This document shows, piece after piece, positions 1 to 64,000 of a stretch of 64,000 bases of DNA. A program made the position numbers and the translations under genes. Numbering within the stretch: the stretch's first letter is position 1; each line of letters begins with the position of its first letter. This DNA is from Streptomyces sp. Tu6071 (GTDB lineage Bacteria; Actinomycetota; Actinomycetes; Streptomycetales; Streptomycetaceae). The notes beneath the pieces were generated by a model that was given only the letters and a program-made list of their open reading frames with translations, did no database searches and had not been told where the DNA came from. The DNA is taken from contig NZ_CM001165.1 of the NCBI RefSeq assembly GCF_000213055.1, positions 310,001-374,000 of the forward strand. Direction: 5' to 3'.

Positions 1-771
1 GATGGGGACACTGCTGCCGAGGGCGAGGAGGATGCCGCCCTCGACCGACAGGACGGCGAAGGCGACGCTCAGCAGCGGCAGCAGGACGGGGGAACTGGTG
101 ATCCGGGCGGCGGCGGCAGCGGGGGTGACGATCAGGGTCAGGACCAGCAGGGCGCCCACCACCTGCACCGACAGCGCGACCGCGAGGCCCAGGATCAGCA
201 TGAAGGCCAGGGACAGGGAGCGGACCGGCAGGCCGCGCGCCTCGGCGACCTCGGGGTCGGCGCTGGCGAAGGTGAGGGGGCGCCAGACCACCGCGAGGGC
301 GAGCAGGACGACGGCGGAGGTGCCGAGCAGCCATGCCGTCTGCGGCGTGTCCACGGCGACGATCTGCCCCGTCAGCAGCCCGAACTTGTTCGCCGCGCGA
401 CCCTTGTAGAGCGCGAGGAAGAGGACGCCGAGGCCGAGCCCGAACGGCATGAGGATGCCGATCGCCGAGTTCCGGTCCCTGGCCCGCGCGCCCAGGACAC
501 CGATGACCGCCGCCGCGACGAGCGAGCCGAGGAGGGAACCGGCGACGACGTTGACCCCGAACAGCAGCGCGGCGGAGGCCCCGGCGAAGGACAGCTCGCT
601 GATGCCGTGCACCGCGAAGGGCAGGTCGCGCATGATGACGAAGACTCCCACGAGCCCGCCGACGAGGCCGAGGGCCGCCCCGACGATCAGTGAGTTGCGG
701 ACGAGGCCGAGGAGTTCCCCGTAGTTGTCGTAGGCGAAGAGCTGGTGCCAGACGCCGTCTGCGAGGTTCAT
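1..771 (-). CDS. znuB: Zinc ABC transporter permease ZnuB (3' end outside window)
   Basis: This is the membrane subunit of a high-affinity zinc importer of the ABC-3 family (ZnuB/MntB/TroB). The visible 257 codons begin MNLADGVWHQLFAYDNYGEL and contain several hydrophobic helices, including the conserved MRDLPFAVHGISELSFAG region and a segment ending GALLVLTLIVTPAAAA that is typical of the family. The ATG overlaps the TGA of znuC by 4 bp (ATGA), so the two are translationally coupled. Transcription comes from the Zur-controlled promoter before znuA. The C-terminus runs off the left edge. A manganese or iron transporter of the same family is possible, but the Zur boxes and the neighbourhood point to zinc. 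Confidence 0.93.
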   Translation of the reverse strand, partial: MNLADGVWHQLFAYDNYGELLGLVRNSLIVGAALGLVGGLVGVFVIMRDLPFAVHGISELSFAGASAALLFGVNVVAGSLLGSLVAAAVIGVLGARARDRNSAIGILMPFGLGLGVLFLALYKGRAANKFGLLTGQIVAVDTPQTAWLLGTSAVVLLALAVVWRPLTFASADPEVAEARGLPVRSLSLAFMLILGLAVALSVQVVGALLVLTLIVTPAAAAARITSSPVLLPLLSVAFAVLSVEGGILLALGSSVPI

Positions 772-1676
772 CGGCGGACTCCGAGGTGCGGGTGGGGTTC
801 CTCGGGGTGGTGGGCCGGTTCCTCGTACGCGCCGGCGACCACGACCCGGCCCCCGACCCGTACGACGTCGACGTGCGTGCCGTACAGGCGCGAGAGCGAG
901 GCGGAGGTGAGGACCTCCTCGGGGGTGCCGGTGCGGTGCGCGCCGGGGGCGAGGTAGAGGACGCGGTCCACGAGGTCGAGGACGGGATTGATCTCGTGGG
1001 TGACGAAAACGACTCCGGTGCCGTGCGAGCCGCGGCGGGCGTCGATGAGTTCGGTGACGGCCCGCTGGTGGTGCGGGTCGAGCGAGACGAGCGGTTCGTC
1101 GCACAGCAGGAGGCGCGGGTCCGTGGCGAGGGCCTGGGCGACCCGTACCCGCTGGCGTTCCCCGCCGGAGAGTTCACCGAGGGGGGCGTCCGCGTAGGCC
1201 GAGGCGCCGACGGAGGCGAGGAGTGCGTCCACGCGTGCGCGGTCGGCCCGGCCGGGGCGGCGTGGGCCGAAGCGGTGGCCGTCGACGCCGAAGCGGACGA
1301 GGTCGCGGGCGCGGACCGGGGTCTGGGCGGAGATGCTCGCCTGCTGGGGGATGTAGCCGAGGTGGCGGTTGGCGCGGTGCGCGGGCTCGCCGAGGACGGT
1401 CAGGGTCCCGGCGGACAGGGGCTGCCTGCCGAGCAGGGCCCGCAGCAGGCTCGTCTTGCCCGCGCCGTTGGGGCCGAGCACGGCGAGGAACTCGCCCGGC
1501 CGGACGTCGAGTTCGAGGTCCTGCCAGACGGTGCGCCGACCGTGGGCGACGGCGCCGCCGCGCATGCTGAGCAGCGCGGCGGCGGCCTCGGCGGAACGGC
1601 TTGCGGACGTCCCGGCGGCCTGCCCGCTCGCGGCCGTGTCCGTCGTTCCGGCCCCGTTCCGGGGTTTCGGGATCAT
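768..1676 (-). CDS. znuC: Zinc ABC transporter ATP-binding protein ZnuC
   Basis: ATPase of the zinc importer, 302 aa. Walker A (GPNGAGKT), the signature LSGGERQR and Walker B with DEPLVSLD are all present, followed by the switch histidine in FVTHE. The first ~40 residues are low-complexity (Ala/Ser/Gly/Thr) and precede the nucleotide-binding domain. The ATG at 1676 is the only ATG close behind znuA (11-bp gap), although a shorter start near MRGGAVAHG is possible. The C-terminal 20 residues are His/Pro-rich (EEPAHHPEEPHPHLG), which could bind metal; that is inference. It is co-transcribed with znuA upstream and znuB downstream. Confidence 0.93.
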   Translation of the reverse strand: MIPKPRNGAGTTDTAASGQAAGTSASRSAEAAAALLSMRGGAVAHGRRTVWQDLELDVRPGEFLAVLGPNGAGKTSLLRALLGRQPLSAGTLTVLGEPAHRANRHLGYIPQQASISAQTPVRARDLVRFGVDGHRFGPRRPGRADRARVDALLASVGASAYADAPLGELSGGERQRVRVAQALATDPRLLLCDEPLVSLDPHHQRAVTELIDARRGSHGTGVVFVTHEINPVLDLVDRVLYLAPGAHRTGTPEEVLTSASLSRLYGTHVDVVRVGGRVVVAGAYEEPAHHPEEPHPHLGVRR

Positions 1677-1687
1677 CGCTGCGCCGC

Positions 1688-2641
1688 TCACTTGCCGAGC
1701 GCGTCGGCGAGGGAGTCGAGGGTCGCACCCATCCACGCGAGGTAGTCCTTGCCCCGCGGCAGGGTCTCGGTGACGGGCACCTCGGGCACCCCGGCGCTCT
1801 TCGCCGCGTCCGCGACCTTCTCGGTCTGCGGCCCGGAGGTCTGGGAGTTGTAGACGAGCGCCTTGACCTTCTTGTCCTTGTAGAGCGCGAGGGTCTCCTG
1901 GAGCACCTTCGGGGAGACGTCGTCGCCCTCCTCGATGGCCTCGCTGAAGTCCTCGGGCGTCTTGTTGACGAGCCCGGCGGCCTCGGTCATGTAGAGGGGC
2001 ACGGGCTCGGTGATGCCGATCGCCTCGCCGCCGTGCGCCTTCTTGAGGGCCGCCTCCTTGTCCTCCAGGGGCTTGAGGTCCGCCTTGAACTTCCCGGCGT
2101 TGCTCGTGAAGGTGTCCGCCTCGGCGGGGACGGCCTTGCCGAGTGCGGCGGCGATCCGGTCGGCGAGCTTGGCGACGCTCGGCAGGTCGTACCAGACGTG
2201 CTCGTTGAGTTCGCCACCGGGAGGCGCGGTCCGGCCGGAGATCTGCACGGCGTTGAGCACCTCGGCCGAGGAGTTGCCCGCGCTCTTGAGCATGCGGTCC
2301 ATGAAGTCGTCGTAGCCGCCGCCGTTCTCGACGACGAGCTCGGCCTTGGAGAGCACGAGCTGGTTGCGGGTGTCGGCCTCGTAGGAGTGCGGGTCCTGGT
2401 CCGGGTCGGAGATGAACGAGGTGACCTCGACCTTGTCGCCGCCGACGCTCTTGACGATGTCGCCGTAGACGTTGGTGGAGGCGGCGACGGTCACGGGGGC
2501 GGCGGAGCCGCCCGAGGCGGCGGGCTTGGCGTCGCCCTTGCTGTCGGAGGACGTGCCGGAGTCCGACGAGTTGCCGCAGGCGGCCACGGCGAGAAGGGAG
2601 GCGCCGGATATGAGGACGGCGAGGGAGCGGGCGGTACGCAC
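1688..2641 (-). CDS. znuA: Zinc-binding lipoprotein ZnuA (cluster A-1 solute-binding protein)
   Basis: Extracellular solute-binding lipoprotein that captures Zn2+ for ZnuBC, 317 aa. The start chosen is GTG at 2641, preceded by GGAG with a 6-nt spacer. The longer open frame upstream crosses the promoter and Zur box. The protein starts with a lipoprotein signal peptide with the lipobox Ala-Ala-Cys at about residue 17. Metal-ligand histidines typical of the family are visible in DPDQDPHSYEADT and LNEHVWYDLP. Domain two contains the LVYNSQTSGPQTE stretch usual near the last acidic ligand. The long His-rich loop of some Gram-negative ZnuA proteins is absent. It is the first gene of znuACB. Confidence 0.93.
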   Translation of the reverse strand: MRTARSLAVLISGASLLAVAACGNSSDSGTSSDSKGDAKPAASGGSAAPVTVAASTNVYGDIVKSVGGDKVEVTSFISDPDQDPHSYEADTRNQLVLSKAELVVENGGGYDDFMDRMLKSAGNSSAEVLNAVQISGRTAPPGGELNEHVWYDLPSVAKLADRIAAALGKAVPAEADTFTSNAGKFKADLKPLEDKEAALKKAHGGEAIGITEPVPLYMTEAAGLVNKTPEDFSEAIEEGDDVSPKVLQETLALYKDKKVKALVYNSQTSGPQTEKVADAAKSAGVPEVPVTETLPRGKDYLAWMGATLDSLADALGK

Positions 2642-2722
2642 AGGGGTCTCCAGAACGGGATACGGGAAAAGCGTGACGAGCGGCACCGTCCACGGAGGAC
2701 GGCGACCGCTCGTCACGCTATA

Positions 2723-2737
2723 TGAAAATGAATGTCA
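2723..2737 (-). promoter_or_regulatory. Zur box in the znuA promoter
   Basis: TGAAAATGAATGTCA is a 7-1-7 imperfect palindrome resembling the actinobacterial Zur operator. It lies 81 bp upstream of the znuA GTG. It is an AT-rich island in GC-rich DNA, and similar sequences occur before the NRPS/ligase pair and the L31 gene in this window. Repression of znuACB by zinc-loaded Zur is inferred. Confidence 0.8.
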
Positions 2738-2761
2738 CTACGACCTCCCCCCTGCCCGTAA

Positions 2762-2776
2762 TGACTTTCGTTTCCA
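2762..2776 (-). promoter_or_regulatory. Second, weaker Zur-box-like palindrome upstream of znuA
   Basis: TGACTTTCGTTTCCA reads TGGAAACGAAAGTCA on the minus strand. It keeps the outer TG/CA and the AAACGA core of a Zur box, and lies 25 bp further upstream from the first box. It also sits only 30 bp past the salicylate synthase stop codon. It could be a second operator allowing graded repression, or coincidence. Confidence 0.5.
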
Positions 2777-2805
2777 AAATTTGATCCTCCGCCGCCCCGG
2801 GCGCC

Positions 2806-4170
2806 TCAGGAGAAGCGCAGGTGGGGCGCCACGCTCAGGAGCTTTTCGCGCGTCTCCTCGAACTCCCGGGCCGGGGTGGAGACGCCCATCACCCCGGCAC
2901 CGGCCCGCAGCCACGCCCGCCCCTCGTGGACCAGGACGGTCCGCAGGACGAGCGCCGCGTCGAGCGCGCCCGCCGTGTCGGCGCGGAAGACGGCGCCCCC
3001 GTACAGGCCGCGCGGTCCCCGCTCGTGACGGCCGAGGGCGGCGAGCGCGGCTGCCTTCGGCACGCCCGTGGCGGTGATCGCGGGGAAGAGCGCGGCGAAC
3101 GCGTCCCACTCGTCCGCGCCCTCGCCGAGCCGTCCCACGACCCGCGAGGCGAGGTGCTGGACGGAGCCGCGCTCCCGCACGGCCATGAACTCCCCCACGG
3201 CCACGCTCTCCGGCGCGCACACCCGTGCCAGTTCCTCGCAGGCGAGGCGGACCGAGAGGGCGTGCTCCTGCACCTCCTTCGGGTCCGCGTACAGCTCGGC
3301 CCGCAGCCGCGCGTCCTCGACCGCGTCGCCGGTACGGGCCCGGGTCCCCGCGAGCGGCTGGGTGGAGACCCGGCCGTCCGGGGCGACCTCCACGACCGTC
3401 TCCGGGCTGAACCCGGCCGCGCGCCAGCCGCCGAGGTCGACGAGGAAGGAGCGCGCGGGCGTGTTCGCCGCCCGCCCGGCCGCGTACGAGGCACCGAGGT
3501 CGGGCGTACGGGGCAGCGGCACCGCCCGCGAGACGACGGCCTTGTCCAGCAGCCCGGCGCGGATGTCGGCGCTGGTGGCGGCCACGGCGGCGCGGTAGCC
3601 GCCCGGGTCGGCGGCGAGCAGCGCGGCGGCCTCGGGGAGCGGGGCGGGAGCGGGCCCCGTCGCGGCGGGCGTGGCCAGGACGCGTGCCGCGCGCGCGGCG
3701 GCTGCCGGGTCCACCGCGCGCACCTCCGCCTTGCCGGGCCGCAGCACGATGTCGACGGACGGGACCAGGATGCTCAGCAGGGGCTCCGTCCCGGCGCGGG
3801 CGGGGTCGCCGTGGAGGAGGTGGGCCAGTTCGAAGGCGGCCCAGCCGTGCACGGTGCGGTCCCGGGGCGAGGCCGCGCGCAGCGCCGCGAGCGCCGCCCG
3901 TACCGCCGCCAGGGGGCCCCGCGGTGCCGGGGCGTGCCAGGACCGCTCGCCGTGCCGGGCGGTGGACGCGGTGGCGGTGGCCTCGAAGGTCGCCGAGCCG
4001 GCCGCGAAGTGCCAGGCTCCGCCGTGCTCGTAGACGACGTGGTGCGCGCCGAGGCCCGACGCGGCGAGGCGGGCCGCCGCGGTGGCCGGTTCCTCGCGGA
4101 CGTCCAGGACGGCGCGGTGGGGCGGTTCGGGGAGGGACGCCGCCCAGGCGGCGAAGGGGGTGGCGCTCAT
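2806..4170 (-). CDS. Salicylate synthase (MbtI/Irp9/YbtS family)
   Basis: Chorismate-utilising enzyme that converts chorismate through isochorismate to salicylate, the aryl starter of the siderophore. At 454 aa it matches the MbtI/Irp9 single-enzyme class rather than the shorter isochorismate synthases. The anthranilate-synthase-I fold occupies about residues 180-450. It shows the catalytic-lysine region LLDKAVVSRAVPL, FSPETVVEV, QPLAGTRARTG and ITATGVPKAAAL, as in this family. No separate isochorismate-pyruvate lyase is encoded nearby, which supports a bifunctional enzyme. Its ATG overlaps the stop of the preceding ABC transporter by 4 bp. It is the last gene of the long biosynthetic operon. 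Isochorismate synthase or anthranilate synthase are less likely alternatives. Confidence 0.9.
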   Translation of the reverse strand: MSATPFAAWAASLPEPPHRAVLDVREEPATAAARLAASGLGAHHVVYEHGGAWHFAAGSATFEATATASTARHGERSWHAPAPRGPLAAVRAALAALRAASPRDRTVHGWAAFELAHLLHGDPARAGTEPLLSILVPSVDIVLRPGKAEVRAVDPAAAARAARVLATPAATGPAPAPLPEAAALLAADPGGYRAAVAATSADIRAGLLDKAVVSRAVPLPRTPDLGASYAAGRAANTPARSFLVDLGGWRAAGFSPETVVEVAPDGRVSTQPLAGTRARTGDAVEDARLRAELYADPKEVQEHALSVRLACEELARVCAPESVAVGEFMAVRERGSVQHLASRVVGRLGEGADEWDAFAALFPAITATGVPKAAALAALGRHERGPRGLYGGAVFRADTAGALDAALVLRTVLVHEGRAWLRAGAGVMGVSTPAREFEETREKLLSVAPHLRFS

Positions 4171-6002
4171 CGGGCGGCTCCGGGGTCGGGGGTGCGGGAG
4201 GGTGCGGGAGGGGGCGGCGAGGGGCTCGTGTCGTGGTCCCCGGCGGTCTTCGCCGAGGTCAGGCGCCAGCCGTGCGCGCGCGTGCGGCTGCGCCAGAAGC
4301 CCGCGTAGGTGCCGCCGTGGGCGAGCAGTTCCTCGTGGGTGCCGCGCTCGGCGATCCGGCCCCGCTCCAGGACGAGGATGCGGTCGGCGTCGCGGATGGT
4401 GCTGAGGCGGTGGGCGATGACGAGCACCGTCTTGTGCCGGGCGAGGGCGCGGACGGTCGCGACCAGGTGGGCCTCGTTCTCCTGGTCGAGCGAGGCCGTG
4501 GCCTCGTCCAGGACGAGGACGGGCGCGTCGCGCAGCAGCGCGCGGGCGATCGCGACGCGCTGCCGCTCGCCGCCGGAGAGCGCGGTGCCCTCGGGGCCGA
4601 CCCGTGTCGCCCAGCCCTCCGGGAGCCGGGTGAGCACCCGGTCGAGCCCGGACAGGCGGGCGCAGTCGCGCAGTTGCTCCGCCCCGGCTCCCGGTTTCCC
4701 GGCCAGGACGTTCTCCTCCACGGTCCCGTCGAAGAGGTACGTGTCCTGGAAGACGGGCGAGACGGTGGCGGCGAGGACGTCGGGCGCCATGTCGCGCACG
4801 TCCACGCCGCCGATCGTGACGCTGCCGCCCGTCACGTCCCAGAACCGCGCGAGCAGCCGTGCCACGGTGGTCTTCCCGGCACCGGAGGGCCCCACGAGGG
4901 CGGTGACGCTCCCCTCCGGCGCGGTGAACGCGACACCGCGCAGGGTGCCCGCGGCGGCGCCGTCGTCGGGGTCCGTGCCGGAGGCGTACGAGAAGTCGAC
5001 GTCGTGGAAGCGCACCGAGTAGCCGTCGGGGACGCGCGGCTCGGCGGGCACGGGGAAGGGCGGCTCGTCGAGCAGTGCGGCGACGTGCTCCAGGCTGTGC
5101 CGGGCGACGCGCAGCCCGGCCCCGAGGTCGGCCGCCGCCGAGACGCCCTCCGTGAGCCGCGCGGTGAGGACGAGCAGCGCGAGGAGCGTCGGCACGTCGA
5201 GCGAGCCGTCGAGCGTCCAGTGGACGGTGAGGACCAGCACGGTCGCGAGGACGGCGCGGGCGACGAAGGCGAAGGCGACGAGGCCGGGGACGCCCCGGGT
5301 GATCAGGCGCCGGTCGGCGCGCGCCTCCGCGGCCAGGGCCTCGTCCAGGGCGCCGTGGTCCTCGGAGGTACGCCCGAAGGCCCGCAGGACCGGCTGGTTC
5401 CGCGTGTACTCCATGACCCGCTCGGCGGCCTCCGCGCCCGCCGCGTCGCGGCCCCGGTCGAGGCGGGCCACCACGGCGGTGCTCGCCCGGTGCGCCGCCA
5501 GCAGGACGGGGAGGGAGGCGAGGAGGACGCAGCCGACCCGTACGTCGAAGCAGAAGGAGGCCGCGACGAGGACGGCCGGGGTGACGACGGCCGAGACGAG
5601 CGGGCGCAGCAGGTGGGCGGGCATGTTCATGACCTGCATGACGCCGGGGCCGGCGATCCTGGCCAGTTCGGCGGCACGGCCGCCGGAGAACCAGCCGACC
5701 GGCAGCGTGAGCGTGTGGTCGGCGAGCCGCCGGTGCAGCGCCCTGGACAGTTGCCCGCCGACGGTGAACCCGCCCGCGAGCGCCGCCGCCTGAGCGGCCG
5801 TGAAGGCGGCGGTGACAGCGGCGAGTGCGAGCAGCCAGGGCCACACCGCATCGGGCGAGCCACCGAGCAGCGCGCGCAGCACGGGCACGAGGAGCGCGAA
5901 GGCGAGGCCCTGGAGGACGGCGGCGGCGAGGAGCACCGCGAGGAGCCGGCGCAGCGGCCGGTACCCCTCGGCGCCGAGGACGTGACGGAGCAGGCGGATC
6001 AT
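4167..6002 (-). CDS. ABC half-transporter, siderophore type (YbtQ/IrtB-like)
   Basis: Fused membrane/ATPase half-transporter, 611 aa. An N-terminal six-helix ABC-exporter-fold domain (about residues 15-310) is followed by a nucleotide-binding domain with GPSGAGKTT, LSGGERQR and DEATASLD. A Ser/Pro-rich tail of about 40 residues follows the last helix. In yersiniabactin and mycobactin systems such pairs (YbtPQ, IrtAB) import the metal-siderophore complex despite their exporter fold, and the same is inferred here for the zincophore. It probably works as a heterodimer with the product of the preceding gene. Both ends overlap neighbours by 4 bp. Export of the product is the main alternative. Confidence 0.88.
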   Translation of the reverse strand: MIRLLRHVLGAEGYRPLRRLLAVLLAAAVLQGLAFALLVPVLRALLGGSPDAVWPWLLALAAVTAAFTAAQAAALAGGFTVGGQLSRALHRRLADHTLTLPVGWFSGGRAAELARIAGPGVMQVMNMPAHLLRPLVSAVVTPAVLVAASFCFDVRVGCVLLASLPVLLAAHRASTAVVARLDRGRDAAGAEAAERVMEYTRNQPVLRAFGRTSEDHGALDEALAAEARADRRLITRGVPGLVAFAFVARAVLATVLVLTVHWTLDGSLDVPTLLALLVLTARLTEGVSAAADLGAGLRVARHSLEHVAALLDEPPFPVPAEPRVPDGYSVRFHDVDFSYASGTDPDDGAAAGTLRGVAFTAPEGSVTALVGPSGAGKTTVARLLARFWDVTGGSVTIGGVDVRDMAPDVLAATVSPVFQDTYLFDGTVEENVLAGKPGAGAEQLRDCARLSGLDRVLTRLPEGWATRVGPEGTALSGGERQRVAIARALLRDAPVLVLDEATASLDQENEAHLVATVRALARHKTVLVIAHRLSTIRDADRILVLERGRIAERGTHEELLAHGGTYAGFWRSRTRAHGWRLTSAKTAGDHDTSPSPPPPAPSRTPDPGAAR

Positions 6003-7879
6003 GGGCGCGTGACCTTCCGGGGGCCGGTGGGGCGGGGCAGCGGGGTGTCCGGGCCGGGAGGCGGTGACGCTCCGGGAGTCGGGTCGGCCCCCGTGCCGGA
6101 CGCAGCGTCCCCGGCGGGAGCCGCCGCTTCGTCCGGTGCCGTCTCCTCGGCCCGTGCGTGCCACAGCCGCGCGTACCGCCCTCCCGCCGCGAGGAGTCCG
6201 GCGTGCCGGCCGCTCTCGGCGATCCGGCCCTCGTCGAGGACGACGATGCGGTCGGCGTCCGTCACGCTCGTCAGGCGGTGCGCCACGACCAGGACGGTGC
6301 GGCCCGCCGCGAGCGTGGAGAGCGCGTCCTGGACCAGCGCCTCGGTGTACGGGTCGGCGTACGCGGTCGCCTCGTCGAGCACCAGGACGGGGGCGTCGGC
6401 GAGGAGCGCGCGAGCGATCGACACGCGCTGGGCCTCGCCCCCGGAGAACCGCGCGAGGGTCCCGACCTCGGTGGCGTAGCCGTGCGGAAGCGCCGTGATC
6501 ATCTCGTGCGCGTGGGCGGCGCGGGCCGCGCGCTCGACCTCCTCGTCCGTCGCGGACGGCCGCCCGAGGCGGATGTTGTCCGCGACGGAGGCCCGCAGGA
6601 GCCGTACGTCCTGGAGGACGAAGCCGACCGAACGGTAGAGCGCGGCGGGCGGGATGTCGCGCACGTCGGCGCCGCCGATCGTCACGGCCCCGCCCGTCAC
6701 GTCGTGGAAGCGCGCGAGGAGCGCGGCGAGCGTGGACTTCCCCGCGCCCGAGGGGCCCACGAGCGCGGTGACCGTACCGGGGGCGAGGTCGAGGTCGACG
6801 CCCGCGAGCACGTCGCGTTCGCCGTCGTACGAGAACGACACGTCGCGGAAGGAGACGTGCGCGCCCGCCGGGAGTGCCGGGCGGGCCGGGGCCGGGAGTG
6901 CGGGCGTGGCGAAGAGCGCGGAGACGCGGGTGGCCGCGGCCTGCCCGCCGCGGATCTGCTGGACGCGGGTGCCGACGACGCCGAGCGGCGCGGCGAGCGC
7001 CGGGCCGAGCAGGACGAAGGCGAGCAGCGACGCCCCGGAGAGGTTCCCGGAGACGAGGAGCGGGGCCCCGGCGGCGAGGAGCAGCAGCAGTACGAGGGCG
7101 GGTGAGACGACGAGCAGCGCCGCCGTGGAGGGCACGAGCGTGGACCGTACCCAGGACGTGAAGAAGGCGGCGAAGGCGTCGGTGGCGGTCAGGAAGCGCT
7201 CGTGGGCGGTGCGGGCGCGGCCGAAGGCGCGTACGACCGCGATCCCTTGGGCGTACTCGGCCGCGGCGGCCGAGACGCGGCCGAGCGCGGTGCCGAACTC
7301 GGCCATCCGCGCCTTGGCGCCCGCCATCGCGCGGCGGAAGAGGAGGGCCCCGGCGAGCGGGGGGAGGAGGGCGAGGAGCGCGAGGCGCCAGTCGGCGGCG
7401 GCGAGGACGCCGAACGCGACGAGCGGCGCCACGAGAAGCGCCGTCACGTCGAGCAGGGTGTGCGCGACGAGGGCGTGCAGGGCGTGCACGTCGTCCCGCA
7501 CGGCGCTCTCGATCTCGTCGCGGCGGTGGGTGATCGTGCCGAGCGGCAGGCGGCCGACGTGGTCGGCGAGCCGACGCCGCAGGAAGAGCTGGAGGTCGTT
7601 GTCGGCCTGGTGGGCGAGGAGTCCGGCGGCGAAGGCCAGAGCGAGCGCGGCGACGCCGGAGGCGCAGGCGAGGCTCACCCACGGCCACACGTCGGCGCCC
7701 GCCCGGCCGTCGCCGGTGAGGCGGGCGGCGAGCCGGGCGATCGCGAGGAGCGGGACGACGCCCGTCGCGGCGGCGCACGCCTGGAGCGCGACGGCCACCA
7801 GGAGGCGCCGCCGCACGGGCGCGGGCAGGGCGAGCGCGGACGCGGGCGACACGTTTCGGGGAGGGGGAGGAGGTGTCAT
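5999..7879 (-). CDS. ABC half-transporter, siderophore type (YbtP/IrtA-like)
   Basis: Partner half-transporter, 626 aa, with six predicted membrane helices in about residues 25-310 and a C-terminal ATPase domain. Walker A GPSGAGKS and Walker B/D-loop DEATAYADP are clear. The signature is FSGGEAQRVS rather than LSGGQ, and the D-loop departs from ASLD, so the two half-transporters are not identical ATPases. One ATP site of the predicted heterodimer may therefore be weaker. There is no siderophore-interacting (FAD) domain of the kind mycobacterial IrtA carries. The C-terminal ~40 residues are Ala/Pro/Gly-rich. The start ATG at 7879 overlaps the methyltransferase stop. The role inferred is zincophore transport. 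Confidence 0.87.
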   Translation of the reverse strand: MTPPPPPRNVSPASALALPAPVRRRLLVAVALQACAAATGVVPLLAIARLAARLTGDGRAGADVWPWVSLACASGVAALALAFAAGLLAHQADNDLQLFLRRRLADHVGRLPLGTITHRRDEIESAVRDDVHALHALVAHTLLDVTALLVAPLVAFGVLAAADWRLALLALLPPLAGALLFRRAMAGAKARMAEFGTALGRVSAAAAEYAQGIAVVRAFGRARTAHERFLTATDAFAAFFTSWVRSTLVPSTAALLVVSPALVLLLLLAAGAPLLVSGNLSGASLLAFVLLGPALAAPLGVVGTRVQQIRGGQAAATRVSALFATPALPAPARPALPAGAHVSFRDVSFSYDGERDVLAGVDLDLAPGTVTALVGPSGAGKSTLAALLARFHDVTGGAVTIGGADVRDIPPAALYRSVGFVLQDVRLLRASVADNIRLGRPSATDEEVERAARAAHAHEMITALPHGYATEVGTLARFSGGEAQRVSIARALLADAPVLVLDEATAYADPYTEALVQDALSTLAAGRTVLVVAHRLTSVTDADRIVVLDEGRIAESGRHAGLLAAGGRYARLWHARAEETAPDEAAAPAGDAASGTGADPTPGASPPPGPDTPLPRPTGPRKVTRP

Positions 7880-8604
7880 GCGAGGAGGATTCCGATCTCG
7901 GGGACGGGGCGGCCCGCCGCCTCGGTGACGCGGCGGCTCGTCATGCCGGACTCGGCGGCCAGCCGTGCGACGTCGAAGGTGTGCCACAGGTAGCTGTCGG
8001 AGACCTCCCGGACGGTGCGGCCCTCGCGCAGGACCTTCCAGGTGGTCGTGAAGCGCATCGCGTCGCCCTCGGCGGGCTCGCCGCCGATCCACCACTCGTA
8101 GGTCTGGCGGCCGACGCGCTCGCGCAGGGAGAGGGCGGGGGGCAGGTGCCGGGGGGCGGAGACGCCCATCAGCTCCACGACGACCGGGCCGCCCGGCGGC
8201 AGGCGTGCGGCGAGGCGGCGCCACAGCCGCACGCGCTCGGGCGCGGTGAGGTGCCCGGCCACGCCGAAGATCACCACGGCGGAGATCCGTTCGGGCAGGC
8301 GCAGGTCCTGCGCCGCGCCGTCGCTCACCGTGACCCGGCGTCGGAGGGCGGGGTCGCGGGCGACGCGCGAGGTGAGCACGGCGCGCATGGTCGCGGAGGG
8401 TTCGGCGGCGAGGATGTCGGCCTCGGGCAGGGCGGCGGCGATGACCTCGGTGACGCGCCCGGTGCCCGCGCCGATCTCCACGACGGGGCCGTGCGAGACG
8501 TCGAGCCCGGCGAGGACGCGGGCGAGCGGGGGGCCGCTGCTGGCGGTGTGCCGGGCCGCGACCATCTCGTAGAACTCGGCGGAGGGCGAGTAGTAGTCGA
8601 TCAC
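7876..8604 (-). CDS. SAM-dependent methyltransferase of the zincophore operon
   Basis: Class I methyltransferase, 242 aa, with the SAM-binding glycine loop VVEIGAGTGRVTEV, an acidic residue at the end of strand 2 (LAAEPS) and the downstream motif PVVVELMGV. The GTG start at 8604 has AGGAG 7 nt upstream. This is the only junction in the operon with a real gap (64 bp) rather than a 4-bp overlap. The protein is strikingly similar, almost end to end, to the methyltransferase half of the reductase fusion at 10692-12677 (shared TMRAVLTSRV and VVVELMG), so the two are paralogues. Its target is unknown: the phenol, a ring nitrogen, or the carboxylate of the zincophore are candidates. Confidence 0.85.
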   Translation of the reverse strand: MIDYYSPSAEFYEMVAARHTASSGPPLARVLAGLDVSHGPVVEIGAGTGRVTEVIAAALPEADILAAEPSATMRAVLTSRVARDPALRRRVTVSDGAAQDLRLPERISAVVIFGVAGHLTAPERVRLWRRLAARLPPGGPVVVELMGVSAPRHLPPALSLRERVGRQTYEWWIGGEPAEGDAMRFTTTWKVLREGRTVREVSDSYLWHTFDVARLAAESGMTSRRVTEAAGRPVPEIGILLA

Positions 8605-8668
8605 CGGGGTGCTCCTGGTCGGGAGCCGGGGCTCGTCGGGGTCCGCCGGTGTGCGGCGGGGACGGTGG

Positions 8669-9481
8669 TCACGGGGTGCTCGGCCACGGGCGGCCTCCGG
8701 TCGGCAGGGCGGGGTCCAGGCGCCGGACGAGGGCCGCGACGGCCTCCGTACGACGCGAAGTCAGATAGAAGTGGTCGCCCGCGAAGACGCGGACGCGGGT
8801 GGGGCCGTGGGTCAGCGCGGCCCAGCCGCCGTCCGGCTCCCCGGCCCCGGCGGGGAACTCGGGGTCGCTGTCCCCGGCGAAGACCTCGACGGGGCAGTCC
8901 AGTGGCGGTCTCCGCGCGGGCCGGTAGGTCTCGATGAGCCGGTAGTCGGCGCGTACGCAGCCGAGGACGAGGGGCCGCAGCCCCGGGTCGGCCAGGACCT
9001 CCGCGCTCGTCCCGCCGAGCCTGTCCAGCTCCCGGCACAGCACCTCGTCGTCCTGGAGGTGGACCGTGCCGGTGACGGCCGTCGCGGGGGAACGGCGGCC
9101 CGAGGCGAAGAGGCGGTCCGGCTCGGGCGCCCCGACCGCGCGGAGCGCGTGGGCCAGCTCCCAGGCGACGGCCGAGCCCATGCTGTGCCCGAACAGGGCG
9201 TACGGGCGCCGCGTGTGCGGCGCCATCTCGGCCGCGAGCGCGTCGACGAGCGCGCCCATGTCCGGTGCGAACGGCTCGGCGAAGCGGTCCTCGCGGCCCG
9301 GGTACTGCACGCCCCACAGCTCCACCTCGGGGGGCAGCAGCGCGGCCCAGGCGCGGAAGGAGCCCGCGCCGCCGCCCGCGTGCGGCAGGCAGAAGAGCCG
9401 CCAGCGCGCGGCCGGACGGGGCTGCCAGCAGCGCAGCGCCCCGCGCCGGCCGGTTCCGGCGCGCACCGGCCCGGCGTTCAC
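8669..9481 (-). CDS. Type II thioesterase (GrsT/YbtT-like)
   Basis: External editing thioesterase that removes misloaded groups from the NRPS carrier domains, 270 aa. It shows the alpha/beta-hydrolase nucleophile elbow FGHSMGSAVAWELA with Ser at about residue 100, an acidic residue in FAGDSDPEF, and the catalytic His in FAGDHFYLT. The motif CLPHAGGGAGSF near residues 31-42 is the usual N-terminal signature of this class. Its GTG start overlaps the stop of the P450 gene by 4 bp. It is distinct from the release TE domain at the end of the second NRPS. Confidence 0.92.
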   Translation of the reverse strand: MNAGPVRAGTGRRGALRCWQPRPAARWRLFCLPHAGGGAGSFRAWAALLPPEVELWGVQYPGREDRFAEPFAPDMGALVDALAAEMAPHTRRPYALFGHSMGSAVAWELAHALRAVGAPEPDRLFASGRRSPATAVTGTVHLQDDEVLCRELDRLGGTSAEVLADPGLRPLVLGCVRADYRLIETYRPARRPPLDCPVEVFAGDSDPEFPAGAGEPDGGWAALTHGPTRVRVFAGDHFYLTSRRTEAVAALVRRLDPALPTGGRPWPSTP

Positions 9482-10695
9482 CAGGCCACCATGAGGCGCT
9501 CGATGCCGAAGGTCGCCGAGTCGTGCTTGAAGGCGATCTCCGCCTCGGGTTCGGCGAGCCGCAGGGTCGGGACCCGGCGGATCAGGGTCTCCAGCGCGAC
9601 CTCCAGCTCCAGGCGCGCGAGGTGCTGGCCGACGCACTGGTGGACGCCGTAGCCGAAGGCGACGTGGTGGTTGGCGGGGCGGTGGAAGTCGACGCGCTCG
9701 GGGTGGGGGAACTGCTCCGGGTCGTGGTTGGCGCCCGCGAGGAGCGCGATCACGCCCTCGTCGCGCGGCACCGTGCCGCCGGGGATGTCGATGTCCTCGG
9801 CCGCGACCCGCAGCGGGATCGAGTCGGCGATCGACATGACGCGCAGCAGTTCGTCCACCGCGGCGGGCATGAGCCCGGGGTCGGCGCGCAGCTCGGCGAC
9901 GAGGTCCGGTCGCCGGAGCAGGAGCAGGGTGCTCAGCGCCAGCATGTTCGTGCTCGTCTCGCGGCCCGCGTTGATCGTGATGCCCACGGTCGACAGGAGT
10001 TCGGGCAGGGTGAGGGCGCCGGTGCGCAGGTGCTGGACGACGAGCCGGGACAGGAGGTCGTCGCCGGGGTTCTCCTCGCGGGCGCGGATGAGGTCGGTGA
10101 GGAGGGCGAAGAGCCCGCCGAGCGCTTCGCTCACCTGCTCGGCCGTGCTGTGCCGCGAGCCCGAGATCCGGGTCACGTCGCGGAAGAACTCCAGGTTCTC
10201 GCGCGGGATGCCGAGCAGTTCGCAGATGACGGAGGTGGAGACGGCGTTGGCGTAGAGCGGGACGAAGTCGGCGGGCGCCCCGCCGTCGAGCATCGTGTCC
10301 ACGAGCCCGTCCACGAGCGCCTGTACGGCCGGGCGCATCGCCCGCACCCGCCGGACGGTGAACTCGGGCAGGAGCATGCGGCGGTAGCGCGTGTGCTCGG
10401 GTGCGTCGGTGCGGATGAAGGGCCGCAGCCGGGCACCCACCTCCTGCTCGCCCTCGCCGAGCGCGGGGAAGGCCGGGCGCCGGATGTCGGCGCTCGCGCG
10501 CGGGTCGGCGAGCAGTTCGCGCACGTCCTCGTAGCGCGTGACGACCCAGGCGGGGCGGCCGGTGGGGAGGGTCACCGGGGCCACGGGTTCCTCCGCGCGC
10601 AGTTCCGCGTAGGCGGGAGGCGGCGCGAAGGGGCAGGTGCGGCGGACGGGGAAGTCCCTGGCGCTCGCCTGCGGCGGTTCGTGGGCAGTGGTCAT
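9478..10695 (-). CDS. Cytochrome P450 of the zincophore operon
   Basis: Bacterial class I P450, 405 aa. The heme-binding loop FGYGVHQCVGQHLARLE places the thiolate Cys at about residue 354. The K-helix ExxR is in DELLRVM. The I-helix reads INAGRETSTN, a variant of the A-G-x-E-T pattern. The start chosen is ATG at 10695, which overlaps the preceding stop by 4 bp; the longer open frame lies inside the upstream gene. It presumably hydroxylates or oxidises the zincophore. Electrons may come from the [3Fe-4S] ferredoxin at 33011-33241, the only ferredoxin gene visible in the window. No ferredoxin reductase is seen. Confidence 0.92.
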   Translation of the reverse strand: MTTAHEPPQASARDFPVRRTCPFAPPPAYAELRAEEPVAPVTLPTGRPAWVVTRYEDVRELLADPRASADIRRPAFPALGEGEQEVGARLRPFIRTDAPEHTRYRRMLLPEFTVRRVRAMRPAVQALVDGLVDTMLDGGAPADFVPLYANAVSTSVICELLGIPRENLEFFRDVTRISGSRHSTAEQVSEALGGLFALLTDLIRAREENPGDDLLSRLVVQHLRTGALTLPELLSTVGITINAGRETSTNMLALSTLLLLRRPDLVAELRADPGLMPAAVDELLRVMSIADSIPLRVAAEDIDIPGGTVPRDEGVIALLAGANHDPEQFPHPERVDFHRPANHHVAFGYGVHQCVGQHLARLELEVALETLIRRVPTLRLAEPEAEIAFKHDSATFGIERLMVAW

Positions 10696-12677
10696 CGGGG
10701 AGCCTCGCTGTCGTGGGCGGCGGGATGCCGGTCGGGGGAAGGGGACTTGGTCAGGACCGCGAGCGGGGGTGCTCCGGGCCGGGTGTCGAGCAGGCGGGCG
10801 CGCAGCCCGGACTCCTCCTCGACGGCGCTCAGCCCGAAGGGCCACCAGCGGTGGGTGTCGCGCACTTCGCGCACGGGGGCGGCGGCACCGTCCTCGTGGA
10901 CGCGCCAGGTGCTGTGCAGACGCATCGCGCGGGGTTCACCGGGGTCGGGGGCGCCGGAGAACCACCAGCTGTAGGTGTGCCGCCCGGCGCGTGCCGTCGC
11001 CGTCCGTGTCTCGGCCAGCTCGACGGGCCGCTCCAGGCCCATGAGTTCGACGACGACGGGGCTTTCCGGACCGAGTCGTGGCAGCAATTCCCGCCACAGC
11101 AGGGCACGTTCGCCCGGGTCGAGGTGGCCGAGCACTCCGCACAGGAGGACGGCGCCGAGCCGGTCGGGCAGGTCCAGTTCCGGTGCCCGGTCGGCGGTGA
11201 CGGTGACGCGGGCGCGCAGCTCGGGGTCGCCGAACACCCGGCTGGTGAGGACGGCGCGCATCGCGGTGGCGGGTTCGCTCGCGAAGATCTCGGTGTCCGG
11301 GCGTGCGCGGGCCACGGCTTCCGTGAGCAGGCCCGTGCCCGCGCCGATGTCGGCCACCGGCCCGTACGAGAGGTCGGCGGCGGACAGGAGTGCCGCGACG
11401 GCCGGGGCGCTCGCGGTCGCGGTGTGCGGGGCGGCGACGAGGTCGAAGAACTCGGCGGAGGCGTCATAGGGGGAGCTGTCCCCGGCTCCGGCAGGGTGCG
11501 GGGCGGGCGCGGAGGTGCCCGGCTCGCGTGCGGCCGTCGGCCTGGTGGAGCGGGCCCCGGAACCCCCGCCGCTCAGCGTGTCGGCCGCTCCCGCGTCCGT
11601 CTCCCGGGGGAACAGCGTCTCGACCGGGAGCGGGCGCGGGGGTGCGGGGCGGACGAGTTCGGGCGGGCCGAGGCGGGTGGCGAGCGCGGACCAGATGCGG
11701 CACACGGTCAGGTCGTACTGCGCGCCCGCGAGCGGGTCGGCGCGCTCCGCCACGGCCGCGCGCATCCCGTCGAGAGCCAGCCCCAGGGCGTCCGGCCACA
11801 GCCGGGTGAAGACCTCGCGGAAGGAGCCGGTCTCCCCCCGCACCGAGGTCGTCGCGCGCTCCAGCGGCTCCGTGCCCGGCCCGTCGAGGACGAAGCGGTG
11901 CCCGGCGTCGCGGGCGACGTGGAGCCGGGGGCTCCACAGCACGGGCCCGTGGGTGTCGGCGAGGGTCAGGACACCGCCCTCGGTGCCGAGCGAGACGCGG
12001 TGCCAGTGCAGGGCGTGGTTGTCCCGGTCGCCGGGGTCGAGCTGGTTCTGCACGCGCAGCGTGAGCGGGACGCCCGCGAGCGTGCCGCTCACCGTCTGGA
12101 ACGGCCGGCCGGGGCGCGCGGGTCCCTCGTCGAAGGCCCACGGTCGCAGCGCTCCGAGCGCCCGCCCGAGGATGTCCACGAGCGGGTGCATGAGGTGGAC
12201 CGGGCTCGCCGCGTCCACGAAGAGCGGCTGCTGCCGCTCCCGCAGCCGCCGCGCCGCCGCGAGGAAGCGGCGTACCGGCGCGACGTGCGGGTAGTGCGTG
12301 TTGACCCGGTAGTGCACGCCCCTCCGACGGGCGAGGCGCAGGCAGCGTGTCATCTCGTCCAGGTGCACCGGGTGCTCCTGCAGGACGTGCACGCCCCGGT
12401 CGAGCAGCGCGAGCGCCAGCTCCGTGCCCTCGCCGCCCGAGATCGTGGAACCCACCGCGACGCAGGCGAGGTCGATGTCGTCGGGCAGCATGCCCACCTC
12501 GGTGTGGTGCGGGACGCCGTGGCGTTCCGCGAGCGCGCGGGAGGCGGCGGAGCCCCGGCTGAGCACGCCCGCGAGGACGAACCCGGGTCGTGCGCGCACC
12601 GCCTCCGCGTAGAAGCGCCCGAAGTTCGTGCCGCAGACGAGGACGCGCAGCGGGGAGGCCGCGGGAGTGCCGCTCAC
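10692..12677 (-). CDS. Thiazolinyl-imide reductase fused to a SAM methyltransferase
   Basis: A 661-aa two-domain protein. Residues ~1-365 are a Gfo/Idh/MocA-like reductase of the YbtU/Irp3/PchG type: a dinucleotide-binding start RVLVCGTNFGRFYAEAV, then CVAVGSTISGGEG, LQEHPVH and RVNTHYPHVAPVRR. This family uses NADPH to reduce a carrier-bound thiazoline to thiazolidine. Residues ~366-420 are an Ala/Pro/Gly/Thr-rich linker. Residues ~421-661 are a methyltransferase with the SAM loop VADIGAGTGLLTEA, closely related to the stand-alone enzyme at 7876-8604. The frame is open across the junction and I see no internal start at the linker, so the fusion looks real. Both ends overlap neighbours by 4 bp. 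Reduction followed by N-methylation is an attractive inference. Confidence 0.88.
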   Translation of the reverse strand: MSGTPAASPLRVLVCGTNFGRFYAEAVRARPGFVLAGVLSRGSAASRALAERHGVPHHTEVGMLPDDIDLACVAVGSTISGGEGTELALALLDRGVHVLQEHPVHLDEMTRCLRLARRRGVHYRVNTHYPHVAPVRRFLAAARRLRERQQPLFVDAASPVHLMHPLVDILGRALGALRPWAFDEGPARPGRPFQTVSGTLAGVPLTLRVQNQLDPGDRDNHALHWHRVSLGTEGGVLTLADTHGPVLWSPRLHVARDAGHRFVLDGPGTEPLERATTSVRGETGSFREVFTRLWPDALGLALDGMRAAVAERADPLAGAQYDLTVCRIWSALATRLGPPELVRPAPPRPLPVETLFPRETDAGAADTLSGGGSGARSTRPTAAREPGTSAPAPHPAGAGDSSPYDASAEFFDLVAAPHTATASAPAVAALLSAADLSYGPVADIGAGTGLLTEAVARARPDTEIFASEPATAMRAVLTSRVFGDPELRARVTVTADRAPELDLPDRLGAVLLCGVLGHLDPGERALLWRELLPRLGPESPVVVELMGLERPVELAETRTATARAGRHTYSWWFSGAPDPGEPRAMRLHSTWRVHEDGAAAPVREVRDTHRWWPFGLSAVEEESGLRARLLDTRPGAPPLAVLTKSPSPDRHPAAHDSEAPR

Positions 12678-13842
12678 AGTTCCCCCTCCTCTTCCGCGTC
12701 CCGCCCGGCCGCCGCCGGGCGGCCCGGGTCGGGCGCGTCCCGTACGAGGACGTCGACGGCGCCGAGGGCCACGAGGCCGCTCACGACCTCCTCCGGGTCG
12801 AGCACGTCGCACGCGAAGTGCGTGCCCGGCGGTACGGCGCCGCGCGCGACGGCGTCGGCCGCGAGGGCGCCCACCGCGCCGGTCAGCCGGTAGCTGCTGG
12901 TGGTGCGCAGCCGCAGCCGCCGCTCCGCCGGGACCCCGCCCGACGTGCCGGTGAGGCGGAACTCCATGGCGTAGTACGGGGAGCGCCCCGCGAGGTCCAC
13001 GGCGGCGGCGCGGCTCAGCCGCTCCTCCAGGGGCCGGGGCTCCTCGCCCGCGGCGAGCGCGGCGGGCAGGGCGGTGAGCACGGCGTGGACCCGGGAGCCC
13101 GGGTGCACGTTCCACCAGTCGGCGCGCTCCAGGCCGAGCGCGCCCGCGAGCCGCACCGTCTCCTCGCCGAGGAGGGGCACGAGGGCGACTCTGCCGGGGA
13201 AGCCCGGCACCGTCGCGTCCCGCTCGGCCCGCAGGACGCGGGAGGCGCGGCGTCCGCCGCGTACCGCCGCGAGCGCCTCGCCGTAGGCGGCGCCCGCCGG
13301 GCCGCCGGAGGTGAGCGAGAGGACGAGGTCGGCCGCGACCGTCGGCGAGCAGGGCTCCAGGCCCCCGCAGTACGCCTCCAGGGCGGCGGTCGTGTCCAGT
13401 TCGCGTGCCGCCAGGCGCGGCAGGAGGCTCGACAGTCCCGGCAGCGTTCCCGCCGACAGGACCACCGCGCGGCGGGCGGCTTCGGGCAGGGGCCGTGCGT
13501 TCAGTTCCTCGGCGGCGGGGTCGTCGCCCGCCACGTCCACGCAGTGCGCCCCGGCGGCGAGCGCCGCGCGGGCCGCCGTGGCCCCGAACCGGTAGGTCGG
13601 GCCGGCGCAGTTGAGCACGACGTCGCAGTCCGACACGAAGGCGGCGAGCGCGGCGGGGTCCTTCATGTCGGTGGGCACGACGCGTCCCCGCCCGTCGAGT
13701 TCCGCGGCGAGCACGGCGCGCAGAGGTTCCTCGGCGCGTCCGCCGAGGCGCAGTCCCGTGCGGCCGAGGTCGCGCAGCGCGCGCACGGCGGCGCGGCCGA
13801 CGGCGCCCGAGGCTCCGAGCACCCCGATCGTCTCCGTCCCGT

Positions 13843-13846
<4 letters not shown>
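12674..13846 (-). CDS. Saccharopine-dehydrogenase-like NAD(P)-binding protein
   Basis: 390 aa. The N-terminus is a Rossmann domain with GVLGASGAVGRAAVRAL, and residues around VVLNCAGPTYRFG and AHCVDVAGD match the saccharopine dehydrogenase / trans-acting enoyl-reductase-like family. Later features include SAGTLPGLSSLLP and a C-terminal substrate domain. The last ~20 residues are acidic. GTG at 13846 overlaps the NRPS stop by 4 bp and the stop overlaps the reductase fusion, so it is firmly inside the operon. Its reaction is not known to me. It could be a second oxidoreductase acting on the heterocycle chain or provide a modified building block. It is not similar to the imide reductase next to it. 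Confidence 0.8.
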
Positions 13847-19355
<5,509 letters not shown>

Positions 19356-19359
<4 letters not shown>

Positions 19360-22300
19360 AGCTCTCCGCTCTCGGTGTCGGTCGCCTGTGCGGCGACGCT
19401 CGTGCTGATGTCGGCCGCGAGGGCGGCGAGGTCCGGGGCCGCGAGGAGGCGGCGCACGGGGAAGGGGATGCCGAAGCGGCGGCCCACGGCGGCGACGAGC
19501 CGCATCGCGGTGAGGCTGTCGCCTCCGGCGGCGAAGAAGTCGGCGTGCCGGTCGTGCGCGGTGCCGGGCAGACAGGACTCCCACAGCGCGGCGACCTCCG
19601 TCTCGACGCCGGGGCGGGGTGGCGCGACCGCCGTGCCGGGGGCGGGCTCGTACCGCTCGGCGCGGGCGAGGAGCGCGGCGCGGTCCACCTTGCCGTTGCC
19701 GGTGAGCGGCAGCGCGTCAAGGAAGTGGAGCCGCCCGGGTACCGCGTGCGCGGCGAGCCGGGTGCGCAGGCCGGTGAGGACCCGCTCGGCGAAGCCGTCC
19801 GCGTCGCCCGCGTCCTCTCCCCCGGCGGGCGCGCCCGCGTCCTCGTCCCGTACGGCGAAGGCCACGAGGCGGCGCGCCGTACGGGGTCCCGCGCCGACGA
19901 CGGCGGCCCGCGCGATGCCCGGCCGGGCCTCCAGCGCGGCCTCGACCTCACCGGCCTCGACGCGGTGCCCGGAGATCTTCAGCTGGGAGTCGCGCCGGCC
20001 CAGGAACTCGATGAGGCCGCCGGGCCTGAACCGGCCGACGTCCCCGGTGCGGTACCAGCGCCGCCCGTCCCGTACCGGGAACTTGCGAGCCGTCAGCTCC
20101 GGGTCGCCGAGGTAGCCCTCGGCCAGCCCGCGACCGCCGATCCACAGTTCGCCGGGAACCCAGTCCGGGCAGTCGCGCCCGGCCTCGTCCACGACCCCGT
20201 ACTCCTGTCCGGTGAGGGGCCTGCCGTACGGGATCGACGGCCAGCCGGGGAGCGGCGTGGAGACGGTGTACGTGTTGGACCACACGGCGGCCTCCGTGGC
20301 GCCGCCCATGGCGACGAAGCGGCAGCCGTCCGCCGTGCGCGCTCGCAGGCGTCCCGGCAGGTCGAGGCCGATCCAGTCGCCCGAGACGAGCGCCGTGCGC
20401 AGGCCGAGCAGGTCCGCGGGCGGGCCCCCGCCGTGTTCGTCGGCGTCGAGGAGCAGCCCGAGCAGGGCGGGCACCGTGTTCCACACGGTGACGTCGAAGC
20501 GGCGCACGAGGTCCGGCCAGCGGGCGGGGTCGCTCCGGTCCTCCTCGGTCGGCAGCAGCAGCGAGCCGCCCGCCGAGAGGAGGCCGAAGACGTCGTAGAC
20601 CGCGAGGTCGAAGTCGAGCGCGGAGAGCGCGAGGACGCGGTCCCGCGCGCGGACGCCGTGGCGCCCGCTGACGTCGGCGAGGGTGTTCCAGGCGGCGGCG
20701 TGCGAGACGCTCACGCCCTTCGGCTCGCCCGTCGACCCGGAGGTGAAGACGACGTAGGCGGGCGTGTCCGGGGCGGGGAGCACGGGGGCGGCGAGCGGGG
20801 CGTGGGCGAGCGCCCGCGCCGGGGTGAGCACGCCCGGCCCGTCCTCGTCGGCGACGGTCACGCGGACACCGGCGAGGGCGTGCACCCGGGCGCGCCGGTG
20901 GGCGGGCTGTCCGGGGCCCAGGGGTACGAGCACGGCCCCCGCGGCGAGGACTCCGAGCACCGCGGCCACCTGTGCCGGGCTCTTCGGGAGGCTCACGGCG
21001 ACCCGTTCGCCCTCGCGCACCCCGTGTGCCCGGAGTGCGGCGGCCGTGCGCAGCGCGTCCTGGGCGAGCCGCGCGTAGCTCGTGCGCGTGCCGTCCGGGG
21101 TGACGAGCGCGGTGCGGGCGGGTGCGGCGGCGGCGTGCGTGAAGAAGGTCTCGTGCAGGGTGCGCGGGGCGACCGGGGGCCCGGCGGCCTCGGCCGCGGC
21201 CTTTCGGCGTGCCTCTCCCTGCGCCGTCGGTACGAGAGCGGGCACGGGGGCGTCCCAGTCGCCGTCCGCGAGGTGGTCCAGGAGTTCCGCGTACGCGGCG
21301 AACATGGCGTCCAGGACGCCTTCGTGGAAGAGGTCGTCCACGGCGTCCCACGTCACGACGAGGGCCCCGTCCTCCTCGGTGACCTGGTTGTCCAGGCACA
21401 CCTGCGGCGACTGCGACAGGCCCCAGACCTTCGGCGGGAAGCTCGTCGCGGGGCCCGAGAGCGAGGCGTCGCCGACCCCGAGGGCTCCGGTGAAGACGAC
21501 GGCGGCGCCGGGCCACGGGCGGCGCGCGGTCTCGCGCAGCAGCCAGGCGACGGGCACGTCCTGGTGGTCCAGGTCGGCGGCCTGCCGCGCCTGCGTCTCG
21601 CGCAGCCGCTCCAGCCAGCTCGCCGCCGCGCGCCGGTAGGCGGCGGGCGCGAGCGAGGTGAAGTCCCCGAGGACGCGGTGGACGTCGGGGTGCACCTCGC
21701 GCCGGTTGAAGAGCGTGAGGGTCACCGCGACCGCGTCGGCCCCGCTCCACGCCGCGAGGACCTCCCCGTACGCGGCGAACAGCACGGTCGCCGGGGTGAG
21801 TCCGTGCCGGGCGGCGCACTCCTTGACGGCGCGCCAGCGCCCGGCGGCGAGCTTCAGGCGGCGCCGCGTGAAGCGCGGCTCGTCCAGGAGCGCGGGCTCG
21901 GTGGCGAGGGGCAGCTCCGGGGCGGGCGGCAGTTCCGCGAGCCTGCCGCTCCAGTGCTCCCGCGCCCGCGCGACCGTCGCGGGGTCGGGTGCCAGGCTTG
22001 TCAGGTAGTCGCGGAAGGTGAGCGAGAGCGGCGGGAGGCTCGCGTCCGGGTCGTCGTAGAGGGTGTTCAGCTCCGCGTACAGCGTCGTGAGGGAGAGCGC
22101 GTCGAGCACCAGGTAGTCGAGGCCCACCGCGAGGCGGGTCCTGGTGCGGCCGTCCTCGCCCGGGTAGCGGAGCGCCGCGAGGGCGAAGAGCGGCCAGGAG
22201 CCCGGGTCGCGGACCTGCCGCGACATGCGTTCCCGCAGCGCGGCGAGCGCGGTGTCCGCCCCGGCGGCGTCCGTCTCCTCGACGGCGACGCGTACGTCCG

Positions 22301-25300
22301 GCACCGATGCGCGCACGCGCTGGGTGCCGTCCTCGGCGACGACGGCACGCAGCATCCCGTGGCGGCGCACGAGGCGGTTCCAGGCGCGGGCGAGGCGGTC
22401 GAGGTCCACGTCGGGGCCGTCGAACTCGCTGTAGTGCCAGGTGCCGACCCCGCCGAGGGCGAAGCCGGAGTCACGGCCCCTCAGGTACGCGGTCTGCACG
22501 TCGGTGAGCGGGAACGGTTCGTGGGCGTGCGCCGGTGCGGCGACGGGGGCGGCGAGGACGGGCCCCCGGGCGGGCGGCGCGAGGCGCGCGGCGAAGTCCC
22601 GCAGCGCGGGCGCGGCGAAGAGCGCGGCGACACCCGCGTCGGCGAAACCGGCCGCGCGCAGCCGTCCCACGACCCGGGTGGCGAGGAGCGAGTCGCCGCC
22701 GAGCGCGAAGAAGCTGTCGTCCCTGCCGACCCGTTCCACCGCGAGGAGTTCCCTCCACACGGCGGCCACGGCTTCCTCGGCGGGGCCCGCGGGTGCCTCG
22801 CGCGCCTGCCGCCGGTCGCGGGCGTGCGCGGCGAGGAGGCGGGCGACGGCGGCCCGGTCCGGCTTGCCGTTGGGGGTCAGCGGCAGCGCGTCCCGGACGA
22901 GGACGGTCTCGGGCACCATGTGGCGGAGGAGCCGCTGGCCCGCCCGTTCGCGCACCTGCTCCGGCAGGGGGACGCCGCCGTCCGGCGCAGGGGTGACGAG
23001 AGCGGCGAGCCTGCGGGCCGGCTCCTCGATGACGACGGCGACGGCGCGCAGCACCGAGGGGTCCGCCTCCAGGGCGGACTCGACCTCGCCGAGTTCGATG
23101 CGGTGCCCGCCGATCTTCACCTGGTGGTCCGCGCGCCCGAGGAACTCCAGGACCCCGTCGGGGCGGTAGCGCGCGAGGTCCCCGCTGCGGTACCAGCGCT
23201 CCCCGTCGTGCTCCACGAACCGTTCGGCGGTGCGTTCCGGGTCGCCCCGGTAGCCGGTGGCGACGCCGGGGCCGCCGATCCACAACTCGCCGGGAACGAG
23301 GTCGGGACAGTCGTACCCGTGGAGGTCCACGACCCGTGCGCGCATGTTGCGCAAGGGGGTCCCGTAGGGCACGGAGACCCAGTCGGGGTCCACCTCGTCC
23401 ACCTCGAAGACGGTCGAGTGGACGGCCGCCTCGGTCATGCCGCCGAGCGCCACGAAGCGGCAGCCGGGTACGAGGGCGCGCAGCCGCGCCGGCTGGTCGA
23501 GGCCGATCCAGTCGCCGCCGAGCAGCGCGAGCCGCGGGGTGCTCCCGAGCCCGGTGTCCGCTCCGGCCGCGAGGAGGAGATCGAGGACGGCGGGCACGCA
23601 CTGGAGGAGCGTGACGCCGTGGCCGCGGACGAGGGCGGTCCAGTGGTGGGCGTCCTTGCGGTGTTCCTCGCCGACGACCACGACCGCGCCGCCCGCCGAG
23701 AGCGGGGCGAAGAGGTCGAAGGCCGCGAGGTCGAAGTCGAGCGCGGAGAGGGCGAGGGTGCGGTCCCCGGGCCCGACGGCGAACCGTTCGCCGAGGGCTT
23801 CGAGCGTGTTGACGACGGCTCGGTGCGGGACCTCGACGCCCTTGGGGACGCCGGTCGAGCCGGAGGTGAACAGGAGGTAGGCGGGGCTCTCCGGTCCCGG
23901 TGCGGCGATCTCGGCGGCCGGGTGCTCGGCGGCGGCCTGGTCGAGCGTCAGGACGGTGAGGCCGGGGACCGCCCGGCACAGCCGCGCGTGCTCCGGGTCG
24001 GTCAGGACCAGGCGGGCCCCCGCGGTCTCGTGGACGCGTCGCCGCCGTACGGCGGGCTGCTCGATGCCGACGGGCGCGTAGCAGGCCCCGGCCGCGAGCA
24101 CGCCGAGCACGGCGACGACCTGGGCGGCCCCCTTGGGCAGGGTGAGCGCCACGGTGTCGCCCTCGGTGACCCCGTGCCGCCGCAGCAGCGTCGTCACCCG
24201 GCGGGCCGCGTCGGCCAGTTCGCCGTAGCTCAGCCGCGTGCCGTCCTCGCGCACGACCGCGAGCCGACCGGGGTGCTCGGCGGCGTGCCGGAAGAACGGC
24301 GCGTGCAGCGGCTCTCCGGACTCGGGCACGCGGGCAGGCGCCGCCGCCTCGCGCGCGGCGAGCACCGCGGCCGGGACGAGCGGGCCGACCGGCCGCTCCC
24401 AGGCGCTCTCGTCCTCGGTGAGCGAGGTGAGCAGGGCGCGGTACGCGGCGAAGGCGGCGTCGGGGACGCCGGGTGCGAGGACTCCGTCCCGTACGTCCCA
24501 GTTGAGCAGGAGCCCGCCGTCCAGCTCGGTCACCTGCGCGTCGAGGACGACCTGCGGCCCCTGCGAGATGATCCACACCGGGCGCCCGAAGACCTCCTGG
24601 ACCCCGGGGGTGAAGATCTCGCCGAGCCCGAGGGCGCTCGTGTAGACGACGGGCGCGAGGACGGGCGAGCCCTCGGTGCGCGTGAGGTCGCGCAGGACCT
24701 CGACGCCGCCGTACGCGCCGTGCGCGACGCCCGCCCGGATGCCGTCCTGCACGCGGCGGGCGTGCGCGAGGAACGACCCGGATGCGGTCAGGTTTACGTC
24801 GAGCAGGAGCGAGGAGCTGAAGTCGCCGACGAGGGAGGCGACATCGGGGGTGAACAGTTCGCGGTCGAAGAGGGGGAGGTTGAGCAGGAAGCGGCGGTTG
24901 CCGCTCCAGGCCGCGAGGACTTCGGCGAAGGCGGTGGCGAGGGCGGCTGCCGGGGTCAGGCCGTGCTGCCCGGCCCGTGCGGCGAGCGCGTCCTTCCGCT
25001 CCGGGGCGATCCAGTGGTGCAGCCGCCGCGCGTGCGTGAGCGCGGTGTCGCCGGCCGCGACGGGGCGGGTCAGCGGAACGGTCGTCGGGGGTTCGGGCGC
25101 GCGGGGCAGCCCGGCGAGCCGGTCGTGCCACCACGCGCGGTCCGCCGCGCGCTTCGCGGCCGTGCCGGGGTCGGCGGCGCGTGCGGCGAGGTAGTCGCGG
25201 TAGGTCAGGGAGAGCGGCGGCAGCGGCAGGTCGGGGTGCGTGTACAGGTGGCGCAGGTCGGCGAGGAGGACGCGCAGGCTCAGGGCGTCCCCGGCCATCA

Positions 25301-26027
25301 TGTCGAGCCCGATCTGGAGGCGGGTCCGGTCGCCGGGCAGCAGACACAGGGCGGCGCGGAACAGTTCCCCGGCCGCCGGGTCGGGCCGCGCGTGCGTGTG
25401 CCGCTCGCGCAGCTCGGCGAGGCGCGCGCTCAGCTCCTCGCCGGACAGCGCGCGCAGGTCGTGCACGGCGAAGCGGGCGGGGCCGTCGCCGTACCGCTGG
25501 CGGCCGTCCGCGTCGACGGAGGCGCGCAGCATGCCGTGGCGGGACACGAGGTGGTCGAGCGCCGTGCGCAGGCGCGCGGGGTCGAGGCCGGTGCCGTCGA
25601 GTTCGACGGCGAAGTGCGGGGCGACGCCGCCGAGCGGCTGTCCGTCCTGGCGGCCGATCCAGTACGCGTGCTGCATGGCCGAGAGGGCGAAGGGGGACTC
25701 GTCATCGCCGCTGGTGGGCGCGGGGGCTACGGCAGGAGTCCCGGTGCCTCCGGCCCGTTCGCGCAGGATCGCGTACCAGGCGCTGAGGACGGGCTTGTCG
25801 ACGAGGTCCTGGAAGGTCACGGAGCTGCCCGCGCGGCGCCACGCGCCCACGAGCCGCATCAGCCCGAGGGAGTCGAGGCCGAGGGCGAAGAGGTCGCGGT
25901 TCTCGTCGAGTTCCCCGGCCCCCAGGGCCTCGGTCACCGTCGCCCGGATGTCCTCGGCGGTGAAGCCGCCGTCCGGCGGTCGCGGTGTCCCGGTCACAGC
26001 GTTCGGGCCAGGGGGATGGGCATTCAC
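19356..26027 (-). CDS. NRPS: ArCP-Cy-A-PCP-Cy-A-PCP, loading and first two modules
   Basis: 2223 aa. An aryl carrier protein (~25-95, LFALGLDSLG, Ser53) accepts salicylate from the AMP ligase. Module 1 is Cy (~112-545, DMMAGDALS at 242-250), A (~570-1065) and PCP (Ser ~1113). Module 2 is Cy (DYLVLDALS at 1304-1312), A (TSGSTGEPKG) and PCP (Ser ~2171). Both Cy domains keep DxxxxDxxS. By eye, the A2 pocket is D-L-Y-N-L-S-M-V-W, cysteine-like. A1 reads D-L-F-Q-L-G-L-V-H, which departs from cysteine and may indicate Thr, Ser or a relaxed pocket. GTG at 26027 is the first codon, with GGAGGT about 10 nt upstream. It is the first gene of the operon and its promoter region holds a Zur box. No epimerisation domain is seen. 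Confidence 0.94.
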
Positions 26028-26127
26028 GGCGGGATCGACCTCCGGTCGGGGGCAGGGGATTGCGGGCGCGCGGACGGGGACCCGGTGCGCTCGCGAACGG
26101 GGGTCGCGAGGGGGTCACACACGTTCC

Positions 26128-26142
26128 TGAAAATGATTATCA
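26128..26142. promoter_or_regulatory. Zur box in the divergent NRPS / salicyl-AMP ligase promoter
   Basis: TGAAAATGATTATCA, a 7-1-7 palindrome with one mismatch between half-sites, lies in the 187-bp region between the NRPS start (26027, minus) and the ligase start (26215, plus). It sits in the only AT-rich stretch there (26120-26155). It is the best of the four boxes in the window. One operator could repress both directions when zinc is plentiful. Confidence 0.88.
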
Positions 26143-26214
26143 TTAGAATCAAGGACGTTCAAGGGGCAGTTCCCGCCCGCCCCTCCCTCCCGATCAGGCC
26201 CTCAGGAGCACGTC

Positions 26215-27888
26215 ATGGCCCTCCCCCCGCACCCGAGCGATCCCGGGGAATACCCGGACCACCCCACCCACCCCACGTGGCCCCCGGCAGCGGCCGAGCG
26301 CTACCGCCGCGCCGGCTACTGGCGCGGACGCACCTTCGGTCAGGAGGTGACCGACTGGGCCCGCCACCGCCCCGGCCGCACCGCCCTCGTGGACGGCGCG
26401 CGCCGTTGGACCTACGCGGAACTGGCGGCGGAGAGCGGTCGTCTCGCCCTGGGGCTGCGCGGCCTCGGCATCCGGCGCGGGGACCGCGTCGTCGTCCAGC
26501 TCCCCAACGTCGCGGAGTTCGTCCTGCTGTGGTTCGCGCTCCAGCGCCTCGGCGCCGTGCCCGTGCACGCCATGCCGGGACACCGGCGCGCCGAACTGAC
26601 GCACCTGGTACGGCTCTCCGGCGCCGTCGCCTGCGTCGTGCCGGACCGGCACGCGCGCCACGACCACCGCACGCTGATGCGGGAGGTCCTGGCCGGGCTC
26701 CCGGACCCGAGCGCGTGCCGGGTGGTCGTCGTCGGCGATCCGGGACCGCACGAGGACTTCGTCCCGTACGCGGACCTGCGGGCCGGGGAATCCTCCGGGA
26801 CCCTCGCGGACGAGGACCCGCCGGAGCCCGGCGACCTGGCCCTGCTGCTGCTCTCGGGCGGTACGACGGGACTGCCGAAGCTCATCCCGCGCACCCACGA
26901 CGACTACGCCTACAACGCCCGCGCCGCCGCCGGGGTGTGCGGCCTGGACGAGCACTCCGTCTACCTCGCCGTGCTCCCGGCCGCCTTCAACTTCACGCTC
27001 GCCTGTCCGGGCGTCCTCGGCACGCTCTTCGCGGGCGGCACCGTCGTCCTGGCACCCGACCCGAGCCCGCAGACCGGCTTCGCGCTCATCGCCCGCGAGG
27101 GCGTCACGCTCACCGCGCTCAGCCCGCCGCTCGTCCCGCACTGGATCGAGGAGGCCCGCGCCGACCCGGGATCCACCCGTTCCCTGCGCGTCGTCCAGGT
27201 CGGCGGCGCCCGCCTGCCCGACGCGCTCGCGGCACGCCTCGGCCCGGCACTCGGGGTGACGGTCCAGCAGGTGTACGGGATGGCCGAGGGCCTGCTCAAC
27301 CTCACGCGCCTCGACGACCCCGCGGAACTGATCCGCACGACGCAGGGGCGTCCTCTCTCGCCCGACGACGACATCCTCGTGGTGGACCCGGACGGCGCGC
27401 CGGTCCCCGACGGGGAGCCGGGTGAACTCCTCACCCGCGGCCCGTACACCCCGCGCGGCTACTACCGGGCCGCCGCGCACAACGCGCGCGCCTTCACCCC
27501 GGAGGGCCACTACCGGACGGGGGACCTCGTGCGACGGCTGCCCTCGGGGCACCTCGTCGTGGTGGGCCGGGTGAAGGACCAGATCAACCGGGGCGGCGAG
27601 AAGATCGCCGCGACCGAGGTCGAGGAACACCTCCTGACCCACCCGCGCATCGGCGCGGCGGCTCTCGTCGGCGTCGCCGACCCCCAACGGGGCGAGCGCG
27701 CCGTCGCCTTCGTCACCTGCCCCGCGGCGCCGCACCCGGACGTCCACGAGCTCTCCCGCTACCTGCGCGAGGAGCGCGGCCTGGCGGCCTACAAGGTCCC
27801 CGACCAGGTGATCGTCCTTGCGGCGCTGCCCCTGACGCCGGTCGGCAAGGTGGACAAGAAGGCCCTGGCGGGGCAGGCGCCGGACTGA
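26215..27888 (+). CDS. Salicyl-AMP ligase (YbtE/PchD/DhbE family)
   Basis: Stand-alone adenylation enzyme, 557 aa, that activates the aryl acid and loads it on the NRPS ArCP. Motifs include the ATP loop LLSGGTTGLPK (~212-222), YGMAEG, YRTGD, the hinge VVGRVKDQINRGGEKI and the C-terminal lysine in TPVGKVDKK. The aryl pocket segment FNFTLACPGVLG has Cys264 where the DHB-activating enzyme DhbE has Ser; salicylate-specific relatives also carry Cys, so salicylate is the likely substrate. The neighbouring salicylate synthase agrees. The start is ATG at 26215 with AGGAG 6 nt before. It is transcribed alone, divergent from the NRPS operon, from the shared Zur-box region. Confidence 0.93.
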   Translation: MALPPHPSDPGEYPDHPTHPTWPPAAAERYRRAGYWRGRTFGQEVTDWARHRPGRTALVDGARRWTYAELAAESGRLALGLRGLGIRRGDRVVVQLPNVAEFVLLWFALQRLGAVPVHAMPGHRRAELTHLVRLSGAVACVVPDRHARHDHRTLMREVLAGLPDPSACRVVVVGDPGPHEDFVPYADLRAGESSGTLADEDPPEPGDLALLLLSGGTTGLPKLIPRTHDDYAYNARAAAGVCGLDEHSVYLAVLPAAFNFTLACPGVLGTLFAGGTVVLAPDPSPQTGFALIAREGVTLTALSPPLVPHWIEEARADPGSTRSLRVVQVGGARLPDALAARLGPALGVTVQQVYGMAEGLLNLTRLDDPAELIRTTQGRPLSPDDDILVVDPDGAPVPDGEPGELLTRGPYTPRGYYRAAAHNARAFTPEGHYRTGDLVRRLPSGHLVVVGRVKDQINRGGEKIAATEVEEHLLTHPRIGAAALVGVADPQRGERAVAFVTCPAAPHPDVHELSRYLREERGLAAYKVPDQVIVLAALPLTPVGKVDKKALAGQAPD

Positions 27889-27938
27889 GGCACCTCGGCC
27901 GGGACGTGCAGGGGACGAGGCGAGCGGCGGCAGGGGCC

Positions 27939-29471
27939 CTACGCGGAACGGCCGTGTTCCGGCCCCGTCGCCCGTCTCCGCCCCACCAGCGCCTTCGTGG
28001 CGGGATGGCGGGGCTGCCGGAGCACCTCCCGCGCGGGTCCCGACTCCACCACCCCGCCCGCGTCCAGGACGACGACGCGGTCCGCGCAGCGCGCGACGGC
28101 CGCGAGATCGTGCGAGACGAGGACCAGCGTCACCCCGTCCGCACGGCGCAGTTCGTCCAGCAGGTCCACGATCCCGCGCGCCGTGTCCGGGTCGAGCGCG
28201 GAGGTCACCTCGTCGCACACCAGCACCCGTGGCCCCGCCGCGAGGGCGCGCGCGAGCGCGACGCGCTGCCGCTCCCCGCCCGAGAGGGCACCCGGCCGCC
28301 GCGCGAGCACCCCGGCGCCGAGACCGACCCGGGCGAGCAGCGCGCGCGCCTCGGCCGCCGCCCGGTCCGGGTCGAGCCCGCGCAGGGCGGTGAGAGGACG
28401 GGTCAGGGCGCGCTCGGCCGTCTCTCTCGGATTGAGCGCCCCGTACGCGTCCTGCGCCACCAACTGCACGGCCGCAGCGCGCCCTTGGCGGATCGCCCCC
28501 GGCTCCTCCCAGGCCACGGTCCCGGCGGCCGGGCGCAGCAGTCCGGCAAGGACGCGCGCCAGGGTCGTCTTCCCGGCCCCGGAGGGACCGAGCACGGCGG
28601 TGCACGTCCCCGGGGCCACCGTCAGGGCGACGTCCCGCAGCACGGGCGCGCCCCGTCCGGGCGCCGCGAAGAGCCCCGACGCACGGAGCCCTCCCGCACG
28701 CGGCGCGGCGCGGTCCGTGTCCCTCTCCCGCCCCGCACCCGGCCCGGCGGCCCACACGGCGCGGGGCGCCCCGCGGGCCACGATCCGCCCCGCCTCCAGC
28801 CGCAGGGCCTCGTCCGCGAGCGACCCGACCCATCGCGGGTCGTGGCTGACGAGCACGACGGACCGCTCCTCCTCGCGCACCGTCTCCTCAATCAACTCCC
28901 GCAGCTCCCAGGCGAGTCCGTCGTCGAGTCCGGCCGTCGGCTCGTCCAGCACGAGCAGTCGCGGCGCCCTCGCGAGCGCCGCGGCCAGCGCCACGCGCCG
29001 CGCCTGCCCGCCGGACACCTCGTGCGGGCGGCGCCGCAGGAAGACCCGGTCGTACGGCAGCCGGACGCGGGCGAGCAGTTCCGCGACCCGCTCCGGCGCC
29101 GCCGTGCGCGGCACGCCACCGCGCCGCACGGCGTCCGCGAGGTGCGCGCCGATCCGCCGCGCCGGATTGAGGGACGCCGCTGGGTCCTGGCCCACGTACG
29201 TGACGAGCCGCCCCCGCACCCGCCGCGTGCCTCCCGGGGCGAAGGGGTCGGTGCCCGCGACGCGCACCCGTCCCGCCCGCAGGCCGAGCCCCGGCCGTAC
29301 GTGCCCGAGCAGCGCGAGCGCCAGACTGCTCTTGCCCGAACCCGAGCGGCCCACGACCCCCAGGACGCGGCCCGCCGCGAGCGTGAGGCTCGCGTCCGCG
29401 AGGACGGGCGCTCCCCCGCCGACCGGGCCGAGCGTGAGCCCTTCCACGCACACCGGCTCCGTATCCGTCAC
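27939..29471 (-). CDS. Fused two-domain ABC ATPase, peptide/nickel type (DppD-DppF fusion)
   Basis: 510 aa with two complete nucleotide-binding domains in one chain. NBD1 has GRSGSGKSS, the shortened signature VSGGQARRVAL and DEPTAGLDD. NBD2 has GPSGAGKTT, LSGGERQRVAL and DEVTSALDP. The C-terminal tail (HPATKALV) is typical of peptide/nickel transporter ATPases. The start chosen is GTG at 29471 because GGAGGAG lies 5-7 nt upstream. An alternative GTG at 29579, coupled to the permease stop as GTGA, would add 36 low-complexity residues encoded by a tandem repeat. It is the last gene of an importer operon and converges on the AMP ligase with a 50-bp gap. It energises uptake of a peptide-like or metallophore substrate. 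Confidence 0.9.
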   Translation of the reverse strand: MTDTEPVCVEGLTLGPVGGGAPVLADASLTLAAGRVLGVVGRSGSGKSSLALALLGHVRPGLGLRAGRVRVAGTDPFAPGGTRRVRGRLVTYVGQDPAASLNPARRIGAHLADAVRRGGVPRTAAPERVAELLARVRLPYDRVFLRRRPHEVSGGQARRVALAAALARAPRLLVLDEPTAGLDDGLAWELRELIEETVREEERSVVLVSHDPRWVGSLADEALRLEAGRIVARGAPRAVWAAGPGAGRERDTDRAAPRAGGLRASGLFAAPGRGAPVLRDVALTVAPGTCTAVLGPSGAGKTTLARVLAGLLRPAAGTVAWEEPGAIRQGRAAAVQLVAQDAYGALNPRETAERALTRPLTALRGLDPDRAAAEARALLARVGLGAGVLARRPGALSGGERQRVALARALAAGPRVLVCDEVTSALDPDTARGIVDLLDELRRADGVTLVLVSHDLAAVARCADRVVVLDAGGVVESGPAREVLRQPRHPATKALVGRRRATGPEHGRSA

Positions 29472-29509
29472 CGCGTCTCCTCCGCGCCCTGGCCCCGTAT
29501 CCCTCACGT

Positions 29510-29581
29510 CGTCACCCCCGCGTACCGCCTCACCGCCGCTCACGGCGTCACCCCCGCATACCGCCCCGCCGCCGCTCACGC
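29510..29581. repeat. Two 36-bp imperfect tandem copies at the permease/ATPase junction
   Basis: Copies at 29510-29545 and 29546-29581 differ at only a few positions; each starts CGTCACCCCCG and ends CGCCGCTCACG. On the minus strand each copy contains a GTGAGCGG start-like motif, so the duplication created a second possible start and overlaps the permease stop at 29576-29578. Confidence 0.75.
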
Positions 29582-30415
29582 CGTCGCACCCGTTGCCGCG
29601 TAGCGGTCGGCGAGCAGGCCCACGCACACCGCGAGGGTCACGAGCAGGAGGGTGGGCAGGAGGAACGGCAGGACCGTGAACGAGGCACCGGCCAGGTTCT
29701 CGCTCACCATGCGCCCCCAGTCCGGTGCGGCGCCGCTCCCGCCGAGCCCGAGGAAACCGGCTGTCGCGGCGAGGTGGAGCGAGGCGACGAAGCGCAGGCC
29801 GGCCTCCGTGAGCGCGGTCCCCGCGAGGTTGGGCAGGATGTCGTGGCGGGCGACGCGCAGCGCCCCGTCCCCGCGCGCCCGTGCCGTCTCGACGTACCCG
29901 GTGGACACGACGCGAGTGGTCGCCGCGCGCAGCACGCGTACCGAGAACGGCGCGGTGGCCAGCACGACCGCGAGGACCGTGGCCAGGTCGCTGCCGGGAA
30001 AACCCGCCGCGAGCACGAGGACGAGCAGCAGCGGCGGTACCACCGCGAGGACGTCGAAGAGCCGCTGCACCCCTTCCCCCACCCGTGCCGGGAGCAGCCC
30101 GGCGAGCACGCCCGCCGCACCGCCCACCGCACTCGTGAGCAGCGTGGCGCCGCCCGCCGTCAGCACCATCCGGCGTCCGCCGCACAGCACCCGGCTCAGC
30201 ACGTCGCGCCCCAAGGCGTCGGTCCCGAGGGGCAGTCCGGGTGCCGGTCCCCCGTACGCGGCTCCCACGCGCGCCTGCGGGTCGTGCGGCGCGAGGAAGG
30301 GTCCCAGGAGCGCGAGGCCGAGCACGAGGAGGGCGCCCGCCGCCGCGAGCCACGGCAGCACGGCGCGGGGGCGCGGCCCGGCACGTCCGGCTCGTTCCAC
30401 GACCGTCCCGCTCAT
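29576..30415 (-). CDS. ABC permease, DppC/NikC-like
   Basis: 279-aa inner-membrane permease of the peptide/nickel family. An N-terminal helix is followed by the periplasmic element LGTDALGRDVLSRVLCGGRR, the hallmark of DppC/NikC subunits. The cytoplasmic EAA loop appears around YVETARARGDGALRVARHDILPN. Five or six hydrophobic helices are visible. ATG at 30415 overlaps the stop of the DppB-like permease by 4 bp. It pairs with that protein to form the channel for the solute-binding protein encoded upstream. Confidence 0.9.
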   Translation of the reverse strand: MSGTVVERAGRAGPRPRAVLPWLAAAGALLVLGLALLGPFLAPHDPQARVGAAYGGPAPGLPLGTDALGRDVLSRVLCGGRRMVLTAGGATLLTSAVGGAAGVLAGLLPARVGEGVQRLFDVLAVVPPLLLVLVLAAGFPGSDLATVLAVVLATAPFSVRVLRAATTRVVSTGYVETARARGDGALRVARHDILPNLAGTALTEAGLRFVASLHLAATAGFLGLGGSGAAPDWGRMVSENLAGASFTVLPFLLPTLLLVTLAVCVGLLADRYAATGATA

Positions 30416-31365
30416 CGGCGATTCCTTCCGACCGGATCGAGCAGCCGGGCGAGGATGTCGCCCACCACGAGGACGAGCAGTACGACGGCCGCGAGCGCCG
30501 TCGCGATGCCGAGCACCATCGGTACGTCCCTGGCCGCCACCGCCCGCTGGAGTTCGCGGCCGATGCCGGGGAAGTCGAAGACGCTCTCCACCACGACCGC
30601 CCCGCCCACGAGGCCGCTCGTCGTCAGCGCGAGGCCCTGCACGGCGGGGCCCAGCGCGTTCGGCAGGACGTGCCGCAGCGCGAGCCGCGCCCCGCGCACC
30701 CCGTCGAGCCGCGCCGCCTCGACGTACGCGGTGCGGTCCACGTCGGCGACCGCCGTGCGCACGAGCCGCGTGGCCGTCGCGAGACCGGCCCCCGCGAGGG
30801 TGAGGACCGGCAGCACGAGCCCGGCCGGGGCCTGGAGCGGCGAGCCGCCGAGCGGCACCAGGACCACCCGGGGCAGCAGCCCGAGCCCCGCCGAGAAGAC
30901 CGCGATCAGGAGCCCCGCCGTCACGAACTCCGGGACGCTCGCCGCCGTCAGGGCCGCGAGCGAGACGAGCCGGTCCGGGGGCCGCCCGCGCCGCAGCCCG
31001 GCCCACAGCCCGAGCCCCACGGCGCAGGGCACGACGAGGAGCAGGGTGAGCCCGGCGAGGAGCAGGCTCGCGGGCAGCCGGTCCGCCAGCACCTCCGCGA
31101 CCGGCCGGTGCCCGACGAGCCCGGTGCCGAGGTCGCCTCGTACGGCCTTCTCCGCCCACGCGGCGTACCGCTCGGCGAGGGGCCGGTCGAGCCCCAGCGC
31201 GTGCCGTACCGCCGCCCGCTCCGCAGGGGAGGCGTCCGCGCCCGCGACCGCGCTCACCGCGTCCCCGGGAAGCGCCGCCGTGGCGGCGAAGACGAGGCCC
31301 GTGACCAGGACGAGCACGACGGCGGACCAGGCCGCCCGGCGGGCCAGGAAGACCGGGAAGCTCAC
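30412..31365 (-). CDS. ABC permease, DppB/NikB-like
   Basis: 317-aa permease partner. It begins with a cytoplasmic FLARRAAWSAVVLVLVTGLVF helix, the usual start of DppB/NikB proteins, then a periplasmic loop with LGLDRPLAERYAAW. The EAA-type loop is in VEAARLDGVRGARLALRHVLPNALGP, followed by VVESVFDFPGIGREL, another family marker. GTG at 31365 overlaps the solute-binding protein stop by 4 bp, and its own stop overlaps the DppC-like start. Together with its neighbours it forms a complete importer, in addition to the two half-transporters in the biosynthetic operon. Confidence 0.9.
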   Translation of the reverse strand: MSFPVFLARRAAWSAVVLVLVTGLVFAATAALPGDAVSAVAGADASPAERAAVRHALGLDRPLAERYAAWAEKAVRGDLGTGLVGHRPVAEVLADRLPASLLLAGLTLLLVVPCAVGLGLWAGLRRGRPPDRLVSLAALTAASVPEFVTAGLLIAVFSAGLGLLPRVVLVPLGGSPLQAPAGLVLPVLTLAGAGLATATRLVRTAVADVDRTAYVEAARLDGVRGARLALRHVLPNALGPAVQGLALTTSGLVGGAVVVESVFDFPGIGRELQRAVAARDVPMVLGIATALAAVVLLVLVVGDILARLLDPVGRNRR

Positions 31366-32954
31366 CGCAGCGCCGCGTGCGAGAAGCCGGGGAACTGCTC
31401 GAAGAGGTCGTCGGCGATGCCGCTGACCCCGGCCGCCTGCGCGTTGAGGTAGGGCTTGAAGACGGGCAGGACGGTATTGCCCTCCTCCCACAGCTTCCGC
31501 TGCGCCTTGCCGCCCGTCCGCGTCGCTTTCGCCCCCGTACTGGCCCGCGCCCGCGCGACGAGCGCGTCCACGTCGGGACGGTTCCAGCCGAGCGCCGAGG
31601 GAGAACCGCCCGCCGTGTTCATCTGGTACGTGGGCAGCGCGGGCACAGGGACCTGGTAGGCCGCGACGAACGGCAGGCGGCTGTACGCGGCGAAGTCGGC
31701 GAAGAGCTGCCCCGCGGGCAGCTCCCGCACACTGGCGCGCACTCCGGCGGCCCGCAGGTCCTCCACGTACAGCGTCGCCGCCTCGACCATGCCCGGGGTC
31801 TCGGGCCCGGTCGTCAGCCGTATCTCCATGCCGTCGGCACCGGCCTGCTGGAGGAGTCGCCTCGCGCGTGCGGGGTCGTGGGCGCGCTGCGGCAGGTCGC
31901 GCGCGTAGTCGGGGAAGCCGAGCGAGGGCAGGTCGTTGCCGACGGTCGCCTGCCCGTGGAACACCGTGCGCACGAGCGCCTCGCGGTCCACGGCGAGCTT
32001 GAACGCCTCCCTGACCCGGGCGTCGTCGAAGGGCTTGCTCCGCATGTTCATCCGGAAGGACAGCGCGACGAGGTACGGGCTCTTCGAGGGCGCGAGCCGG
32101 ACCCGGTCGTCCTTGCCGAGCGTGCGCGCGGCGACCGGCGAGAGGTCGTGCGCGAAATCGACCTGCCCGCTCGTGAGCGCGTTGAGCCGGGCCTGGTCGT
32201 CGGCGATCGAGCGCAGTTCGAGGCCGTCGAGCGACGGCCCCTCGCCGTAGTAGTCGTCGTGGCGGCGGAAGGCGGCGCCCTGCCCGGGGACGAACTCGGT
32301 GAGCCGGAACGGGCCGCAGCCCGGCGTCCGCTCGGTGATCCGGCGCGTGCCGTCCTTGACGACGAGGAAGTTGCCCTGGCACAGGATCAGGCGCCCGTCC
32401 GCGATGGGCCGCAGGGTCGGCAGGCGCACCGCGTGCGCCCCGTGCGTGCTCGCGCGCTTCAGGTCGAAGTTGAGCGCGACGAGCTTGAAGGCGGGCAGTG
32501 TGCTGGCGCCCGCGAGCCGCAGGGAGTGCAGGACGTCGGCGGGGGTGAGCCGCGAGCCGTCCGTGAAGCGCACGTCCTCGCGCAGCCGCAGGGTGTACGT
32601 GCCGAGGTCCGCCGAGATGTCGATGCCCTGGAGCACTCCGTACCGCACCCCGTCCTCGGCCTTCGGGTCCAGGTTGCCGAGCGTGCCGTGCCAGGCGCGG
32701 GCGCGCACCATGTCGAGTGCGGTGGGCCCCCGGAAGAAGTCGAGGGTCTCGGAGGCGCCGCCGCCGACGAACGCCGCCCGCAGGGTGCCGCCCGAGCGGC
32801 CCTTGCCGGAGTCGGCACCGCCGGCGGGCTTCGCGTCCTCGGAGGAGCACGCGGAGAGCAGACCGGCACCCCCGCCGAGGGCGAGCGCGGCGCCCGCGCC
32901 GGTGGCGAGGAAGCGCCGTCTGCCCGGGGAAGCGGGCAGGGAGGAAGAGGACAT
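31362..32954 (-). CDS. Extracellular solute-binding lipoprotein, family 5 (DppA/NikA-like)
   Basis: 530 aa. The N-terminus has a twin-arginine motif (RRRFLATG) followed by a hydrophobic stretch and the lipobox LSAC, so it is probably a Tat-exported lipoprotein. The body is a family-5 solute-binding protein: LRLREDVRFTDGSRLTPADV, a central VREAFKLAVDREALV and TPGCGPFRLTEF. The start is ATG at 32954 with GGAG 6 nt before; an upstream TTG is less likely. It binds the substrate for the Dpp/Nik-like transporter. From its position beside ferredoxin, COG0523 and Zur-regulon genes, I infer a metallophore-zinc complex or a nickel/zinc chelate as ligand rather than a nutrient peptide. Confidence 0.9.
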   Translation of the reverse strand: MSSSSLPASPGRRRFLATGAGAALALGGGAGLLSACSSEDAKPAGGADSGKGRSGGTLRAAFVGGGASETLDFFRGPTALDMVRARAWHGTLGNLDPKAEDGVRYGVLQGIDISADLGTYTLRLREDVRFTDGSRLTPADVLHSLRLAGASTLPAFKLVALNFDLKRASTHGAHAVRLPTLRPIADGRLILCQGNFLVVKDGTRRITERTPGCGPFRLTEFVPGQGAAFRRHDDYYGEGPSLDGLELRSIADDQARLNALTSGQVDFAHDLSPVAARTLGKDDRVRLAPSKSPYLVALSFRMNMRSKPFDDARVREAFKLAVDREALVRTVFHGQATVGNDLPSLGFPDYARDLPQRAHDPARARRLLQQAGADGMEIRLTTGPETPGMVEAATLYVEDLRAAGVRASVRELPAGQLFADFAAYSRLPFVAAYQVPVPALPTYQMNTAGGSPSALGWNRPDVDALVARARASTGAKATRTGGKAQRKLWEEGNTVLPVFKPYLNAQAAGVSGIADDLFEQFPGFSHAALR

Positions 32955-33010
32955 GAACAACTCCGTTCGGGAGAAGGGGATTCAGGAGGAGAGGCAGTGC
33001 GGCGGGTCTG

Positions 33011-33241
33011 TCAGTGCGTCGTGCCGTCGTGCAGGGTGATCGCCCCGGAGGGGCAGCGGTGGCGCGCCTCGCGGACGGAGGGCAGCAGCGCGGCCTCGGG
33101 GCGCGCGTCGAGGAGCCGTACGAGGCCGTCCTCCTCGTCCTGGTCGAAGACCTCGGGGGCGGCGAGCACGCACTGCCCGGCGCCCACGCACACCTCGGTG
33201 CGCGCTTCGACCCGCGGCCGGGGACCGCCGGGCGTGCTCAT
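33011..33241 (-). CDS. [3Fe-4S] ferredoxin
   Basis: 76 aa. The cluster ligands are Cys18 and Cys24 in [15 protein letters not shown] and Cys63 in RHRCPSGAI. With only three cysteines this is the [3Fe-4S] type that serves actinobacterial P450s. The start ATG at 33241 overlaps the stop of the COG0523 gene by 4 bp; the longer upstream open frame lies inside that gene. It is the only ferredoxin gene seen in the window, so it is the likely electron donor to the P450 at 9478-10695, even though about 22 kb separates them. Confidence 0.9.
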
Positions 33242-34419
33242 CGCCACCGCCCCACGAGCGGCGCGTGCGCGTACGGCTCGGCGCAGACCTCCGCGGTGTC
33301 CCAGGCGGGGAAGGGGTCCTCGGCGGGGACCGGTTCGCCCTCGCCGAGGAGGCACTCCGTCAGGGCCGCACGGAGTGCGTCGGCCCTCAACTCCGTTCCG
33401 ATGAGGACGATTTCCTGCGCGTGGGGCACGTCCCGGTCGCGGACGGCGGAGGGCTCGAAGCGGGCCACCGCCCCCGCCTGCGACCACAGGCCCGTCACGT
33501 CCTCGCGCCCGCCGAGGGTGAAGAAGCCCTTGGAGCGCAGGACTCGCCCGTACCGGCCGCTGTCGATGCCCTCCGTGACGAACTCCCACAGCCGCCCGGG
33601 CTGGAAGGCGGCGGGTGAGCGGAAGACGAGCGAGGAGATGCCGTACTCCTCCGTCTCCGGGACGTGCTCCCCGTTCAGCTCCCGCACCCAGCCGGGCGCC
33701 TCCTGGGCGCGCGCGAGGTCGAAGCGCCCGGTCGCGAGCAGTTCCCGCAGCGGCACCCGGCCCCGCACCGCCGGAAGGAGGCGAGCCCGCGGATTGAGCC
33801 GGGCGAGGACCCCGCGCAGCCGCTCCGCGTCCCGCTCCCCGACCAGGTCCAGCTTGTTGAGCACGAGGACGTCCGCGAACTCGACCTGGTCCACGAGGAG
33901 ATCGCTCACCGTGCGCTCGTCGTCCCCGTACGCGGCGAGTCCCCGTTCGGCGAGGTCGTCGCCCGTGTCCAGCTCGGCGAGGAAGTTCCTCGCGTCCACG
34001 ACGGTGACCATCGTGTCGAGCCGCGCCACCTCGCCGAGGCTCGCCCCGTCGTCGCGCGCGAAGGCGAAGGTCGCGGCGACCGGCAGGGGCTCGGAGATCC
34101 CGCTGGACTCGATGAGGAGGTAGTCGAAGCGCCCCTCGCGGGCGAGGCGGTCCACCTCCGTGAGGAGGTCGTCCCGCAGCGTGCAGCAGATGCAGCCGTT
34201 GGTCATCTCGACCAGCCGCTCCTCGGTGCGGGACAGCGCCGCCGGGCCGCCCCGGACGAGCGCCGCGTCGATGTTCACCTCGCTCATGTCGTTGACGATG
34301 ACGGCGACCCGCAGCCCCTCGCGGTTGTCGAGCACGTGCTGGAGCAGCGTCGTCTTGCCCGCGCCGAGGAAGCCGGAGAGTACGGTCACGGGGAGCGCGT
34401 GCGCGGCCACCGCGCTCAC
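33238..34419 (-). CDS. COG0523 (CobW/ZNG-like) GTPase, putative zinc chaperone
   Basis: 393-aa G3E GTPase. The P-loop is [10 protein letters not shown] at about residues 15-24. The zinc-binding motif of the family, GCICC, follows the switch region ([16 protein letters not shown]). The base-recognition motif is VLNKLDL. The CobW C-terminal domain covers the last ~100 residues. The start is GTG at 34419, coupled to the L32 stop as GTGA; the longer open frame crosses L32. COG0523 proteins of the Zur regulon are thought to deliver zinc to essential enzymes during starvation. Linkage to cysteine-free ribosomal proteins and a Zur box supports that. Confidence 0.9.
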
Positions 34420-34586
34420 TCCTCGGGGCGCAGCAGGCCGCGCCGGTAGGCCGCCACGAGGTGCTGCGGCACGCGGTGGGCGACTCCGTCCACGGTGACG
34501 GTGACGAGCTTCGGGGCGCTCGCCTTCCACTGCGCCCTGCGGTGACGGGTGTTGGCGCGGGATGTTTTGCGCTTGGGGACGGCCAT
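34416..34586 (-). CDS. rpmF: Ribosomal protein L32, cysteine-free (zinc-independent) paralogue
   Basis: 56 aa, starting [20 protein letters not shown], the conserved N-terminus of bacterial L32. The C-terminal half carries no cysteine at all ([17 protein letters not shown]), whereas the zinc-binding form has Cys pairs there. Such C-minus paralogues replace the zinc protein when zinc is scarce. The ATG at 34586 follows GGAAAGG. The stop overlaps the COG0523 GTG by 4 bp, so the two are translated together. Location in the Zur-box-headed operon fits. Confidence 0.93.
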
Positions 34587-34644
34587 GAGGCTGCCTTTCC
34601 GGGGTGGGGATGCGGGGTGTGCGGGTGTGGCGGCGGGGCGCGGA

Positions 34645-34667
34645 GGCCCTCGTACGTGCCGAGGGCC
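34645..34667 (-). terminator. Hairpin between rpsR-like and rpmF-like genes
   Basis: GGCCCTCG and CGAGGGCC form an 8-bp GC-rich stem with a 7-nt loop in the 119-bp spacer between S18 and L32. There is no T-tract. It could act as an attenuator or an mRNA-processing or stability element, tuning L32 output relative to S18. Confidence 0.45.
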
Positions 34668-34705
34668 CGTCGGGTGCGGCTCAGCGACCGCCGCCGCTCA
34701 GGGGC

Positions 34706-34945
34706 TCAGCGGCTGCCGTAGGGCAGGAGCGCCATCTCGCGGGCGTTCTTGATCGCGGCGGCGAGCTGCCGCTGCTGCTGGGCGCTCACGCGCGTGACCC
34801 GGCGGCTGCGGATCTTGCCGCGGTCGGAGATGAACTTCCGCAGCAGGTCGGTGTCCTTGTAGTCGATGTAGGTGATCCCGGCGGCGTCCAGCGGATTGGG
34901 GCGCGACGCGCGGGTGTCACGGCGGTGGTGGGTGGTGCGGGGCAC
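34706..34945 (-). CDS. rpsR: Ribosomal protein S18, cysteine-free paralogue
   Basis: 79 aa. The S18 core is obvious: [20 protein letters not shown], then [20 protein letters not shown] and the C-terminal [15 protein letters not shown]. It contains no cysteine, unlike zinc-binding actinobacterial S18 forms. The start is GTG at 34945 with AAGGAG 8 nt upstream; longer frames cross a tandem repeat and lack a binding site. It is a zinc-sparing paralogue in the Zur-linked set. The 116-bp gap to the upstream COG0523 gene contains the 19-bp repeats, so an internal promoter is possible. Confidence 0.93.
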
Positions 34946-34992
34946 GGGGAGGGCTCCTTGGTGCGGGGCGGCGGCGGTGAGCGGCGGGTGGT

Positions 34993-35068
34993 GGTCGGCG
35001 GCAGACGTGACGTTCAGCGGCAGTCGTGGCGGTCGGCGGCAGACGTGGCGGTCGGCGGCGGTCAGTGG
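34993..35068. repeat. Four 19-bp tandem repeats
   Basis: Units at 34993-35011, 35012-35030, 35031-35049 and 35050-35068 follow the pattern GGTCGGCGGCAGACGTGGC with a few changes each. The array fills most of the spacer between the S18 gene and the second COG0523 gene and overlaps that gene's last codons. Confidence 0.8.
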
Positions 35069-36222
35069 ACGGGGTCGAGGAACTGGTCGAACGAGGCCGG
35101 GAACTCCTTCCACGCCTCCGTGCCACCCGCCATCTCGGCGTCGGTGAGCACGCAGGAGGCGAGGAGGCCGGCGATGCCCTCGCGGTCGAGGTCCGGCGAG
35201 GTGAAGACGAGGTACTGCTCGCGGTCGCCGTGCTCGGGGTCCCAGTCGAGCGCGGCGGCGGCCCGGCGCAGCGGGGGGACGAGTTCCCAGGCCGCGTCCG
35301 GCAGTCCGCGCAGCCAGGGCCCGGACGTCTCGACGCACAGCGCGCCCCCGGCCGCGTCCCAGTGCAGCAGCGTGTCGGGCCGGTCGGCGAGCCAGAACCG
35401 GCCCCGGCTGCGTACCGCCGCGCAGCACAGCTCCTCCAGCGCCTCGAAGAGGCGTCCGGGGTGGAAGGGGCGGCGGTGCCGCCAGACGAGCGTGCCGATC
35501 CCGGCCTCGTGCGCCTCCTGCGGAAGAAGCGCCATCGCCGGGTGTTGCGCCGCCGCGGCTGCCTCGGTGTCGAAGCCCGCCCGGAGCAGTCCGGGCAGTT
35601 CGGGGGAACCGAGGGGCAAACGCCGTGCGGTGGGGTGCAGTTGCGCGAGCAGGGCGAGGTCGTCCGGGGCGTTTTCGCCGTCCTGACCGGCGAGTACGAG
35701 GACGCCCGGGTACTCCAGCTGCCGGGCGAAGGTGTCCCCCACGGTGCGCTCGTCCGTGGGCGCGGCGGCGAGACCCGCCTCGGCGAGTTCGTCGCCGTTG
35801 CCGAGGCAGGCCAGGACGAGCGCGGGATCGACGGCGGTCAGCACGTTGCCCAGCCGCAGCGACTCCCCCGCGTGCGCGACGACGACCTCGGCCATCGCGC
35901 GCGGTTCGACGGAGTCCCACAGCTCCACGACGGCGAGGCGCGTCGAGCCGTCGCGTGCGAGGCGCCGCAGCTCGGGGACCAGGTCCTCGCGCAACGCGCA
36001 GCACGCGCAGTCGTTGACGAGCGGCGTCTCGCCGGTGGCGAGCGTGCCCGAGGCGTCGCGCAGTTCACGCACGACCGCTCCGGAGGGGGCGTCGCGCAGG
36101 TCGTGGTGGAGCACGACGCTGCCGGGCACGACGCGCAGCAGGTGGGCGACGGTCCTCGCCCGCGCCTCGGCGTGGATGCCCGCCACCAGCACGACGGGCA
36201 GCGGCGCGTCCCCGGCCGTCAT
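35062..36222 (-). CDS. COG0523-like protein with a degenerate P-loop
   Basis: 386 aa, with the overall layout of a G3E/CobW protein: the metal motif CACC in [14 protein letters not shown], a family-like middle region and a C-terminal CobW-like domain ([27 protein letters not shown]). The position of the P-loop reads [18 protein letters not shown], without the GxxGxGKT pattern, and NKxD is replaced by LAGQDGE. GTP hydrolysis is therefore doubtful. It may be a metal-binding partner of the intact COG0523 GTPase nearby. ATG at 36222 overlaps the L31 stop by 4 bp. The gene belongs to the Zur-box-headed operon. Confidence 0.85.
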
Positions 36223-36473
36223 CGGCCGGCCCCTCGCCCATAGCGCCGCTCGAAGCGCTCGACCCGCCCGGCGGCGTCCACGACGCGCGCGGTGCCGGTG
36301 TAGAAGGGGTGGCTCGCGGAGGAGATCTCGACATCGACCACCGGGTAGGACCGGCCGTCCTCCCACTCGACGGTCCGCTCGCTCGTCAACGTCGAACGGG
36401 TCAGAAAGGCGAAGCCCGCCGCCCGGTCGCGGAAGACGACGGGGCCGTACGGGGGGTGGATTCCGGTTTTCAT
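36219..36473 (-). CDS. rpmE2: Ribosomal protein L31 type B (zinc-free)
   Basis: 84 aa. It has the type B hallmarks [16 protein letters not shown] at the N-terminus and [11 protein letters not shown] near the C-terminus, and lacks the CxxC of zinc-binding L31. The start ATG at 36473 has GAAGGA 5 nt upstream. Type B L31 displaces the zinc-containing form under zinc limitation and is a classical Zur target. It is the first gene after the Zur box at 36550 and is coupled by a 4-bp overlap to the degenerate COG0523 gene. Confidence 0.95.
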
Positions 36474-36549
36474 GGCTGTCCTTCGTGCTTGCTGAGGCCC
36501 TGCGGGGCCGCCGCGAGGCCAGGTGTGGCGCGGCGCGGAAGACAGCATA

Positions 36550-36564
36550 CGACAATGGTTTTCA
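36550..36564 (-). promoter_or_regulatory. Zur box upstream of rpmE2
   Basis: CGACAATGGTTTTCA reads TGAAAACCATTGTCG on the minus strand and is extended by TTA. It is a 7-1-7 palindrome with a good TGAAAA half-site, 77 bp before the L31 start. It probably controls L31, COG0523, S18, L32 and the genes behind them. Confidence 0.78.
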
Positions 36565-36735
36565 TTACCGAAAGGTGGTCGGCCGGACGGGGAGGGCAGC
36601 GGTCGCGGACGGCGGCGACAGCGCGACCGAGGGACCCCGGAGCACCGGCCGACCGGGCGCCGGGACCAAGGCGCCCGCCCCAGCCCCGCGTTCGGCCTTC
36701 CCCGCCACCGGGCCGGGCGGCGGCCGTATCGCCGC

Positions 36736-37527
36736 ATGGCCCTGACAGGAAGGACCAGGGCACAGCGGGCGGTGCGGACGAAGGGGCGGATCGAGCGGGT
36801 GGGGGAACCCCGGCACGGAGGCTCGCCGAGCGAGGGCATCGCCGTGGTCGTCGCCTTCCAGGGCCCTTCGAGCGGGCGGGAGTTCACCGTCACCAACGGC
36901 GGCGGGCCGGGCGAGCGGATCGACATGGCCTGGCGGGGCCGGGAGGTAGGCGTTGCGTACCCGCCCGGCAGGCCCCACGCGTTCCGGTTCACCAGGGCCC
37001 CCGCCGACGGCGGGCGCGGACTCGGGTGGCCGACGTTCGCGGTGCTCCTCTGCTACGCGGGCCTGGTCGTCTTCGCCGCGATCGACCGGGGCTGGCCGTC
37101 GGCTCTGCTCGGCTTCTGCGGACCCTGGGCCCTCTCGGGCCTGTTCCACCCGCCCGGGAACGTACGCGACAGGAAGCGGCGCCTCGACGCACTGACCGCC
37201 ATGGCCGCCGTACCCGGCCGCGTGATCGCCGTGCTCAAGAGCATCAGCCCGGACGAGGACGGAAACGCCTCCACGCGCGTGGTGCCGGTCATCGCCTTCA
37301 CCACCCTCGACGGTACGGCCGTCACGGCCTACTGCCCGTCAGGACTGCGCGACCCCGCCGGATCTCACGGCCGCGACGTCACGGTCCACTACACCCCCGA
37401 GGACCCGGCGGTCTTCACCCTGGACATCGGCGCCGAACGCCGCTCCTGGAAGACGGACATGACCGTCAACGTCGTGGGTCTCGTCGTCGTGGGGGCGGCA
37501 GCCGTGGTGGGGGCGGTCGCACTCTGA
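36736..37527 (+). CDS. DUF3592-like membrane protein
   Basis: 263 aa. A soluble N-terminal part precedes a hydrophobic hairpin (~100-135, [18 protein letters not shown] then [15 protein letters not shown]). A soluble middle domain has [21 protein letters not shown] and [14 protein letters not shown], and a final helix runs [17 protein letters not shown]. This layout and the HYxPxxP element are what DUF3592 proteins show. Function is unknown for the family. The start ATG at 36736 has an AGGA-free leader, so an earlier start in the same frame cannot be excluded. The gene is divergent from the Zur operon with 262 bp between them. Confidence 0.75.
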
Positions 37528-37540
37528 CGGGGAAGCCGGG

Positions 37541-37631
37541 GTGTGCGCCTGGTGACAACCGGCGTGCGGGCCTGACGGACACCGCGTGCGGGCCTGGTAC
37601 AAACCAGCGCGCGTGTCCACCTGTCGCCGGG
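37541..37631. repeat. Degenerate 22-23-bp direct repeats in an intergenic region
   Basis: Three clear copies (37541-37563, 37564-37585, 37586-37608) share GTGCGGGCCTG and ACAAACC/ACAACC, and a weaker fourth follows to 37631. They lie immediately downstream of the DUF3592-like gene. The function is unknown. Confidence 0.5.
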
Positions 37632-37665
37632 CATTCGCTTGTTCGGGTGAGATCCCCCAAAACGC

Positions 37666-37696
37666 TTGTAGCTATGCGTAATTAGTCCATTACAGT
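37666..37696 (+). promoter_or_regulatory. Possible promoter for the small secreted protein
   Basis: The stretch 37655-37695 is unusually AT-rich for this DNA. TTGTAG (37666-37671) and TACAGT (37691-37696) could serve as -35 and -10, with a long 19-nt spacer. The gene start is 32 bp downstream. Confidence 0.35.
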
Positions 37697-37727
37697 GAGC
37701 GAGTACGGTTGATCGAGGGGAGCCCAC

Positions 37728-38150
37728 ATGCGCAGATCACTGGTGGCGGTCGCCGCCACGACACTCTTCGCCCTGGGGGCGGGCAGTGCCGTCGCCGCTT
37801 CGTGGCACTCGATGAGGACCCTGACGACCGGCGGGGCCGCGTTCAGGAACGGGCAGTACACCTTCTACCCGAAGTCCACGAACCACGGTGGCTTCGGCTT
37901 CGAGGGCGGCCTGGCGGACACCTCGAAGGGCGACGGGCACAACGTGTACGTCCAGGCCAAGGTGGAGGGCTACTCCTGGCGCCGCTTCAACGGCAAGCAG
38001 GGCAAGACCGTGCGGCTGAACAAAGTGGTGTACGACGGGGCGGCGCAGTACGTGCGCCACGCCGCCCTGCGCGTGTGCCGCGACCGAGGCTCCCTCCGCC
38101 CTGACAACTGCAGCCCGACGCGCTCGTACAAGGGCCCCGACCAGGACTGA
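37728..38150 (+). CDS. Small secreted protein of unknown function
   Basis: 140 aa. It has a clear signal peptide (MRRSLVAVAATTLFALGAGS, cleavage after AVA-A near residue 24), then a soluble domain rich in Gly, Lys and aromatic residues. Two cysteines (CRDRGSLRPDNC) near the C-terminus could form a disulphide. The pattern KVEGYSWRRFNGKQGKTVRLNK followed by a region listing a cysteine-bounded loop is common among small Streptomyces exported proteins of unknown role. GGGGAG lies ~8 nt before the ATG. The ABC transporter gene follows after 29 bp in the same direction and could be co-transcribed. Confidence 0.8.
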   Translation: MRRSLVAVAATTLFALGAGSAVAASWHSMRTLTTGGAAFRNGQYTFYPKSTNHGGFGFEGGLADTSKGDGHNVYVQAKVEGYSWRRFNGKQGKTVRLNKVVYDGAAQYVRHAALRVCRDRGSLRPDNCSPTRSYKGPDQD

Positions 38151-38179
38151 CGAGACCAGAAGCGGAGGGACGGACCGCC

Positions 38180-38899
38180 ATGCCGGGCTGGGTGCTTCGG
38201 GCCGAGGGTGTCGAGGTCGCGTACGGGGAGCAGCGTGCCGTGGCGGGGGTGACGCTCGGGCTGGCCGCCGGGGAGACCGTCGCCGTGACGGGCAGCAGCG
38301 GGAGCGGCAAGTCCTCGCTGCTGCACTGCCTCGCCGGGATCGTGCCCGCCTCGGCGGGCACCGTCCGCTTCGGGGAGCTGGACTACGCGGCGCTGGGCGA
38401 CGAGGAGTTGTCGGCCCTGCGCAGGGAACGGTTCGGCTACGTCTTTCAGCACGGTGAACTCCTGCCCGAGCTGACCGTCGAGGAGAACGCGGCGCTCCCG
38501 CTGCGGCTCGCCGGACGGCGCAAGGACGCGGCCCACGCGGCGGCGGCACCCGTCCTCCACCGGCTCGGCCTCGACGCCCTGCGCGGACGGCGCGTCTCGC
38601 GGCTCTCCGGTGGGCAGGCCCAGCGCGTCGCGGTGGCCCGCGCCCTGGTGCACCGCCCCGCCATCGTCTTCGCCGACGAGCCGACCGGCGCGCTCGACTC
38701 GGTCAACGCGGCGGCGGTGCTCGACGAGTTCCTGTCGCTGGCCAGGGACGCCGGTACGGCGGTGCTGCTGGTGACGCATGACGAGGGCGTCGCCGCGCGC
38801 GCCGACCGCCGCTGCCTCATGCACGACGGACGCCTGCGCGACCTCTCCGCCGTGCCCGCCCCCACGCCCTCCGCCGATCCCGGAGCGGGTGCGCCGTGA
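38180..38899 (+). CDS. ABC transporter ATPase, LolD/MacB type
   Basis: 239 aa. Walker A is GSSGSGKSS (~38-46), signature LSGGQAQRVAVARAL, Walker B with FADEPTGALDS, and switch His in VTHDE. The FQHGELLPELTVEENAALPL Q-loop region is characteristic of the LolD/MacB group that works with FtsX-like permeases. GGAGGGA precedes the ATG. Its stop overlaps the GTG of the permease gene by 4 bp, so the pair forms one complex. The substrate is unknown; export of a peptide or lipoprotein, or a role in envelope stress, is typical of such pairs. Confidence 0.92.
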   Translation: MPGWVLRAEGVEVAYGEQRAVAGVTLGLAAGETVAVTGSSGSGKSSLLHCLAGIVPASAGTVRFGELDYAALGDEELSALRRERFGYVFQHGELLPELTVEENAALPLRLAGRRKDAAHAAAAPVLHRLGLDALRGRRVSRLSGGQAQRVAVARALVHRPAIVFADEPTGALDSVNAAAVLDEFLSLARDAGTAVLLVTHDEGVAARADRRCLMHDGRLRDLSAVPAPTPSADPGAGAP

Positions 38900-41190
38900 A
38901 GACGCTCGCGCTGGGGCTTCTCCTCGCGGTGCGCGGCGACCGCGCCACCCGGGTCCGGTTCGTGCTCATGACGGCCGGCTGCGCGATCGGCGTGGCGTGC
39001 CTGGCCGCTGTCCTCAGCATCCCGACGATCGTCGCCGCCCACGACACGCGCGCGGCGCTCCGCGACGCCGTCCCGGCACGCGAGGCGGCGGCCCAGCAGC
39101 GTGCGGAGGCACTGCCGGGGCTGCCCCTGTCCCTGGAGCGCAGGGACCCCTTCGGCTCCCGCCCCGTCACCCGCGTCTTCGTCGCACGCCCGCCGCGGGG
39201 CGGGGGCCCCACACCGCCGGGAGTGAGCCGCCTGCCCGGCCCCGGCGAAGTCCTCGTGTCGCCCGCGCTGCGCGCTCTGCTGACGGAGGCCCCCGGCCTC
39301 AAGGGCGGCCTCCCCGGGCGAGTGACGGGGACGATCGGCCCGGCGGGCCTCACCGGCCCCGACGAGCTGTACGCCTACGTCGGCCGCGCCCCGCGGCAAC
39401 TCGCCGCCACCGGCAGCGAGAAGGTCCTGCGCTACGGCGCCGCGTACGCTCCGCACCCCGCGCTCGACGAAGGCACGCTCGACCCCTTGCGCTTCACGCT
39501 GTGCTGCCTCGTCCTGCTCCCCCTCTTCGTCTACCTCTCGGTGTGCGTGCGGCTCTCCGCCGAGTCGCGCTCCCGGCGGCTCGCGGCGCTGCGACTGCTC
39601 GGGCTGAGCGCGCGGGACACCGTGCGCGTGAGCGCGGTGGAGACGGTCTGCGCCGCCGCACTCGGCGCCGTCGCGGGCCTCGGCCTGTACCTCGCGGCCG
39701 AAGCGGTGGTCGCGGGGACGGGCTGGCTCGGCCTCGCGTGGTACCCGGCGGACGGACTGCCCAGCAGATCGACGCTCGTGGCCTGCCTGCTCGGCTGCCC
39801 CGCCCTCGCCCATGTCGCGGGCCGGAGACACGCGCGCGAAGCGGCACTGCGCCCCCTCGCGGTACGCCGGGGGGAACACGGGACGCGGCCCCGCCGCCGG
39901 CTCGCGGCGGTCCTCACACTGCCGGGCCTCGGCATCGTTTCCACGTACTGCCTCCTCGGGCTCGTCGACAAGGCCCCCGGACCGAGCGCGACCACTTCCC
40001 TCCTCGTCCCCGCCGGGGCGCTGCTCACCGGCGCCGGGCTCGTCCTGTCCCTGCCACCCGCGACCGCGTGGCTCGCCCGCCGTATCGCGGCCCGCACCCA
40101 GCGCGTCTCCCTGACCCTCGCCCTGCGCCACCACGAGGCCCATCCCGGCATGGCCCTGCGCGTCGTGAGCGGCCTCGTCCTCCTCGTCTACGCCGCATCG
40201 CTCACGCAGGGCGTACTCGTCGAGCTGGACCAGGTGAGCCGCCGCGCCGCGCCGAACCAGGAGTACGAGCTGCCGTACGAGCGGCTGACGCCCAGCCAAC
40301 TGGGCCGCGCGGAGAGGGCGTCCGGTGTCGACGGTCGTGCTCTGGCAGCGGATTTCACGGACAGGGAGACCGCGGTCGTCGCCACGTGCGCGCAGCTCGC
40401 GACCTTCGTGCGTCCAGGCAGCGTGAAGGGCTGCGAGGACGGCGAGATCCTCGCGCTGCGCGACCCCGACGTCCCGCTCGGGCCCGAGGGGCTTCCCGGC
40501 GCGGGGCACACCCTGCGTCTCCGGGACGCGGAGGGCCGCCCGGCGGGCGAGCAGCGGCTCACGGTGCCGCGGCGCACGGTCACCGTCAGCGTCGTCCAGC
40601 CCTCCAACATCACCAGTGCCCTGGTGCTGGTCCCGCCGTCCGCGCTCCCGGCCGGAACCCACCCGGCGGCTGCGCGGCTCCTGTTGAGCAGCGCACCCGA
40701 CCAGGACACCGTCCGCGCCGTGCTCGACCGTCTCGCGGCCATCGCCCCGACCATCGAGATCACCCCGGTCGGCATCGTCATCGACACCCTGAACCAGCTC
40801 ACGGCCGTCAAGGGACTCCTCGGTACGGGCATGGTGCTGGGCCTCGGGATCGGCGTCGCCGCCTTCCTCGTCTCGACAGCCGATCACGCGATGAGCCGCC
40901 GCACGAGGACAGCCGCCCTCACCCTCCTCGGCATCCGGCCCGGCACCCTGCGCGCGGCGCAGAGCGCCCAAGTGGCCCTGCCCCTCGCCTGCGGCCTCAC
41001 CGCCGCCCTCGTGGCCGGGAAACTCGCGGAATCCAGCTACCTCGTCACCGGCGGCGGAGCGGTCTTCTGGGACACCGCGGGACTCCCCCTCCTTCTGGCG
41101 AGCGCCCTCGTCGTCCTGATCGTCGCCACCGTGTCCTGCCTCCCGCTGGCCCGCCGGCACCTGGACCCGGAGGTGCTGCGCAAGGACTGA
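38896..41190 (+). CDS. FtsX/MacB-type ABC permease
   Basis: 764 aa. The layout is that of a large actinobacterial FtsX-domain permease: an N-terminal helix (~20-40), an extracellular domain, three helices (LRFTLCCLVLLPLFVYLSVC and following), a second set near residue 310-440, another extracellular region (~440-640), and a final three-helix FtsX block (~645-760). Internal duplication of the FtsX module is evident. GTG at 38896 is coupled to the ATPase stop. It is probably an exporter or mechanotransmission device rather than an importer. No dedicated regulator is adjacent. Confidence 0.88.
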   Translation: MKTLALGLLLAVRGDRATRVRFVLMTAGCAIGVACLAAVLSIPTIVAAHDTRAALRDAVPAREAAAQQRAEALPGLPLSLERRDPFGSRPVTRVFVARPPRGGGPTPPGVSRLPGPGEVLVSPALRALLTEAPGLKGGLPGRVTGTIGPAGLTGPDELYAYVGRAPRQLAATGSEKVLRYGAAYAPHPALDEGTLDPLRFTLCCLVLLPLFVYLSVCVRLSAESRSRRLAALRLLGLSARDTVRVSAVETVCAAALGAVAGLGLYLAAEAVVAGTGWLGLAWYPADGLPSRSTLVACLLGCPALAHVAGRRHAREAALRPLAVRRGEHGTRPRRRLAAVLTLPGLGIVSTYCLLGLVDKAPGPSATTSLLVPAGALLTGAGLVLSLPPATAWLARRIAARTQRVSLTLALRHHEAHPGMALRVVSGLVLLVYAASLTQGVLVELDQVSRRAAPNQEYELPYERLTPSQLGRAERASGVDGRALAADFTDRETAVVATCAQLATFVRPGSVKGCEDGEILALRDPDVPLGPEGLPGAGHTLRLRDAEGRPAGEQRLTVPRRTVTVSVVQPSNITSALVLVPPSALPAGTHPAAARLLLSSAPDQDTVRAVLDRLAAIAPTIEITPVGIVIDTLNQLTAVKGLLGTGMVLGLGIGVAAFLVSTADHAMSRRTRTAALTLLGIRPGTLRAAQSAQVALPLACGLTAALVAGKLAESSYLVTGGGAVFWDTAGLPLLLASALVVLIVATVSCLPLARRHLDPEVLRKD

Positions 41191-41317
41191 GAAGCGCGCC
41201 GGTCGATCGGCGGCGCTCCATGCGCACGAGGAAGGCGGCCACGAGCGGCACCGGCCGCCCACCCCGTGCGTGCTCCGGCCACCGACTCACGGCCGCTCAA
41301 CCTGGCGGTCGAGCCCG

Positions 41318-42121
41318 CTAGTTCGACCGCATCAGCGACGGAAGATCGGCGCACAGGGACGACGGGAAGCCGGGCTCGACGCGATGTACGTCGGCGCATC
41401 CGGCCTTCGTGCCACGGGCGACCGGCTTCCAGCCCGAAGTCTCGGCCCGGAAGAACCAGCGGTCGCCGATGCTCGCGTCGCAGCCGGGGGCCGTGCCCTT
41501 GGGGCAGGCGGGGCCCACGCGTGAGAAGACGTCGAACACGAGCCACTTGCCGTCGCAGTGCTCTTCGCCGCGCGAGGTGTGGTTCGGCACGTCGAGCGTC
41601 ATGACCGCCTGGTCGTAGGAGGCCGGGGTGCAGCCGGTGGGCGCGGGGTGGCAGCCGAGTTCGCCGCACAGGCGCAGGTCCGGCAGGTGGGCGCCGTCCA
41701 TGGTGAACACCGTGTGGGTGTCCGTCGCCAGTTCGCGGTGGCCGAGCGGGGATGGCAGTCGTACCTTCGCCGTGGCCGTCGTGGTCTCGCGGCAGTCGGC
41801 GCGCGCGGGGCCGCCCGTCAGCGCGGAGAAGGTGACCTGCACCCACACGGTGCGGTCCGAGGTGTCGGTGACGACCGCCTTCAGACGGCGTGCGCACGTC
41901 CTCCCGCCGCCGGGCACCTCGGCATCGACGTCGAGCGCGCGCTGGTCGTCGGCGAGCCGGGCCGCGGTGACCCGGAACGGCGCGAACGTCTGCCAGTGCG
42001 GCGACTCCGCCGCGCTCGGCGGGGCGCCGGACCCGGCCCGTACCGTCCCACAGGCGCCGAGCAGCAGTACGCCGACCGCGCCCAGCAGTACGAACATGAT
42101 CACTGGTCTTGCGCGTGGCAC
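41318..42121 (-). CDS. Putative lipoprotein, unknown function
   Basis: 267 aa from GTG at 42121; an internal ATG at 42097 lacks a ribosome-binding site. The N-terminus has a lipoprotein signal ending LLLGAC. The mature part has at least eight cysteines (CARRL, ADCRE, LCGELGC, GCTP, HCDG, ACPKG, GCDAS, GCADV, LCADL), enough for several disulphides, and a DVFSRVGPACPKG-like stretch. No family is recognised. It converges on the ABC permease gene with a 127-bp gap. Confidence 0.7.
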   Translation of the reverse strand: MPRARPVIMFVLLGAVGVLLLGACGTVRAGSGAPPSAAESPHWQTFAPFRVTAARLADDQRALDVDAEVPGGGRTCARRLKAVVTDTSDRTVWVQVTFSALTGGPARADCRETTTATAKVRLPSPLGHRELATDTHTVFTMDGAHLPDLRLCGELGCHPAPTGCTPASYDQAVMTLDVPNHTSRGEEHCDGKWLVFDVFSRVGPACPKGTAPGCDASIGDRWFFRAETSGWKPVARGTKAGCADVHRVEPGFPSSLCADLPSLMRSN

Positions 42122-42262
42122 GTCCTTCGCCCCCCGAGTGGTCGTGGTCCCCGGGTGACTATAGGACGACGCGTGCACACCACGTGGGGCACCGTCACAT
42201 CCGCCCGCCCGCCCCCCGACCGGCGGCGGACACGCGACGACCACCCGGCCGCCGCCGCGGCG

Positions 42263-43522
42263 TCAGCCCTCCAGGAGTTCGGAAAGCGCCAGGGCGGGGT
42301 CGTGCGTGGGTGGGCCCGCGGGCCACCACGTGCCGGATCGGTCGCGGTACGGGTACCAGCGCGCGTCGCGGCCGTAGCGGAGTTGCAGGCCCCGTACGGG
42401 GAGCGTCCAGTGGTTGTCGCCGAGGACCGGGGCGGGAAGGGTCTCGTCCTCCCAGCCCGTCGAGAGGGACGTGCGGGCCCGGGTGACGGCGGAGGCGTCG
42501 GGCTGCCAGGCCTCTTCGAGCACCCTCAGCCCCTCGGCCCCGCCCCAGCGCCATGCCTCGGCCGCCCGGTCCAGTTCGTCCGGCCGCCCGCAGGTGTCCC
42601 GCAGCCGCGCGGGTACCCGGGGGTCGGGGTGGGTCGCGGCGATCCGTACGGTGTCCTGCCAGCGGTCGAGTGGCGGGGGCGGCGCGTCGGCCGTCCCCAG
42701 GACGTACGCGAGGAGCCCGGCGGCGCGTGCGGCGGCGTCGGCCACCAGCCGCTCCAGCGGGTCCGCCTCGATGCCGGTGACCGGCTCGGCGGTGTCCTCG
42801 ACGGGTGCGGGCAGGGGCGGGAGGTCCGGGAGCGGGACGCGCGGGAGGGCGTACGCCTCGGCGGGCGGCGTTCCCTCCGCTGTGGGGGCGTCGCTCGGCG
42901 CCGTGCCCTCGTCGGCCGGCTCGTCCTCGCTCAGCGCGCGCAGGAAGAGGACGGACCTCAGCTCCTCCAGGGCCGTCCCCCACCCCCGGCCGCGTACGAG
43001 GAGCAGAAGCCCCGGGTCCTCGTCGAGCAGCCACGAGAACTGCCAGGCCAGGGCGACCGCGTGCGCGCAGGGATGGTCCGGGGCCTCGCAGCCGCAGTCG
43101 GCGTCCAGCTCGCCGTATCCGGGGAGCAGCCCGAGCCGGGCGTCCTCCGCGGCCTCCAGGAGATCCGGCGGCAGTTCCCCCGCGAGCAGTGCCGCCGTCT
43201 GTGCGGGACGGTCGGCCACCCGCTCCCACAGGGCGTCCCACTGCTCGTTGTCCAGTTCCGGAAGCGCGAGGGCCACGGCGTACGGCTCGTCCACTTCCTC
43301 GTACACCTGGGCGGCGATGTGTCCCGGACCGACCGTCAGGGGACCGAGGAGGCCGGAGCGGGCGACGGCCTGGCCCTTGCGCGGCGTCGCACCGGCGGGC
43401 CAGCCGTCCTCCACCGCCTCCGCCCAGGCCCGGCTCCACCAGGACCGGCCGCGGCCCCGGGCGGCCCTGTGGGCCGGGAAGGCCGCGAAACCTCGCGCCC
43501 GTTCGTCGTGTCCGTCGCTCAT
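42263..43522 (-). CDS. SWIM zinc-finger protein
   Basis: 419 aa. The SWIM motif CxC...CxH is seen as Cys143, Cys145, Cys152 and His154 (DCGCEAPDHPCAHAVALAW). The rest is Ala/Leu/Pro-rich with no catalytic motif; the ending YPYRDRSGTWWPAGPP matches the tail of other Streptomyces SWIM proteins encoded beside SNF2 helicases. ATG at 43522 overlaps the helicase stop by 4 bp, so the two are translationally coupled. It probably acts with the helicase on DNA or nucleoprotein. Confidence 0.9.
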   Translation of the reverse strand: MSDGHDERARGFAAFPAHRAARGRGRSWWSRAWAEAVEDGWPAGATPRKGQAVARSGLLGPLTVGPGHIAAQVYEEVDEPYAVALALPELDNEQWDALWERVADRPAQTAALLAGELPPDLLEAAEDARLGLLPGYGELDADCGCEAPDHPCAHAVALAWQFSWLLDEDPGLLLLVRGRGWGTALEELRSVLFLRALSEDEPADEGTAPSDAPTAEGTPPAEAYALPRVPLPDLPPLPAPVEDTAEPVTGIEADPLERLVADAAARAAGLLAYVLGTADAPPPPLDRWQDTVRIAATHPDPRVPARLRDTCGRPDELDRAAEAWRWGGAEGLRVLEEAWQPDASAVTRARTSLSTGWEDETLPAPVLGDNHWTLPVRGLQLRYGRDARWYPYRDRSGTWWPAGPPTHDPALALSELLEG

Positions 43523-46425
43523 CGCCCGCTCCTCAGCGCCACCAGGCTCGCCAGTTCGTCGTTCCCGAGCCGGCTCAGCGCCCGCTCGCCGCCGCCGAGC
43601 ACCGCGTCGGCCAGCTCCCGCTTCGACTCCATCAGCGCCGCGATCCGGTCCTCGATCGTGCCCTCCGCGATCAGCCGGTGCACCTGCACGGGCCGCGTCT
43701 GCCCGATGCGGTGGGCCCGGTCGGTCGCCTGTGCCTCGACGGCCGGGTTCCACCAGCGGTCGTAGTGCACGACGTGGTCCGCCCTGGTCAGGTTGAGGCC
43801 CGTGCCCGCCGCCTTCAGTGACAGCAGGAAGACCGGCACCTCGCCGTCCTGGAAGCGGCGCACCATCTCCTCTCGCCGGGGCACCGGCGTCCCCCCGTGC
43901 AGCAGTTGGGCCGCGACGCCCCGCTCCCGCAGGTGCCGTTCGAGGAGCCGGGCCATCGCGACGTACTGCGTGAAGACCAGTACCGCGCCGTCCGCCGCCA
44001 GGATCGTGTCGAGCAGTTCGTCGAGCAGGGCCAGTTTCCCGGAACGGCCGGACAGCTCCGGCTCCCCCTCCTTGAGGAACTGCGCGGGGTGGTTGCAGAT
44101 CTGCTTGAGCCCCGTGAGCAGCCGGAGGACCAGACCGCTGCGGGCTATTCCCCTGGCCGACCGGATCTCGGCCATCGTGGCGCGCACCTGCTCCTCGTAG
44201 AGGCGGGTCTGCTCGGCCGTCAGCGACACGGGGTGGTCGGTCTCGGTCTTGGGCGGCAGTTCGGGGGCCACGCCCGGGTCGGACTTGCGTCGGCGCAGCA
44301 GGAAGGGCCGTACGAGACCGGCGAGCCGCTCGGCCGTGGCGCCGGGCCCTTCGCCCCGCTCGGCGGCGGACCGCTCCGCCTCGATCGGGGCGATCCAGCG
44401 GCGCCGGAAGCGGGCGTGGGTGCCGAGCAGACCGGGTGAGGTCCAGTCGAGGAGGGCCCACAGCTCGGAGAGCCCGTTCTCCACGGGCGTCCCGGTGAGC
44501 GCGACCCGCGCGGCGGCGGGGATGAGCCGCAGCGCCCCGGCCGTGGCGGACGACGCGTTCTTCACGTGCTGGGCCTCGTCGGCGACGAGGAGCCCCCAGC
44601 GGTGCGCGCCGAGCCGCTCCGCGTCCAGGCGCATCGTCCCGTACGTCGTCAGCACGAATCCGCTGTCCGCGCCCTCGACAGTGCGCCCGGCGCCGTGGAA
44701 ACGGCGCACGGCCGTGCCGGGGGCGAACCGGCGGATCTCCCGCTCCCAGTTGCCGAGCAGCGACGCGGGACACACCACGAGCGTGGGCCCGCGGGTGCCC
44801 TCGTGCTCCTGGCGGTGGAGGTGCAGCGCGATGAGCTGGACCGTCTTGCCGAGGCCCATGTCGTCGGCGAGGCAGCCGCCGAGACCGAGCGAGGTCATCC
44901 GCGCCAGCCAGTCGAGGCCCCGGAGCTGGTACGCGCGCAGGCTCGCCGCGAGCGCCGCGGGCTGCGCGACGGTGGTCTCCCCCTCGTGGGCCGTCAGCAG
45001 GGTGCGCAGGGCGCTGAGCCAGGGTCCGTCGGCGACGGGCACCTGTTCGCCGCCGATCTCCGCGTACCCGGTGAGAGCGACCGCGAGGGCCTCCACGGCG
45101 GTGAGCGGTGGCAGTGCGCGGTTCCGGGCCTTCCGGGCGAGTGCGGGACCGATGAACACCTGCTCGCCCCGGACCGGGACCACCGGACGTCCCGCCCCGG
45201 CGACAGCCTCCGACTCCTCGTCGGTGAGCGGATCGCCGTCGAGGCAGAGCTGCCAGCGCAGGTCCACGGTGCCGTCCTCGCCGAGGAAGGCGCGCATGTC
45301 GGCCGGAGGGGTGCGGTCCCGGCCCACGACGGCTCGCGCGCTCAGCCGCCCGCCCGTCCCGGCCGGCCAGTGCACGGGGACGCCGTGCGCCCGCAACCGG
45401 GCCCCCGCGCCGCCGAGCAGATCAACGCACTCCTCGTCGGTGAGGTCGATGCGGCGGGGCACCGGCAGCAGCCGGGCGAGCGGTTCCCACAGGGTGGCCG
45501 CGCGGCGCACGGCGCGTACGGTGTCGGCCTGGGCGCGCGGGCCGAGCAGGTGGGGGGTGCCGTCGAAGAGGTCCGAGGCGGTCACTTCGACGGTCGGGTC
45601 CGCGAGGTCGGACACGAGGGGGACGAGGTGGGGTCCCGACGCGCTGTCCTCGCCGTCGCCCAGTCGTACGGAGAGCGCGATCCGTACGCCCGTGTCCACG
45701 CCGACCGCGATCTCCTCGGCCCAGGCGCGTAGGTGCGGCACGTGCTGGGGAGCCGCGGCGGCGAACGCCGCGCGTCCTGTGGCCGCTTCGGCAGCCGGGG
45801 TGCGCGGGAGGGTGTCGGCGACGGCGTCCAGGAAGGCGCGCAGCAGGCGGTCCGCGGGAGGCAGGAGTCCGCTCCCCGGGGCGGGGACGGCCAGGGCCTC
45901 CGGCGGCGCGGCGGCGGCCAGTTCGCGCAGCCGCAGGATGTCCGCCGGGTCGAGCGGGCCGACCCGCCAGGCGTCGTGGTCGCCGTCCGAGACACCGGGC
46001 AGGAGCCGTTCACGCGCCGTCAGGTGGAGGGCGAGGGCGAGGGCGGCGCCCCAGAAGGCCGCCGCGTCGTGGACCCCGTCCTCTCCGTACCGGCGCCGGG
46101 CAAGCGCCAGGACGGGCAGCGCCTCGCCGACCGACAGCCACAGCACCGGGGCTTCGCGCAGCCCCTGGGCCGTGACGAGCCCCGCCTTCGACACGACCGT
46201 GCCGGGCGAAGCGTCGGCGAGCCCCCTCTCCGGCACGACCGTGCCGGGCGCTGCGGGCGGGACCGCGCCGTCCGGGTCCCAGAACGCCAGCCGCCCGGTG
46301 CGCGGCGGATCGGCCGGTTCGAAGGCGACCGCGTACCGGGCGAGCCGCCCGGCATCCTCACGCGCCGTCCACACAATGGGCCCCCTGCTCCGTAGGTCCG
46401 ACGGCCGGTGCGACCGATCCGGCAC
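43519..46425 (-). CDS. SNF2/SWI2-family DEAD/H helicase
   Basis: 968 aa. The first ~480 residues are a bacterial-SNF2 N-terminal domain. The ATPase has LADDMGLGKTVQ (motif I), VADEAQHVKN (II), LTGTPVEN (III), VLVFTQYVAM (IV) and ATDRAHRIGQTRPV (V/VI). It is an ATP-dependent DNA translocase of the HepA/RapA-like class. The GTG start at 46425 is the first in frame and fits known lengths. It is paired with the SWIM protein, an arrangement common in actinobacteria. A 16-bp palindrome lies 65 bp upstream, between it and the padR-like gene. Confidence 0.92.
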   Translation of the reverse strand: MPDRSHRPSDLRSRGPIVWTAREDAGRLARYAVAFEPADPPRTGRLAFWDPDGAVPPAAPGTVVPERGLADASPGTVVSKAGLVTAQGLREAPVLWLSVGEALPVLALARRRYGEDGVHDAAAFWGAALALALHLTARERLLPGVSDGDHDAWRVGPLDPADILRLRELAAAAPPEALAVPAPGSGLLPPADRLLRAFLDAVADTLPRTPAAEAATGRAAFAAAAPQHVPHLRAWAEEIAVGVDTGVRIALSVRLGDGEDSASGPHLVPLVSDLADPTVEVTASDLFDGTPHLLGPRAQADTVRAVRRAATLWEPLARLLPVPRRIDLTDEECVDLLGGAGARLRAHGVPVHWPAGTGGRLSARAVVGRDRTPPADMRAFLGEDGTVDLRWQLCLDGDPLTDEESEAVAGAGRPVVPVRGEQVFIGPALARKARNRALPPLTAVEALAVALTGYAEIGGEQVPVADGPWLSALRTLLTAHEGETTVAQPAALAASLRAYQLRGLDWLARMTSLGLGGCLADDMGLGKTVQLIALHLHRQEHEGTRGPTLVVCPASLLGNWEREIRRFAPGTAVRRFHGAGRTVEGADSGFVLTTYGTMRLDAERLGAHRWGLLVADEAQHVKNASSATAGALRLIPAAARVALTGTPVENGLSELWALLDWTSPGLLGTHARFRRRWIAPIEAERSAAERGEGPGATAERLAGLVRPFLLRRRKSDPGVAPELPPKTETDHPVSLTAEQTRLYEEQVRATMAEIRSARGIARSGLVLRLLTGLKQICNHPAQFLKEGEPELSGRSGKLALLDELLDTILAADGAVLVFTQYVAMARLLERHLRERGVAAQLLHGGTPVPRREEMVRRFQDGEVPVFLLSLKAAGTGLNLTRADHVVHYDRWWNPAVEAQATDRAHRIGQTRPVQVHRLIAEGTIEDRIAALMESKRELADAVLGGGERALSRLGNDELASLVALRSGR

Positions 46426-46489
46426 GACGTGTCCGGCGATCCGGTTCCCGCCGACCGGATTCGGCGCAAGCTAGACCCGTTCCCCCCAT

Positions 46490-46505
46490 TAGTCAAACTT
46501 GACTA
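46490..46505. promoter_or_regulatory. Candidate operator palindrome TAGTCAAACTTGACTA
   Basis: A 7-bp inverted repeat with a 2-nt centre, in an AT-rich patch between the SNF2 start (46425) and the padR-like stop (46546). It is well placed to control the SNF2-SWIM operon. The neighbouring PadR protein or another dimeric regulator could bind it; this is inference. Confidence 0.6.
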
Positions 46506-46545
46506 CAGGGCGCTCCGTGCGTCCTCCGCTCCTTGCGCGAGGGCG

Positions 46546-47196
46546 TCAGCGCTCGTCCCGCGGATGGCGCTCGCCGGTCGCGTACGGGTTCGGCTCGCCG
46601 TCCGCGAGCACCGCGTGCACCCCGGCGAACGGGTCGCCCTCGTCCGCGAAGGTGTACGCCCCGCCCTCCAGGCGCCGGATCAGCCCGTCCGTCCACGCGG
46701 CGCCCGCGTCCGCCGAGTGCACCCAGAGGTTCATCAGCTCGCCGATGTGCCCGAACTGCCCGGGACCGTCCTGCGGCGCGTAGTACTCGGTGACGGTCCT
46801 CCGCCACTCCCTGATGGCCCGCGCCCGCTCGCGCAGCAGCTCCAGCGCCTCGGCGCGCTCCAGGTCGACGAGGAAGCCGAGCGCCGCCGCGAGCACGTCC
46901 GGCTTCTGGTCGTACGCGGTCAACGACGCGCGCAGCAGCCGGAAGTACTCTTCCGTGCCCGTGGCCGTCATCTCGTACTCGGTCCTCGGCGGGCCACCGG
47001 CCGTGGAGGGAGCGATCTCGTGCGCGTGCAACAGCCCCTGCCTGCCCAGTTGCTTCAGCGCGTGATAAATCGACCCGGGCTTGGCGCTGGACCACTCGTG
47101 GGCACCCCAGTACTCCAGGTCGTTGCGCACCTGGTACCCGTGGGCCCGCCCGTGTCGCCGCACGGCTCCCAGCACGAGAAGACGGATGGCTGACAT
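46546..47196 (-). CDS. PadR-family transcriptional regulator
   Basis: 216 aa. The N-terminal winged helix (~1-85) has the PadR pattern RLLVLGAVRRHGRAHGYQV, then GSIYHALKQLGRQGLL and YEMTATGTEEY. The long C-terminal half is helical (Vir-like dimerisation region, ALELLRERARAIREW). ATG at 47196. It is followed by a 120-bp gap holding a 16-bp palindrome and then the SNF2 gene in the same direction. The effector is unknown. Confidence 0.9.
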   Translation of the reverse strand: MSAIRLLVLGAVRRHGRAHGYQVRNDLEYWGAHEWSSAKPGSIYHALKQLGRQGLLHAHEIAPSTAGGPPRTEYEMTATGTEEYFRLLRASLTAYDQKPDVLAAALGFLVDLERAEALELLRERARAIREWRRTVTEYYAPQDGPGQFGHIGELMNLWVHSADAGAAWTDGLIRRLEGGAYTFADEGDPFAGVHAVLADGEPNPYATGERHPRDER

Positions 47197-47310
47197 GCGC
47201 TCCAGGTTAAGGGCACGCGCGCAGGGGGTGCGGGGGTCGCGTCGGAGGGTCCGGGGGACGGCGTGCTCACGGCCGCGGAAGCGTCTTGATCAGGGGCCCG
47301 CGAGGGCGGT

Positions 47311-47775
47311 TCAGGGCAGGTACGGGCGCGGGAGGCGCCGCGCGCCGCGACGGCTCGCGACATTCGTCCTGCCGGTCGCGCGCTGTCCGGGCACCGTCGC
47401 GAGGTGCGCGCAGGCGCCGCCTCCCGAGGCGCGGCGTACGGCGCCCGGTACGGTCGCGGCGAGACGCAGCCGACGGGCGAGCCCGCTGAGGTGCAGGACG
47501 CGACGGGCGACGGGGTAGGGCGCGGCGACGCACAGCACGGTGCCCCGCTCCCCCGTACGGGTGCGGGCGCGCAGCAGGAGGCGCAGGGCGTCCGGGGTGA
47601 CGATCCGCGACCGGACGTGCACCACGACGAGGCGCGCCGCCGCGCGGTCGAGCGCCGTGAACAGCGCGGTCTCGGCCTCCTCCTCGTTGTCGAGGTCGAC
47701 GAGACCGTCGAACGGTACGACGAGCACCGCGTCGGTGGTGGGGGCGGTGTCAGCGGGCATGGTGGTGTTCCTCAT
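47311..47775 (-). CDS. STAS-like (anti-anti-sigma) protein
   Basis: 154 aa from ATG at 47775, with GGAGGAG 4 nt upstream; longer frames are not supported. Residues ~15-115 resemble a STAS fold: VLVVPFDGLVDLDNEEEAET then RLVVVHVRSRIVTPDALRLL, where the usual phosphorylatable Ser/Thr-containing D-S-x-G is replaced by VTPDALRLL. A basic tail of about 30 residues follows. It may be a divergent regulator in an anti-sigma network. Other STAS proteins occur at 48832-49965 and 59593-59949. Confidence 0.7.
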   Translation of the reverse strand: MRNTTMPADTAPTTDAVLVVPFDGLVDLDNEEEAETALFTALDRAAARLVVVHVRSRIVTPDALRLLLRARTRTGERGTVLCVAAPYPVARRVLHLSGLARRLRLAATVPGAVRRASGGGACAHLATVPGQRATGRTNVASRRGARRLPRPYLP

Positions 47776-48005
47776 GGAACTCCTCCGTGAACGGGTGTTC
47801 CTGTGCGGCCGCTGCCTGACCTCACGTCCGAGTGTGCCCCCGCGCGCTCGGGACATGCAAAGGAAACGGTGACGGATTCCGGGCCGGGCGGGGTACGGAC
47901 CGGCGCGGTGCCGCGTGTCGACCGGGTCGGCCGGGGTACCCAGGCGCGTACGGCTTTCCGTTCCGGGCTTCCTTGCCCGTCCCACTACTGCTCCAGGAGG
48001 CATTC

Positions 48006-48605
48006 ATGCGCGCGCTCGGCCTCGTCTGCACTCTCAACCCCTCCCCGAAGCGCTCCAGCAGTCACCTGCTCGCCGAGCAGGTGATGGCGGAGCTGGACCG
48101 GCTCGGCGTGGAGACCGAGGTGGTGCGGGTCGCCGATCACGACGTGCGGCCCGGGGTGGGCCTGGACATGGGTGAGGGGGACGCCTGGCCGACGCTGCGC
48201 GAGAAGGTGCTCGGCGCGGACATCCTGCTGCTCGCGACGCCGATCTGGCTCGGGCACCCCTCCAGCCTGTGCCAGCGGGTCCTGGAGCGCCTGGACGCCG
48301 AACTCTCGGAGAGCGACGAGGAGGGGCGGCTGCTCACCTACGGGAAGGTGGGGCTCGTCGCCGTCGTCGGCAACGAGGACGGGGCCCACAAGGTGAGCGC
48401 GGACCTGTTCCAGGCGCTCGACGACGTGGGCTTCTCGCTGCCGCCGGGCGCCGTGACCTACTGGGTGGGCGAGGCACAGCACGGCACCGACTACCAGGAC
48501 CTGGCGGAGACACCCGAATCGGTGGCTTCCACGACGCACACGCTCGCCGTCAACGCGCACCACCTGGCCGGGCTGCTGCGCGCGCACCCCTACCCGGCGA
48601 GCTGA
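48006..48605 (+). CDS. NAD(P)H-dependent FMN reductase / flavodoxin-like protein
   Basis: 199 aa, alpha/beta flavodoxin fold. The phosphate-binding loop is near LNPSPKRSSSHLL (~residues 10-22), followed by DILLLATPIWLGHPSSLCQRVLERLD, the family's FMN-edge segment, and VGLVAVVGNEDGAHKVSADLFQAL. AGGAGG precedes ATG at 48006. It probably reduces FMN or quinone-like substrates. It converges with the STAS-ANTAR-GAF gene across a perfect 24-bp palindrome. Confidence 0.9.
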   Translation: MRALGLVCTLNPSPKRSSSHLLAEQVMAELDRLGVETEVVRVADHDVRPGVGLDMGEGDAWPTLREKVLGADILLLATPIWLGHPSSLCQRVLERLDAELSESDEEGRLLTYGKVGLVAVVGNEDGAHKVSADLFQALDDVGFSLPPGAVTYWVGEAQHGTDYQDLAETPESVASTTHTLAVNAHHLAGLLRAHPYPAS

Positions 48606-48673
48606 AACATGGGCGCGGGTCCGGAGCGCGACGCACCGTCGGCCCGCGACTCGGGCGCGCCCGTCGCTGTCGC

Positions 48674-48697
48674 GGCGCACCGCGTACGCGGTGCGCC
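48674..48697. terminator. Perfect 24-bp palindrome, likely bidirectional terminator
   Basis: GGCGCACCGCGT followed by its exact reverse complement. It sits in the 226-bp gap between the convergent flavodoxin-like gene (stop 48605) and the STAS-ANTAR-GAF gene (stop 48832). There is no T-tract, as is usual for Streptomyces terminators. Confidence 0.6.
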
Positions 48698-48831
48698 GAC
48701 GAGGTGGCGAACCCGGCGGGAGACCCGTCTCACCGCTTTCGAAGCCGTCAACGTGCCGGTTCGGCGCCGCGTGGGCCGAGCCGCCGGTTGCGCCCGCACG
48801 CCGTCCGGCCGCGGACGGCCCCCGGAGCCCC

Positions 48832-49965
48832 TCACCCTCGCGCCTGTCCGGCGGCCACACGCGCCCGTGCGTGGAGGTACTCCAGGGCGTCAAGGACCAC
48901 CGTGCGGCGGTGCCAGTCGAGCCACTCCCCCGCCTGCGCGAGCAAGAGGTCCAGGGCCTTCCATTCGATGTCCGTCGGCTCGGCGCCCCCGGCGGCCCCG
49001 TACACGGTCAGGACGCCCGCGCCCTCGCCGCTCAGCGACGGCAAGGGCACGTACCAGGCCCGGTCGATACCGGCCGCGCCGAGCGCCCGCCGGGTCGCCT
49101 CGTCCAGCCGCTCATCGGCGAGCCCGTCCACGAGCGCGATACGGGCGCCCGCGCGCAGCGCGTCCGTCGCGGGTCCCCGGTCGGCGCCGTCCGGGGCACG
49201 CGTGAGGTGGTCGAGGAGCGCGTCCGGGATGCCCTGCTGGGCCTCGTACTGGAGGCCGATGAGCGGGTCCACCACGTGCAGCAGTCCGCTTTCGCCGTGG
49301 ACGCAGCGCAGCCCCGCCTGGAGCACCGCCTCGGCGAAGGCGCTGCGCGGCACCCGGCTGCGGCGCAGCCCCGGGGCGAAGGCGAGCGGCGGCGCGGGAG
49401 CCCTGGTGCGGCCGGGAAACCACTGGGGGCTGTGCTCGGCGGGACGGGGCGCGCTCAGGAAGACGGAGGCGAGGGTGCGGAGTTTGACGTTGTGCCGCTG
49501 GGAGCTGACGCGCAGCAGGTCGAAGGCCGCGTCGGCGTCGGACAGTCCGTAGCGCTCCTGGAGGATGCCCTGCGTCTGGGCGATGAGCGGGCGGGTGCGC
49601 AGGTTCGCGCGCAGATCCCGCAGTTCGGCCGCCGCGCCCTGACCGGGCGGCCTCGCGCCGTCCTCGCCGGCCGCGCTCCAGGCGCCGGTGAGGACGAGCG
49701 GCTGGAGGCGTCCGGGGCCGTCGGACCGGCCGCCGTCGAGGACGAGGCGGACGAGCCACCGGGCGGCGGTGTCCGAGAGCTGGGCGTCGGGGCCGAGTTC
49801 GACCGCGATGTAGGGCCCGGCCGAGACGGCCCTGGCCTCTTCCAGACAGCGGGTGAACGCGGGCCACGCCTCCTCGTCCAGCTGTCCGGTGAGACGCACC
49901 GTCGTCACCTCGGCGGAGGGCCACGACCGGGCGGTGCGGGACAGCGTGAAGGGGCTGGGGGCCAC
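48832..49965 (-). CDS. STAS-ANTAR-GAF signalling protein
   Basis: 377 aa. Residues ~15-95 look like a STAS-type domain (TTVRLTGQLDEEAWPAF, VELGPDAQLSDTAARWLVRL). Residues ~112-170 are an ANTAR RNA-binding domain (LIAQTQGILQERYGLSDADA, then AFDLLRVSSQRHNVKLR). Residues ~195-360 resemble a GAF sensor (GLLHVVDPLIGLQYEAQQG). ANTAR domains bind two-hexaloop RNA and act as antiterminators. The usual order is GAF then ANTAR, so ANTAR in the middle is unusual. The GTG start at 49965 has GGAG 8 nt upstream. It is followed upstream by a separate GAF-ANTAR gene and a sigma factor. Confidence 0.85.
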   Translation of the reverse strand: MAPSPFTLSRTARSWPSAEVTTVRLTGQLDEEAWPAFTRCLEEARAVSAGPYIAVELGPDAQLSDTAARWLVRLVLDGGRSDGPGRLQPLVLTGAWSAAGEDGARPPGQGAAAELRDLRANLRTRPLIAQTQGILQERYGLSDADAAFDLLRVSSQRHNVKLRTLASVFLSAPRPAEHSPQWFPGRTRAPAPPLAFAPGLRRSRVPRSAFAEAVLQAGLRCVHGESGLLHVVDPLIGLQYEAQQGIPDALLDHLTRAPDGADRGPATDALRAGARIALVDGLADERLDEATRRALGAAGIDRAWYVPLPSLSGEGAGVLTVYGAAGGAEPTDIEWKALDLLLAQAGEWLDWHRRTVVLDALEYLHARARVAAGQARG

Positions 49966-50097
49966 GGATACATCTCCTGAGCAGCGTGAAGCGACAGGCC
50001 ACGCTGCTGGACCCGTGGAACACCCTAGAGTATCGAGCGCCCGTCCGCGCGCCGGGCCCTGCCGTCTCTCCCGCTCACGGCGGCTCCGGGCGGTACG

Positions 50098-50817
50098 TCA
50101 GGTGCGGGAGGTCCAGGCGCCCTCCTGCGGAGGAGTGCCCGAGACGCCCTCGACGAGGCGCGTGCACAGGTCCCGCAGCTTGATGTTGCGGTTCTGCGAG
50201 GCCACGCGGAGGTAGGCGAACGCCTCTTCCGCGGTGCAGCGCTGCTGACCCATGATCACGCCCATGGCCTGGTCGATGACGGTGCGTGAGCGCAGTGCGG
50301 CCTGGAGGTCGGCGGCGAACCGCTGGGCGTCCGAGAGGCGTACCGCGAGCACGAGGCCGCCCGCGGCCTGTGCGGCGAGAAGTCTCAGCGCGTGGACGTC
50401 CTCCGCGGAGAAGGCGTCGGGGGCCGGGGCGTAGAGGTTGAGCGCCCCGGCCATGCCGTCCCGTTCGCGCAGCGGCAGCGAGAGCGAGGAGAGCGTGCCG
50501 TGCGCGGCGGCGAAGGGCGGGTAGTCTCCCCAGCGCTTCTCGGCGCGCATGTCGCTGACGTGCACTTCCTTGTCGTTCCGGAGGGCTTCCAGGCACGGGC
50601 CGTCGTCGATGTCGTACTGCTTGTCGTCGAGCGGAGGCGCGCTCGCGCCCGCGCTCGCGACGGTGAAGGGGCGTCCGTCCCGTTCCAGGGTGACGCCGCA
50701 GCCGTCCGCGCCGGGGGTGCGCCGCCGGGCCTCGGCGGCGACTTCGGCGAGGAAGGCGTCGAGGGTGTCGGTCTCCAGGAGGAGCGACTGCACGTCGAAG
50801 GGCACGTGCTCTGCCAT
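50098..50817 (-). CDS. GAF-ANTAR protein
   Basis: 239 aa. GAF domain at ~12-155 (DGCGVTLERDGRPFTV, LSSLSLPLRERDGMAGALNLYA). ANTAR at ~165-225 (DLQAALRSRTVIDQAMGVIM, then AYLRVASQNRNIKLRDLCTR), the classical arrangement of a mycobacterial/Streptomyces antiterminator. The ATG at 50817 follows GGGAGAG. No predicted two-hexaloop RNA target has been identified by me. It lies between the STAS-ANTAR-GAF gene and the sigma factor gene. Confidence 0.9.
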   Translation of the reverse strand: MAEHVPFDVQSLLLETDTLDAFLAEVAAEARRRTPGADGCGVTLERDGRPFTVASAGASAPPLDDKQYDIDDGPCLEALRNDKEVHVSDMRAEKRWGDYPPFAAAHGTLSSLSLPLRERDGMAGALNLYAPAPDAFSAEDVHALRLLAAQAAGGLVLAVRLSDAQRFAADLQAALRSRTVIDQAMGVIMGQQRCTAEEAFAYLRVASQNRNIKLRDLCTRLVEGVSGTPPQEGAWTSRT

Positions 50818-51007
50818 GGGGCTCTCCCTCCCGCCGGGCTCCGGCGTGCCGCCGGGACCGGCCGGGTGCTGGGGTCCTGTCCCTCCACCCTCGCACGGTG
50901 CCCGGCGGCACGGGTACGGGAGGGGCGGGCCGACGGGCCTGCCGAGCGGCCCGACGCCTCGCGCGGCGGCCTGGTGCGCGCCGGTCGGCGCCCGTCCCTC
51001 CGGCGCC

Positions 51008-51835
51008 TCAGGCGGAACCGCTCCCGGTGAGCACCGCACGGGGTGGACGCGCCTCGACGCGGTGCTTGACCTGCGCGCACGCCTGGGTGATGAGCCGGGA
51101 GACGTGCATTTGCGAAAGCCCCAGTTCCGCGGCGATGGCGCGCTGGGTGCGCGCGTGGAAGAACCGCAGGTAGAGGATGTACCGCTCGCGTTCGGGCAGC
51201 TCGGCAAGAGCGGGCCGGACCGATTCCCGGTCGACGACGATCGCGTAGGCGGGATCGTCCGCGCCGAGCCGGTCGCGCAGCGGGTGCTCGCCCTCTGGCG
51301 TGGGAGTGCCGTCGAGGGAGACGGGCCGGTAGCTGTCGAGAGCTTCGAGTCCCCGGCGCACCTCCTCCTCGCCGAGCTTCGCGCTCTCCGCGAGTTCGGC
51401 CACGGAGGGTGTGCGGGGAGCGGTGCGCGGGGCGAGTTCCTGGAGTGCCGTACGGACGGCGTTCCGGAGTTCCTGCACGCGGCGCGGTACGTGTACGCCC
51501 CACGTGTTGTCACGGAAGTGCCGTTTGAGCTCGCCCCGGATGGTGGGCACCGCGTAGCTCTCGAAGGCGTCGGAGACCTCGGGGTCGAAGCGGTCGACGG
51601 CCTTGACTAGGCCGAGCGCGGCGACTTGGCACAGGTCCTCCAGGTTCTCGCCGCGTTCCCGGTAGCGGCCGGCGATGCGGTGCGCCATGGGGAGCCAGGT
51701 CTCGACGAGGCGCGAGCGCTGGCGCTCCCGCTCGGGACCGGGGGGAAGCTGTCGCAGAAGCGTGAAGCCGCACGTGCCGCCGGAGCCGCCATGGCGCTCC
51801 GTTTCCTGTGGGTGGGGAGTGGTCGTCGTCACCAC
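51008..51835 (-). CDS. SigB/SigF-family RNA polymerase sigma factor
   Basis: 275 aa. Region 2 is visible in LVETWLPMAHRIAGRYRERGENLEDLCQVAALG and FESYAVPTIRGELKRHFRD. Region 3 has TPSVAELAESAKL. Region 4 has LPERERYILYLRFFHARTQRAIAAELGLSQMHVSRL. The start chosen is GTG at 51835 with AGGAG upstream; GTG at 51832 is equally possible. Group 3 sigma factors of this class in Streptomyces control osmotic, oxidative and developmental responses under anti-sigma control. The STAS, GAF/ANTAR and SpoIIE-type phosphatase genes in this stretch are natural partners; direct linkage is inferred. Confidence 0.93.
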   Translation of the reverse strand: MVTTTTPHPQETERHGGSGGTCGFTLLRQLPPGPERERQRSRLVETWLPMAHRIAGRYRERGENLEDLCQVAALGLVKAVDRFDPEVSDAFESYAVPTIRGELKRHFRDNTWGVHVPRRVQELRNAVRTALQELAPRTAPRTPSVAELAESAKLGEEEVRRGLEALDSYRPVSLDGTPTPEGEHPLRDRLGADDPAYAIVVDRESVRPALAELPERERYILYLRFFHARTQRAIAAELGLSQMHVSRLITQACAQVKHRVEARPPRAVLTGSGSA

Positions 51836-52085
51836 GTCGCTCCTGTCAACGCTGGTCCAGGGGATGACGCTGCCCGGACGCGCGCAAGAGCCGTGGAATC
51901 CGCGTACACGCGACCAGGGGTCATCGCGTGCCTGATTCCTAAGCACCGCTGTCTCGTCTGTCCTCTCGATTCCCTCTCACACCGCATCTTGTGGGCTTCA
52001 TTCCGCCGCCCTTTTCCGCCGCGTTGCGCGCCCCCCTCGCTCCGCGTCTCCGTCGCGGCGGCATCCCGCGCCGGTCGCCGCCCCG

Positions 52086-52547
52086 TCACCGCAGAAGCCG
52101 CGCCGCCACTTCGTCCCAGTCGATCCGCGCCGCCTCCGTACCCCACGGCACCAGTTCCCCGGTGTACGCGAGCCAGCGCCGCAGCACGTGCCGGTCGGTC
52201 GCGAAGGACGCCGAGGCACCGGGCGGCCCGAGCCGCACCACGACCGCTCCGTCCCGCCCCGGGCCCGGCACGGGCGCGACGCGTACGTCGCCGAGCCCGG
52301 AGCGGGTGCGCGTCCCGGCCAGCAGCAGATCGCGCGAGAGCACCCAGCGCACCCCGCGGTCCCGCGCCGGGCGCAGGTCGAGCGCCACCTCGTACGGCCG
52401 TCTCGTGTCGTACGAGAGCCGCGCGGCCACCGGCACCTGCACCCCGCTCGCCCGGATCTGCCGGAAAACCGTCTCGCACACGCTCGTCCCTTCCTCGCCG
52501 GCGCCCGGCGTCCCGTACGAGGCCGCCCCGCCCCTTCGTTCCGTCAT
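52086..52547 (-). CDS. SsgA-like sporulation/cell division protein (SALP)
   Basis: 153 aa from ATG at 52547, with GAGGGAG 5 nt upstream. The SsgA/SsgB fold signatures are visible: VPVAARLSYDTRRPYEVALDL, VRWVLSRDLLLAGT, GDVRVAPVPGPGRDGAVVVRLGPPG and ASFATDRHVLRRWL. SALPs localise FtsZ and peptidoglycan machinery during sporulation. It lies downstream of a 250-bp region from the sigma gene, in the same orientation. It is longer than SsgA (136 aa) by an N-terminal extension of ~20 residues. Confidence 0.9.
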   Translation of the reverse strand: MTERRGGAASYGTPGAGEEGTSVCETVFRQIRASGVQVPVAARLSYDTRRPYEVALDLRPARDRGVRWVLSRDLLLAGTRTRSGLGDVRVAPVPGPGRDGAVVVRLGPPGASASFATDRHVLRRWLAYTGELVPWGTEAARIDWDEVAARLLR

Positions 52548-53081
52548 GTCCGCTCCCTCTCCGGCCGGGGCCGTCCCGCTGTCGTCACGTGCCCCGGGTG
52601 GGTTCCCCCGCTGCGCGGCTGAAACGTGCCGGTTCCGGAACCTGCGTCCCCCGCAGTGAGACGGCGTCACCCACCGGGCCCACGCGCCGGACTCCTCGCG
52701 CGGTGCGGCGGACGTTCGCGACGGCGCGGTCCATCGGTGCGACGCGCCGCTCGTCGCGGGCTCCCCGGTCACCGACGCGCTGCTGGTGCGGGACGCCAAG
52801 ACGGGGACCCCAGGGCGCGGACACCGAGCCGGCTCGCACTCCCGCTCAGCGAGGCATACCGGCAGGGCGATCGGCGACCGGGCCCACGCCCAGACCGACC
52901 TCACGGCCGCCGGGGTGCCACGGACAACGCCCTGCGCGGTACTCGGCGACTCCGGGCACGGAAGCTGTCGAGCAGCTCACCACGCCCCGCGCACCCACCG
53001 CGTCCGGAACCCTTCCCGGCCGCTTCCTGACCGCTCGTCGGTGAATCCCGAGAGGGCAGGCGCTGTGTGCGGGCCCGCCGT
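52548..53081. other. 534-bp intergenic region
   Basis: No convincing gene is visible. Open frames on both strands lack ribosome-binding sites and recognisable domains. It separates the SsgA-like gene from the Lrp-type regulator, both transcribed leftward; their promoters would be at 52548-52640 and upstream of 54104. Confidence 0.6.
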
Positions 53082-54104
53082 TCACCAGGGGCGGATGGGG
53101 ACCGTCCCGGTGCGGCGTCCCGCCTCGTCGAGGAGGTGGCCCATGCGCTTGGCGGTCCGCAGGCCCACGAGGCGGTCCGTGACGGTGAGGCCCGGCAGGC
53201 GGGCGGCGAGGTGCGCCTCCCTGCGCTGGATCTCCCCCACGTCCCCCAGCCACAGGGTCGCCAGTACGTTGTCCGGCCCGGTGACGGCCGCGGCGAGCCG
53301 GCACTCGGGGAGCGCGGCGAGCACGCCCTCCACCCCGCCGATGTCGCGGGCCGCGACCCGGCCCAGAAAGGTGACGGGGACGGGGCCGCCCATGAGCCCG
53401 GCCGCCATGTCGCAGCGGAAGGCGAGGAGTCCCGAGGCGGTGAGCCGGCGCACGCGCCGCCGCGCCGTCGCCGGACTCGCTCCGCACCTCTCCGCGAGTG
53501 CGGTCCAGCTCAGTCTGCCGTCCCGGACGAGGGCCTCGATGAGCCGCCGGTCGAGTGCGTCCGGCTCGGAGAGGGGCGCGTCGGCGCTCTCCCGGGCTCC
53601 GGCGGCGCCGAGCCGCGCGAGCTGGGCCGGGTCCAGCGAACGCAGGCGCCAGCGGGTGCCCTCCATGTGCAACGAGGTCGCGATGCGGCAGTCCACGGCC
53701 GTGACCCCGGGCACCGTGTCGAGCCGTTCGGTCAACAGGCGGGCCAGAGTGGCGAAATCCGGTGTGAGGACATCCAGGAGGAGCCCCGCGCGGGCGGAGG
53801 CGGTCAGCTCGACGGTCGCGACCTCCTCGTAGCGGCACACCTCGGCCGCGACGCGGGCGCGCGAGCCCGGTGCGCAGCTCAGCAGGACGAAGGCGCTGCA
53901 CCGGGTACGCGAGTAGCCGGGCCCCGGCACGGCGTGCACCCACGCGTCGCCGCCGCGCCGCAGGTGCTCCCAGCGCTGGGCGAGGGTGGCCGCCGTGGTA
54001 CCGAGCGGGCCGGCCAGTTCGCTCCACGTGGCCCGGGGGCGGACCTGGAGCGCGTGCACGAGGGAGAGGTCCAGCTCGCTCGCCGTGACGGTTTCGGTCT
54101 TCAT
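53082..54104 (-). CDS. Double-module Lrp/AsnC-family regulator
   Basis: 340 aa carrying two Lrp/AsnC units in one chain. Module 1 starts SELDLSLVHALQVRPRATWS with a helix-turn-helix, then a ligand-like domain. Module 2 starts EPDALDRRLIEALVRDGRLS with HTH ATARRRVRRLTASG, then another sensing domain (VTGPDNVLATLWLGDVGE). Fused tandem Lrp proteins are common in actinobacteria. The ATG at 54104 is the first residue of the typical MKTETVTASELD start. It is divergent from the MFS exporter across 178 bp, an arrangement suggesting control of that exporter. Confidence 0.92.
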   Translation of the reverse strand: MKTETVTASELDLSLVHALQVRPRATWSELAGPLGTTAATLAQRWEHLRRGGDAWVHAVPGPGYSRTRCSAFVLLSCAPGSRARVAAEVCRYEEVATVELTASARAGLLLDVLTPDFATLARLLTERLDTVPGVTAVDCRIATSLHMEGTRWRLRSLDPAQLARLGAAGARESADAPLSEPDALDRRLIEALVRDGRLSWTALAERCGASPATARRRVRRLTASGLLAFRCDMAAGLMGGPVPVTFLGRVAARDIGGVEGVLAALPECRLAAAVTGPDNVLATLWLGDVGEIQRREAHLAARLPGLTVTDRLVGLRTAKRMGHLLDEAGRRTGTVPIRPW

Positions 54105-54282
54105 CCACGCCTCGCCTGCTCGATTTCGCCGTTCTGGGCGCCTCATCCGGTGCGGGCCCGCACCCTGGCCGCCGCGACGGTATCCGGCCACGACCGGGCC
54201 GCGCGACCCTGCCCGTCCCGCCGGGCCGGGGCCCGCCCCCTGGCGCGTGGTCCCGCACGCGCGGCGGACGAACGAATGAGGT

Positions 54283-55782
54283 GTGGGAACGGTGCGCGAG
54301 GAAGCACGTACGCACGAGAACACCGGACACGCTCCCCCGGAGCGCACCGTCGCCGTCGCGGGACCCGCGTCCGCCGCCCGCGCCTTCACCGGGCGGCTGC
54401 CGGACGGGGCGCTGCTGCCGGTCATGGCCGTCGTCGTCGTGTGCAGCGGTGTCACGCAGGGGTACCTCACTCCGCTGCTCCCGGGAGTCGGCCGGCACGT
54501 CGGCGTCGGCGGTGTCGGGCAGAACAACCTCTACCTGCTCTCGCAGGTGTCCTTCGCGGTGCTGACGCCGCTCCTGTCCCGCCTCGGCGACCTCTTCGGC
54601 CACCGGCGGCTGCTGCGGCTCTCGGTCGCCGCGGTAGCCCTCGGCTCCCTGCTCATGGCGCTGCGACCCTCGGTCGCCACGCTCTCGGCGGGCATGGTGC
54701 TCCAGTCCTCGGTCGTCGGCTTCTTCCCGCTGCTCGCGGGCATTCTGCGCACCCGGGCTCCCGAACGCGGCCGGACAGGGATGTCGGTGCTGGTCGGGGC
54801 GCTGCTGCTGTCCATCGGCATCGGCGGGCTGATCGCGGGGACGCTGAGCGACCACCACGCCGTCGAGGGGCTGTGGACGGCAGTGCCGGTCGCGCTGCTC
54901 GCGGTGCTCGCCACGCTGCTGCTGCCCGAGGGGCGAGCGGCGCGCGCGGGCCGCTTCCACTACGGGGCGGCGCTGTTGCTCGGTCTCGGCCTCGTGGGAC
55001 TCGTGCTGGTACTCGCGCAGGGCGCGGCCTGGGGGTGGGCATCGGGGCGGAGCCTCGGCTGCGGGCTCGCCGGGGTCGTGCTGCTCGTGTGCTGGGTGCT
55101 GGTGGAGCGGCGCGCGACGCACCCGCTCGTGCAGGTGCGGCTGCTCGGTGACCCGCGTCTCGCCGTCGTCAACGCGCACACCTTCTGTCTCGCCTTCGGC
55201 GCGATCGGTTTCCTCGGTGCCAACGCCGTCTTCCTCGGCACCGACGCGCGCGAGGCGGGGTACGGGCCGGGGCTCGGCTCCCAGGCGATCTCGCTCGTCT
55301 CGCTCGGCATGGTCGCCGCGGGCTGCGCCGCCTCGACGGCGACGCCGTACCTCGCGCGGCGCACCGGTGACCGCGCGATGCTCCTGACGGGCGGGATCGG
55401 CGCGGCGCTCGGCTTCCTGCTGCTGGTCGTGCTCCACGGCTCGCTCGGGCAGTACCTGCTCGGCGCGCTGGTGGTGGGCTGCGCGACGGGTGTCTTCGAG
55501 GCGGTCACCCGCTCCCTCGCGACCGAGGCCGTACCGGGCGAGGAGACGGCGGTCTCGGTGGGGGTCAACGAGCTGTCCCTGTCGCTGGGGGCGGCGATCG
55601 GCGCGGCCGTGATCGGGGCGCTCTTCGCGGCCCATCCGGGCCGGGGCGGCCACCCGGCGCAGGCCGGATTCGTCTGGGCGTGGGGCGTGTGCGCCGCCGT
55701 GGCACTCCTCGGAGCGCTCACGGCCCTCGTGCCCAGCGCCTTCCGGGAGCGCCCGGCGACGGTGCCGCCCGCGCGGGGGTGA
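54283..55782 (+). CDS. MFS transporter (DHA2-like, 12-14 helices)
   Basis: 499 aa. A ~40-residue cytoplasmic N-terminus precedes helices starting at DGALLPVMAVVVVCSGV. The MFS motif A region is LSRLGDLFGHRRLLRLSV, and motif C-like Gly-rich segments (LLLSIGIGGLIAGTLSD) follow. About 14 hydrophobic segments are visible, suggesting the DHA2 drug/proton antiporter class. The GTG at 54283 follows ATGAGGT. Divergence from an Lrp-type regulator fits inducible efflux; amino-acid derivatives are possible ligands. Substrate unknown. Confidence 0.88.
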   Translation: MGTVREEARTHENTGHAPPERTVAVAGPASAARAFTGRLPDGALLPVMAVVVVCSGVTQGYLTPLLPGVGRHVGVGGVGQNNLYLLSQVSFAVLTPLLSRLGDLFGHRRLLRLSVAAVALGSLLMALRPSVATLSAGMVLQSSVVGFFPLLAGILRTRAPERGRTGMSVLVGALLLSIGIGGLIAGTLSDHHAVEGLWTAVPVALLAVLATLLLPEGRAARAGRFHYGAALLLGLGLVGLVLVLAQGAAWGWASGRSLGCGLAGVVLLVCWVLVERRATHPLVQVRLLGDPRLAVVNAHTFCLAFGAIGFLGANAVFLGTDAREAGYGPGLGSQAISLVSLGMVAAGCAASTATPYLARRTGDRAMLLTGGIGAALGFLLLVVLHGSLGQYLLGALVVGCATGVFEAVTRSLATEAVPGEETAVSVGVNELSLSLGAAIGAAVIGALFAAHPGRGGHPAQAGFVWAWGVCAAVALLGALTALVPSAFRERPATVPPARG

Positions 55783-55810
55783 TCGGGGCGGGGGTGCGGG
55801 GGCGGGAAGG

Positions 55811-55832
55811 CCCTCCCTTCGAACGGGGAGGG
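55811..55832 (+). terminator. Possible terminator hairpin after the MFS gene
   Basis: CCCTCCC pairs with GGGAGGG (7 bp) across an 8-nt loop, 28 bp past the MFS stop and 69 bp before the amidohydrolase start. No T-tract is present. Confidence 0.4.
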
Positions 55833-55900
55833 CGGGACGGCCCTCGCTTCCCCTCCGAACGGGCGCGGGTCAAACGGCAGTACGAGAACGGAGCAGGACG

Positions 55901-57145
55901 ATGGACGACGAGCGGACGACACGGATGCCCGAGGACGAGGGATGGCGGTCCGCCGCGCTCGCGGCGGTGGACGCCTGGGGCGGGCGCCTGCGGGAGCTGA
56001 GCCACAGCCTCCACGCAGAGCCGGAGACGGCGTTCGCCGAGCACCGCTCGGCGGCGAAGATCACGGCGCTGCTCGCGGAGGCGGGGTTCACGGTGGAACG
56101 GGGCGTGGCGGGGATGGAGACGGCGTTCGTGGCACGGTACGGGACGGGCGGGCTCCGCCTCGCGCTGTGCGCCGAGTACGACGCGCTCCCCGGTCTCGGG
56201 CACGCCTGCGGGCACAACGTCAACGGCGCGGCCTCCGTCGGCGCCGGGCTCGGGCTCGCCGCCGTCGCCGCGGCGCTGGACCTGACGGTGGAGGTGGTCG
56301 GCACCCCGGCCGAGGAGGACGCCGGCGGCAAGGTGCTCCTGCTGGACGCGGGCGTCTTCGCGGACACGGCCGCCGCGATGATGGTGCACGCGGGTCCGCG
56401 CGACACCGTGCGCGCTTCCTCGCTCGCGGTCGGCGCCTGGGACGTCGTCTACCGGGGCCGCCCCTCCCACGCGGCGCTCGCGCCCTGGGAGGGCGTCAAC
56501 GCGCTCGACGCGTTCACCGTCGCGCACACCGCGCTCGGTATGCTGCGCCAGCAACTCCCGCCGGGCGCCCTGGTGCACACCGTGCTCCACGAAGCGGGCA
56601 CGGCCGTGAACATCGTCCCCGCGCTGTCCCTGGGCCGCTGCGAGATGCGCGCTCCGGACGCGGAACAGCTCGCGGTGGTGCGCGAACGGGTGCGGGCCTG
56701 CTTCGAGGCCGGGGCACTCGCGACCGGCGCCACTCTGGAACTCGTCCCGCACGGCGAGGAGTTCGCGGACATGCGGCAGGACGAGGCGCTCAGCTCCGCG
56801 TACGAGAGGGCGGCGCGCTCCCTCGGACGGGTCCCGGAGGACCTGAGCGGCCGGACGATGGCCTCCACCGACATGGGCAACATCTCCCGGGTCCTCCCCT
56901 CGATCCACCCGACGATCGGGTACGCCACCGCCGGGGCCGAGCCGCACACGGCCGCTTTCGCCGCATACGGCACGAGCCCCCAGGCGGACGCGGCCGTGCT
57001 CGACGGTGCGAAGGCCCTCGCCCTGACCGCCGCCGAGATCGCCGCCACCCCCCACGAGAGGCGACGCCTCCTGCACGCCCTCTCCCTGCGCCGCGCGCCC
57101 CACCCCGGGACGGAGAAAGAACCGGACCCGGCAGAGCACCACTGA
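55901..57145 (+). CDS. M20-family amidohydrolase (AbgB/HipO-like)
   Basis: 414 aa, a zinc-dependent peptidase/amidase. Metal-site motifs are LCAEYDALPGLGHACGHN, GTPAEEDAGG and the dimerisation lid near 210-310. SHAALAPWEGVNALDAFT is the substrate-contact region typical of AbgB-like enzymes that cleave p-aminobenzoyl-glutamate or N-acyl amino acids. Start ATG at 55901 with AGGAC upstream; an in-frame ATG at codon 9 is possible. The C-terminal ~30 residues are charged and nonconserved. It follows the MFS gene by 118 bp and could share its transcript. Confidence 0.9.
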   Translation: MDDERTTRMPEDEGWRSAALAAVDAWGGRLRELSHSLHAEPETAFAEHRSAAKITALLAEAGFTVERGVAGMETAFVARYGTGGLRLALCAEYDALPGLGHACGHNVNGAASVGAGLGLAAVAAALDLTVEVVGTPAEEDAGGKVLLLDAGVFADTAAAMMVHAGPRDTVRASSLAVGAWDVVYRGRPSHAALAPWEGVNALDAFTVAHTALGMLRQQLPPGALVHTVLHEAGTAVNIVPALSLGRCEMRAPDAEQLAVVRERVRACFEAGALATGATLELVPHGEEFADMRQDEALSSAYERAARSLGRVPEDLSGRTMASTDMGNISRVLPSIHPTIGYATAGAEPHTAAFAAYGTSPQADAAVLDGAKALALTAAEIAATPHERRRLLHALSLRRAPHPGTEKEPDPAEHH

Positions 57146-57211
57146 AGCACCCCCCGGCTCCCACCACCGCGGCCCCGGCGGAGCCGGCCGCCACGCTCCC
57201 CCGTCCCCACC

Positions 57212-57406
57212 GTGTCCTGGAAAGGTGAGGTGGTCCCGCTTTCCCCGGAACTCGCGGACAGAGCGGCGCCCGAGTACGGCGACTTCGTGGCCGGGAACAT
57301 CCTCGACCGCTCTCTGCCCGCGATCCTGGATGACGCCCGCCGGCTGGACCACGTAAGCGACTTCCTCACCGGCTTGGACCGCTGCGAGGCCGAATGCGAA
57401 TTCTGA
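57212..57406 (+). pseudogene. C-terminal remnant of a radical-SAM/SPASM peptide maturase
   Basis: 64 codons in frame, of which about 60 resemble the C-terminal part of radical-SAM/SPASM RiPP maturases: SWKGEVVPLSPELADRA, EYGDFVAGNILDRSLPAIL, then FLTGLDRCEAECEF. In the family the segment CxxxCxYF is followed by a CGGG motif; here TGA comes right after CEF. The upstream SAM domain is absent. I read it as a decayed fragment rather than a gene; the possibility of an expressed 64-aa peptide cannot be excluded because GTG at 57212 has no clear ribosome-binding site. Confidence 0.5.
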
Positions 57407-57439
57407 AGCTCGCACAGCGCCCTTTCCGCTGTGCGAGCT
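57407..57439. terminator. Perfect 13-bp hairpin terminator between convergent genes
   Basis: AGCTCGCACAGCG (57407-57419) and its exact reverse complement CGCTGTGCGAGCT (57427-57439) surround a 7-nt loop. It directly follows the stop codon of the remnant and precedes the stop of the minus-strand ABM gene by 21 bp, so it can stop transcription from both sides. Confidence 0.75.
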
Positions 57440-57460
57440 ACAGCCTGATCTCAGAGGCGA

Positions 57461-57775
57461 TCAGCGTGCGGATTCCAAGCCGTTGATGACGACTTCGGCG
57501 TGAAATGTCTCGGGCGGTGACACGAAATAGGGGGCCATCGCGCCCGCGAATTCGGCGAAGGTCTCAGTTTCCGTGAAGACCTCGACGTGGTACTCCTCCG
57601 ACTCCCATTCGACGCACAGCAGGAGGACTCCCTCCCTGTCGGTGGCGCGCAGGAGCCTGAGATCCAGGCAGCCCCTTTCCGCCTGGAGGGCCGGCAGGTA
57701 CCGCCGGACCACCGCCTCGAAATCTTCCTGCTTGCCCTCTGGCACCGCTATCCGGACAATTTCCCATACCGCCAT
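57461..57775 (-). CDS. ABM (antibiotic biosynthesis monooxygenase) domain protein
   Basis: 104 aa. It has the dimeric ferredoxin-like ABM pattern: VWEIVRIAVPEGKQEDFEAV, then LPALQAERGCLDLRLLRATD, and LLLCVEWESEEYHVEVFTETE. ABM proteins act as cofactor-free oxygenases or small ligand-binding proteins. AGGAGGT lies 6 nt before ATG at 57775. The FAD oxidoreductase gene is 47 bp upstream in the same direction, so the two likely act on a common substrate. Confidence 0.88.
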   Translation of the reverse strand: MAVWEIVRIAVPEGKQEDFEAVVRRYLPALQAERGCLDLRLLRATDREGVLLLCVEWESEEYHVEVFTETETFAEFAGAMAPYFVSPPETFHAEVVINGLESAR

Positions 57776-57822
57776 GCGGCTACCTCCTGCTTTCTCCTCG
57801 GGGTTCGAGCGCGCGGTCCGGT

Positions 57823-59199
57823 TCAGGGCTTCCGCGCACAGGTCTTCAGCATGTCCCGGTCGGGGAGCGGGGTCGCGGTGAAGACGCGCTCGGGGTCGTA
57901 GAACTCCTTGGCCTCGACGAGGCGTTCTGCATGGGCGCCGTAGGCACTCGCGATCTGCTCTTCCTGGTCCGGCAGGAGGAAGTTGGGGTAGCCCCCGGGC
58001 AGCGCGAAGGGTGCGAGAGCGTTGCTGACACCGTCCACCCAGTCCGTGTAGGGGGCGGGATCCTCCTCGGGCCCGCGGCCCGCGGAGATCTCGATGGCCA
58101 CGTGGGGTTCCCGCAGGCCGAAGGCACTGTCCTGTGCACCTTGGCGTGTGGCGGCGCCGTGGAATTGCCGTAGCCCGATTCCCGCTCCCGGTCCGGGGCG
58201 GGCCTCCGCCCAGCCGGCCAGGAGATCGATGACCTCGGGGGTGAGCGCGGCGACGTCGCGGGTGCGCAGATCCCAGTGCATGTCGTTGGAGACGCTCTGA
58301 TCGAACATTCCCCACAGCTGTTCCTGCGTGGTCCGGCCGACAGTGCTGTGAGCCGGCGTGCCGAGGCGCAGGACCCGGCCGAGGTGCGCGTCGGCATGCC
58401 GGGGATCACCGGACCAGACCGGCACGACCACCAGGGCGGGGCCGACTCCCGGCGCGACGGTCATCTCGAGCAGGAGCGTCAGTCCGTCCGGTGCCTCGGC
58501 CAGCAGCTCGGCGAAACCGGAGAGCACGGTCCGCGCTTCCTGCCAGGGAAACATCACCATGCCACCGGCGAGCCCTCGGTCAGGATGGAGCCGGACACGC
58601 ATCGACGTCACCACGCCGAAGTTCCCACCCCCTCCGCGCAGAGCCCACAGCAGCTCGGGATCATCCCGGGTCGAGACGAGTCGGCCGTCGGCGAGCGCGA
58701 CCTCCGCTTCGAGCAGGTTGTCGGCCGCCAGCCCGGCAGTGCCGAGCAACGGGCCATAGCCACCCCCGAGCGAGAGACCGGCCATTCCGACGGCGCTGAC
58801 AGTGCCCGCGGCGACGTTCATGCCGTGCGGAGCCGCGGCGGCTATCACGTCACCCGCCCGGCTTCCCCCTCCCACGACAGCGGCGTCCCCTTCGACCCGC
58901 ACGTCACGCAGTGCGCCGAGGTCGATCACCAGCTCGCCGCGCAGCGCCCGCCCCGCCCAGTCATGGCCTCCGCCGCGCACGGACACACCCGCGCCGGAGG
59001 CCCGTGCCGCGGTGATCGCGGCGGCAGTCTCCGCGCCGGTACGCGGCCTGACCACCAGGGCCGGCCGCGCGGCCACCGCCCCGTTCCACAACGTCGTCGA
59101 CGCGGCGTACTCCTGATCACCAGGGCGGAAGAGCTGCTCGGCCCGCAGGCACTGGTTCAGCCGACGGTCCAGTTCATCGATCTGGTGCGCAGAACTCAT
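57823..59199 (-). CDS. BBE-like FAD-dependent oxidoreductase
   Basis: 458 aa, FAD_binding_4 fold. The FAD site has VSVRGGGHDWAGRAL, with His as the probable covalent attachment, and ALRGGGGNFGVVTSMRVRLH. The usual second covalent Cys (GxCP) is missing: GTVSAVGMAG is found in the corresponding place. The C-terminus carries the berberine-bridge tail (EFYDPERVFTATPLP). Start ATG at 59199 with GAGGGAG 3-5 nt upstream; a longer frame to 59259 exists. Substrate unknown; partners are the ABM protein downstream. Confidence 0.9.
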   Translation of the reverse strand: MSSAHQIDELDRRLNQCLRAEQLFRPGDQEYAASTTLWNGAVAARPALVVRPRTGAETAAAITAARASGAGVSVRGGGHDWAGRALRGELVIDLGALRDVRVEGDAAVVGGGSRAGDVIAAAAPHGMNVAAGTVSAVGMAGLSLGGGYGPLLGTAGLAADNLLEAEVALADGRLVSTRDDPELLWALRGGGGNFGVVTSMRVRLHPDRGLAGGMVMFPWQEARTVLSGFAELLAEAPDGLTLLLEMTVAPGVGPALVVVPVWSGDPRHADAHLGRVLRLGTPAHSTVGRTTQEQLWGMFDQSVSNDMHWDLRTRDVAALTPEVIDLLAGWAEARPGPGAGIGLRQFHGAATRQGAQDSAFGLREPHVAIEISAGRGPEEDPAPYTDWVDGVSNALAPFALPGGYPNFLLPDQEEQIASAYGAHAERLVEAKEFYDPERVFTATPLPDRDMLKTCARKP

Positions 59200-59592
59200 A
59201 GGCTCCCTCAGGTCTGTTGACGGCTCCGGCAGGCATGGAGGGGAAGCGGACGCCCCCAACGGATCCTTTCCGCGAGGCCACGCCGGCCACGTCGGCCGTG
59301 GTCAAGGTGATGACGCGCAGGCACCGACGTGACGGTCACCTGGCCGAAGCGGCATCGCCTCGCTTGTGCCCACCATTTCGCGGAAAACGCGCCGCAAGGC
59401 GGGCCACCAGAGGTGGCGGGTGACCAGCCGTTCCGGTTCCGGCCCGAGGGAACGTCGTCACCTGCGCATCTCCGCGTCAAGGAGCGCTGCCGGCACTGGC
59501 TCGTCTCCCGCGCGGACAGAGCGACGCGCCGGCGTTCCGGGGCGCGGATGAGGCGACGGGGACCGCGAGCGGCGAGGGCGGTGGAGCAGTCC
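59200..59592. other. 393-bp intergenic region
   Basis: Open frames on both strands are shadows with no domain. The left part should hold the promoter for the BBE-like gene; the right part follows the STAS gene stop. I see nothing else in it. Confidence 0.55.
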
Positions 59593-59949
59593 TCAGCTGG
59601 TGTTCTTCTGTGCCGTCGCACCGGTGAGGTGGGTGTAGGTCCCGGTGATCCGGAGCAGTTTTTCCAGTCGCGGCCCGATGTGGGTGAAGGTGACCGCGAC
59701 GTTGGCCAGTGCGGCGTCACGGTGGATTTCCAGGAGGGCTGACAGGCCGACCGAGTCGACGAAGCCCAGGTCACGGCAGTCGACGGCAAGGACATTCGCT
59801 GTTCCGCGCCCAGCCAGGGCGGCTGCGGCCTCGCGCAGGAACTCTGGGCTGGTGTCGTAGTCCAGGTCCCCGCGCGGTTCCAGGCGGAGAACGCTTTCGA
59901 CGTCGTGGTGGGCCGCGGCCGGGGGGCGGGGTTCGGAGGAGGTCGTCAC
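59593..59949 (-). CDS. STAS-domain anti-anti-sigma factor
   Basis: 118 aa. The STAS signature is clear: LEPRGDLDYDTSPEFLREAA, then VDCRDLGFVDSVGLSALLEI, in which the Ser of DSVGL is the probable phosphorylation site dephosphorylated by an SpoIIE-type phosphatase. GTG at 59949. The adjacent PP2C phosphatase gene (61064-62743) and B12-binding gene are in the same direction with a 23-bp gap, so this looks like one partner-switching operon. Confidence 0.93.
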   Translation of the reverse strand: MTTSSEPRPPAAAHHDVESVLRLEPRGDLDYDTSPEFLREAAAALAGRGTANVLAVDCRDLGFVDSVGLSALLEIHRDAALANVAVTFTHIGPRLEKLLRITGTYTHLTGATAQKNTS

Positions 59950-59972
59950 TACCTGTCCAGCAAGTCGTCGGG

Positions 59973-61067
59973 TCAGTTGGCGGTGGCCAGGGTCGTCTTC
60001 CCGGCATCGAGGATGTGCAACGCGCGGGGGTAATCGTGGAGCTGTTCGGCCAGCAGGTCCAGGGCGGGCAGCAGTGAGCGGGCGGGGACGCGCCGTACTT
60101 CGAGGATCTGGGCGGTCCAGGCGAGGAAGCGGGTGAAGATGTCCTCCTCGTTCATGTAGAGGGCGGCGCCCAGGAAGTCGATGATCTGCCCCAGGTCCTC
60201 CTCGGTGCGGTCACGCTGATCCTCGCTGTAGTCCTTCATCGCGGGGAAGCGCTGCTCTAGGCCGTCGAAGGTGTGCCCCAGCAGCCGGACGGCGGAGCGC
60301 ACCACATGCGTGTACTCCTGGTCCTCCAGATGCGGCAGGTCGTTGACGGTCAGCCGGGCGGTGTCCGGCCGGTCGGGCAGCGCCCGGGTGAGCTGGTCGG
60401 CCGCGGAACGGGCCTCGGAGGCCCAGGTGTCGGCGCCCAGCAGGCGGGCGTAGCGCCCGTCGTGACCGAAGGCGGCTCCGCCGACCATGACGGGGATCCC
60501 GGCGGCCTGGACGGCGGTGATCGCCCGGTGGGCCATCGGCAGGCGGGTCGGGATCGAGCTGGACAGGCACACCAGGTCCGGATCGGCGCTGCGGGCCTGG
60601 GCGACCAGGTGACCGGTGGGTACCTGGGCGCCGAGGTAGTCCACGCGCCAGCCGCGCAGCTTCAGCGTCTCGGCGAGCATCCGGGCGGGCAGCGCGTGCC
60701 ACTCCTCGTCCACGCACGCGACCATGACCTGGCCCCGGGAGCCGTCGGGCCGGGGGACGGGCAGGGCGGCGACGGCGCGTTCGTTGATCGCGGTCGCGGT
60801 GTGCTCGTCCGCGACGCTCATCCTGTTCGCCGCCCACTCGACGCCCACCCGGTGCTGGGCCGCTCCGATCACGTCCAGCAGAACCGTTTCCGCATCCAGC
60901 CCCGCGTCGAGCGCGCTCTGCACGATGTCGAGGGCGGCGTACTCGTCCCGGGAGCGCACCGCGCTCCACAGCTTGTCCGCCCAGGGGCGGGCCTGCTCGG
61001 CGTCGGCAGCCTCCAGCGCGCGAGAACCCACGCGGTGGGCCGGCTGCTGTCTGGTGGGGGAACTCAT
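59973..61067 (-). CDS. Cobalamin-binding (B12-dependent photoreceptor-like) protein
   Basis: 364 aa. Residues ~20-105 are a B12-binding helical module. Residues ~115-215 have the corrinoid Rossmann fold (VMVACVDEEWHALPARMLAE, then LGAQVPTGHLVAQ and PDLVCLSSSIPT) with the His of EEWH as the likely cobalt ligand. The remaining ~130 residues form a helical output domain, without the MerR HTH of CarH. It may sense light or B12 and pass the signal to the overlapping phosphatase. ATG at 61067 overlaps the phosphatase stop by 4 bp. Confidence 0.85.
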   Translation of the reverse strand: MSSPTRQQPAHRVGSRALEAADAEQARPWADKLWSAVRSRDEYAALDIVQSALDAGLDAETVLLDVIGAAQHRVGVEWAANRMSVADEHTATAINERAVAALPVPRPDGSRGQVMVACVDEEWHALPARMLAETLKLRGWRVDYLGAQVPTGHLVAQARSADPDLVCLSSSIPTRLPMAHRAITAVQAAGIPVMVGGAAFGHDGRYARLLGADTWASEARSAADQLTRALPDRPDTARLTVNDLPHLEDQEYTHVVRSAVRLLGHTFDGLEQRFPAMKDYSEDQRDRTEEDLGQIIDFLGAALYMNEEDIFTRFLAWTAQILEVRRVPARSLLPALDLLAEQLHDYPRALHILDAGKTTLATAN

Positions 61068-62743
61068 GCGGTGTACCTGCCTCGGGTCGTGCCGTCAACG
61101 GCTGTCAGATGGTGGGAGCGCGGTGCCGTGATCGCCATGACGGCGATGTCGTCGTGGGCGTTCTTGCCGATCCACTGCGCGGTCGCCATCTGCACCCGCT
61201 CCACCACCGCCTCCGCCGGCATTCCCGCGCAGCCCTCCAACAGCCGTCGCAGGCGCTCCTCGCCGTACATGCTGTCGCCGCGGCGTCCGCCCCGGGCCTC
61301 GGTGACGCCGTCGGTGTAGAGCACGCACGACTCACCGGGCGCCAGACGCACGGTGGCCGTCCGGGAGGTGACGTGGGGCAGTACGCCGATGAGACTGCCG
61401 GAGGTGGCCGCTTCCTCCACCCGGCCGTCCTGGCGCACGATGAGCGGCGTGGGGTGACCTGCGGACGTCAGCCGCAGCCTCACGTCCGACCCCTCCCGGC
61501 GCGCGGACGCCAGGACGAGAGTCGCGAAGCGTATCGGCCCGCTGCGGCTGAGGAGTGTGTCGTTGAGCAGGCCCAGCACGTGCTGGTGGTCCGCCGACAT
61601 CGTGTGCAGCGCGTGGAGGGTGTTACGGATCTTCCCGGTCAGGACCGCGGCCTCCAGGCCCTTGCCCGACACATCGCCCAGCAGTGCGAACGTCTCCCCG
61701 TCCTCGTCGGCCGGGGGGTGAACGTCGTAGAAGTCGCCGCCGATCTGCTCGGCGTCCTCGCTGGAGCGGTAGCCGCCCGCGAACTCCACCCCGCGCACCT
61801 GCGCCAGCTCCGGTGCCAGGAGCTCGCGCATCAGCACTCGCGTGATCGCGTCCCGCTCCTCGTACAGGCGTGCCGCAGACATCGCCGCACCCGCCCGCGC
61901 CGCGAACAGCCGCCCCAGCTCCTCCTCCCGCTCACTGAACGCGGGCCGCTCGGCGCGACGCAGCAGCACGAGCGCGCCGGCCGCGACACCGTGGCCGGGC
62001 AACGGCGCGATGGACACCGAGCCGACCGGCCCGAAACCCTCGGGAACCATCCACGAGGGTGCCGCGGTGGGATCGATCCAGCGGGCGGGCAGCGGGGGGA
62101 AGCCTTCCAACGCTTCGGCCAGCCCCGGCACCGCGGAAGGCGGCTCCCTCAGTTTGCCCGTGCTGAGCACACCGTCCCGGTCGCAGAGGACGAGCGGCAT
62201 GCGGCGGGCTCGGCCGGGAGCGATCACCACGGCCGCGTCCGCCAGGTGTTCGGCCGCCAGACGCGCCGTCGTCTCCATGGACCGCTGGAGATTCAGCGAC
62301 GCGAGCAGAGCACCGGACGCCTCGATCAGGAAAGCCGAGTGACTGCGGTGCGAGCGCAGCGCGTCGGCCGCCGCCCGCAACTCGGTCTCCTCGATCAGCC
62401 ACCACGCCGTCGTGGCCGCGTCCAGCACCGTCGGGTGAGCGGAGAAGGAACTGCCCCCCACCTGCCCGGACAATACGTGCGGTGCGCTGCCGGACTCCAC
62501 CAGCCACTCAGGCAGCACCGGCAGGCCGTCCCGCCCCGTGTCCAGCACCTCGCGGGCCGCCGCGTTCGCCTCCACGGCGCGCCCCTCGCTGTTCACCAGT
62601 ACCACCGGGTAGGGAGCCGAGGCCGCTGACACCAGGCTCATGGCACTGGAGCGGGTACTTGCTGGGGTAAAGGCCATAGATAAACCCACTACGCGCGGAT
62701 CTGCACCTCTCAGGGCGACGGGGGAACTGTTGTCGCTAGACAA
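61064..62743 (-). CDS. PAS-GAF-PP2C (SpoIIE-type) phosphatase
   Basis: 559 aa if started at TTG 62743, which has GAGAGG 4-5 nt upstream; an ATG at 62677 (537 aa) has no good site. PAS-like segment ~58-155 (PYPVVLVNSEGRAVEANAAA), GAF ~165-335 (LASLNLQRSMETTARLA onward) and PP2C/SpoIIE domain ~350-555 (EQIGGDFYDVH, LLGDVSGKGLEAA, LTSAGHPTPLIV, LYTDGVTEARGG, NAHDDIAVMAI). These phosphatases dephosphorylate STAS proteins; the STAS gene lies in the same cluster. With the TTG start, a TTA codon occurs at codon ~21, which would make translation bldA-dependent. Confidence 0.9.
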   Translation of the reverse strand: MSSDNSSPVALRGADPRVVGLSMAFTPASTRSSAMSLVSAASAPYPVVLVNSEGRAVEANAAAREVLDTGRDGLPVLPEWLVESGSAPHVLSGQVGGSSFSAHPTVLDAATTAWWLIEETELRAAADALRSHRSHSAFLIEASGALLASLNLQRSMETTARLAAEHLADAAVVIAPGRARRMPLVLCDRDGVLSTGKLREPPSAVPGLAEALEGFPPLPARWIDPTAAPSWMVPEGFGPVGSVSIAPLPGHGVAAGALVLLRRAERPAFSEREEELGRLFAARAGAAMSAARLYEERDAITRVLMRELLAPELAQVRGVEFAGGYRSSEDAEQIGGDFYDVHPPADEDGETFALLGDVSGKGLEAAVLTGKIRNTLHALHTMSADHQHVLGLLNDTLLSRSGPIRFATLVLASARREGSDVRLRLTSAGHPTPLIVRQDGRVEEAATSGSLIGVLPHVTSRTATVRLAPGESCVLYTDGVTEARGGRRGDSMYGEERLRRLLEGCAGMPAEAVVERVQMATAQWIGKNAHDDIAVMAITAPRSHHLTAVDGTTRGRYTA

Positions 62744-62975
62744 CTATCCTCTCTTTGCCTCGCTGTGTACAACGACCGACGGCAAGCGCGGTTTCCGCGC
62801 GGTGGACAACCAGCCGTCCTGGCCCGACAGAGGTCTCGCGTTGTTGACGACCGACCCGCGTCGCGCGGCACGTGAAAAGCCACGACTCCGCGCGCTCTAC
62901 CTCCTCGTATTCGTTTCCCAGCTCGGCAGCGCCGCCATGGACTTCCTCCTCCAAGCGGTGCGCCGGTCGCAATGA
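62744..62975. other. Region upstream of the phosphatase gene
   Basis: About 230 bp with no gene of its own in this orientation. It should contain the promoter for the minus-strand phosphatase operon and leads into a membrane-protein remnant on the plus strand. Confidence 0.45.
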
Positions 62976-63528
62976 GCCCGTCACGCGAGCCTTCGCCCCG
63001 GGCTCCGGATCGCCGCTGCAGGTTGCCTGTTCGCACTGGTGTACGTCACGTACAAGGTGGCTCGTCTCCACGGCCGTCGGCGTCGGTCTCGTCCACCACA
63101 CCGCATGTTCCTCGCTCGTGAGCGGTACCCGCGCCTTCAGCGTCACCGCTCCCGCGCTCGCGGTGATCCTGATCGGCGTCGGCCTCACTCTGCCCGCTAT
63201 CGCGTACCCGATCAGTCACACGCGGAGAATGCGTTGGGAGACGGGGTCTCTGGCCGCACTCGAACCCTTGTGGGAAGAGCGCGGAGCGCATCTAAACAGC
63301 CGACACGGACGAGAGCGCCGCGGCCGTAAAAGCAGCGCTCGTCAGGGCAGCCCTGGCCGCGTTCAACGCGAACTGCCGCCCGTCGAACTAGCCCCTCCGT
63401 CACCCCGAGTCCTCGCCCGGACCGACCTGCGCGGAGAGGCGAAGTGGCTCGTCCGCGTAGCCCGCGTCTACAACTGTCAGAGCGGCCCCGTCGCCGACGG
63501 CGGTGAGCCTCCACCCGTAGGAGCCTGA
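62976..63528 (+). pseudogene. Frameshifted remnant of a MAB_1171c/DUF6545-like membrane protein
   Basis: Several frames each carry a piece of the same family. Near 63000-63075 a frame reads GLRIAAAGCLFALVYVTYKV followed by ARLHGR. The next frame (63080-63240) gives GVGLVHHTACSSLVSG and then TAPALAVILIGVGLTLPAIA. Around 63285-63395 another frame reads SAAAVKAALVRAALAAFNAN and stops. The last part returns to DLRGEAKWLVRVARVYN. Together they follow the order of DUF6545-type actinobacterial membrane proteins, which often precede P450 genes. I conclude the gene is broken by at least two frame changes. It is immediately upstream of a P450 gene, as expected. Confidence 0.6.
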
Positions 63529-63532
63529 GTCC

Positions 63533-64000
63533 ATGACCGAGCCCGCACACCACGGCCCGTACACCGCCTGCACAGCAGCCCGCTCCGCCTGCCCCGTGCA
63601 AGTCGTCTCCTCCGGGCCGACCGGCAGAAGCAGTTACCTGGTCACCGGCTACGCCGAGGCCCGGCAGGCCCTCGGCGACGCCCGGCTCTCGAAGGACACG
63701 GCCGCCTTCTTCGCGGGCAAGGGATCAAGCCGCGCCCTTCACCCGGCCCTGGTGCACCACATGCTCGCCAGCGATCCGCCCGAGCACACCAGGCTGCGCA
63801 AACTCGTGACCGGGGCGTTCACCACCGGGGCCGTCGCCGAACTCCGTCCGGCGATCACCCGGATCACCGACGAACTGCTCGACCGCTGGACGCCCGACGA
63901 GCCCTTCGACTTCGTCGCCGGCCTCGCGGGCCCCCTGCCCGTCACCGTGATCTGCGAACTGCTCGGCGTCCCGGACGAGGACCGGCCCAGCATCCGGCGC
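63533..64000 (+). CDS. Cytochrome P450 (5' part; runs off the right edge)
   Basis: The visible 156 codons are the N-terminal third of a bacterial P450: YLVTGYAEARQALGDARLSK, the C-helix HHMLASDPPEHTRLRKLVTG (contacting the heme propionate), AFTTGAVAELRP, then FDFVAGLAGPLPVTVICELL and GVPDEDR at the start of helix F. The heme-Cys motif lies beyond the window. ATG at 63533 has AGGAG ~11 nt upstream. It follows the membrane-protein remnant by 4 bp, so it probably belonged to one operon with it. Confidence 0.9.
   Translation, partial: MTEPAHHGPYTACTAARSACPVQVVSSGPTGRSSYLVTGYAEARQALGDARLSKDTAAFFAGKGSSRALHPALVHHMLASDPPEHTRLRKLVTGAFTTGAVAELRPAITRITDELLDRWTPDEPFDFVAGLAGPLPVTVICELLGVPDEDRPSIRR

What the first reader, a model, noticed from the sequence alone, without database searches (positions are those of the whole stretch)
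1..36564. A single Zur-linked zinc island: importer, zincophore, chaperones and zinc-free ribosome
The first 36 kb combines znuACB, a salicyl-capped NRPS siderophore-type pathway, a second metal/peptide importer, two COG0523 proteins and cysteine-free L31, S18 and L32, headed by Zur-box-like palindromes. Zinc acquisition, zinc sparing and zinc delivery are normally scattered in genomes; here they are contiguous. The locus resembles coelibactin loci (Streptomyces coelicolor), so the product is probably a zincophore rather than an iron siderophore. Coupling with the ribosomal paralogues makes this a near-complete zinc-starvation programme.
Basis: partly seen in the sequence, partly recalled or inferred. 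Interest (0 to 1): 0.85.

Follow-up and report, generated by a model that had tools for sequence, protein, structure and literature searches.

The report
Zinc-starvation island with zincophore genes
A Streptomyces chromosome carries, side by side, the genes to make and import a probable zinc-scavenging molecule, a zinc importer and a set of zinc-free spare ribosome parts, plus (just outside the window) an unusual second zinc-sensor gene.

Summary
The window carries znuACB, a complete coelibactin-type cluster, a peptide/metal importer, a ferredoxin, two COG0523 proteins and Cys-free L31, S18 and L32. Zur-box matches (11/11, 10/11, 9/11) precede all three transcription units. The island continues left of the window: S14, L28 and L33 without CxxC, another Zur box, and a Fur-family gene. 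About 38 kb therefore holds six zinc-free ribosomal paralogues, the importer, the probable zincophore, a chaperone and a regulator. Microbispora siamensis has nearly the same island. Coelibactin's Zur control is published, and a Mycobacterium zinc island is a precedent, so this is a new variant of a known kind. Two corrections: one COG0523 protein is P-loop-less and MRF-like, probably acting on ribosomes; and zinc specificity of the product is inferred, because coelibactin has never been isolated. The most novel element is the linked regulator 'Zur2'. It has lost the main zinc-sensing M-site but keeps the D-site in the 120 best of 260 homologues, resembling the cyanobacterial Zur design.

The parts
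1..771 (-). znuB, zinc ABC permease; runs off the window (whole gene at genome C1:309863-310771)
   Evidence: PF00950 E 6.5e-40
768..1676 (-). znuC, zinc ABC ATPase
   Evidence: PF00005; operon context
1688..2686 (-). znuA, zinc-binding protein
   Evidence: PF01297 E 2.9e-50
2723..2737 (.). Zur box 10/11, upstream of znuA
2806..4170 (-). salicylate synthase
   Evidence: TIGR03494 420.8 bits, cut-off 325
4167..6002 (-). ABC exporter half
   Evidence: PF00664/PF00005; syntenic in relatives
5999..7852 (-). ABC exporter half
   Evidence: PF00664/PF00005; syntenic in relatives
7876..8604 (-). methyltransferase
   Evidence: PF13649; 80-85% identical in coelibactin-level loci
8669..9481 (-). stand-alone thioesterase (Ser type)
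   Evidence: PF00975 E 1.9e-50; GHSMG
9478..10695 (-). cytochrome P450, CYP105N1 orthologue
   Evidence: PF00067; best PDB 3tyw E 1.9e-199
10692..12677 (-). thiazolinyl-imine reductase fused to a methyltransferase
   Evidence: TIGR01761 345.6 bits, cut-off 188.8; YbtU 4gmf
12674..13846 (-). saccharopine-dehydrogenase-like protein
   Evidence: PF03435
13843..19359 (-). NRPS2: TubC dock-C/Cy-A(MT)-PCP-TE; TE has Cys nucleophile GYCLGG
19356..25997 (-). NRPS1: carrier-Cy-A-PCP-Cy-A-PCP (Cy by DxxxxD motif)
26128..26142 (.). perfect Zur box 11/11 in the divergent NRPS1/ligase promoter (overlapping 9/11 site at 26134)
26215..27888 (+). salicyl-AMP ligase
   Evidence: PF00501; TIGR02275 614.9 bits, below its cut-off 723.6
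27939..29447 (-). double ABC ATPase (DppDF-type)
   Evidence: PF00005, two stretches
29576..30361 (-). DppC-type permease
   Evidence: PF00528
30412..31365 (-). DppB-type permease
   Evidence: PF00528
31362..32954 (-). SBP_bac_5 binding protein (probable metallophore importer)
   Evidence: PF00496 E 3e-62; NikA/CntA-like models below cut-off
33011..33247 (-). ferredoxin (SCO7676-type)
   Evidence: PF06902/PF13370
33238..34419 (-). COG0523 no. 2, ZigA-like GTPase with P-loop, CICC and NKLD
   Evidence: NF038288 505 bits, cut-off 600
34416..34586 (-). L32 without cysteine
   Evidence: PF01783
34706..34945 (-). S18 without cysteine
   Evidence: PF01084; C+ copy elsewhere
35062..36222 (-). COG0523 no. 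1, MRF-like, without P-loop
   Evidence: NF047431 233 bits, cut-off 375
36219..36473 (-). L31 type B without cysteine
   Evidence: NF002462 130.9 bits, cut-off 86
36550..36564 (.). Zur box 9/11 heading the L31-to-importer operon

Best explanation
This is a Zur-repressed zinc-starvation island of about 38 kb (genome C1:308462-346564) in a Streptomyces. When zinc falls, Zur leaves four boxes and four units are derepressed. (1) L31, MRF-like protein, S18, L32, ZigA-like chaperone, ferredoxin and the SBP/Dpp importer. (2) The coelibactin-type pathway from its divergent promoter: salicylate synthase, ligase, two NRPSs, tailoring enzymes and exporters. (3) znuACB. (4) S14-L28, and divergently L33-Zur2. 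The cell then exports a salicyl-capped azoline zincophore and takes up its complex through the Dpp-type importer, imports free zinc through ZnuACB, replaces zinc-ribbon ribosomal proteins to release zinc, routes zinc through the ZigA-like GTPase and may park C- ribosomes through the MRF-like protein. The linked Fur paralogue Zur2, which lacks the main zinc-sensing site, probably adds a second regulatory threshold. Shown: genes, order, motifs, boxes, conservation. Inferred: regulation in this strain, operon structure, product structure and metal, importer substrate, MRF-like and Zur2 functions.
For: Gene content. Zur boxes before every unit. Box of 9/11 or better upstream of NRPS1 in 23 of 33 loci, own included, against 108 of 1309 other gene starts in the same stretches; no Fe-box-like site of 14/19 or more in 79 kb. 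CYP105N1 as best PDB match and a Cys-nucleophile TE, the same in 16 of 16 related loci scanned. Nearly the same island in Microbispora siamensis; zinc genes beside the cluster in several other lineages. C+ counterparts of S18, L31 and S14 elsewhere in the genome. Coelibactin promoters bound by Zur in S. coelicolor (PMC5472717); DmdR1 iron boxes not recovered in that cluster (PMC12161575). Zinc induction measured in the analogous MAP island.
Against: No expression data exist for this strain. The product has never been isolated in S. coelicolor, and the product of a coelibactin-like myxobacterial cluster binds Fe and is iron-regulated. The zinc neighbours are not universal: at 40% identity or more none was seen in the fetched flanks of the coelibactin-level loci G001, G005, G007, G008, G140, G158 and G217, nor of the more distant G009, G010, G011, G017, G020, G027, G062 and G173. 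The 9/11 boxes before L31 and before L28/L33 are weak on their own, and a 10/11 match also occurs inside znuB. The NRPS1 promoter of Sphaerisporangium has a 13/19 iron-box match beside its 9/11 Zur box.
Confidence: 0.85

Rival explanations
1. The cluster makes an iron siderophore that merely sits beside zinc genes; the island is a general metal-stress region.
For: Salicyl-azoline chemistry is typical of iron siderophores (YbtU-like reductase). Sorangibactin from a coelibactin-like cluster is iron-repressed and forms an Fe adduct (PMC10127202).
Against: Perfect Zur box in the divergent promoter; best iron-box match there 8/19 and none of 14/19 or more in 79 kb. Zur box in 23 of 33 loci. Repeated neighbours are zinc genes.
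Confidence: 0.1
2. The cluster is zinc-regulated, but its product is a broad metallophore (Zn, Cu, Ni, Fe) or a signal affecting antibiotic production rather than a dedicated zincophore.
For: SBP_bac_5 resembles NikA- and CntA-type binding proteins, below their cut-offs. Coelibactin expression abolishes antibiotic production in S. coelicolor (PMC3430247). Staphylopine is described as broad-spectrum in vitro (PMC8000910).
Against: Physical linkage with ZnuACB and zinc-sparing ribosomal genes argues for zinc as the main cargo.
Confidence: 0.25
3. The linkage is incidental: several independent Zur operons happen to lie together through gene loss and shuffling, with no selection for one island.
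For: Order and content differ between lineages, and many relatives have the cluster alone. A second type-B L31 and a second C- L33 lie elsewhere in this genome.
Against: Microbispora has six C- proteins, COG0523, importer, cluster and znuABC together. Nocardiopsis, S. harbinensis, S. triticirhizae and S. griseoaurantiacus show other combinations. G032 keeps most zinc genes although the biosynthetic core is largely missing.
Confidence: 0.12
4. Zur2 is a decaying or dominant-negative duplicate of Zur without sensing function.
For: Three of four M-site ligands are lost, and ScZur without M-site zinc cannot bind target DNA (PMC8000910).
Against: D-site ligands in 120 of 120, structural Cys in 119 or 120 of 120, Arg at position 85 in 118 of 120: purifying selection. 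Functional precedent in SynZur, which also lacks that site (PMC9337993).
Confidence: 0.25

Closest known systems
Coelibactin gene cluster of Streptomyces coelicolor (SCO7676-7692)
   Same: Ferredoxin, four transporter genes, two NRPSs, CYP105N1, two ABC exporters where the published legend names them (PMC3430247), and the whole order of the S. coelicoflavus locus; Cys-type TE; Zur box in the divergent promoter
   Different: Here flanked by six C- ribosomal genes, two COG0523 genes, znuACB and Zur2; its cluster lies outside the main Streptomyces coelibactin clade
Zinc-responsive genomic island of Mycobacterium avium ssp. paratuberculosis (PMC4298942)
   Same: One region combining C- L31, L33, S14, S18, COG0523 proteins, Zn/Mn ABC importer, Fur-family gene and an NRPS locus; zinc-responsive
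   Different: About 90 kb; different NRPS genes (sidA/B) and importer (mpt); also ESX-3, PPE and lipid genes; ZnuABC lies elsewhere
Microbispora siamensis island (L112-L114)
   Same: L32, S14, L28, L31, L33, S18, COG0523, ferredoxin, transporter, coelibactin-type cluster and znuABC within 96.7-135.0 kb of one contig
   Different: znuABC inverted and separated from the cluster by two genes; no Zur2 match in the 60 kb; one COG0523 gene, without CxCC
ScZur (3mwm) and SynZur
   Same: Zur2: homologous to ScZur, with its structural Cys4 and D-site; absent site 2 with Arg at the SynZur Arg78 position
   Different: Loses three ScZur M-site ligands; D-site is His3Glu rather than SynZur Asp-His2-Cys; coexists with a canonical Zur in the same genome
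Mycobacterial MRF (Mpy recruitment factor)
   Same: COG0523 protein encoded with C- ribosomal genes; NF047431 best family match
   Different: 233 bits against a cut-off of 375; P-loop and NKxD absent

Membership tests
Coelibactin gene cluster | Gene order ferredoxin / four transporters / ligase / NRPS / NRPS / SDH-like / reductase / P450 / TE / MT / two exporters | tested here: met
   against the S. coelicoflavus locus and against the figure legend in PMC3430247, which names only some genes; S. coelicolor itself was not fetched and SCO7691-7692 were not compared
Coelibactin gene cluster | CYP105N1 orthologue | tested here: met
   best PDB match 3tyw/4fxb, E 1.9e-199, next best 2.4e-99; that 3tyw/4fxb is CYP105N1 is recalled
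Coelibactin gene cluster | TE domain with Cys nucleophile | tested here: met
   GYCLGG at NRPS2 residue 1615; feature from PMC10127202
Coelibactin gene cluster | Zur-controlled divergent NRPS/ligase promoter | tested here: met
   11/11 box; sequence only, binding not tested
Coelibactin gene cluster | Product structure and zinc binding | not testable with these tools
   product not identified in S. coelicolor
Zinc-responsive genomic island (MAP type) | Contiguous C- ribosomal genes, COG0523, Zn importer, metallophore, Fur-family gene | tested here: met
   likeness of layout only, common descent not tested
Zinc-responsive genomic island (MAP type) | Zinc-dependent transcription | not testable with these tools
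   no expression data
Zur, canonical (ScZur type), for Zur2 | Structural Cys4 site | tested here: met
Zur, canonical (ScZur type), for Zur2 | M-site (C79, H85, H87, D65) | tested here: not met
   R79, R85, Y87; D65 kept. C79/H87 as M-site and H84/E105 as D-site from PMC11077047 and PMC6103462; H85, D65 (M) and H86, H122 (D) recalled
SynZur-type (site 2 absent, site 3 sole sensor), for Zur2 | Three of four site-2 ligands absent, Arg at the Arg78 position, site-3 ligands present | tested here: met
   PMC9337993; position equivalence by the constant offset of 7 between the structural Cys
SynZur-type (site 2 absent, site 3 sole sensor), for Zur2 | Zinc-dependent DNA binding through site 3 | not testable with these tools
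   needs protein work
MRF (NF047431), COG0523 no. 1 | Score above the NCBIfam cut-off | tested here: not met
   233 against 375 bits
ZigA (NF038288), COG0523 no. 2 | Score above the NCBIfam cut-off | tested here: not met
   505 against 600 bits; P-loop, CICC and NKLD present
Salicylate synthase (TIGR03494) | Score above the cut-off | tested here: met
   420.8 against 325 bits

The most novel reading that the evidence does not exclude
The island carries, and is partly governed by, a second zinc sensor of a class that the papers seen here describe only in cyanobacteria: Zur2, in which the canonical hinge zinc site is replaced by Arg/Tyr residues and the D-site is the sole regulatory zinc site. 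It coexists with canonical Zur in the same Streptomyces. The two sensors would give the zinc-starvation programme two set-points, for example separating zincophore production and ribosome exchange from simple zinc import. Nocardiopsis loci carry the complementary type: in 6 of 6 cluster-linked paralogues the M-site ligands are kept and E105 of the D-site is lost.
Probability: 0.45. Interest if true: 0.75.

Novelty: new variant of a known kind. Interest (0 to 1): 0.62.

Why it matters
If right, one stretch of DNA contains nearly the whole bacterial answer to zinc hunger, which makes the hierarchy between scavenging, import and ribosome exchange testable with a few promoter and deletion experiments. 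Recurring linkage of coelibactin-type clusters with zinc-sparing genes in separate actinomycete lineages is independent evidence that the never-isolated coelibactin is a zincophore. The linked Zur2 family offers a natural two-sensor system and an actinobacterial counterpart of the cyanobacterial D-site-only Zur.

Tried and rejected
Iron-siderophore reading: tested with a 19-bp iron-box consensus (recalled, not from a call); no site of 14/19 or more in 79 kb. Chance reading of the boxes: rejected for the intergenic ones, but 5 of the 9 window matches are intragenic and probably chance, and one of the three perfect genomic matches (3823217) falls at the start of rplI, judged coincidence. The shuffle used a shortcut that undercounts slightly; one search is the proper one. 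In one search I computed a Fisher test of 7 of 22 against 0 of 58 loci for zinc-gene linkage; the 22 had been chosen partly because they showed such genes, so it is circular and I do not use it. A Fur tree put all 125 Zur2-type tips in one clade, but with support 0.31 and with tips chosen by similarity, so monophyly is not claimed. NRPS specificity codes were not derived (the pattern found no A5 motif). The two structure-prediction jobs and the fold searches were not used. S. coelicolor itself was not fetched. The place of the fourth Zur box stands as 309044 in my notes (entry 2); read it is 309046.
Full report
What was checked. The window lies at C1:310001-374000 of a 7.5 Mb genome in two contigs. 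Close homologues of two island proteins are named Streptomyces in databases, so the host is taken to be a Streptomyces.

Regulatory sites. S. coelicolor Zur binds tGaNNatSatNNtCa (PMC5472717, passages read). The window has a perfect match at 26128 between NRPS1 and the divergent ligase, 10/11 at 2723 before znuA and 9/11 at 36550 before L31. With up to 2 mismatches 9 sites occur against 0.72 expected; 5 of these, including a 10/11 match at 126, lie within genes. The genome has 73 sites with at most 1 mismatch (reversed-pattern control 11) and 3 perfect ones: this one, one before a second cysteine-free L33, and one at the start of rplI that I regard as coincidence. Because the genes behind each box are co-directional with gaps of at most 128 bp, three boxes can serve all genes of the finding. 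Operons are inferred.

The part outside the window. Left of the window lie S14 (308462-308767, minus), L28 (308767-309003, minus), a 9/11 Zur box at 309046, L33 (309074-309238, plus), a Fur-family gene (309311-309739, plus) and the rest of znuB. None of the three ribosomal proteins has a CxxC motif; L28 and L33 have one cysteine each. The whole island is thus 308462-346564. C+ copies of S18, L31 and S14 lie elsewhere. The C- S18 and C- S14 of the island are the only such copies found; a second type-B L31 exists at 6971864 and a second C- L33 at 3350872. L28, L32 and L33 were not searched for genome-wide. A canonical znuA-znuC-znuB-zur locus lies at 5.484-5.488 Mb.

Biosynthetic cluster. Gene order equals that of the S. 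coelicoflavus locus and agrees with the published coelibactin legend for the genes that the legend names (PMC3430247, passages and legend read). The P450 is closest in the PDB to 3tyw/4fxb (CYP105N1; recalled), E 1.9e-199, next best 2.4e-99. The reductase matches YbtU and TIGR01761 above cut-off, and the salicylate synthase TIGR03494 above cut-off. The NRPS2 thioesterase has a cysteine nucleophile, as reported for coelibactin and sorangibactin (PMC10127202, passages read); the motif scan found it in 16 of the 16 related loci given to it. In a tree of five concatenated proteins from 21 loci the window's cluster falls outside the Streptomyces coelibactin group (separating branch 1.00); its exact place is unresolved, supports 0.45 and 0.79.

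Relatives. One genome-contig scan gave 80 loci. Eight have NRPS1 identity of 62% or more (L003-L008, L011, L060). I examined wider stretches of these 8, of 14 further named loci chosen partly because one search showed zinc genes beside them, and of the 10 congeners that, besides the own genome, carried the SDH-like gene at E 1e-60 or better among 199 genomes searched. Microbispora siamensis has L32, S14, L28, L31, L33, COG0523, S18, ferredoxin, SBP/Dpp, the whole cluster and znuABC in 38 kb. Among the eight closest, 4 have zinc genes nearby: Microbispora; S. coelicoflavus (ZigA-like COG0523, L32, and importer genes at 28-38% identity to znuACB); S. griseoaurantiacus (znuABC and Zur2, on a 38-kb contig); Actinoallomurus (importer genes at 25-36% identity and two Fur-family genes). 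The other 4 showed none at 40% identity or more. Among the 10 congeners 3 do (G212, G059, G135), with G174 and G135 on short contigs. Nocardiopsis loci add S14, L28, S18, COG0523 and another Fur paralogue in varying sets. G032, identified as Streptomyces sp. SPB074 by its contig length, keeps S14, L28, L33, Zur2, znuBCA, L31, COG0523 no. 1, S18, L32 and ferredoxin at 80-96% identity, but COG0523 no. 2 was not found, the transporter genes appear in pieces, and most of the NRPS and tailoring genes are missing between NRPS1 and znuA; an assembly fault cannot be excluded. A box of 9/11 or better lies upstream of NRPS1 in 23 of 33 loci (own included), against 108 of 1309 other gene starts in the same stretches (Fisher p 3.6e-17, with related loci not independent). 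The 10 misses include G174 and G135, whose NRPS1 is cut short, and G020 and G021, whose box sits beside the ligase.

The linked regulator, Zur2. It is 49.6% identical to ScZur over the aligned core (3mwm E 4.9e-33), while the canonical Zur of this genome is 82% identical and has all M- and D-site residues. Against ScZur, Zur2 has lost C79, H85 and H87 of the M-site and keeps D65, the D-site ligands H84, H86, E105 and H122, H36 and the structural cysteines. In the 120 best of 260 homologues (own included), C79 is replaced in 120 (Arg in 118), H85 is Arg in 118, H87 is Tyr in 113 and kept in 7, and all four D-site ligands are present in 120; these were picked by similarity to the query. Among 199 genomes of the genus, own included, 26 have 28 genes of this type at E 1e-37 or better. 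For 26 of the 28 the motif was printed, H-R/Q-HY in all 26. In about 1.5 kb on either side, 11 of 28 (the island itself included) have a C- ribosomal protein, COG0523 or Znu protein at 60% identity or more, and 26 of 28 have at least a weaker sign (a COG0523 or permease match at 34-43%, or only a box of 9/11 or better, which is weak by itself); L210 and L222 have none. M-site zinc is required for ScZur to bind DNA (PMC8000910, passages). Cyanobacterial SynZur lacks that site, senses through a site at the D-site location and has Arg78 between two site ligands (PMC9337993, passages). By the constant offset of 7 between the structural cysteines, Arg78 equals position 85, which is Arg in Zur2. Hence the proposal that Zur2 senses zinc through the D-site alone. 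Six of 6 Nocardiopsis cluster-linked paralogues show the opposite pattern: C79, H85, H87 and D65 kept, E105 lost.

COG0523 proteins. No. 2 has P-loop, CICC and NKLD and matches ZigA (505 of 600 bits needed). No. 1 matches MRF best (233 of 375 bits needed) and lacks P-loop and NKxD; in the 120 best of 3310 homologues a P-loop pattern occurs in 2, NKxD in 0 and CxCC in 119. In 8 linked copies, own included, P-loop and NKxD are absent in 8, but CxCC is present in only 4: Microbispora and three Nocardiopsis lack it. In mycobacteria MRF, encoded with C- ribosomal genes, recruits a hibernation factor to C- ribosomes under zinc starvation (PMC13418864, passages). A ribosome role for no. 1 is therefore more likely than zinc delivery, but membership is not claimed.

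What is known. Zur control of coelibactin, C- ribosomal genes and znuABC in S. coelicolor is published (PMC5472717, PMC6103462; passages). A contiguous zinc-responsive island with C- ribosomal genes, COG0523, importer, Fur gene and NRPS genes is published for M. avium ssp. paratuberculosis (PMC4298942: abstract, part 1 of section 8, section 9). Searches in the open library showed in their listings (40 of 49 papers, 20 of 24) no title or abstract start on a coelibactin cluster inside such an island or on a D-site-only Zur outside cyanobacteria; subscription papers are not covered.

Verdict. The island is real, zinc-directed by its boxes and content, and more complete than reported. As a kind of thing it is a variant of known zinc regulon clustering; the linked Zur2 family is the part most likely to surprise.

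Noticed in passing
genome C1:309311-309739 (262 bases left of window start at its nearest end): Fur-family paralogue Zur2 with M-site ligands lost and D-site kept; a conserved type in Streptomyces, often next to zinc genes.
   Followed up: yes
genome C1:3350872-3351036: A second cysteine-free L33 with a perfect 11/11 Zur box just upstream, away from the island.
   Followed up: partly
genome C1:6971864-6972100: A second type-B, cysteine-free L31 outside the island; no Zur box of 9/11 or better in the 3.2 kb held.
   Followed up: partly
L240-L241 (G127 C1:1185924-1198512): Another congener has L28, L33, L31, MRF-like COG0523, S18, L32 and Zur2 next to genes that look like FecCD-type ABC parts and large CobN- and ChlI/ChlD-like proteins (guessed from sequence starts, not scanned): a zinc island with another module in place of coelibactin.
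   Followed up: no
L233-L235 (G032 C2:215677-234811): Sister locus keeps most flanking zinc genes, but COG0523 no. 2 and most NRPS and tailoring genes are missing; natural loss or assembly fault.
   Followed up: partly
Nocardiopsis loci L122-L127, L152-L160, L173-L175: Cluster-linked Fur paralogues that keep the M-site residues but have lost D-site residue E105 (6 of 6), opposite to Zur2.
   Followed up: partly
window 35062-36222: P-loop-less COG0523 protein; in its 120 best homologues 118 have no P-loop pattern and 119 have CxCC.
   Followed up: yes
window 36772-37527 and 38180-41190: DUF3592 protein and an ABC/FtsX pair right of the island; no sign that they belong to it.
   Followed up: no
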